Shown: positions 1 to 36,086 of the stretch, piece after piece
Numbering within the stretch: the first letter of the stretch is position 1
Layout of the letters: the number at the start of each line of letters is the position of its first letter
NCBI GenBank assembly: GCA_026770585.1
Contig: MU646601.1
Coordinates: 412,451 to 448,536 of the forward strand
Reading direction: 5' to 3'
Length of the DNA stretch: 36,086 nucleotides
DNA from: Baffinella frigidus
Taxonomy: Eukaryota > Cryptophyceae > Cryptomonadales > Baffinellaceae
The notes under the pieces: model-generated
Database searches by the model: none
Told to the model about the DNA's origin: nothing
What the model saw: the letters and a program-made list of their open reading frames with translations, nothing else
Made by a program: the position numbers and the translations under genes

Positions 1-276
1 CCCCCCCCCGCCACCCATTGCGGCCCCATCTGTACCACCCGCCGCGCCCCCCCCCCCGCCCTTGGCCCTGAGAGAGAGAGAAGACGACTTTACTGAATAC
101 AGGCATGAAGACACTTCAGCTTCAAGCTTCACTAGAGGGGCACGAGAGGTGCGTGGGCTGCGCTGGGCACTCACCCGAGAGAAGAAATTTTGTTCAAATG
201 GGTTGTGGTGGGCACTCACCCGAGGGAGGAAATTGATGGTCAATTGGGCTGTGTTTGGCACGAGCCTGAGCGAGCG

Positions 277-335
<59 letters not shown>

Positions 336-570
336 GGAGACAGACAGACAGAGCGAGGGAGAGAGAGAGAGTTGGGCACTCGCCTGAGCCACTCTTGGCG
401 GGCAAGGTGTTCCGTGGCGCGTAGGTCCTCCAGGGCTTGTGAGGCGGGCCTGTGGGGTGCAGAGTTTGTTTCGGGTTTAGGGGTTATGGTTTAGGGTTCA
501 GGGGTGTCGAGTTTAGGGTCCAGGGTTAAACTCTAAAGCCTACGCCCTAAACCCCAAACCCCAAACCCTC
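1..570. repeat. Microsatellite and telomere-like sequence at left edge
   Basis: The stretch holds a C-rich start, a (GA)n tract at about 276-375, and degenerate TTTAGGG/CCCTAAA motifs at about 475-570 arranged head to head. I see no gene in 1-1400. The open frames here are GA-repeat translations rich in Arg-Glu and are not proteins. Confidence 0.8.
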
Positions 571-885
571 CAAGGTGGTATTCGTGGGGGGTTGGTGGCA
601 AAGGGGAGGACCTCGCACCCCCCTCGCCTCCAGAGGCGGTCCCATCGTGAGCTCCTTGGAACAACCGCAGTCCTGCTCCACACCAATGAAAATTAATTTC
701 GGAACAAGACAGAATCCGTCCCGCTATCTTAGGCCCCCCACGCGGAAGGTAAGGGCGTGCATGCTATTTTAGAAATCAAATGATGCGATCTTACGCCTTT
801 TTATGAGGACAGGTTCTGGTATGTTCTGAGATGAAATTGATGGGATGCCCACAAAAACGCGAAATCAAGGGCGTTGCAGAGCGGA

Positions 886-1043
886 ATCTCATCCTGGGTA
901 GTATTTCTGAGAAATACGATCCTGGCAACGAAAATTACTACACACCGGACATTTTCAGTCACGTCCGTGTAGTAATTTTCGTTGCAAATCGAATCGGAGA
1001 TCCCCGAAATCGTATTTCTCAAAAATACTCGCCGGGATGAAAT
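886..1043. mobile_element. Hairpin element, family E copy 1
   Basis: A 158 bp inverted repeat with ends reading ATCTCATCC...GGATGAAATC and inner arms around AAATTACTACACACCGG / GTCCGTGTAGTAATTTTCG. It is almost identical to the element at 20396-20555, so the family looks recently active. It has no coding capacity and fits a non-autonomous MITE-like element. Confidence 0.85.
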
Positions 1044-1179
1044 CCAACCGAGCGTGACCGCGCACGCCACTAGGGGCGGGTGTTGTGACCTGATCAGTGC
1101 CAGTCAGTGATGAAATCAGCGTTGGAGGGAGAGTCCCACAGGGGCTCGGTGGTGTGGTCATGCCGGGTTCAACAAACCA

Positions 1180-1345
1180 TTCTCTCTGTCGCTCTCACTC
1201 ACTCCCTCTCTCTCTCTCGCGCGCTCTCTCTCTCTCTCCCCCCCCCCAACTCGTGTCCAGCGATGAAACGTAGGGCCAGCGTCGTGTCCCACGCGCTTCG
1301 GAATCAACCTGCAATGCTCCTCCCAAACCCTAAACCCTAAACCTG
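1180..1345. repeat. CT microsatellite and short CCCTAAA motif
   Basis: A (CT)n tract at about 1187-1245 is followed by a short run of CCCTAAACCCTAAACC near 1325-1343. It lies downstream of the recognisable part of the minus-strand coiled-coil gene. Confidence 0.7.
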
Positions 1346-1429
1346 ATCCCCCGCACCAAAGCACCCGCGGGACGTGTCTAACAATCTGCCCCCCCCCCTC
1401 CCCCCTCGGATGGCAGGCCATCGCTGCAG

Positions 1430-2183
1430 CGCACCTCCACTCACGGCAGCATACTCATACGACGCGATACCCCCCTCCTTCCCAGCCATCACACTCCGAA
1501 TGTGATGCCTGGAAAGTATTCTCTTCCGGCACTCAAGAAATAGTAGGGTTCATTTCTCAAGAAGTAATGGACGTAATCCCATATGCTGTTTCATCCAATC
1601 ATGCTCTCTACAACTCTTGACCGTGATGAAACGGCACACGCACCTCCACCCGCGGCAGCATTCTCATTCGACGCAATCCCCTCCTCTCGCGCCGCACCCA
1701 TCACACTCCTTACCAGCATCCCCAGATCTCAACAGCAGCAAAGCCTTGGGGAAATCGGACCTCCCATCCCGGCAGCACTCTCGTACGAAGGGATGCCTCC
1801 CTCCTGCTTCCCAGCCATCACACTCCTTGCCAGCATCCCCAGATCTCATCCGGTCAGGTATTTGAATCAAATGCTCGGGAGTTCCCCGAATGTACGAAAA
1901 CTACTACACATGATCTTTTGGACACGACTCTTTTATCGCGTGTGTATAATTTTCGTTGCATGGGGAACTCCGCCGAGCATCTAAATTAAATACCTGGCCG
2001 AATGAGATCTCAACGGCAGCAAAAGGTTGGGGAAATCGGACCTGCCATCCCAGCCGTCCCAGCAGCAGACTCGTACGAAGGGATGCCGCCCTCCTCCTTC
2101 GCAGCCATCACGCTGCGCGCCAGGACCGCCATAGCCGGGCGCCTCTGCGGCGCCAGCTCGTCGCGTAGCTGCTTCTCCATCAC
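1430..2183 (-). other. Four diverged copies of a coding segment of the coiled-coil gene
   Basis: On the minus strand a segment reading LARSVMAAKEEGGIPSYESA (about 2045-2135) recurs in diverged form at about 1765-1840 (RSVMAGKQEGGIPSYESAA), 1630-1725 (RSVMGAAREEGIASNENAA) and 1430-1500 (RSVMAGKEGGIASYEYAA). A short element-like sequence with a GATCTGGGGATGCTGG motif separates the copies, and a hairpin (1848-2005) lies between the first two. The copies could be successive spliced exons, or echoes of one exon left in the intron. The frames stay fairly open, but the joins are unresolved. Confidence 0.6.
1848..2005. mobile_element. Hairpin element, family I copy 1
   Basis: An inverted repeat with outer arms GATCTCATCCGGTCAGGTAT / ATACCTGGCCGAATGAGATC and an AT-rich inner part. 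The outer arms resemble those of the larger element at 12079-12448. It separates copies of the coiled-coil gene exon. Confidence 0.7.
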
Positions 2184-5100
2184 CTTGATGCAAATGCCAA
2201 ACGACGGTTCAGATTGAACCGTGTAAGGCAAGCTCTGCCTTACACGGTGTGGTTTCGCTAATTTGGCGAGATCGGAAGTCAATTTCCCGGGGACTTGGTG
2301 CAAATATGTCAACTTTTGGAGCGCCATGGTCGCCATAGCCGGACACCTCTGCCAGCTCGTCGCACAGCTGCCTCTCCATCACCTTCCCACGCCAGAGTCT
2401 TTAAGGGGTCGCCAAAAGTCAATTCATCCTCAAGGCAGGCTCCATCACCTGAGAGAGAGTTTATTGATTGCAAGACCAGCATGACCACATTCTGAGGCCC
2501 CCTGCGGGGGTTTTGGCACTACAAGGATCTGGAGTTCACTGCACGTTGTTGTAGAACGGAGACGAAGGCGCGAACACCCCCGTCTCGGGGGAAAGGACAG
2601 CCCCGTTCCTGCGGGACCCCCGATTCTTGACGACGCGGAACTTTATGGAAATGTCAAAAGACGGTTCAAATTGAATTCTCCACCACCTTCATATGGAAAA
2701 GCCCATTCAATTCAAACCGTCTATTCGCTGTCTTGGGGTGGGTTTCGTGCTATGGTAAAGCTTTGTCGAATCTAAGATAGCAAATTCTAACCAAAACGAC
2801 ACCCTTAAGATAGCACACCACGCGGTTTAAACTTCATGGCTGCCTCTCCTCCAAACGCTTTACGGATCAAGGGGTTTACGGTACTATATCAGCTGTATCA
2901 CCTCCGCGAGTTTGCCCTAGACGGCGGCAAGCTCTGCCTCACACGGTTTGGTTTCTCCAATTTGGCGAGACCGGAAGTCAATTTCCCGGGGGTTTGATGA
3001 CAATCCGTCAACTTTTGGAGCGACACCGATCATTCAAGCCGAGTCAGGCAGGGCTAGGAATGGCTGCCTCTCCATTACCTCGGCAAGCTTGCCCTTGACG
3101 GCGGCTCGCGGTGATGGTTAAGCTATCCCTTAAGTGGCCAGTAAGCTCGTACGCCCTACGGTAGGGCGCTAGGACCTGCCTAGGGCGAGTTAGGGTGAAT
3201 ATTCGCCCTGTGAGCACTCAAGGGATATGTCGAGGCTAAAATAGCAAAATTCGATAAAATCCAGCCGTAAGATAGCACAAAACGCGGGTTGAGAACCATG
3301 GCTGGTTGTCCATCACCTAGCTCTGTCCCAGTAAATTTGGGCTCGCCATTATTTCGCGCCCCCCCCGAAAATGCACAGGTAAATTTTGACCCCCCCCCCA
3401 TGAAATTCACCTGTGAAATTTCGGGGGGGGGGGGAATAATGGCGAGCCCAAATCAAAGTGGGACAGAAGTAGATGACCTTGGCAAGCTTGCCCGTGACGG
3501 CGGCTGGCCTATCAAACTGGATTCTGGCCCTAACTAAATTTACTTAGGGCCCTAATCGACCTACGTCTCACTCCTCTGAACAAATAGGGATCCGTTTTCT
3601 TTTCAATTCAACATGTCCCCGGATGAACCTCGGCAAGCTTGCCCTTGACGGCGGCGAGCTCGCGCTGCGCGAGGCTGCCTTCGTCGCGGAGCGCGGTGAG
3701 CTTCTCCTGCGCGCCGCGCGCCGCGTCAGCTGACATCGGGCTGTCGCGCGTCCGTAGGAACCCCCCTATGCCCCTACGGGTTGCCTACCGTAGGGTCCTA
3801 GGTCTTATCGCTTAAGGGTCATTCGAAATGTCTTGGAACTCCGGTGTGTGGTTGGCTACGGTTCGGTAGAGGGGCACCCTACTCCCGCGCGACCACCTTC
3901 GTCTGCTCCGCCCGTCAACGTGGTAGTGAAACCTTGCTGCGAGAGAGGGAGGGAGGGAGGGAGAGAGAGAGAGAGAGAGCGAGAGAGGGAGAGAGAGACA
4001 GAGCGAGAGAGGGAGAGAGAGAGAGAGCGAGAGAGAAAAAGAGAGAGAAGAACGTATTTCTACCAAAACGGCCGCCACGTATGAACCTCCACCGAGGCTG
4101 TGACTGAGCAGTACCTGGAGTTGCTACCTGGAGTTGTTGGGAATCGAGGACTTTGAGGACGCTGTGGGGGGGGGGGGGGGAGGGGGGGAAGATTGAGAGG
4201 CTGACCTCGTGCACCCCGCCCCCCCCCCGCCAACACACGGATTGTTTAGGGTTTAGGGTTTGGATTTAGGGTATGGTTTGGGGTTTAGGGTTGATGGTTT
4301 AGGGTAGGACCTCGTACGCAGCCCGCTCCACCAGTTTCAGCTCGCCGCGTCCTGCCAACAGCGGGGGGGGGTCGGTGCGTGTCGCGTGCTATGCTGGGAG
4401 GCCCTTGTAGTCAGGCTGCCAGACGCGTGCCCTCGGCAGTCGGTCGACTGCACCGCATGCCCTCGAATGGAAGTTGCGCGAAATCCGATTCTCCTGTCTC
4501 TTTAGATCACATCCCACCGGAGTGCAAACGTGAACCGGCCGATCGGGGCATTCACCTGGTCCAGGCTCCGGTTCTGCGCCAGGCTGTCCCGCACCCGGGC
4601 GGCGCCGTGAGCCCCCGCCGCCATTCCCACCGCTTCTGGAGTGCGCGTGGCGTGCGAGCTGCTCCTGGAGCTCTGAAATCTCGCGCCTGAGAACCTGGCT
4701 GTGTGTCGCCTCCCTCTCCTGCACACCGCAGATTTCAGGCATAGTTACCCAGAGCCAGCACTGGAGTGCTGGTCGCGATTGCTTCATCCACACAGGTGAT
4801 ACGGGTGTTCGGGGATGCAGGGAAGCGGGCGCGCCGCACCAGCTCCTCGAGCCGAGCGAGGGGGACTCGGCGCCACTGCTCCGCCATCTGGCCTTGCCGA
4901 CGCCCCCGGCAAACGCCCCCAGAACACAACCCCCGCCCTTGCCGCCAAATCGCCCCTTGACTTTTAAAAATTTAAAACGCCACGAACAAGCAGACCCCCC
5001 GTGACTCCTGGACTCCTGATCTCTGCCTCTGGCCCAGCAAGGAGGTGTGACGTGTTCTACGGGCGGATAGAAAGGACAGAGCGCGGCTCCGATGCTCAGC

Positions 5101-5252
5101 CTGTTCTCCCTGAAGTCCTCCGCAGTGACGTCTGGCTCCTCGTCGGGGTTGGGTGATGGCACAGATGAAGCACGGGGGGGCGCAACCGGCCAACAAGAGG
5201 CCGGCGCGGACGCCTGTCTGGTGTGCGGCGCATCGGGATGCACCAGCTGCAT
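2042..5252 (-). CDS. Coiled-coil protein of unknown function (split gene, 3' end unresolved)
   Basis: Minus-strand exons that join in phase: 5252-5061 (start ATG, MQLVHPDAPHT..., 64 codons), 4887-4792 (MAEQWRRVPLARLEELVRRA), 4718-4556 (EREATHSQVLRREISELQEQ, then a Gly/Pro-rich linker), 3729-3629 (DAARGAQEKLTALRDEG... ending KGKLAE) and about 2183-2042 (VMEKQLRDELAPQRRPAMAV...). Heptad-like Leu/Glu/Arg/Lys patterns suggest a coiled coil. I recognise no enzyme domain. The GT/AG signals and phases fit, but exons 1-2 rest on phase and composition alone. The gene may continue left to about 1.4 kb or beyond the window. It is divergent from the ankyrin gene, with start codons 130 bp apart. Its introns hold repeated exon-end pieces. 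Confidence 0.55.
3124..3227. mobile_element. Hairpin element, family B
   Basis: Ends read ATCCCTTAAGTGGCCAGTA and its inverted partner near CACTCAAGGGATA. The core carries CCTACGGTAGGGCGCTAGGACC, typical of family B. Non-coding. Confidence 0.7.
3317..3472. mobile_element. Hairpin element, family D with inner foldback
   Basis: Ends read CTAGCTCTGTCCCAGT / TGGGACAGAAGTAG. Inner arms carry AAATTTGGGCTCGCCATTAT and its inverse, with a poly-C/poly-G stem. Related to family D copies at 13234, 20826, 28004, 31425 and 34744. Confidence 0.7.
3519..3626. mobile_element. Truncated hairpin element, family H, abutting a splice donor
   Basis: Right part of the element seen in full at 35491-35640, ending AACATGTCCCCGGATGAAC. 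The minus-strand donor of coiled-coil exon 4 (GAG|GTTCATCCGGGG) falls in or directly next to its terminal repeat. The intron therefore begins with transposon-end sequence. Confidence 0.65.
3744..3850. mobile_element. Hairpin element, family C
   Basis: Carries the family C core: AGGAACCCCCCTATGCCCCT, then CGGGTTGCCTACCGTAGGG, then a CTTAAGGGTCATTCGAAAT end. It sits next to coiled-coil exon 4. Other copies lie near 10196, 12517, 18932, 32590, 33210 and 33696. Confidence 0.65.
3940..4310. repeat. GA microsatellite, poly-G and telomere-like TTTAGGG array
   Basis: (GA)n at about 3941-4045, a G-run near 4166-4190 and a TTTAGGG-type array at about 4244-4310, all in an intron of the minus-strand coiled-coil gene. 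The long Arg/Glu-rich and Leu/Ser-rich frames here are repeat artefacts. Confidence 0.85.
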
Positions 5253-5382
5253 GGCAGCCACACGCCGTCCTGCCGCCGCCTATCCGCCAGCTGCGGTAGC
5301 TCGCCGCGCGCCTCGTCGCCCGGTGGCGAGCTTCGGGGGGGCACATGGAGGGGAATGTGCGTGCTGTGCGAAACCGCAGCCG
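5253..5382. promoter_or_regulatory. Putative divergent promoter region (130 bp between start codons)
   Basis: Between the inferred ATG of the coiled-coil gene (5252, minus) and that of the ankyrin gene (5383, plus) there are only 130 bp, GC-rich, with no obvious TATA box. Two divergent genes would have to share it. This is inferred from gene layout only, and untranslated upstream exons could change it. Confidence 0.35.
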
Positions 5383-8300
5383 ATGCAGCAGTCGCTGGAT
5401 GAGATGGATTTCGAGCGCAGGTCAATCCGGCCAGGGTGTCACCCAGTTCTGCCGTCTGCGGGGAATAGCCCGGCGGCGTTCAGCAGGGTACCGAACTGCA
5501 CAGCCGTTGAGGGCTGGGCGAAGTGATGGCCGTCACACTCTACAGGGCGCATGTTCCGTGGGGCGACGTCGGTCCTGACCGAGGCACAGTGCTGAAGCGT
5601 GCCTGAATCCTTACGGCTATTGAAGTCAGCTCGTGCCCGCCGATTTCACTGGCCCCAGCTCACTGATCGATACCCTCTGCAAGTTCCTGTGAAAGGAGGC
5701 TGCATGACCTGCCCCTGTACCTCCCAGCAGTCTGTGCTCGTAAGAGCGGCCGCCACGGGGCACAGTAAGTAGCACAATGCTTAGAGCATGTGCGGTGCTG
5801 GCGCTGGTTGTTCGGCAATAAATCACCAATCTCTTCATTCTGTGCGGCGCGATGACCTGACCCTGCACCTCCCTGCAGTCTGTGCGGCGCGGCGGCGCGC
5901 GGCGACATCGACCGCGTCACGCATCTCCTCCAATCCCGCAGCGCCGACCCGAACCAGGTCTCACCTCCTGCTCCCCGAAATCACCAATCGGGAGGGGTCA
6001 TCCTGGGACTAGCTAGGGGGCAGGAGGGTTCAAGAGGGGATCCGGCAGGGCAACGCCGCAGCAGTGCCGTCCGCTGCGCGGAGAGAGGCTTTTACTGAAC
6101 GTACTCCGTCGGCCCCTAAACTTCAGGCGTCCTGAGAGGGCTCGAACTCAGTGCTTCTTAGACTCTACGATACTAAATGTGCGGACTAAGGAGCCCAGTG
6201 CCGTCCCCTTGCAGCGCAAGACGCGGCCGAAGAGCGTGGGCACCGTACGGTTGATTTCAGAGTGAGCGCGCCGCCTCTTCCCTGCTCACTCTCGGGCTAG
6301 TCCCGAGAGCCTAGGGACCACCCTACGGGCGTGCCCTCAACTTCGCCCCCCGGCCCTCTCCCGGCAGGCGGATGCATACGGGTCGTTCCCTCTCCACTAC
6401 GCCGCCCGACAAGGCCATGCGGCTCTCTGCTCCGCCCTCCTCTCTGCGTACCCTCCCCACCCCCCCTCCGCTCCATGCCCACGCTCTAAGTTCATATCGG
6501 AAGATAACTGAATCAGTTCCTTTTCGATGGGAGGTTGAATAGGAGAAATTAGTGAGGGCATAGTAAATTTGATTAGGCCTCCTACTTAAATGAAAACGCT
6601 AATTAGGGAACTGATTCAGTTATCTTTCGAGATGAAAGTTCTCCCCGTGTCGTGCTCTAAACTTTGAGTTCTCTCTTGGTTCTTCGAGCGCTCTTCTCCG
6701 CCCTCCTCTCCGCGTATCACCCTCTCCCTCCTCTCCCTGCCCCGGCCCCAATTCCCTATGGGCAGTTATTATTTTGAAGATGATTATCATGTCGGACTGA
6801 AATTATTAAATTAACCAATTTTACGGCGGCGATTGTTTGGAGTAAATGCTCGGCTTGATTACATCGCAGGGGCGCGGCGGTTGACGCGTGTGCGGGGGAG
6901 GCGCGGTCCTCCCCGCTGCACCGCGCTGTCTTGTCTGGCTGCAGGGCCACGGTCTGATCCTTAACCTCAACCCGAAACCCCAAACCCCACACCCCACACC
7001 CCAAACCCCCAACCCTCAACCCTCAACCCACATCCCTAAACCCTAAAACCTAAAACCGAAACCCTAAACCCTAAACCCTAAAACCTCAACTATAAACCAT
7101 AAACCAGAAACCATAAACCTCAAACCTCAATCCTAAACCCGAAACCCTGAACCTCGTCGGGCAGCAGAGAGGGGGTCTACTCCCGCCCCCCACCCCCCCG
7201 TGAATAACCCACACGTGAATAATCCATAGGACCCTGTAGTAGGCAATACCGTAGGGAGATAGGCTGGTCCTACGGATGTCCTAACCGAGTCTTGGTCAGT
7301 CCGTGTGATTGGAGCAGTGACCCGCACGTGCGCCGAGGGGCCTGGGCGGGCCGGGGTGAATGTTCATCGCTGCCTCACTCGTTTTGACCGACTGTTGTAA
7401 AGTTGACATGCTGGGTGTGCGGTACACGTCCGTCAACTTTGGAGGGGGGAAGAGCCCAAATAGACTGAGACTGACCTGGAATTTGTGGTGGGTGCTGGCG
7501 TTGATTTTGCCCATGAGCGCAGCGGTATCAGTCAGGGGCTACTTCTAGCTCTGCCTGAGTTTTATGTTTTATTCGGGCGCGTCCCTAACAGTATTTAACA
7601 GCAGAAATCCAGAACCAAAGGGCGAACAGAGAGCCTGTGGGACGAGCCGGAATAAAACCCAGGCAGAGCTAGTACCTCTCTCTCTGTTGGAGCCCCACTC
7701 GATGAGTGCTGCGTGTCACACTTGCCCACCAACCTCTGCTTGATACATACACGCAACCGTGTTGGTAATTGAGGGCCAGCGTCGGATAGGCCTGCCTAGG
7801 GAGATGATAAAGGTCCCAGTCTCTCCGGGGGGTAGCCACGGGCAGCTAGAGCCCTCTGGTCGCGTTCCACCCCATAAAGGCCCCGTCTTAAGATCCATCA
7901 GGAGGGGCTCAAGGCCCCGCCTCAAGATCCATCGGCGAATGTTTTCCCCGTCTGCCCCTGGCGTGAAGCGGTGGTGTATGTCAACTTGATCAACCTCGGG
8001 TGTCCCCGCTTGGAACGGCAGGTGAAAGTGCTGTTGGACGCTGGCGCCGACCCCTTGCAGGTAAATACCTCGTCAGTGGCCAGTAGGCTCATACGGACGC
8101 CCTACCGTAGGGCCCTAGGACCTGCCTAGGACCTCTTGGCCGTCAAATGTGACGGCATGGCCACTGAAGAGACCCCTTGCAAGTATGTCAGGGGGAAGAG
8201 TTTAGAGTTAGGGTTCAGGGTGTGGGAAGCGCCTCTGATCCACGGCGCTCAGCCTCAGTCCCTTGAGTGCCCAGTAGGCTCATACACCCTACCGTAGGGC

Positions 8301-9283
8301 CCTATGACCTGCCTAGGACCTCTTGGCCGTCTCTCCGGCGCCGACCCCTTGCAGGCATGTCAGCCGAACCTGCTCCTGTACCCAATCATGACAGAGCCCT
8401 GCAGGGGTTACTCGAAACTCAGGACACGCACCGCCCCTAGGGTAGGGCTAGTCCTAAGAGAACAGGACAACGAGGGGCGGTGCGTGTCCTTGATTTCGAG
8501 TGGCTCTATGTCTCACGAAGCTGCTACAGATGTACTGTATCCAAACATCATGGACCCCATAGAACTCCTTGACCCCCCCTCCCCCCTCCTGCACCACGTC
8601 GCTCTGCGAGATTAACTGCGTTTTTTGCGGATCGAACCCAAAATGGCCGCAATGTATTCCCTTCTGTGAAGGCCGGGTAAGATCAGAGTTATTCAACCTG
8701 ATCACTGCTCCTTTTAAACCCCTCGACATTGCAGGCTGGTGCGTCTTCTTCTTCTTTTGCATGCCCCTCTTAAAGGTTCTGTAAACAGGTCCCAACCTGT
8801 AAACAGGTCCCAACCTTCTTAAAGGTTGGGTTCTGTAAACAGGTCCCAACCTTCTTAAAAGTGATCCGCGTGTGCAGTCTGATGCCGAAGGCATCGACTC
8901 GCCCTAGGCAGGTCCTAGGGCCCTACCGTAGGGCGTATGAGCCTACTGGGCACTCAAGGGATACAGGAGTACCTCGCTCATAAGAAACCGCCCCCACTTA
9001 GGACCCTGCAGTAGGCCTATGCCTAGGGCCCTACGGTGGTCCTAGGGGGGGTGCGTTTTCTTATGAGCGAGGTACCCCTGTACCATTCAAAAACAGCTTT
9101 CTTCTCTAACGATCTCTCTCGCTGCAGGCTGACGCAGAAGGCATCGACTGCGTGGGAAAGGCAGAGGAGAGTTCCGCTGCGGGCGAGATGAGGGACATCC
9201 TCCATCAGCACTTGGAGAGAACACCCCCACCGCGCGGCGCGTTACAGGGGTACCTCGCTCACGAGAACCCCCCCCCCCCCTAG
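5383..9283 (+). CDS. Ankyrin-repeat protein, six exons, 197 aa
   Basis: Exons 5383-5420, 5879-5957, 6368-6447, 6870-6951, 7902-8060 and 9128-9283. All use GT-AG, all phases match, and the sum is 594 nt. The protein opens MQQSLDEMDFERSLCGAAAR. Ankyrin-type helices and loops follow: AARGDIDRVTHLLQSRSADPN (about residues 17-38), GSFPLHYAARQGHAALCSALL (44-64), GEARSSPLHRAVLSGCRAT (75-93) and a last unit ending VKVLLDAGADPLQ (134-146). Ankyrin repeats are protein-binding scaffolds; no catalytic domain is seen and the partner is unknown. The last exon reads into a hairpin element that supplies the stop codon (TAG at 9281-9283). Without the element, the duplicated copy downstream would end at TGA 9406-9408. 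Exon 5's start (CAG|GAGGGG) is the least certain join. Confidence 0.8.
5700..5878 (+). other. Exon 2 acceptor echo and dispersed repeat in ankyrin intron 1
   Basis: The sequence before and into exon 2 (GACCTGACCCTGCACCTCC, CTGCAGTCTGTGC) has a diverged copy at 5705-5736 (GACCTGCCCCTGTACCTCCC, AGCAGTCTGTGC). Between the copies, 5756-5846 is a repeat (AGTAGCACAATGCTTAGAGC...) that recurs at 25998-26083 near a different gene. Confidence 0.6.
6492..6637. mobile_element. Hairpin element, family G copy 1
   Basis: About 145 bp with inverted ends TCATATCGGAAGATAACTGA and TCAGTTATCTTTCGAGATGA and AATTAG-rich inner arms. Close copies lie at 19406-19550 and 34034-34182. It sits in the ankyrin intron between exons 3 and 4. 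Confidence 0.8.
6960..7145. repeat. CCCTAAA telomere-like array in ankyrin intron 4
   Basis: Degenerate CCCTAAACCCTAAAACC units begin right after exon 4 (donor at 6952). They are interstitial and not a chromosome end, since coding exons continue on both sides. Confidence 0.85.
7190..7690. mobile_element. Hairpin fragments of families C and D in ankyrin intron 4
   Basis: 7190-7290 holds family C-like sequence (GAATAACCCACACGTGAATA, then CCCTGTAGTAGGCAATACCG). 7368-7690 holds family D-like arms (CTCGTTTTGACCGACTG, GTACACGTCCGTCAACTTTG, and TAGCTCTGCCTGAG near 7547-7560 against CAGGCAGAGCTAG near 7660-7672). No coding exon is seen in 6952-7901. Confidence 0.55.
8073..8167. mobile_element. Hairpin element, family B, next to ankyrin exon 5 donor
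   Basis: Ends TCAGTGGCCAGTAGGCTCA and GGCATGGCCACTGA are inverted. The core holds CCCTACCGTAGGGCCCTAGG. It starts 12 bp after the exon 5 donor (8060|GT). Exon-end pieces (CGACCCCTTGCAG-like) follow at about 8170-8185 and 8341-8356. Confidence 0.8.
8261..8335. mobile_element. Truncated family B element
   Basis: Left part matches family B (TGAGTGCCCAGTAGGCTCAT, CTACCGTAGGGCCCTA). The right arm is lost and the sequence passes into a second copy of the ankyrin exon 5 end (GGCGCCGACCCCTTGCAG) at about 8339-8356. Confidence 0.65.
8785..8960. repeat. Short tandem repeats, exon 6 acceptor echo and family B element
   Basis: 8785-8862 has tandem TTCTGTAAACAGGTCCCAAC-type units. 8874-8901 (GCAGTCTGATGCCGAAGGC...) is a diverged copy of the ankyrin exon 6 start at 9125-9152. 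8902-8960 is an inverted-orientation family B core. Confidence 0.65.
8962..9082. mobile_element. Hairpin element, family A copy 1
   Basis: Inverted ends TACAGGAGTACCTCGCTCAT and ATGAGCGAGGTACCCCTGTA enclose AAGAAACCGCC and a palindromic CCCTACGGTGG/CCTAGG core. It lies between the exon 6 echo and the real exon 6 of the ankyrin gene. Confidence 0.9.
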
Positions 9284-9393
9284 GACCTCCGTAGGGCCCT
9301 AGGCATAGCCCTACTGTAGGGTCCTAGGGGGAGGCGGTTTCTTATGAGCGAGATGCCCCTGTAGAGAGAACACCTCCACCGCGCGGCGCGTTA
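9215..9393. mobile_element. Family A element inserted in ankyrin last exon with 30 bp direct duplication
   Basis: The element (9245-9363; ends CAGGGGTACCTCGCTC and GAGCGAGATGCCCCTG) is flanked by two 30 bp copies of coding sequence, 9215-9244 and 9364-9393 (GAGAGAACAC...GCGGCGCGTTA), that differ at one base. The open frame runs into the element and stops at TAG 9281-9283. The duplication is much longer than the usual 2-10 bp of DNA transposons. Confidence 0.85.
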
Positions 9394-9418
9394 AGCCCAG
9401 GAGTATGAGCGTTTTCCG

Positions 9419-9523
9419 TATCCCTTAAGTGGCGGGGAGGTCAAAATTGACCGCCAAGAGGTTCTGGGCAGGTCCTAGGTCCCTACGGTGGGGCGTATGA
9501 GCCTACTCGCCACTCAAGGGATA
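9419..9523. mobile_element. Hairpin element, family B
   Basis: Ends TATCCCTTAAGTGGCG and CGCCACTCAAGGGATA with a GGTCCCTACGGTGGGGC core. It lies in the 640 bp between the ankyrin stop and the prenyltransferase stop. A near copy sits at 27359-27463. Confidence 0.85.
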
Positions 9524-9859
9524 AGTGGGGGAATAAAGCACACCGCAGAAAGCAGTAACGCCCGCAGCAAAACGCGCCAGCATCTGTGTTACAGTGTATG
9601 AAAGTATCATGTCTCCCCATGGCCAATCTAGGAGACTCAAAACTTATCCGGGCCCCTAATGGAGGGACTCGGAGCCAGACCCCGCATGTAAGGGGCGGCG
9701 CTACATTTGTCTCTCAGTGCCAGACCGACCAATTCTCCAGTAGGAACATGTATCGCCCGAAGCATCGAAGAGGCCCCGTCACGTGACGGCCCTAAACCCC
9801 TAAACCTTAAACCCGTCCAGGACGAGCCCGCCTCGGGCCGTTACATCGACCATATTCGG

Positions 9860-9920
9860 CGTGCTCTAAATCGCTCTAAATCGCTCTAAATCGAAGAAAT
9901 CGCTCTAAATCGCTCTAAAG
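9860..9920. repeat. CGCTCTAAAT minisatellite at the 3' end of the prenyltransferase gene
   Basis: Five or more units of CGCTCTAAAT end a few bases beyond the stop codon of the minus-strand prenyltransferase (stop 9926-9924). They would be 3' UTR or flank. Confidence 0.75.
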
Positions 9921-9923
9921 GGG

Positions 9924-12900
9924 TCAGCAGCCGAGGATCGCGAGGGGTAGGAGAATGTAGGAGGCGTAGAAGATCTTCCACAAGCCCATGTAGTATGCGA
10001 ACACCTGTCGCGAGAGAGCGTTGGTGGTCAATTCCTCTACAGGGGTACCTCGCTCATAAGAACCGCATCCGCCTCTAGGACCCTACAGTAGGCTATCCCT
10101 AGGGTCCTAGGGGGTGGGCGGTTTCTTATGAGCGAGGTACCCCTGTATCCAAGAGCTCCAAGAGCTCCCGAGGCGGGCCTATCCCACGCCACATAGCGGG
10201 CTACGACGGGGTTTTCGGTCGACAATCCACCGACTTTCCGTTGACTGATCCGTACGAACGGTGGACAATCCACCGACTTTCCGTTACCTGATCCGTAGGA
10301 ACCCCCCTCTGTCCCTACGGTGTTGCCTACCGTAGGGTCGTAGGTCTCAGCGCTTAAGGGTGATTCGAAATCCCTTCGAAGTCCGCTGCGTGGCTCGTCC
10401 TCACACCGAGCAGCGAGAGACATGAGGCGCGGGCAACGTGAGGCTAGGGTGCGGCAAACAACATGAGCCTGAGGCGCATGCCCGCACGCTGTATTGAGGA
10501 AAAGCGAGCCCTGTCAAGGCAGCCGACGCCGCGGCCTCTTTCCCGCTCACACGTTGACGAATTTGGACCGCAAGCCCAACATGCCGACTTGAGAATAGTC
10601 GGTCAACCACTGAGCGAGGCAGAGCTAGGTATCCCCGCTGGCGCCGAGGAGGATTTCAAAGGGAAACGATTTTAATGTAAAACCGTTTAATTCAATGGAA
10701 ATTACCACACGAATGCTTTAATATTACCAGTAAAACTCATTGTGTGTAGTAAATTTCATTGCCAGAAAATAAAAACCGTTTTCCTATGAGATTCAGGGCT
10801 GGCTGATGCGCTGTGTCGCGCTGCAAAGTGGCCTTGAAGAGAGCGCGCAGCTAGTGGCATTCGACATGGTTTCTTCCCACTCGAGTGGGAGCGGTTCGAT
10901 CCCGCTCCCACTCGGGAAGAAACCATGTCTTTCTGGTTGACGTTTCAATTGCTGCCCGATGCCCTTTTTGCGCCGCAGGCTCCCAGGGGGGGGGGGGGGG
11001 GGGGGGGNNNNNNNNNNNNNNNNNNNNNNNNNNNNNNNNNNNNNNNNNNNNNNNNNNNNNAGGCTCATACGCCCTACCGTAGGGCCCTAGGACCTTCTTA
11101 GGACCTCTTGGCGGTCAATTTGGGCGAGAGGGGTGTCACCTCCTTGCTGAACGTCTCGGAGTCCTCGTCCCCAGCGCGCTCCAGCAGCCCCACGCTGCGC
11201 CAAGGTTTAGGGTTTAGGGTTTAGGGTTTGGGGTTTGGGGTTTGGGGTTTAGGATTTAGGGTTTAGGGTTTAGGGTTTAGGGTTTAGGGTTTAGGGTTTA
11301 GGGTTTATGATTGAGGATTGAGGGTTTAGGGTTTGTGGTTTGGGGTTTGGGATTTAGGGTTGAACCCTCACGCAGCCCACGATGCGTGAGGGTGTAGAGT
11401 TGAGACCCTACACCCTGAACCCTAAACCTTAAACCCTAAACAGGGTGCGCGCGGAAGACACTGACCGACCGCGCGTGGGCCTACGCGCACGCTCAACCCT
11501 GCATGGGGTACCTCGCTCATACGAAAGCGCCCCCCCCTAGGACCCTACAGTAGGACCATGCCTATGTCCCTACGGTGGTCCCAGGGGGAGGGGCAGTTTC
11601 TTATGAGCGAGTTACCCCTGTAAACCCTCAACTCCAAACCCCTAAGCTCGACAACTCCCGAACCTCAAACTATGGACGCGTGGCGCGGCCAGAAATACTT
11701 TCTCGCATCTCGGCCATTGATGGTCGGTCGGGTTGACCATCAATCGATCCAAGGGCTCCAACACCATCAGTCCATCCAAGGGCTCCAACAGCTTTCCCGA
11801 GGCGGGCCTATCCCAGGCCAGCCCTCACGCACAGCAGTTCCGTGCGCAGCGTGCACGTGCACCTCACGATGTTAGAGCGGTTTTCTCATCTGTCGGCCAC
11901 TCACCGACATGAAAATATGAACAAGGGCTCCAATTCCGGCAACTTTTGGCATGATTCTGAAGTTTTAGAGTTTTATTTTGTGATAAAAATGCCAAAAGTG
12001 GCCGGAATTGGAGCCCTTGTTCATAAATTTCATATCGGTTGGTGGCCGACAGATGCGAAAACCGCTCTAAGAAGTAGTCGGGATTTCATCCCGCCAGGTA
12101 TTTAATTTGATTGCTCGAAACGCATAGAGCTGGTCTCTCATGAGTTGACACTTTTCTGAGGTCGAAAAACTTCTAAACTTTCAAACTCTTTTAGTCAACT
12201 CGTACGAAATTTACCACAGCGAAATAATAAAAAATTCACGCTGTGGTAAATTTCGTACGAGTTGCCTAAAGGAGTTTGAAAGTTTGGAAGTTTTTTGAGG
12301 TCCGAAAAGTGTCAACTCATGAGAGACCAGCTCTATGCGTGGCATCATATTCTGTCTGAAGTGGCCATATTGGCAACTTCTGGCAACCTCTCACTCCAAA
12401 CGTATGCGTTTCGAGCAATTAAATTAAATACTTGGTGGGATGCGATTCCAAGAACATCCAGATTTTGCGATTTGATGGGTATCCAGTAAATTTGACCAGG
12501 AGCAGCTGCTCCTTGTCATAGGAACCCCCCTATGCCCCTACGGGCTGCCTACCGTAGGGTCGTAGGTCTGATCGCCTAAGAGTTATTCAAAAATCCCTAC
12601 GAAGTCCGCTGTGTGGATTTCGCGATGTGTTGGGTATCCAGTAAATTTGACCAGGAGCAGCATCGGAGAGAGTAGGCGCTGGGAGGGGAGAGGGGGTGGG
12701 CGGGGACCAGCTTCGACGCACGTACACCGCAGTGCTTAGCGCCGCCGCCGCGACCAACCCCCTGCGTCCACACGTCCACACACAAGGTTCACGACACACA
12801 CGTCTCACCTTTCATCAAAAGTCAACTTGCCTTCAGGCAAGTAACTCGAAGGCTTTTCTGGTGCCAATTTGGTCACGTTACCCCCCAGAATCTGGGGTCA

Positions 12901-15900
12901 ACGAACCCCTTGTAGCCCGCCGTGTGGCATGGCGCCCGGGGTCCACCAACCCTCACGGGGGGACCAAATCCACTATTTTCGACCTTTTGGGCAAAGCGGT
13001 TTAAAACTCCCATTTGTGGGCGAATGGGGCTTTTAAGATTATATTGTGTGAGACAGACCCTCCAAATAAGGGGGGCTGCAAGGACAAAATGGCTCCAATA
13101 AATTCTTTGATTTGGTCTCACCGTGAGGGTTGGTGGGTAGTGATCAAGGTCTCTATCCATGCCAACTGCGCCTCTTGGCAACAACCCGACACAACTTAAC
13201 AACTTAACAACACGCGATGCAGCACCAACCGCCTAGCTCTGTCTCAGTTCAATCGGGCTCATCATTTGAGGAGCCCGGAAGTTGATTTCCCTGGTTTGTG
13301 GTACAAATTCGTCAACTGTTGGCGTGAAAATCGATAAAATGATGAGCCCGGTTTAACTGAGACAGAGCTAGACAGCCGCACGGCCAGCAGACCCGCAGTT
13401 CTCTCAGGGTTCAGGTTCTCAGTTTCACGGTTCAGGGTTTAGAGTACAGGGTTGAGAGCCAACAACATGAGAAGCAGCACCGATGGCGGGCCGCTTAGGG
13501 TTTAGGGTTTAGGTTTTAGGTTTTAGGGTTTAGGGTTTACGATCGTAGGGTTTAGGGTTTAGGGTTAAGCGGCAGCCCCCCGTCCACCCCCCCAGACGCA
13601 CGTTTGCAAGTATCCTCGCCCGCTCTAAACACCAACACGAGCCACACAGCGGGCTACGAAGGGATTTTGCCGGATTCCAACCACCTTTCCGTCAACTTAT
13701 GCGTAGGTGGGGGCCTCACAACCTGCTAACTTGAAGGGAAAAAACGAAACGGATAAGAGGATGGGGGGGGGTAATGAGCGGAAGACCCGCAGCGCCAGCG
13801 GAAGCCCCTCGCTCCACACACCCCAGACGCACTCTCTCTCTCCCTCCCTCCCTCCCTCCCTCCCTCCCTCCATCTCTCTCTTTCTCCCTCTCTGCCTGCA
13901 GGTATGCTCACCCACTCTGAACACCAGCACGACACACCTGAACAACTTAACAACAACACGACGTGGACGGGCCTCCCAACCTGCAGACCAGGTTGGAAAA
14001 AACGACACAGAGAAAAAGAGGGGAGGGGGGGGTTATGACCTGCAGACCCGCAGCGCCAGCGGCAGCCCCTCGCTCCACACACCCCATATGCACGCGCACC
14101 CCTGGTTTGGGGTTTGGGGTTTAGGGTTTAGGGTTCAGGGTTCTGGGGTTCGGGTCGGGGGTTTGGGGTTGAGGGTTTGGGGTTTGGGGTAGGGTAGGAT
14201 AGGGAAGGGTAGGGAAGGGTAGGGAAGGGAAGGGAAGGGTAGGGTGGGGTAGGGTAGGGTAGGGTAGGGTAGGGTAGGGTAGGGTAGGGTAGGGTAGGGT
14301 AGGGTAGGGTAGGGTAGGGTAGGGTAGTGGAACCGTGAGCGCGAGGGTCGCGGCGAGGGTCCAGGTGGAGCCTTCGAGGATGCGCCGCGCCCCGATCCGC
14401 ACCGAGAACGTCCGAACCTGGTTGTGGGTGTCGGGTTTAGGGGGGCCCACACGTAAGGGTGGACGCCCTAGTTCCGGCGTCGAACTAATTACAAGTAAGG
14501 GTGGACACCCTAATTCCTAGGTCGCTTCAAAAAGTCGCTTCGGCAGGTCCATTGAAACCAACGCCGGTTTCATAGGCTAACGACCTGAAAATGGGGTAGT
14601 TAGGCATACGGCATGGCCTAGGACCTCCTACCGTAGGCCGAGGGATCCTAGGACCAAAACGTCTCGGCCTACGGTAGGAGGTCCTAGGCAATGCCGTAGG
14701 CCTAACTACCCCCTTTTCAGGCCGTTGCCCTATTAGGTTGGAGGGGTGAACAAGCGGTGTCAAAACAGGTCCTGACGAGCCTCAGTCAAACTCAGTCTGG
14801 CAAAAAGTCTGGGATAACCTCCATGAAAGGGGTACGCTGCACACCTGGAAGAGCCTGTCTCCCTTGACGTCCGGCACGTCTTTCATCGTCGCAATCACCA
14901 CCTGCGTCAGGGTTTGGGGTTTAGGTTTCAGGGTTTAGGGTTTAGGGGTTAGGGTTTAGGGTTTAGGGTTTAGGGTTTAGACCCCGAACAGTGCGAAGTA
15001 AGTCGCGGCGAGACATGAGCGCAGTGGGAACTGGTTTGGGGTTTGGGGTTTATGGTGAAGGGTGCAGGATTTAGGGTTCAGGGTGTGGAATTTAGGGTTT
15101 GGGGGTTATAGGGTGTAGGGTGTAGGGTTTAGGGTTCGGGGTTCGGGGTTCAGGGTTCAGGGTTTAGGGTTTAGGGTTTGGGGTTAACGGTTCAGGGTTT
15201 AGGGTTTAGGGTTTCGGGGTCAGGGTTTAGGGTTTAGGGTTCAGAGTTGAGGGGTTAGGCACCAGCTCTGCACCGATGACTGAGGCGGCGTGTGCGTAGA
15301 AGCCGAGGTTGATCAGCGTGCCTGCGAAAAGCAGGATGTTTGGGTTTAGGGCTTAGGGCTTAGGGTTTAAGTTGACCAGCAGACACCAATCAATCATTAG
15401 GGGTTAATCAGCGGACACCAATCGGTTCATGCTTCAGGGTTTAAGGTCCGCGTCTGCCAGGAGAAGAACTCAATATTGATCAGCGGTCCTGGCATGGTAT
15501 TTGGCGGGGAGAAACCAACCAGGCAGGTCACGCGCTCTCTCGCTCTCGCCCCCCCCCCCCCTTCCACCCGTCTTAACCCCAAACCTCCACCCCTCTAAAC
15601 CCCAAACCCCAAACCCCAAACCCCAAACCCTCAACCCCAAACCATGAACCATGAACCATGAACCATCAACTATAAACCATAAATATAAAGTATAAAGCAT
15701 CAGGCATCAAGCATAAAACATGAAGCATAAAGCATCAAGCATAAAACATGAAGCATAAAGCATAAAGCATAAAACATAAAACATAAAGCATGAAGGGTAC
15801 CGCGAACGACGATGATGCAGATTCATAAAGCATAAAAACATAACGCATAACGCACAAAACATAAAGCATAAAGCATCAAGGATAACCACACGGTGGGATT

Positions 15901-18166
15901 CGAGGGTTTCGGGACCCCTAGATTTGGCGGTAACTTGACCAAATCTGCATTAGAAAATCCTTAAAGTTAGTCCACCGTGTGGAGCGTATTGTACTTTTCG
16001 GGTCAGCGCGGATTTTCTCGAGGTCGGGTCGGGGTGTCGGGAAATGAAAATCTCGATAATTGGTGCGTCCATCTAAAGTTTTATGCTATCTTATGCATTG
16101 ATATGATGACAAGATGCACCCCCTACCCATAATATGTCACAAATACTAGAGCCCTTTTTCGATATTTTCGATTTTTCCTGACTTCCCGACCCCGACCCCA
16201 AATTCGCGCTGACCCGAAAAGTACAATACCGCGAACGACGATGATGCAGAAAGCAGCGAGGAGCGGAAAGCGCTTCAGGCGGACGGGCGGCGCCGAGTAC
16301 GCCGTGCCCAGCAGCTGCGTGCGAAACACCGCAAGTCAGCACGTCAGCATGTCAGCATGTCAGCACGTCAGCATGTCAACATGTCAGCACGTCAGCACGT
16401 CAGCAAGTCAGCAAGTCAGCACAGACCAGCGCGCCAGCCGCGATGCTGTGACCGGCGCGCGCCAGTACAGCGCGGGACCAACGTGCAAAACACGGGGACG
16501 CGCGCCGGGTGTGGTGCGCACCGTGGTCCCCAAATACCCTCCTCTCCTCATTCCTCACCTTGTACAAACCGCAACTCGACAGAAAATGGGTGGTGTGCGC
16601 ATACCGCGGATGCCCCACGCAAGAGTGTAGGGCAGAGTGACCCACAGGAGAAATAGTAGAATTCTACTATTTCTTAAGTTCATAAGTGGACATTCTTCCC
16701 ACAGAAAAATCGAAATTTCGGAAAGTTATTACAAATTCTGTGTGAACTGGCTTGTTTTCCCAGGTCAGCCCTACACTCTTGCGTGGCCAGCGTCGTGGTC
16801 AGGAGCGGCAGCTTTGCGAAGGGGTGCCACCGAACAAATGTTGGTATTTTAAAACGTACAAGACAAATCTGAGATATAATCTATTAGGTGACGGGAGTAA
16901 ATTACAAAACACGCGGGGGTGGGTGCTGGGTGTGTGCGCATTTTTGGATGCCAGCGTCGAGGCGAGGAGCGCCAGCTTGGTTAATCCGGGAACAGGTATC
17001 TTTCCTTTAAAATCTGGCAATGAAAGTTACTACACACCGGGTCACGTCCGAAGCAATCATGTAGTAATTTTCGTGCAGAGTTTTTCCAAAGAAAAATCCT
17101 TGTTCCCGGGTGAGGGTGTGGTGATCCAATCGCCGTGGCGAGGTGCGGCAGCTTGGCGTGGGGGTGCGAGATGCCGCGCGATGCCGTGACCGGCGCGCCA
17201 GCACGGCGCGGGACTCACGTACACAACACGGGGACGCGTGTTCTGTCCCCGTGTTTTGTACATAAAGCATAAAGCATAACACATCAAGCATGAAGCCGGG
17301 TGTGGTGCGCATACCGCGGATCCAATCGTCGTGGCGAGGAGCGGTAGCTTCGCGTAGGGGTACCACAGCACGACGCTGTGACAGCGCGATGCTGTGACCG
17401 GCGCGCCACCACACCGCGGGCTAACGTACAAAACACGGGGACGCGCGCCGGGTGTGGTGCTCTCCTCCCTCCCCGAAAATGGGTGGTGTGCGCATACCGC
17501 GGATCCAATCGTCGTGGCGAGGAGCGGCAGCTTCGCGTAGGGGTTACCACCGAAAAAATATAGGTATTTAAAAATGTACAAGACAAATCTGAGAGATAAT
17601 CTATTAGGTGACGGGACTCAAGTACAAAACACGCGAAGGTGGGTGCTGGGGGGGGGGGGGGCGCACCGCGGATCCAATCGTCGTGGCGAGGAGCGGCAGC
17701 TTCGCGTAGGGGTACCACAGCGCGATCGGAACCTGCATTCGGGTTGGGGTTTGGGGCTTAGGGTTGAGTGTTTGGGGCTAGGGGTTAGGGGTTAGGGTTT
17801 AGGGGTTAGGGTTTAGGGTTTAGGGGTTAGGGGTTAGGGGTTAGGGTTGAGGGTTTAGGGTTTAGGGTGTAGGGTGTAGGGATTTGCGCGGAGAGAAACG
17901 GGTTAGGAGCCTCACCTCCGATCCTCACCCCACGCAACGATGACCTGTGCACTAAATCCCTCTGTTTTAAAAGTCAACTCGCCTTCAATCGCCCACAAAT
18001 ATGTCAACTTATCCGGATTCCGGATTCAAATACTTTTAGAAGTGCAGAGAATAATAGAGAGACTCAACAAAAACACACCTGTTTGATACACAGGCCCTCG
18101 CTGCGTGGCCCGAAGCTGTTGGGGAGAAGGAGGGGACGGAGGGGCGCTTGGGTGGGGTTTAGGGTC

Positions 18167-18218
<52 letters not shown>

Positions 18219-21200
18219 GGCTGGAGGTTATGGTTTCTGGTGTATGGTTTATGGTGTACGGGTTATGGTTTAGGGTTCAAGGTTTCGGGTTCAGGCCGGC
18301 CGGGTGTTCGGCCAACGTTTCCGCGCGCGATTTCGTACCACGCCAGATTCTTGGAAGGGGTCGCCAAAAGTCAATTCCCCGGAACGAATAAGGGGGGCTT
18401 GTTTACTTTTGGGATAGTTGAACGCCACAATTGGCGTTCCCAAAGGAAGCTACCCCCTCCAGCAGTCTGGCGTGGTATGGGTCGACCACACAGGGCCCGA
18501 GTTTCGGGTATTTGGGGACCACGGTTCCATCAGAAATTGGCAGATGCTCCGACTTCCGGGAATTGCAGCTCCTACACATATGGATTAGTCCTCCAAATCT
18601 GGAGTTCAACTACCCTACTCTAGCCGCCCCTGCAATGCACTACCAGCCAGGATGTTTTACCTTAAGTCAACAAACCTGATCCTCGGCAGTAAGTTGCCAT
18701 TTCGTTTTAGATGGACCGGCTCTGGGAGCCGGCCTTCGACTTAAGGCCGTGTTTTCAGGGGGAGTTGACTTAGGCGAAATGTTCTGGCTCAGAGTGCAAT
18801 GACCGTGTGCTCTCTTGAGTGTCTCGAGTAGTGCGCCGTCAGCTCTGGGCACTCGAGGGTTTAGGGTTTAGGGTAAACCCTAACCCCCCCCTCAAAAAAG
18901 GAGGCGCGATGCAGGGACGGCAGACATTGCACACAGCGGGCTGCGAGGGGATTTTCGGGCGCTGAGAGCCCGACTTTCCGTTACCTTATCTGTAGGAACC
19001 CCCCTATGTCCCTACGGGTTGCCTCATGTAGGGTCCTAGGTCTTATCGCTTAGGGGTTATTCAAAATCCCTTCAAAGTCCGCTGTGTGGGCTAGCGCGAC
19101 GAGGGAGGGGTCGAGGCACGTTGACGCCGCATGCCTCGACGCCACACAAAAAACACGCTCCTCCTACGGAGGGTGACGTCACCAAACGGAAAATGGCAAC
19201 GAAAGATGACACCATACGAAACATGGCAACGAAAGATGACTCCATACGAAACATGGAGCGGCGTGACTGACCGTGCCCAGGACCTCAAAGACAAGACAAT
19301 GCCCTTGCTACAGCGTCACCAAACGAAACATGGATAACATGGGTGAATTGAATCACCGCGCCGAGGGCCCAGGCAGCCATGACGGCGACCCTCACCAAAC
19401 GAAACTCATCTCGGAAGACAACTGAATCACTTCCTTTTCAATCGGAGGTTGGATCGGAGAAATTAGTTAGGGAATAGCAAATTCAATTAGGCCGCCTAGT
19501 TAAATGAAAACTCTAATTAGGGAACTGATTCAGTTATCTTTCGAGATGAAAACATGGGCACCATGGGTGACTGGCCGTGCCGAGGACCAAAGTCAGCAGA
19601 CGAAACATGGGGCGACGTGACGCACCGTGCCCAGGATCAAGGCAGTCATGTCCCCTTCCTACGGCGTCAGCAAACGAAAAACATGGATACGGGTGACTGA
19701 CCATGCCGAGGACCAATGCATCCAGGACGGTGACCCACACGTTGACGACGCACAAAACGCCCTCCCTCAGCAATCGAAACATGGCGGGCTCGTCTTAAGG
19801 CTCGTAAATTTTTGGATCACTCATCTCTAGGCTTGAGAGTAAAGAAGAAGAAGAAAATATGGGACGGCGTGGCTGGCCGTGCCGAGGACCAATGAAGCCA
19901 GGGCGGTGGTGGCCCCGACCAAACGAAATATGGGACCGTTTCTGAAGGCGCATAGACTTTTGTGTCACTCAACTCAAGGCTCAAGGGCCTCATTTAGGAC
20001 CTGCATCGAGAGAAATCAAAAAGAAGAAGAAGGATAAGATGGGACGAATGAGGTGAATGACCGTGCCGAGGACCAAGGCAGCGAGGACGGAGATCCACGC
20101 CACCTTCTCCGAGAGGTATCCCGCGGGGATCGGCAGATACGGCTTGTTCACCCTGATGCGAGGCGGAGCCTTCAATTTAAGGTGAAGATTTAATCCTTGG
20201 AGGGCTACACGCCATCTAGCGACGCGAACAACTTTCAATTCGTACCAGAAAATCGATTGTAAAATTTTACATCGGTTTTAGCAGATTCGCTCCGCTAGGA
20301 AGACAGGTTAAGGTAGTGCCGAAGTTGAGGGATGTTCACTGTATGATCCGCGCCACCTCAGAAAGGTGTCCCGTGGGGATCGGCAGGTGAGGCGTGATCT
20401 CATCCTGGGTAGTATTTCTGAGAAATACGATCCTGGCAACGAAAATTACTACACACCGGACATTTTCAGTCACGTCCGTGTAGTAATTTTCGTTGCAAAT
20501 CGAATCGGAGATCCCCGAAATCGTATTTCTCAGAAATACTCGCCGGGATGAGATCACTCTGGTGCCATGAGGAGGCTTCAATGTCAATCACCTGTTTGCT
20601 ATCTTATGGGGTGTTTTTCTGTTATGATAAAGCTATGTCGAGGCTAAGATAGCAAATTTTCACCCTTTAAGATAGCACGCAACGGTGTTTTAAATTGAAT
20701 CTGGTTTCGCATGAGGTGCCACGAGGGGATACCAATGCTAGATAGAGGCCTTTGTTAATACCTCAACGGATGCAAGATAATGCTGAGGCGGGTCCGTCAC
20801 AAGGCGCTCGTTCCGAGAGCAATGATCTAGCTCTACACCACTTCAATTTGGTCTCGTAGATAGAGTGCCCCCGTGCCTCCTTCGAAATTTCACAGGTGAA
20901 TTTCATGGGGGGGGATCAAAATTCACCTGTGAAATTTCGGGGGGGGCACTCTATTTACGAGACCAAATTGAACTGGGAGAGAGCTAGATGATGAATAAGA
21001 AGATGCGGCGTGGAGGGTAACCCCTAGTGCGAGTTACCAAGGCCTAGCTCTGCCTCAGTTAGCGTGGCTGACTTTTCTCTCAAATTGACATCCTATCCTA
21101 GGTTGTTCGGTACAAACATGTGAACTTTGGAGCGGGGAAGCGCCCGGTCTCACCAAATTGGTGGGAAGAGAGGGATCGGTAGGTACGGTGTGTTCACCCT

Positions 21201-23307
21201 GATGCGAGGTTGCCGGTGCCCTGAGGGGTCACTCAGCAGAAAACGTGCGTCGATTACGCATCGAAGCTAACACGTTCAGAAAGGCGCAGGAGAGGGGCCC
21301 CGGTCTCACCAAATTGGCGAGGTCGAATAGACTGAGAGAGAGCTAGCGGAGGAGGATATTGTACGGAAACTTCAGTTCGAGCCCTCCACGGAAGCTTCAA
21401 GTTTATGGTCCGGCGTCTTAGGTTGAATAAAAGTAGGAGGGGGGGCGGCGCACTTGTCGATGTCAATGTCGAAAAGTTGGTTCAGCCCCGTGACATACAG
21501 GTTGATCTGGTTCAGGGTTTAGGGTTTAGGGTTCAGGGTTTAGGGTTCAGGGTTTGGGGGTTAGGGTTTAGGGTTGGGGTTGAGGGTTGAGGGTTTAGGG
21601 TTCAGGGTTTAGGGTTCAGGGTTTGGGGGTTAGGGTTTAGGGTTTGGGGTTTAGGGTTTAGGGTTTAGGGTTGAGGGTTTAGGGTTTAGAGTTTAGGGTT
21701 TAGGGTTTAGGTTTTAGGGTTTGGGGTTTAGGGTTTGGGGTTTAGGGTTTAGGGTTTAGGGTTTCCACAGGCGAGGAGCGGGGGTGCTGGGCAAGGATTG
21801 GCGACCAGGCAGGATCCGCCGGCAAGCAACCACCAGCCCTCCCAGAAAGCTCGAATCACTCTATGTCCTTCGAGTGTATGGTACAATAAAGCTGTAGTAC
21901 ATCCGGATTGAGACGTCCGACAGGTAGTACAACGACCAAACCAATTTAGGATTTGAGCGTCCTGGGAGGGCTGGCCACTAGCCCTTGGAGGTGACTCAAA
22001 CAGTGCTCTGGAACAGAAATCCCAGAATTCGATTTTGTATCGAAAATAGGTCAAATGTTAACAGAGACCCCCGGATGTGGGGGGGGTCTGGCAAGGCAAA
22101 TCGAAAATGTTCCAGAGCACTATTTGAGCCACGACCAAGGGCTAGTGGGGTCCACTAGCCCTTGGAGGTGGCTCAAATAGTGCTCTGGGACATTTTTGAT
22201 TGACCTTGACATCGGGGTCAAAAGTGACCCCGATCCAAGGTAAAATCGAAGACCTCCCAGAGCACTATTTGAGCCACCTCCCAGGGCTGGTGGGGTGGAG
22301 CGCTTCCCCGCGCAGCGTGTGCATCCCTCGGGACCGCGAATCTGTGAGGGTAGGCCCTGCCGTCGTGAACGTCTAGACAGGGAGGAGCCTGGCTAGGCTG
22401 GCCGCGCTCCTCCGCAGTGCTGCCTCTCTGCAACTCTCTCTCTCTCTCTCTGGATCTCTCTCTCTCTCTCTCTCTCTCTGGATCTCTCTGCCTCTCTGAG
22501 CCAGGGGCTATTCCAGGTCATGAAAGTCAGCCCAGAGTAGTGATCCTGGACAGACAGGGCAGTGCTTGCTAAACGTGCACAGGCACGCCGAGAGTGCTCC
22601 TGGGCAGAGCAGGGCAAGCTTGCTCGAGCATGGGGCTGCACCAGGGCGCCGCACGCGAGGGCCCAGGCCATGGCGACGCTCAGCGCCGAGAGGTTGATGG
22701 CCGAGAGACCCGGTGCCGATGCCGCGAAGAGGTGCAACGACACGATCGAGAGGACCGACCCTGCGGTGCGGGAGTCATGCGGGAGTCATCATTCATGAGA
22801 TGATTAGGTAGGCAGAGTGGAGTTTCGCGGGATGGCATGCCGCCAGACGAGCATGCAGGAGGGGATTCGAACGCCACCGTGGCTGGCGAGGGGCATGGGG
22901 AGCGGACCGATGATGGTGTGCGGGCGCGAGAACTCCCAGAGCACCAGCAGGAAGTTTTTCTTGGGCTGGATCGCAACCTCTCCTCCCCCCTCAGCTCCCA
23001 CAGACCCGGATCCCTCGATCAATTCCGCCCCGCCCGCCGTCATCCGTGCAGGTGTGATCCGCGTACCCCGAAACTGCGCCGCCGCCCACCCAGTCCCGCT
23101 CTCCCCACGCCGCAGCATCGCTGCCCTCGGCACCGCGCCCCGCCGCAGACTAGGGGGATGTTGTACAAATCCTGCACGCTCGTGGCCGCTCACAGCAGCG
23201 AACCCGAGGCCCATCGCCGACCCAGGCACGAACCCCGCGACCATTTGCAGCGCGGAGAGTAATGCAGGGCCGAGCAGCAGGCCCAGGACGGCCGGAGAGC
23301 GTGCCAT
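9924..23307 (-). CDS. Homogentisate prenyltransferase (tocopherol/plastoquinone pathway), 15 exons, 433 aa
   Basis: UbiA-type membrane prenyltransferase joining homogentisate to a prenyl chain in the plastid. Exons: 23307-22908, 22760-22642, 21506-21454, 20152-20062, one 33 nt exon (17530-17498 or a copy), 16314-16230, 15321-15263, 15030-14983, 14901-14845, 14417-14334, 14101-14048, 13980-13952, 12761-12708, 11194-11140, 10004-9924. All phases match and the sum is 1302 nt. Hallmarks: FSRPHTIIG (126-134), first Asp motif NQLFDIDID (182-190), VNKPYLPIPAG (192-202), GTAYSAPPVRLKRFP (235-249), second Asp motif KDVPDVKGD (303-311), AYYMGLWKIFYASYILLP (410-427). The match is to the HPT/HST family known from cyanobacteria and plants; which prenyl donor is used cannot be told. 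Residues 1-25 form a signal-like hydrophobic stretch before G-FVP, then a Ser/Arg/Ala-rich transit-like region to about 115. The 29 nt exon 13980-13952 and the choice of 33 nt exon are the weakest points. Confidence 0.9.
10038..10147. mobile_element. Hairpin element, family A copy 3
   Basis: Ends TACAGGGGTACCTCGCTCAT / ATGAGCGAGGTACCCCTGTA form a perfect 20 bp inverted repeat. It begins 34 bp outside the acceptor side of prenyltransferase exon 15 (10004). Confidence 0.9.
10196..10398. mobile_element. Hairpin element, family C
   Basis: Starts near CATAGCGGGCTACGACGGGG and ends AGTCCGCTGCGTGGC. The inside has a repeated ATCCACCGACTTTCCGTT block and the core GGAACCCCCCTCTGTCCCTA, TTGCCTACCGTAGGG. 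It lies in the last intron of the prenyltransferase. Confidence 0.7.
10653..10791. mobile_element. AT-rich hairpin inserted into a dispersed repeat
   Basis: Inverted arms TTTCAAAGGGAAACGATTTT and AAAACCGTTTTCCTATGAG enclose AAATTACCACACGAATG. The flanks (GGCGCCGAGGAGGA and CAGGGCTGGCTGATGCG) are contiguous, in inverse orientation, at about 27885-27920. That gives an empty-site comparison showing a clean insertion. Confidence 0.75.
10791..11007. repeat. Dispersed repeat, inverted copy of 27540-27905
   Basis: CAGGGCTGGCTGATGCGCTG... through TTTTTGCGCCGCAGGCTCCC matches the reverse complement of 27540-27905. It contains a palindrome CCCACTCGAGTGGGAGCGG near 10878-10915. It ends in a poly-G run that leads into the assembly gap. 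Confidence 0.8.
11008..11060. other. Assembly gap (53 N)
   Basis: A run of N after a long poly-G, within the prenyltransferase intron between exons 14 and 15. The sequence after it resumes inside a family B hairpin element, so the gap probably hides a repeat rather than an exon. The exons on both sides join in phase. Confidence 0.95.
11208..11445. repeat. TTTAGGG/CCCTAAA arrays next to prenyltransferase exon 14
   Basis: Long TTTAGGG array at 11208-11365, then a CCCTAAA-type stretch at 11400-11445 in the opposite sense. The array begins 13 bp from the exon 14 acceptor (exon starts at 11194 on the minus strand), so telomere-like sequence forms the end of this intron. Confidence 0.9.
11500..11622. 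mobile_element. Hairpin element, family A copy 4
   Basis: Ends TGCATGGGGTACCTCGCTCA / ATGAGCGAGTTACCCCTGTA with CCCTACAGTAGG and CCTACGGTGG cores. Confidence 0.85.
11873..12070. mobile_element. Hairpin element, 198 bp
   Basis: Inverted arms TAGAGCGGTTTTCTCATCTG / CAGATGCGAAAACCGCTCTA and AACAAGGGCTCCAATTCCGG / CCGGAATTGGAGCCCTTGTT. It lies in prenyltransferase intron 13 (between exons 13 and 14). No coding content. Confidence 0.9.
12079..12448. mobile_element. Large nested hairpin, family I copy 2
   Basis: Outer arms CGGGATTTCATCCCGCCAGG / TTGGTGGGATGCGATTCC enclose nested arms GAGCTGGTCTCTCATGAG / CTCATGAGAGACCAGCTC and AACTCGTACGAAATTTACCA / TGGTAAATTTCGTACGAGTT. The whole 370 bp can fold into one long stem. 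It looks like one element inserted inside another. Confidence 0.85.
12467..12662. mobile_element. Family C element flanked by about 38 bp direct repeats
   Basis: The family C element (about 12517-12617) lies between two copies of GCGATTTGATGGGTATCCAG... / GCGATGTGTTGGGTATCCAG..., both running on to AGTAAATTTGACCAGGAGCAG (about 12468-12506 and 12620-12659). This is another case of an element bracketed by an unusually long direct duplication, here in intron sequence. Confidence 0.75.
12810..13190. mobile_element. Compound hairpin region in prenyltransferase intron 12
   Basis: Inverted arms near 12812-12960 (CAAAAGTCAACTTGCC, GAATCTGGGGTCAACGAACC, GCCCGCCGTGTGGC) and near 12945-13140 (ACCAACCCTCACGGGG / CCGTGAGGGTTGGTGG). 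I see no exon in it. Confidence 0.55.
13234..13372. mobile_element. Hairpin element, family D
   Basis: Ends CTAGCTCTGTCTCAGTTCAA / TTTAACTGAGACAGAGCTAG, with inner GGGCTCATCATTT / AAAATGATGAGCCC. Perfect TIRs. Just upstream (13207-13232) is a diverged piece resembling the one at 13455-13495. Confidence 0.85.
13400..13570. repeat. Telomere-like arrays around an exon-like piece
   Basis: TTTAGGG motifs at about 13430-13455 and 13493-13568. Between them the minus strand reads RPAIGAASHVVG (13455-13495), like a diverged copy of the prenyltransferase exon at 13980-13952. Its donor phase does not fit exon 13, so I treat it as an echo. Confidence 0.6.
13690..14100. repeat. About 115 bp direct duplication spanning prenyltransferase exons 11-12, with CT microsatellite
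   Basis: 13700-13832 and 13970-14090 are diverged copies of one block (GGGCCTCACAACCTGC..., GGGAAAAAACGAAACGG, GACCCGCAGCGCCAGCGG, CCCCTCGCTCCACACACCCC). The right copy contains exons 11 (14101-14048) and 12 (13980-13952). The left copy is degenerate (VVRPPPT instead of VGRPVHV). A (CT)n tract at about 13830-13895 lies between. Confidence 0.75.
14102..14333. repeat. TTTAGGG/AGGGT tandem array filling prenyltransferase intron 10
   Basis: The 232 bp intron between exon 10 (ends 14334) and exon 11 (starts 14101) is almost wholly telomere-like: GGTTTGGGGTTTAGGG units, then about 25 AGGGT units. The array meets both splice sites: the minus-strand intron begins GTTCCACTACCCTACC, and its acceptor is AAACCAG. 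Confidence 0.9.
14410..14760. mobile_element. Hairpin elements in prenyltransferase intron 9
   Basis: 14574-14745 forms a strong hairpin (GGGGTAGTTAGGCATACGGC and its inverse, with GGCCTAGGACCTCCTACCGT / ACGGTAGGAGGTCCTAGGC). 14445-14520 has repeated TAAGGGTGGACGCCCTA / TAAGGGTGGACACCCTA. Non-coding. Confidence 0.75.
14908..15250. repeat. TTTAGGG arrays filling prenyltransferase introns 7 and 8
   Basis: Degenerate TTTAGGG repeats occupy nearly all of 14908-14980 (intron 8) and 15035-15250 (intron 7). They flank the 48 nt exon 8 (15030-14983, FPLRSCLAATYFALFG) on both sides. Confidence 0.9.
15340..15900. repeat. Telomere-like and CATAAAGCATAAAACATGAAG minisatellite, with exon 6 echo
   Basis: TTTAGGG-like motifs at 15340-15460, CCCCAAA motifs at 15575-15660, then a minisatellite of CATAAAGCATAAAACATGAAG units at 15680-15880. 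A diverged copy of the prenyltransferase exon 6 donor end (GGTACCGCGAACGACGATGA, 15796-15821) is embedded in it. Confidence 0.8.
15987..16229. mobile_element. Hairpin element whose terminus is the splice donor of prenyltransferase exon 6
   Basis: Inverted ends GTATTGTACTTTTCGGGTCA (from 15987) and TGACCCGAAAAGTACAATAC (to 16229), with further pairing of TCGGGTCGGGGTGTCGGG / CTTCCCGACCCCGACCCC. Read on the minus strand the element begins exactly after exon 6 (16230), so its first two bases are the intron's GT. A second small hairpin (ACACGGTGG / CCACCGTGTGG, 15887-15982) is adjacent. Confidence 0.85.
16325..16430. repeat. CAGCACGTCAGCATGT minisatellite
   Basis: About 8-10 units of GTCAGCAYGTCAGCA lie immediately upstream (on the minus strand) of the prenyltransferase exon 6 acceptor. 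The unit shares GTCAGCA with the 35.0-35.8 kb region. Confidence 0.8.
16780..17720 (-). other. Six copies of the 33 nt prenyltransferase exon 5
   Basis: Minus-strand exon LPLLATTIGSA is intact at 17699-17667, 17530-17498 and 17347-17315. Each is preceded by GAAG and followed by GT (GTGCGC, GTATGC, GTATGC). Diverged copies lie at about 17165-17125, 16990-16945 (LALLASTLAS) and 16830-16785 (LPLLTTTLAT). A repeat (ACAAATCTGAGATATAATCT) recurs at 16860-16885 and 17580-17605. All three intact copies join exon 4 (phase 0) and exon 6 (phase 0). If only one is spliced in, the others are decoys. Confidence 0.8.
17735..17885. repeat. TTTAGGG telomere-like array
   Basis: Degenerate GGGGTTAGGGTTTAGGG units in the large prenyltransferase intron 4. 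No exon recognised in 17720-18160. Confidence 0.9.
18150..18290. repeat. TTGAGGG/TTTAGGG array
   Basis: About ten GGGTTGAGGGTTGAG units, then TTATGG variants. Still in prenyltransferase intron 4. Confidence 0.85.
18330..18890. mobile_element. Cluster of hairpin elements in prenyltransferase intron 4
   Basis: 18335-18480 (ACCACGCCAG...CTGGCGTGGT arms with CAATTCCCC), 18480-18665 and 18655-18790 (ACTTAAGGCC / TTAAGTC motifs) show inverted-repeat structure. A CCCTAAA/TTTAGGG pair at 18855-18885 forms its own palindrome. No coding exon found. Confidence 0.5.
18932..19092. mobile_element. Hairpin element, family C
   Basis: CACACAGCGGGCTGCGAGGG... to ...AAGTCCGCTGTGTGG, with core AGGAACCCCCCTATGTCCCT. 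The ends are inverted repeats of each other. Confidence 0.8.
19160..20061 (-). other. Tandem degenerate copies of the donor half of prenyltransferase exon 4
   Basis: At least five diverged copies of ACCGTGCCGAGGACCAAGGC (the reverse complement of the LAALVLGT end of exon 4) occur near 19265, 19350, 19570, 19625, 19700 and 19875. They are separated by ACCAAACGAAACATGG spacers. On the minus strand they read VWVTVLDALVLG and the like. All lie in the intron just downstream of intact exon 4 (20152-20062). Confidence 0.75.
19406..19550. mobile_element. Hairpin element, family G copy 2
   Basis: Inverted ends TCATCTCGGAAGACAACTGA / TCAGTTATCTTTCGAGATGA, inserted among the exon 4 echo repeats. About 145 bp, close to the copy at 6492-6637. 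Confidence 0.85.
20336..20575. mobile_element. Family E copy 2 inserted in an acceptor-side echo of exon 4
   Basis: The 160 bp hairpin (20396-20555, ends GATCTCATCC / GGATGAGATC) splits a degenerate copy of exon 4. To its left the minus strand reads HLPIPTGHLSEVA (20343-20393), and to its right is a match to the sequence upstream of exon 4 (GAGGCTTCAAT). The element is almost identical to 886-1043. Confidence 0.85.
20826..20987. mobile_element. Hairpin element, family D
   Basis: Ends CTAGCTCTACACCACTTCAA / TTGAACTGGGAGAGAGCTAG, inner arms GAAATTTCACAGGTGAATTT / AAATTCACCTGTGAAATTTC. Strong perfect foldback in prenyltransferase intron 3. Confidence 0.85.
21044..21346. mobile_element. Family D element interrupted by an exon 4 acceptor echo
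   Basis: Left arm CCTAGCTCTGCCTCAGTT at 21043 and right arm ACTGAGAGAGAGCTAG to 21346. Between them, 21175-21235 is another copy of the exon 4 start: the minus strand reads RIRVNTPYLPIP, with ACA for the AAG of the intact exon. Confidence 0.7.
21507..21775. repeat. TTTAGGG array at prenyltransferase exon 3
   Basis: About 265 bp of TTTAGGG-type units. The exon 3 acceptor (AACCCTGAACCAG|ATC, exon starting 21506 on the minus strand) lies at its very edge, so the CAG is embedded in repeat sequence. Confidence 0.9.
21970..22296. mobile_element. Two tandem hairpin elements of one family
   Basis: 21971-22149 and 22150-22296 both begin CCACTAGCCCTTGGAGGTG and end with GAGCACTATTTGAGCCAC... then AGGGCTAGTGGGG or AGGGCTGGTGGGG. 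They lie in prenyltransferase intron 2. A partial relative is at 28391-28475. Confidence 0.85.
22430..22500. repeat. CT microsatellite
   Basis: (CT)n with GGATCTCTCT units, in the intron after prenyltransferase exon 2. Confidence 0.9.
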
Positions 23308-23309
23308 CT

Positions 23310-24680
23310 CCTCAAGACCGTGACCAGACGGATATCCGGAATTGGAGCCATTGAGGCTAAAATGTCAATGGCTCCAATTCCTAGTTTGTGCACCTAAAGG
23401 ATGCTTTCTCTGCAGTCCTTTCTACGGAAGGGCGTGGCGTTGGGCTATGTTGGGAGCATTTAAAACCTAAAGGACCTAAAGGACCTAAAGGACCTGTGCA
23501 CCTAAAGGACCTAAAGGACCTCGGGTTATGGGCGTTAGAGCCCCTACGTCTCGTCCTACTTCTCCATGTGGCGTGCAGCGGTGGTTATGGGCGTTAAAGC
23601 CCCTACGTCTCGTCCTACTTCTCCATGTGGCGTGCAGCGGTCGTGTTTGTCATCTTGTTAAACCTCGCTTTCCCCCCCTAAAAAAGGTCCCCACCTTTAG
23701 AAAGGACCTAAAGGAAGCTCCGCCGTTCCAGCGTGGAAAATCCTGGGCGAAATACGAGCTTGTCAGGCTCGCCGAGCTGAACAAATTTGGTGAACGCGCC
23801 TTAATGGTCCGAGCAAACCCTGATTATTAAGCCCTGGAAAACCAGACGTTGTCGACAAGGTTTCAGACGTTGTCGACAAGGATTGTTTAAAAAAACGTTG
23901 AATCCCGACGGGAACTATCTGTTATTTTCCGAAAAGCAAACACTATCATTTCTCTCCCGAAAAGCGGACAACGGAGAGGGCCATTTTAGCCGGAGAAGGC
24001 TAAAAGTAAGGCTAAAAGCCGGAGAAGGCTAAAACTAAAAGCAAAGGGGGAAGGAAACGGAGGCCCCATAAGAAGGGCGTGCAGGCGAACCGCTTCAGTG
24101 CGAAAAACAGGCGTTTGAACGAAATTCTTTGCAGGCGTCCTCTTTTAGTTTTCTAAAACGGCCCCCACATCGCTTACCCTTCCGGAGAATGCAGCTAGCT
24201 TATGGACGGGCACCAAAAAACTCACCAACAGTTCCAGGAAAGACAGGATTGCCGAGCGTCGTGGGGAGGCCGCGCCAGGGCACAGGTTCCTTTTTCACAC
24301 AAACTCGTTCGCGCTAAAAGTGTTTAGATGGCTTATCGTGGTACAGAGTTTCAAGACTCCGCCAGCAAACAGCTCCAATTCCCAACACTTTTGGCATGTT
24401 TCTCGAGGATAATCAACTTTACTTCTAGATCGTGTAGTAAAATAAAAAACCTTCAAATATCGACTTCTGACCTGGCGTGGGAAGGGGCAGCGAGAGCAGC
24501 CAGAGCAATGTGAGCCTCGGTCGGACAGATGACGAGCCTCGGTGATTGACTACTGAAGGTATTTTTGATCGAGGACGAAGAAGCGGGGCGAGCGTTTTTA
24601 CTTTGTTTGTCAAACATTGAAACCGACGAGGAGTCCGTTCTCCCTTTTGGTCTCAAATGTTAAAAACAAAAAGGCGAGAA
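23310..24680. repeat. Non-coding region with short tandem repeats upstream of the prenyltransferase
   Basis: A hairpin AATTGGAGCCATTGA / TCAATGGCTCCAATT at 23340-23383, GGACCTAAA tandem units at 23455-23525, and a 57 bp direct duplication (TTATGGGCGTTAGAGCCCC..., 23526-23582 and 23583-23640). GACGTTGTCGACAAGG is duplicated at 23845-23882, and AAAGGCTAAA-type units lie near 23990-24040. Any promoter of the minus-strand prenyltransferase should lie here; I see no defined element. Confidence 0.6.
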
Positions 24681-24689
24681 GTGTCAGAT

Positions 24690-25720
24690 TGCGCGCACCT
24701 TGTGGGCGAGGTGCTACCATAGAGCCTGGGGCCAACATCGAGAAACCCGAAACCCTGAACCCTAAACCCTAAACCCAAAACCCGCAACCCCTGAACCCTA
24801 AACACCAAACACTGAACACTCAACACTAAGCACTCACCCCCAAAACCCTGAACCCAAACCCCCAAACCCTAAAGCATAAAACATGAACCTTAAAATCTAA
24901 ACCCTAAACCCTAACCCAAAACACTAAACCCTGAACCCTGAACCCTAAACCCTAAACTCTGAAACCTAAACCCTAAACCCTAAACCCTGAATCCTAAACC
25001 CCGGGCCCCAAACTTGAACCCCTAAACCATAGAGCCTGGGGCCAACATCGAGAAACCCGAAACCCTGAACCCTAAACCCTAAACCCAAAACCCGAAACCC
25101 CTGAACCCTAAACACCAAACACTGAACACTCAACACTAAGCACTCACCCCCAAAACCCTGAACCCAAACCCCCAAACCCTAAAGCATAAAACATGAACCT
25201 TAAAATCTAAACCCTAAACCCTAACCCAAAACACTAAACCCTGAACCCTGAACCCTAAACCCTAAACTCTGAAACCTAAACCCTAAACCCTAAACCCTGA
25301 ATCCTAAACCCCGGGCCCCAAACTTGAACCCCTAAACGTTAAACCCTTAACACTCAACGCTGCACACTAACCATTCAACCCTAAACCCTAAACCCCAAAA
25401 CCTAAACCCCACACCCTAAACCCCAAACCCTAAACCCTAAACCCCATAAACCCTGAACCTTACAGCCTACATCCCACACCCTAAATCCTAAACCCTAGAC
25501 TCAAAACCCCAAACCCCAAACCCCAAACCCCAAACCCCAAACCCCGAACCCCAAACCCCAAACCCCAAACCCCAAACCCTAACCCTAAAACCCTAGACCT
25601 TAAACCCTACCCCTTACACTCTGAACCCTCAACCCTCAACCCTAAACCCTGCACCCTACACCCAAACCCCTAAATCCCAACCCCTCAACCCTACACCCTA
25701 CACCCCCGACCCTGACACCA
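24690..25720. repeat. CCCTAAA array with a 310 bp tandem duplication
   Basis: The block starting CCATAGAGCCTGGGGCCAAC at 24717 recurs at 25027 almost base for base (310 bp period). Degenerate CCCTAAA/CCCCAAA repeats follow to 25720. It is an interstitial array between the prenyltransferase and the TPR gene; no gene is seen in it. Confidence 0.9.
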
Positions 25721-25773
25721 AGCTGTACAGGGATAACTCGTCCATAGTCATCAAGGACGCCTTTTTAAGCTTT

Positions 25774-25893
25774 CCAGGGCTACCTCGCTCAAAAGAAACT
25801 GTGCCCCACCTAGGACCACCCTGGGGCCCTAGGCATAGTCCTACTGCAGGGTCCTAGGAGGCGGCGGTTTCTTATGAGCGAGGCACCCCTGCA
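25774..25893. mobile_element. Hairpin element, family A copy 5
   Basis: Ends CCAGGGCTACCTCGCTCAAA / TATGAGCGAGGCACCCCTGC, diverged from the other copies, with CCTACTGCAGGGTCCTAGG in the core. Confidence 0.85.
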
Positions 25894-26144
25894 GGGCTCA
25901 CAGTGTTTGCGCATCAGAGGCGGAGGCTAGCTTTGGTGGTGACGCAAAAGGGTAGGAGGTGGAGTTAGAATCCATCCGGAAAATGCTCGTATGAGCGGCT
26001 GACACGGGGTACAGAAAGTGGCACAATGCGTAGCATGTGCGGCACTGACGCTGATTTTTTGGCAATGAATTACCAATCTCTAACGCAAAAGGAGGAGGCG
26101 CAAGGCCAAAGGCCCACGCCCCCGGGGGTTGATAAGAACAAAGT

Positions 26145-26606
26145 GTGTTTGAGTTGTGGCTGCTCCCAAATTTAGGAACGTGTCACCGACTGTTTCCCCA
26201 GGAACTTCTTGGCTCAAAATTTGGATCACAACAGCGTGGGCCTCGGTGGACCACGTCCTCGAGTCCGAGGGCGAGATCTCTTGTGAGCCTCGGTCGGACA
26301 GGTGATGAGCCTCGATGGTTGACTGATGAAAGTAACTTAGATCTCGCTCGTGGTTCTCCTCCCAAGCGGGGTCTCATCTCTGAGTGCGAGAATCCTGAAC
26401 AGTCAAATGAGGGCGAGGTGACCATTGACGCCGAATCGGGATCTGCGAGTGAGGGGGACGAGGGGGATGGGGGGCGTGCGGGGGTAGGGGGGGGCAGAAA
26501 GCAGGAAGCAGAGAGGGCAGTGAGGACGAGAAGTCCATGTAAGAAACGGACCGACCGTTTCCCCTGCCTTTTTTACATTTTAAGAACATGCCACCGACCG
26601 TTCTGA
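26145..26606 (+). CDS. Doubtful 153-codon open frame, possible decayed element
   Basis: Plus-strand frame MFELWLLPNLGTCHRLFPQE..., acidic in the middle (GSASEGDEGDGG). I recognise no domain. Part of it (VSLGRTGDEPRWLTDE) has a diverged, stop-containing copy at about 24505-24560, and its ends share a CRTCACCGACYGTTTCCC-like motif (26180 and 26545). This suggests a repeat or remnant rather than a host gene. Confidence 0.2.
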   Translation: MFELWLLPNLGTCHRLFPQELLGSKFGSQQRGPRWTTSSSPRARSLVSLGRTGDEPRWLTDESNLDLARGSPPKRGLISECENPEQSNEGEVTIDAESGSASEGDEGDGGRAGVGGGRKQEAERAVRTRSPCKKRTDRFPCLFYILRTCHRPF

Positions 26607-26702
26607 GATTACACGCACCTCATGAGTGAGGTACCCCTACAGGCGTAGTTGTGTGAGACCCCGTCACACAACTGCCCTGCGCGAAACCCCGCGCGAAACC
26701 CC

Positions 26703-26828
26703 TACAGGGGTACCTTGCTCATAAGAAACTGCCCCACCCCCTAGCTAGGACCACCCTAGGGCCCTAGGCATAGGCCTACGGTAGGGTCCTAGGGGGGGGG
26801 CGGTTTCTTATGAGCGAGGTACCCCTGT
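26703..26828. mobile_element. Hairpin element, family A copy 6
   Basis: Ends TACAGGGGTACCTTGCTCAT / ATGAGCGAGGTACCCCTGTA. It ends 5 bp from the stop codon of the MYND/TPR gene (26834). A half copy (GAGTGAGGTACCCCTACAGG) is at 26621-26642. Confidence 0.9.
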
Positions 26829-26833
26829 ACGGC

Positions 26834-29822
26834 CTACACCATCCCCTTCTGCGCGCCGCTTATCTCCCTCAACCGCTCCTGCGCACTCTTAACCGCCACC
26901 CGCACCGCACCCTCCTTCCCCGCCTCTCTCCCCCCCTGCCGCGCGAGCGCCAATATCGCATTCAGCTCCGCCGCCTCCCCCCGCAGATCCCGCCGGGCGT
27001 TGAGCAGCCGCGCGGTCAGCGAGTGGGACGTGATCGCGTCGCAGAGGGGGCTTCCGAGGCGCGGGGCCGTTAGGTTCGTCGAGCTCCCACAGGCGGACAC
27101 CGGAACTTGTTCTGTAGAAAGCCGTTCGGCGAATGTGAGCGTTGCGCGGTATTGGTGGATCAGGGCTTCGGCGGCGTCTAGGTCGTTTGCCGCCAGCATT
27201 CGTTCCGCTAGTTTCTGCGGATTGGGGTTTGGGGTTTGGGGTTTGGGGTTTGGGGTAGAGGGGTTGGGGTTTGGAGTTTAGGGTTCAGGGTTCCGCACAC
27301 GAAGATGGCGTGCCGCGTGCAGAGAATACTTTCTTCCCCGACTGACTTTACACGTGATTATCCCTTCAGTGGCGAGGGGGTCAAATTTGACCCCCAGGAG
27401 GTCCTAGGCAGGTCCTAGGGCCCTACGGTAGGGCGTATGAGCCTACTCGCCACTTAAGGGATACCGTAGCCGAACGTTCTCTTTAAATCGAGGATTTTCA
27501 ATTCAGGGATTTTCGTTGCCGGGGGGAGACCCCCCCGCACCCCCCACCCTTTGGGAGCCAGCGGCGCAAAAAGGGCATCGGACAGCAATTGAAACGTCAA
27601 CCGGAAAGACATGGTTTCTTCCCGAGTGGCAGCGGGATCTTATCTCACAGAACGTATTTATCAATTGGTTTTAGAAAGTCAACTCACCCACAAAATCGTC
27701 AACATGTTGTTGACTATTACGAATTAAAATATTAAGTTGACGATTTTGTGGGGGAGTTGACTTTCTAAAACCAATTAATAAATACATTGTGTGAGATAAG
27801 ATCCCGCTCCCACTAGGGAACAAATCATTTCGAATGCCACAAGCTGCGCGCTCTCTTCAAGGCCACTTTGCAGCGCGACACAGCGCATCAGCCAGCCCTG
27901 AGTCCTCCTCGGCGCCACGATTGAGCTCCCTTAAGTCAACCAGGACAACTTTGGGTGGCAGCCTGGCTGCAAGCCAGCAGAGCTAGGTATCCCCGAGTGA
28001 GGCAGAGCTAGGTATCCTGCCTCACTCGGGTTGACCGACTATTCTCCATTTGACATGCTGGGTTTGCGGTACAAATCCGTCTACTTTGGCGCGGAAAAGA
28101 GCCCGGGCTCGCCAAATCGCTCCCCCAAAATAGACTGAGACAGAGCTAGGATACCTGTACTACGATGCCTTGCAGCTCGTTTTTCTCTCCTGAGAACGAA
28201 TCCTCAACCATCGCGACCTGCGGCCCCCAGTGGTGTCGGTATATCAGATGGGTGCTGATGGGATCTTATCCATTGCCCTGGAAGTTGACTGGAATTTCGC
28301 CTTGAATCAAGGCGAAAAGGAACTCGGCCGCTGCTAAGTGGACACGAGCGAGCGGTCAAAGATTTGTCTTCGGGAACGGCGACGCAAGACTACTAGCCCT
28401 TAAAGCTGGCTCAAATAGTGAGTGCCCTGGACCCTTATATTTGCCTTGACATGGAGGTCGGATCCGACCCTCCTCCAGGCGGGCTGCATCAAGGCTGGTT
28501 CCATCACCACCTTCACGCAAAAAGCTGACGCCAGCGAGGTACTTAGAGCCTACGGATTGCCTACGGTAGGAGCCCTCCTCCTACGCCTTTTAAAGACCTT
28601 GTTGTTTCAAACGTCGTAGGAGGAGGGGGGGTTCCTACCGTAGGCTAAGGGGTCCGCGGGCGTTAGCTTGTGGCATTAACATGGTGGACTTCAACGGTAC
28701 CTTGGCGAGGACGCCGCGGAGGATCTCGACGGCATCCTCACACCGCCCTTCGAGCGTCGCGATGTCCCCGAGCCCAATGCTCGCTTCGCACTCCACGCGC
28801 GGCAGCCCATGCGCGTCGCCCAGGTCCCGCGCCCTGCGGAAAAACGCCGCAGCGCCCTCCCGGTTGCCTGCTCTTCGCGCCGTGTCGCCAGCGAGGCACA
28901 GGGCTTGCCCCGTTTCTTCGAAGCGCTGCATCGTGTGCAGGAGCGCGATGCGCTCCTCGTTCAGGACCGCAGACTCGTCTGAATTTCCGAAAGTGCGGTG
29001 GGCGCGCTCGTAGCCGTCGAGGGTGACACAGTTTTCCTCGGCGGACTGTGTCCGGAGGAGGTCGTCTAGCATGTGCTCCCACTGCAGCAGGCATTTGAAG
29101 TCGTTGCTCTTGGTCGCGGCGAACACCCTCCGCCCGACGTCCGCCAGCGTCAGGGGCTCGCGCGAGTTTCGCTTCCGCTCCTTCCACGTGGCCGCCCGGC
29201 ACCTGCAAAAACACACCAGGCCTTAAGGCATCAAGGCTGGTGTCCCCTCCTCCTACCGCTGTCTCTCTCTCTCTCCCTCTCTCTCTCTCCCTCTCTCTCC
29301 CTCTACCCCCCCCCCCTCTCTCTCCTCTCTCTCTCTCCCCCTCTACTCTCCCTCTCTCTCTCTCCTCTGTCTCTCTCTCCCCTCCCCCTCTCTCTCTCCT
29401 CTCCCCCCCTCTCTCTCCTCTGCCCTTAACAGCCTGCCGGTGGCACCTCGCCAGCCTGCCGGCGGGGCCCCTCCGTCGTCGTGGGTTCGAGCCCACAAGA
29501 CACTCTTGGCGGGGGAAGAGAGAGAGAGGAGAGAGAGAGAGAGGGAGAGCAGAGGGAGGGTAGAGGGAGAGAGAGAGGAGAGAGAGGGGGGGAGGGTAGA
29601 GGGAGATATAGCCCTCTGTTCCATCACCATCTAGCAGGGTCTGCGGCAGGACGGCGACGTGGCTCGCTGCTGAAACATGTAGAACGGTGCAGCGTGGGAG
29701 GGATCGCACCTGCTGTCGCAGTAGACCACCAAAACGTTCCGGTCGAAGGCCTTGAGCGATGCCCCGGCAGCCCCGCAACAGGCGCATGTGCCCGCGGGCT
29801 GGGCCTTGCCCCAACCTCTCAT
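26834..29822 (-). CDS. MYND-like zinc finger / TPR-type helical protein, three exons, 331 aa
   Basis: Exons 29822-29710, 29202-28701 and 27214-26834; phases 2/1 and 0/0 match, total 996 nt with stop TAG. Residues 10-45 read TCACCGAAG...VVYCDSRCRAATWK: C13-x2-C16 and C35-x3-C39 resemble the first and third Cys pairs of a MYND finger (protein interaction), but the middle pair and the final His/Cys are missing. The split codon Arg38 joins exons 1 and 2 and restores YCDSRC. Residues from about 50 are TPR-like helical hairpins (ERIALLHTMQRFEETGQAL, GAAAFFRRARDLGDAHGLPR, ASIGLGDIATLEGRCEDAVE, KLAERMLAANDLDAAEALIH). Similar MYND plus TPR/ankyrin proteins are common in algae; the role is unknown. The long 358-codon frame over exon 1/intron/exon 2 is not used. 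Intron 1 is full of CT/GA repeats. Confidence 0.8.
27215..27300. repeat. TTTGGGG/TTTAGGG array at the acceptor of MYND/TPR exon 3
   Basis: Telomere-like units begin directly at the exon 3 acceptor (minus strand CCCCAATCCGCAG|AAA), as in several prenyltransferase introns. Confidence 0.85.
27359..27463. mobile_element. Hairpin element, family B
   Basis: Ends TATCCCTTCAGTGGCGAGG / CGCCACTTAAGGGATA and core CCTAGGGCCCTACGGTAGGG. Close to the copy at 9419-9523. Confidence 0.85.
27540..27920. repeat. Dispersed repeat (inverse of 10791-11007) with a nested hairpin
   Basis: CTTTGGGAGCCAGCGGCGCA... to ...CAGCCCTGAGTCCTCCTCGG is the reverse complement of 10791-11007. Inside it, 27637-27803 is an extra hairpin (TTATCTCACAGAACG...TTGTGTGAGATAA arms, GTCAACTCACCCACAAAATC core) flanked by GATC on both sides and absent at 10.9 kb. 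Confidence 0.85.
27995..28150. mobile_element. Hairpin element, family D
   Basis: Ends near CAGAGCTAGGTATCCTGCCTCACTC and ACTGAGACAGAGCTAGG, with the family D inner block GGGTTGACCGACTATTC and GTACAAATCCGTCTACTTTG. Confidence 0.75.
28391..28660. mobile_element. Hairpin fragments in MYND/TPR intron 2
   Basis: 28391-28475 resembles the 22.0-22.3 kb element (ACTAGCCCTTAAAGCTGGCTC). 28545-28655 is a foldback (GCCTACGGATTGCCTACGGT / CCTACCGTAGGCTAAGG; CCTCCTCCTACG / CGTAGGAGGAGG). Confidence 0.7.
29255..29610. repeat. CT and GA microsatellites in opposite senses in MYND/TPR intron 1
   Basis: (CT)n-rich 29255-29430 and (GA)n-rich 29518-29608 can pair with each other, giving a long imperfect hairpin around a 90 bp unique loop. 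The loop holds GTGGGTTCGAGCCCAC, which resembles a tRNA T-arm / pol III B box. Confidence 0.85.
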
Positions 29823-30191
29823 TATGGAGCTTATGGAGCTTTAATGAACGTCATACAGCAGCACGCACGTTTCTTGCTTCGATGGAACGAAACGCCGTGG
29901 TGAGCACAGCCGCGGGAGCCGACGAGACAAGAGTTGTCAGGGCAAGGGGTACGCTAAAAATACCCCTTGGTCAGGGTGTTTTTAGCAAATTACTACACGT
30001 AGGTACGTGTAGTAATTCAATGAGCCAATTATGACCGTCGGTCACGCGGGGGCGGACGAACGGGGATCTCCGACGTATTTGACCACTCACGTTTTTGACC
30101 ATCAATTCGAGAAATCTGTCGAAGCTCAGGTCCGGATACGAGCTCGTATCTGCCTGGTTGATTCCGACCAAAAGCAAGGTGGTGCTGAAGG
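29823..30191. promoter_or_regulatory. Putative divergent promoter between MYND/TPR and AMP-binding genes
   Basis: 369 bp separate the two start codons. The region holds a foldback (GGGGTACGCTAAAAATACCCC, then AATTACTACACGTAGGTACGTGTAGTAATT at about 29988-30017). The second palindrome shares TTACTACAC with hairpin family E. No clear TATA box. Inferred from layout only. Confidence 0.35.
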
Positions 30192-32098
30192 ATGGGGGCG
30201 CGCCTCGACGAGGCGCTCTTGCGGCGGGTGATCGAGACGCCGGAGCGCATTTGCGCTGTGGACCAGGACGGCGCGGCAATCACCTTCCGCGCGCTGTGGG
30301 ACGCCAGCTCCTCGCTCGCAGCCCGCCTGGAGGAGGGCCGCGTGGCTCAGGGGCTCAGCGCCTGTGGCGTTGGGGTCCTGGCCGACACGAGCGTGGGAGG
30401 ACTCATTGCATACATCGCGTGTCTCCAAGCGCGCGTCGCCTACGTGCCGCTCGATGCCCTCGCGCCCCCTTCCCTCCTGGAGGCCCAGGCTGCCGCCTGC
30501 CTCGAGTCGGTGTGCCTTTGCACCCTTGTTTGTGACCGCTCGAGCGCCTCCCCTGCTGAGCGGCTCGCCGCGGCTACGGAGCTACCCTTGATTCGTCTCA
30601 ACTCGCTCGGCTGGGAACACGGCACGTCCTCCGCGGGTGTCAAGCGCCCCGCGGCATTTCCTGTGTCTTCAACAAACAGCAGGGGCGCCGACACCAATGA
30701 CACAGCCCACGTCATCTTCACGTCAGGGACGTCCTCGGGGCGCCCTCGCGCAGTCCTCACGGACCACACCGCCTCGCTCCTCTCCCACGCGTGGCGCTGG
30801 CCTCTCGGCTCCCCCGCCGCACATGGCGCGCAGGACCTCGCGTCTGCAGACGATAGCGCCGCGTTCGGTGACGGGACGAAGGGGGTCGTGGTGGGGTGCG
30901 GGATCTTCGGGCTCTGGGATGCGACTGCTGCGCTCCTCGCTGGCGATGGTCCCCCTCCCGCCGCCCCCCCGCCTCCTTTCCGCGAATGATCCGCCCGCCT
31001 CCTTCCCCGCTCAACCCCTCAACCCCGCAGGGTCGGTGGCGGCTCTGCTTTCTCGGGAAGTGCTGCGGGACGCCTCCTCCCTCGCTTCCGCGGTCCAGAC
31101 CCTCCACTCGGTGGACTACGAACCTTTCATCAAAATCAACTTACCTGAAGAGAATTAACTTTAAGGATTTTTCTATGCAAATTGGTCACGTAACACCCCG
31201 GAATCCGGGGGCAACGAAACCCTCGTAGCCCACCGAGTGGCTACTGAAAACGCTCCCTCGCTTCCGCGGTCCAGACCCTCTCGACTGAAAACCCCGAGCC
31301 CTTATTTCGCCTAAGTCATTTCACCCTCATAGGTTTCGCCTTAAGTCATTTCGCACAGGGAATTGGAGCCACTTGGTGAAATGCGAGGCACCTGTCTGAA
31401 TGAAGTACGGGCTGGTTTTTTTCAGTAGCTTGCTCCGCCTCAGTCGGGTTGGCGGACTATTCTTAAGTTAACATCCTGGGCGTGTGGTACAAATCCGTCA
31501 ACTTCGGAGCGGAAGCGCGCCTGGTCTCACAAAGTTGGTGAGACCAAATAGACTGAGACAGAGCTAGACCCCCACCGGAACCGCACCCTCGAGCCGACGC
31601 TAAACCCCAAACCCTAAACGGCGGGCATCGACCCAGCCTAAACCCTAAACCCTGAACCCTAAACCCTAAACCCTAAACCCTAAACCCTATACCCTAAACC
31701 CTAAACCCCAAACCCTAAACCCAAACCCCTAAGCCACACACCCTCAAACCTCAAAACCTTGACCCTAAACCCTAAACCCTACACGCTCAACCTAGGTGAT
31801 GCGACTGTGGATCACGCGGCAGCTGCCCACCCACCACCATGGAAGCCGTGTCCGGTTTAAGACAGTCACGACTGCCATGGTGGCACCAAACACACGAACG
31901 GCACGGTGGTAACACAGACACGACTGTCATGTTTTGCGGCGGCAGGCGGCGGGGGAAGCGCTGCTCGGCACGACCCTAACGGTTCCGCGTTCGCTGGGGC
32001 GACGGCCGCACTTGGATGGTCGGGTGAAGCCCGATGGATTGCAGGTGGTGCGGCTGGGGATCACGCGGCTGCTGCTCACGCCGTCGCTCCTCGTGACG

Positions 32099-32137
<39 letters not shown>

Positions 32138-32197
32138 ACCGTCAAACCCTCAACCCTCAACCCTCAACCCTCGACCCTCAACCCTCAACCCTCGACC

Positions 32198-32235
<38 letters not shown>

Positions 32236-35200
32236 GTCCCTCAACCTCAATCGTAGGTGGTGCGGTGCGGCTGGGGATCACGCGACAGCGGCAGGTCCTG
32301 CCGTCACCCTAGCGAAAGCGGAACCGTTAGGGCCGTGCCGAGCAGCGCTTGCCCGCAGCTGAAGCCCGATCGGTTGCAGGTGGTGCGGCTGGGGATCACG
32401 CGGCTGCTGCTCACGCCGTCGCTCCTCGCGGCCATGCTCGCATCCCCGGAAGCGGTCTCCCCCCCCCCAAAGGGAAAATACCATTATTTATTTATTTTTC
32501 AAATACCATTATTTATTTACACGGTTTCATCTTTCCCTCCTTATTCATCGCAGGGAGCACGGACCCCCCCCCCCCATACACACCCAGCGGATTGCGAAGA
32601 GATTTCGCGAATAACCCACACGTCGATGGTCCATAGACCCTACGGTAGGCAATCCGTAGGGGCATAGAGTTTTTCCTAGGGATATCGTAACGGAAGGTTG
32701 CTCGATGTTGGCGATATTTACGGCTGGGGATCACGTGGCTTTTGCTCACGGGGATGCTCCTACTGGAAAGCCCCAGGGGAAGTTTCAAAAAGTTCGCGAC
32801 ACTCTGGTGTCGCATACTTTTGAGCCATTTTCTCCTCAAAAGGCAATTTTCACCCCAAGGACGTGACCAAGATTCGTCAAAAGGTAACCTACAAGTAATT
32901 TTAGTGTCGTGTCCAAGAATTTTGAGACTTCCTCTGTGGCTTTGCAGTAGTCGCATCCCCGGGAGCGGTCTCCCCCCCCACCCACACGGTAGACTACTGA
33001 CCTTCATCAAAAGTAAACGTACCCTGCCGCAGTTGACTAAAAGGCCATTTCTGGTGCAAATTTGGTGACTTTACCGCTAAATCTAGGGGTTCTGAAACCT
33101 TCATTGCCCACCGAGTGGAAAGGGAAAATACCTAGGTTTTCTCTTCTCCTCCTTGTTCCTCGCAGGGAGTACGGAGCCCCCCCCCCCACACACACCCAGC
33201 GGACTGCGAAGCGATTTCGCGAATAACCCACACGTGGATGGTCCATCGACCCTACGGTAGGCAATATGTAGGGACGTAGAGTTTTTCCTAGGGACATCCT
33301 AACGGAAAGTCGCTCGATTTCGGCCATATTATCCCTTCGTAGCCCGCTGAGTGGCTCCGCTACCTGACAGTCGCCCGTGTGTGCGTCATTAAAGGAGTGG
33401 GTCGTTCTAGAAAGAGAGTGCATTTATTGGATTGTTCTGCAGAGTGCATTTCCACTTAGCAGCGACCGCAGATAATTTTCCCCTGGATTCTCGGGGGAAA
33501 TTCCGGTTGGAATCCAGGGCACTGGATAAGATTCTAGTACAAATCGTTTAGCTGGACTGCATCCGTGAAGACCCGGTGGCTGCTGAGTGGTTGGATCGTT
33601 CTAGCGACTGCATTTAGTGGTTCTAGAGAGTGAATTGATTGGGGGTCCGCGTGCAGCTGTTGGCCCTGCGGAGCTCCGCACACTGGTCCTCTGCGGAAAT
33701 TTTGAATAACCCTTAAGCACGATAAGACCTAGGACCCTACGGTAGGCAACCCGTAGGGACATAGGTTCCTAAGGATAAGGTAACGGAAACTCGGGGGGGC
33801 GAAATGGGCCGAAAATCCCTTGGTAGTCCGCTGTGTGGTTATCGGACGTCACTAAGCAGGTGCTGGCCCTGCGGAGGCTCCGGACGCTGGTCCTGTGCGG
33901 GGAGCCCCTGTCAGCCGGTACCCCCCCCCTCTCCAATTTCGGGAGATAATCGTAGTATACGTTGTATACTTTGTGATATACGACTTTGGGTAGGTTACGA
34001 GCCCCTACCCGCAGGTAAGGGCGGACGCGCTAATTTCATCTCGGACGATAACTGCATCACTTCCTTTTCAATAGGAGATTTAATAGGAAAAATTAGTTGG
34101 GGCGTACTGAATTTGATAAGGCCTCCGAATTAAATGAAAACGCTAATTAGGGCACTGATTCAGTTATCTTTCGAAATGAAATTCCGGCACCAACCTATTT
34201 CCGGCAGTCCGTATCTCCGTAAGGTATTGCATACTGTAACACTCTACGGAATGCCGGAATTAGGTCTTCCGCCCTTCCGCCCCTCCACTCAAATTGCATC
34301 GTCGTCGCCCGCCGACCACCCCCAGAAGAGCTCTAATCCGGGGACAGGTTTAATTCAAAAGAAAATGATTCCCTATTTGTTCGTAGGAGTTGGACGAAGG
34401 TTACTTAGGGCCCTAAGTGAATTTAATTAGGGCCATAATCCGGTGTGATATGCCATTTTCTTTCAAATTGCGCATGTTCCCGGATGAGCTTTCCTCGGGG
34501 AGGTGCCGTACCTGCGCGTCAAGCCCACTTCTGGAAACCTTGGTTGAAGCATTAGGTCCTAGGAGCCCTACGGCCTACCGTAGGCAATACCGTAGGCCCA
34601 ACTACCCGGTTTTCAGGACGTTACCCTATTCACATTGGTTGCTTTGGTAGGAAGATGCCGACGCCAGGCAGGGCGTGCACCGGGAGAATCTCTCTTTATT
34701 CAGCAGTACTGTACCAGGATCCGCGCCTGGAGGCGGACGACTACTAGATCTGTTTCACTCGGGTTGACTAAATCGAGTGTGTCCTTTTATTCGACCCAAA
34801 TCGTCAAAAGTCTATTTTTTCAGGGGAATTTATCAACTTTTGGCGAACCGTTGCGATTTGGGCTCGACATTTTGTCGAGCCCGATTCAAGTGGAGCAGAG
34901 CTAGGACTACGAGCCACGTACGGTCCGTGATGACTCTGCATATTATGCACTGTGCTTTGAGCCATTGCAATCTCGTAGTTTGCCGGCTCCGGGCGCGGAC
35001 TCGTGCGTTAGTCAGCAGTCTTACACCAGGAACATCGCTGACACGCAGTCGTGGGCGTTTCTCTAGTGACTGCTGACACGTTTCTCTAGTCAGCAGTCAG
35101 CGGTCGTCACGGGTGCCTCTGTTGCAGCGCTCGCCTGCATTCCGCTCTGCACTACCCATGATTTCGCGATTTTATGGGGAGCCAATAATGTTGATATTCC

Positions 35201-36086
35201 GTCACAGGCGCGTCTGGGAGGCGACACGCGAGCTGGACATGCTCTAGGCAGCAACCTATCCAGAGTCATATATTAATAGTGGCGCAACCTATAATTAGTT
35301 TTGCAAAGTAACTCGTTTCTGGTACAAATTATAAAACACGAGCTCATTTAAAAAGGAATTGGAGCCCTTTTTAGTTTTAAATAGGTCTTGTTTTATAATT
35401 TGTACCAGAAACGAGTTACTTTACAAAACAAATTATAGGTTGCGAGCCTATGAATATGGCCAAGGTTACACCGTAACCGAATAGCAACTTAATCCGGGGA
35501 CATGTTTAATTCAAAAGAAAATGGATCTCTATGTGTTCATAGGAGTTGGAAGAAGATTAATTAGGGCCCTATGTGAATTTAATTAGGGCAGAATCCGGTT
35601 TGATAGTCCGTTTTCTTTTGAATTAAACATGTTCCCGGATGAAACTGTCGCAGGCGGTTCGGCTGCGGCATTCGCGGCGCTGCATCAGCAGGCGATCTTC
35701 AACCTCTACTCCTCGTGCGAGTGCGGCGACGTTTGCACCAGGAAAATCGCTGACACGTCAGCAGTCGTAACCGTCTCCCTAGTCAGCAGTCACCCCACGT
35801 CAGCATCACTAGGCAGCAATCGCGAACCCCTCTTTCGCTCCTCCTTCCTGACACACTCTTCTGCTTCCTGGACACACTCTTCTGCTTCCTGGACAACTCT
35901 TCTGCTTCCTGGATACACGGGCGCCTCTATCGTCTCACCTCGCCCTCTGGCCCGTCGCGGCCGTATCTGACAATACACTAAACCCCGCTTTCCCCTCTAT
36001 CACAGGCGGTGCGGCAGCGGCATTCGTGGCGCTGCCGCAGCAGGCGATCTTCAACCTCTACTCCTCGTGCGAGTGCGGCGACGTTG
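30192..36086 (+). CDS. AMP-binding adenylation-domain protein, at least five exons, runs off right edge
   Basis: Exons 30192-30948, 31031-31092, 32380-32454, 33860-33917, then 35654 onward or the copy at 36006-36086. Phases all match (G|GG, 0, 0, G|GC). Members of this superfamily activate a carboxylic acid as acyl-AMP. Visible core motifs: AYVPLD (83-88, as in A2), FTSGTSSGRPRAVLTDH (176 on, the ATP-binding A3 loop, with Arg186 where Lys is usual), IFGLWDATAALLAGDG (A4-like), GITRLLLTPSLLAAML (278-293), LRTLVLCGEPLSAG (305-318) and IFNLYSSCECGDV (A5-like; usually NxYGxTE, here YSSCE). It resembles NRPS-like/aminoadipate-reductase-type adenylation domains. Substrate and later domains are beyond the window. 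The start has no signal peptide. Confidence 0.85.
31069..31280. mobile_element. Hairpin element flanked by about 28 bp copies of AMP-binding exon 2 end
   Basis: CTCCCTCGCTTCCGCGGTCC (continuing AGACCCTC) occurs at 31078-31106 and again at 31252-31279. Between them lies an element with inverted ends CACTCGGTGGACTACGAACC / AACCCTCGTAGCCCACCGAG. The exon 2 donor (GCG|GTCCAG at 31092) is inside the duplicated block, so two identical donors exist. Confidence 0.85.
31425..31566. mobile_element. Hairpin element, family D
   Basis: Ends TAGCTTGCTCCGCCTCAGT / GACTGAGACAGAGCTAG; inner GGTCTCACAAAGTTGGTGAG and GTACAAATCCGTCAACTTCG. Confidence 0.8.
31590..31795. repeat. CCCTAAA telomere-like array in AMP-binding intron 2
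   Basis: Degenerate CCCTAAACCCTAAACC units, ending just before the first echo of exon 3 (31795). Confidence 0.9.
31795..32980 (+). other. Copies of AMP-binding exon 3 around the intact exon, with CCCTCAA array
   Basis: Exon 3 (VVRLGITRLLLTPSLLAAML...) is intact at 32380-32454. Pieces occur at 31795-31836, 32037-32099 (complete acceptor plus VVRLGITRLLLTPSLL), 32256-32290, 32719-32765 and, as donor end only, 32945-32975. A CCCTCAACCCTCAACC array fills 32100-32250. The acceptor context GATTGCAG|GTGGTG at 32037 is as good as that of the intact exon. Confidence 0.75.
32585..33360. mobile_element. Two family C elements and a nested hairpin in AMP-binding intron 3
   Basis: 32572-32712 and 33177-33356 share CACACCCAGCGGA, TGCGAAG, GATTTCGCGAATAACCCACA and CGACCCTACGGTAGGCAATA-type cores. 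32770-33120 contains arms such as AAAGTTCGCGACACTCTGG and AAAAGGCAATTTTCACC. No exon besides the donor-end echo of exon 3 at 32945-32975. Confidence 0.65.
33600..33842. mobile_element. Exon 4 acceptor echo followed by a family C element
   Basis: 33650-33703 (CTGTTGGCCCTGCGGAGCTC...GGTCCTCTGCGG) is a diverged copy of AMP-binding exon 4 (33860-33917). The family C element 33704-33840 lies between the copy and the real exon and ends 20 bp from its acceptor. Confidence 0.7.
34034..34182. mobile_element. Hairpin element, family G copy 3
   Basis: Ends TTTCATCTCGGACGATAACT / AGTTATCTTTCGAAATGAAA. Same family as 6492 and 19406. An AATTCCGGCA...TGCCGGAATT foldback (34180-34262) adjoins it. Confidence 0.85.
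34335..34485. mobile_element. Hairpin element, family H copy 2
   Basis: Ends AATCCGGGGACAGGTTTAAT / GCGCATGTTCCCGGAT with AATTCAAAAGAAAATG inner arm. Same family as 35491-35640. Confidence 0.85.
34744..34904. mobile_element. Hairpin element, family D
   Basis: Ends CTAGATCTGTTTCACTCGGG / GATTCAAGTGGAGCAGAGCTAG with CGTCAAAAGTCTATTTTTTC inside and GGGCTCGAC / GTCGAGCCC arms. Confidence 0.75.
35283..35446. mobile_element. Long AT-rich hairpin
   Basis: Near-perfect arms GTAACTCGTTTCTGGTACAA / TTGTACCAGAAACGAGTTAC extend to TATAATT...AATTATA and GCAACCTATAAT / ATTATAGGTTGC. It lies in the AMP-binding intron after exon 4. Confidence 0.9.
35491..35640. mobile_element. Hairpin element, family H copy 1, 13 bp from an exon acceptor
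   Basis: Ends AATCCGGGGACATGTTTAAT / AATTAAACATGTTCCCGGAT, inner AATTCAAAAGAAAATGGATC and TTAATTAGGGCCCTA. The acceptor of the AMP-binding exon copy at 35654 (GAAACTGTCGCAG|) follows at once, so the intron's 3' end is element-derived. Confidence 0.85.
35654..36086 (+). other. Duplicated AMP-binding exon 5 with minisatellite between copies
   Basis: Exon GGSAAAFAALHQQAIFNLYS... at 35654 and a second copy (GGAAAAFVALPQQAIFNLYS...) from 36006 to the window end, each with its own CAG acceptor and the same phase. A weaker trace is near 34980-35050 (shared ACACCAGGAA, ATCGCTGACACG tail). Between the copies are CACTCTTCTGCTTCCTGGA tandem units (35855-35915). Which copy is spliced cannot be told; the second may be the real one because it reaches the edge intact. 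Confidence 0.75.

Follow-up and report, generated by a model that had tools for sequence, protein, structure and literature searches.

The introns in a 36,086-nucleotide stretch of Baffinella frigidus DNA (contig MU646601.1, positions 412,451 to 448,536; hereafter the window) probably gain length through local tandem duplications that span splice junctions, selection retaining the outermost junction; we put the probability of this reading at about 0.8. The direct evidence consists of copies of exon ends in the adjacent introns (hereafter echoes), their side and strand, the succession of units at several loci, the short duplications carried by inserts, and the sign that the exons modelled for one gene are in use.

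Genes in the window

The whole window is eukaryotic nuclear DNA with 55% G+C and 53 N. Five genes were modelled by reading frame and splice consensus. The coiled-coil gene CC1 (2042..4887, minus strand) has at least four frame-consistent exons, at 4887-4840, 4718-4556, 3729-3629, and 2183-2042. The ankyrin-repeat gene (5879..9240, plus strand; Pfam PF12796, 6.9e-16) was modelled downstream of its 5' part, with exons at 5879-5957, 6368-6447, 6870-6951, 8022-8060, and from 9128 onwards. A UbiA-type prenyltransferase gene, homogentisate phytyltransferase-like, occupies 13.4 kb (9924..23307, minus strand) in 14 exons. The gene CC2 (29822-26834) had no Pfam match, and its label as MYND/TPR-like is ours only. 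The AMP-binding gene (30192..36086, plus strand) has exons at 30192-30948, 31031-31092, 32380-32454, 33860-33917, and from 36006 onwards; its Pfam match (PF00501, 1.8e-25) was obtained with a model that had an earlier exon 2 end.

The Pfam match of the prenyltransferase (PF01040, 1.1e-22) and the search for its relatives were made with an earlier model without five of the 14 exons, three not yet found and two omitted. Among the best 120 of 963 matches were P0001, P0002 (58%), and P0003, which is Tamp_08879 (59%), together with proteins of Guillardia theta and Hanusia phi; the Tamp tag presumably stands for Teleaulax amphioxeia, a cryptophyte, which makes a cryptophyte host likely. P0001 (342 aa, from a 1425-base contig) was an exact substring of the final 14-exon model across 13 joins, and a comparison of P0001 with viral contigs found no relative. 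We took P0001 as the product of a spliced RNA. The exact match confirms all 13 joins at the protein level and shows that one copy of each echoed exon is in use.

Echoes lie in the adjacent introns, mostly on one side and all on one strand

The initial annotation had claimed that introns echo the exon ends that border them, acceptor ends upstream and donor ends downstream. In a first run, 44 exon-end 40-mers were compared with the whole window on both strands, each against a threshold at 95% of 100 shuffles; outside the flanking introns, just three weak matches were found (scores 28-30 against thresholds of 27-28). In the subsequent runs, 30 exonic bases per junction were used with a threshold of 30, for which 1500 pooled shuffles gave a 99th percentile of 29 and a maximum of 35. 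The 30-mer test was performed on 50 junctions and then repeated with corrected models on 54. The 40-mer run, the 50-junction run, and both tile tests described below still had AMP-binding exon 2 ending at 31110.

With the final models, own-side copies were present at 14 of the 54 junctions. Throughout the window, 28 copies were found, 25 on the own side, three on the other side, none elsewhere, and none antisense. The mean share of own-side sense intron in the searched DNA was 1.5% (50-junction run). Echoes are thus real and in excess of chance as judged by shuffled exon ends, and the side bias held. Dispersed copying was ruled out by the lack of matches elsewhere in the window in the 54-junction test. 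The three other-side copies were whole or near-whole exons (AMP-binding exon 3, prenyltransferase exons 5 and 11), as would follow if the duplicated stretch took in the full length of a short exon.

No own-side echo was seen at threshold 30 at the other 40 junctions, two of which had an other-side echo alone, nor in introns of 410 bp or less. For the first ankyrin acceptor and the last coiled-coil donor, the flanking non-coding stretch was treated as intron, and neither had a match at this threshold. Echoes had been proposed for all five genes; they were found in four, but CC2 had none in the 40-mer run or in either 30-mer run. Some clear copies fall outside the 28, namely the CC1 exon 4 donor copies, the prenyltransferase piece 20345-20399, and the ankyrin piece 5704-5737. 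All previously proposed positions that were aligned held up.

Copies in the ankyrin and prenyltransferase genes

In the ankyrin gene (all copies on the plus strand), the donor end of exon 6368-6447 recurred together with 33 bp of intron at 6688..6742. The donor end of exon 8022-8060 was copied at 8337..8355 (19/19) and, in a short form under the thresholds, at 8171-8185 (14/15), in agreement with the downstream copies first described for ankyrin exon 5, of which the other ends near 8354. The upstream acceptor copies also aligned as proposed: that of the exon starting at 9128 lies at 8873..8899 (24/27), and that at 5704-5737 consists for the greater part of intron (27 of 34 bases) and stayed under the exon-only thresholds.

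The prenyltransferase copies, all on the minus strand, were more numerous. Six donor-end copies of exon 4 were aligned within 19263..19906, five of them above threshold, and two collinear acceptor-side pieces of the same exon lie within 20345..21209 (21209-21172, then 20399-20345), of which only 21209-21172 exceeded the final 30-mer threshold. The donor end of exon 6 recurred at 15798..15821 (24/24). Both the exon 4 and the exon 6 copies had been noticed before and were confirmed by alignment. Exon 11 (14101-14040) was copied with its following intron at 13720..13832 (94/120). Moreover, five copies of exon 5 form an array at 16791..17550, with donor ends at 17498, 17315, 17123, 16946, and 16791. 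These copies are evenly spaced, at 169, 183, 192, 177, and 155 bp counting from the real donor at 17667. Collinear similarity between units was long in places: units 2 and 3 matched in 131 of 202 columns, and this alignment reached the end of unit 3. For units 1 and 2, 95 of 139 columns matched, in an alignment that took in the first 107 of the 168 bases and stopped short of the unit ends; between units 3 and 4 and between units 4 and 5 the similarity was only partial.

Copies in the AMP-binding and CC1 genes

The AMP-binding gene (plus strand) had been described as echoing exons 2 to 5 in the same manner, and copies were indeed found for all four exons, but exon 2 ends at 31092 rather than 31110. 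The end at 31110, whose donor would fall inside an insert, was dropped because the residue spacing against P0127 fits 31092 by eye. With this end, the exon 2 copy also spans the splice site: a 41-bp unit across the donor is directly succeeded by its copy at 31251..31291 (succession and limits by eye), and a palindromic insert (about 31104-31240) breaks up the first copy of the unit. Exon 3 has three acceptor-side copies within 31794..32314 (31794-31830, 32025-32093, and 32264-32314); a 63-bp inverted repeat (31952-32014/32292-32354, 87%) lies near them. Exon 3 and its downstream intron also form a 335-bp unit (32386-32720) that stops at 32720, and its tandem copy (32721..33330), split and enlarged by inserts, begins at the next base, 32721, with 172 of 196 positions identical over the far part. 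A piece of the exon 3 start at 32719-32765 had been regarded as an exception because it lies downstream. The piece was confirmed (32721-32761), but it is no exception, being part of this insert-split tandem copy. Acceptor-end copies of exon 4 and exon 5 were located at 33653..33696 (87% over 45 columns) and 35645..35733 (82/89), respectively. A repeat in the flank of exon 5 (35733-35783 against 35021-35067) is consistent with a unit length near 350 bp; a gap-tolerant alignment failed to join its pieces.

In CC1 (minus strand), a donor copy of exon 4 comprising about 90 bases of exon and 37 of intron lies at 1724..1841, and a third copy adjoins it. It scored 36 with 40-mers and stayed under the 30-mer threshold. 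A palindromic insert, 1846-2005, lies only a few bases away from the point where unit 1 gives way to unit 2; when it was excised together with one GATC copy, unit 2 directly followed unit 1 and was succeeded by unit 3. With the insert excised, units 1 and 2 were identical at 95 of 119 positions. Where unit 3 follows unit 2, the boundary sequence is identical to that between units 1 and 2, and no insert is present. A copy of the exon 4 start with its AG lies upstream of the exon at 2321..2385 (81% over 70 columns).

Most copies cross the junction, and many retain splice sites

Among the 28 copies, 22 reached at least 2 nt beyond the junction into the intron, 13 of the 28 at least 10 nt; nine of the 22 extended 2-9 nt, and six of the 28 stopped short of 2 nt. 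GT was kept in 10 of the 17 donor copies and replaced by GC in four, with neither present or the junction not reached in three. AG was kept in seven of the 11 acceptor copies, and the junction was not reached in the other four. The claim that spare splice-site copies are left behind is borne out by these counts. Successive units crossing a splice site were clean at CC1 exon 4 and at AMP-binding exons 2 and 3, and partial at prenyltransferase exon 5 and AMP-binding exon 5. Intron growth by repeated duplication at exon borders, as originally suggested, is upheld; however, insertion with long target-site duplication does not stand as the rule, since units cross the junction and several adjoin directly, and inserts have short duplications of their own.

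Palindromic inserts and other repeats

Readable inserts carried duplications of 4-5 bp or of TA. The duplication was GATC for 1846-2005, about 5 bp (one mismatch) for 3317-3472, and TA for 9243-9363. A long target-site duplication as a general rule is contradicted by these short duplications and by the directly adjoining, junction-crossing units. Two of the inserts, 1846-2005 and 9243-9363, do mark a unit boundary; at the end of the ankyrin gene, 9243-9363 is immediately flanked on either side by one member of a 30-bp repeat pair. A repeat pair abutting both ends of an element was not general; 9243-9363 and, nearly, 1846-2005 were the exceptions.

Many further palindromic elements occur throughout the window. 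The elements 20401-20560, 888-1049, and 1846-2005 are palindromic, with ends of the TCATCC type and 4-bp duplications of the form NATC (GATC, AATC, and GATC, respectively; by eye). Another palindromic pair, 8962-9082 and 9243-9363, shares CAGGGGTACC-type ends and lies 160 bp apart. The palindromic, CTAG-ended element 3317-3472 is inserted at the AG/GT of an exon copy, where flank plus element would read GT...AG, as an introner does. At 20827-20987 a relative of this element is flanked by an exact duplication of ATGAT, and no clear duplication was seen at other members of the family. Two element patterns gave no match against viral contigs. Arrays of 7-bp units like TTTAGGG (one of 5-bp units) were found in introns and intergenic DNA at 14104-14327, 21509-21764, 24716-25705, 31637-31792, and 32099-32250, one of them containing a 310-bp double repeat. 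A diverged direct repeat (24480-24560 against 26220-26340, by eye) is intergenic and away from the modelled exons.

Joined exon copies within CC1 intron 3

Intron 3 of CC1 contains a copy in which the ends of exons 3 and 4 are joined (3063..3105, minus strand; 41 of 43 positions identical). The joined copy scored 76, whereas exon 3 by itself scored 54, and none of 2000 shuffles of the exon 4 part reached 76, the highest being 70. A second joined copy (3301..3504, minus strand; outer limits by eye) is split at its AG/GT by the insert 3317-3472, and matched at 38 of 43 positions after in-silico excision of the insert. A third copy of the exon 3 end (2897..2934, minus strand; 33/38) is followed by GTGAT. 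An element-like end (TCATCCGGGG) starts 2-3 nt inside the donor of intron 3 (by eye).

The gain from joining was then determined for the 22 introns of at least 200 bp, four shorter introns being left out. CC1 intron 3 gained 22, which none of 200 shuffles reached, and the AMP-binding intron 33918-36005 gained 8, with one of 200 shuffles reaching it. The other 20 of the 22 had gains of 0-4 and no joined-copy support. Copies of the flanking exons joined around AG/GT were clearly present in one of the 22 introns, that in CC1. Its joined copies fit a model in which duplication of an exon segment carrying AG/GT gives birth to an intron, and perhaps such a birth took place here.

Two related proteins, P0122 and P0123, read KLAEVMEKQL through the exon 3/exon 4 join, and their genes are either spliced or intronless at this point. 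P0121 has an in-frame insertion exactly at the join, which may be read as an intron in a relative. On that reading, CC1 intron 3 may predate its 41/43 copy, which counts against a recent birth.

Local duplication in the window

Sense repeats within 1.5 kb were scored in tiles, with palindromes and repeats masked by hand-drawn masks. Such repeats were found at 19 of 51 exon ends, in 53 of 298 masked non-coding tiles, and in 1 of 42 exon-interior tiles, compared with none, 5 of 298, and none, respectively, for antisense repeats. The excess of exon ends over non-coding tiles had an odds ratio of 2.7 (P = 0.0026), with some end queries overlapping. In another tile test with lighter masks, overlapping tiles, and a threshold of 30, repeats were found in 27% of 948 non-coding tiles, at 17 of 44 exon ends, in 10% of 137 exon tiles (ends included), and in none of 76 deep-exon tiles. 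Local direct duplication is thus common to non-coding DNA at large and rare in the interior of exons. A process confined to exon boundaries was ruled out because non-coding DNA duplicates locally too. We tentatively attribute the excess at exon ends to slower decay when one of the two copies is coding; a preference for exon boundaries may also be its source.

Discussion

We propose that intron lengthening by tandem duplication proceeds as follows. A duplicated stretch (the units seen are about 30-350 bp) that spans a donor or acceptor would supply a second exon edge with its splice site. If the outermost intact site is used, the mRNA would be unchanged and the duplication would survive. Because the mRNA must stay intact, the spare copy would come to lie upstream when an acceptor is duplicated and downstream when a donor is duplicated. 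Duplications within exons would be lost, unless the segment has AG/GT and the extra copies are spliced out, whereby an intron would be made. The retained copies would drift and be broken by palindromic MITE-like inserts, leaving scattered echoes. Slippage, unequal exchange, or break repair may provide the duplication step, and selection would be the cause of the side bias. Tandem duplication and selection for an intact mRNA would together account for that bias, with no need for insertion at the boundary.

Boundary insertion is the mechanism that the initial annotation had favoured: a mobile element would insert at an exon boundary and duplicate tens of bases of its target each time. Palindromic inserts do often stand between copies, with 9243-9363 exactly between its 30-bp repeats and 1846-2005 at a unit boundary. 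Nevertheless, we consider this unlikely, since the readable inserts show only 4-5 bp or TA duplications, the CC1 exon 4 array lacks an insert at its second boundary, the inserts at AMP-binding exons 2 and 3 fall inside a copy, and no long palindrome was found between the first two units of prenyltransferase exon 5. That the echoes are an assembly artefact of repeats is most improbable; the window does have 53 N and many repeats, but the copies differ from one another and hold different inserts.

The joined copies raise two further explanations. Tandem duplication of exon segments with AG/GT might have given birth to most introns here, beyond CC1 intron 3, as the gains in that intron and in the AMP-binding intron 33918-36005 would suggest. 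It is, however, very unlikely to be the general explanation: 20 of the 22 introns tested (the four below 200 bp left out) gave no support, and most copies include intron sequence beside the exon edge, so that the intron was already present. The insertion in P0121 also points to an intron that is maybe older than its joined copy. This apparent youth of the copies, in an intron seemingly common to a relative, would suit an origin by patching from spliced RNA, cDNA, or an intronless allele during break repair. We hold such patching to be improbable as well, since the joined match spans only about 43 bp around the join. Lengthening by tandem duplication across existing junctions is preferred.

Intron gain by tandem genomic duplication has been described in cases that include ATP2A1, the potato RdRp, and Schizosaccharomyces SPOG_01682/SOCG_00815 (PMC3629103, PMC4974935). 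The copies here are likewise exon-derived and in tandem, and CC1 intron 3 spans several AG/GT copies, like the tandem-repeat introns of fission yeast in these sources. Unlike in intron gain of this kind, most copies in the window extend across a splice junction that was already there and add to the length of the intron, the arrays are broken by palindromic inserts, and CC1 intron 3 is only a candidate for intron birth. Gao and Lynch have reportedly worked on internal duplication.

Introners are described as palindromic elements in introns, with inverted ends and short target duplications (PMC9860276). The palindromic inserts here resemble them in their short duplications, and the one that splits the second joined CC1 copy could be read as GT...AG. 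However, the echoes are gene-specific sequence and not element sequence, and no intron of the introner type, with both ends formed by the ends of one element, was seen in the window by eye, although the donor of CC1 intron 3 does have an element-like end starting 2-3 nt inside it. Rogers and Bendich (2025) report direct repeats near intron borders, of 4-30 bp with a mean of 11.4, which they read as insertion scars (PMC11782384). Direct repeats stand at exon/intron borders in the window too, but the copies here are larger than those of that report, extending to about 90 bp or to whole exons, and several often lie on one side. Serial boundary-spanning arrays as dense as these were not found described among the open-licence papers covered by the search.

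The source sequences of introns are seldom found, having been identified for 2 of 62 gains in one account (PMC3629103). In this one window, with its many copies of differing wear, intron growth and perhaps birth could be read directly, and the near-identical tandem sites provide natural tests of splicing choice. Tentatively, and with the odds somewhat against it, we suggest that the intron length of this lineage may stem largely from serial tandem duplication across splice sites, that the spliceosome may consistently pick the outermost of near-identical sites, and that AG/GT exon duplications may still give birth to introns. If this is true, introns would hold a readable record of their own growth. 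The locus illustrates a way in which introns can grow longer and perhaps also originate.
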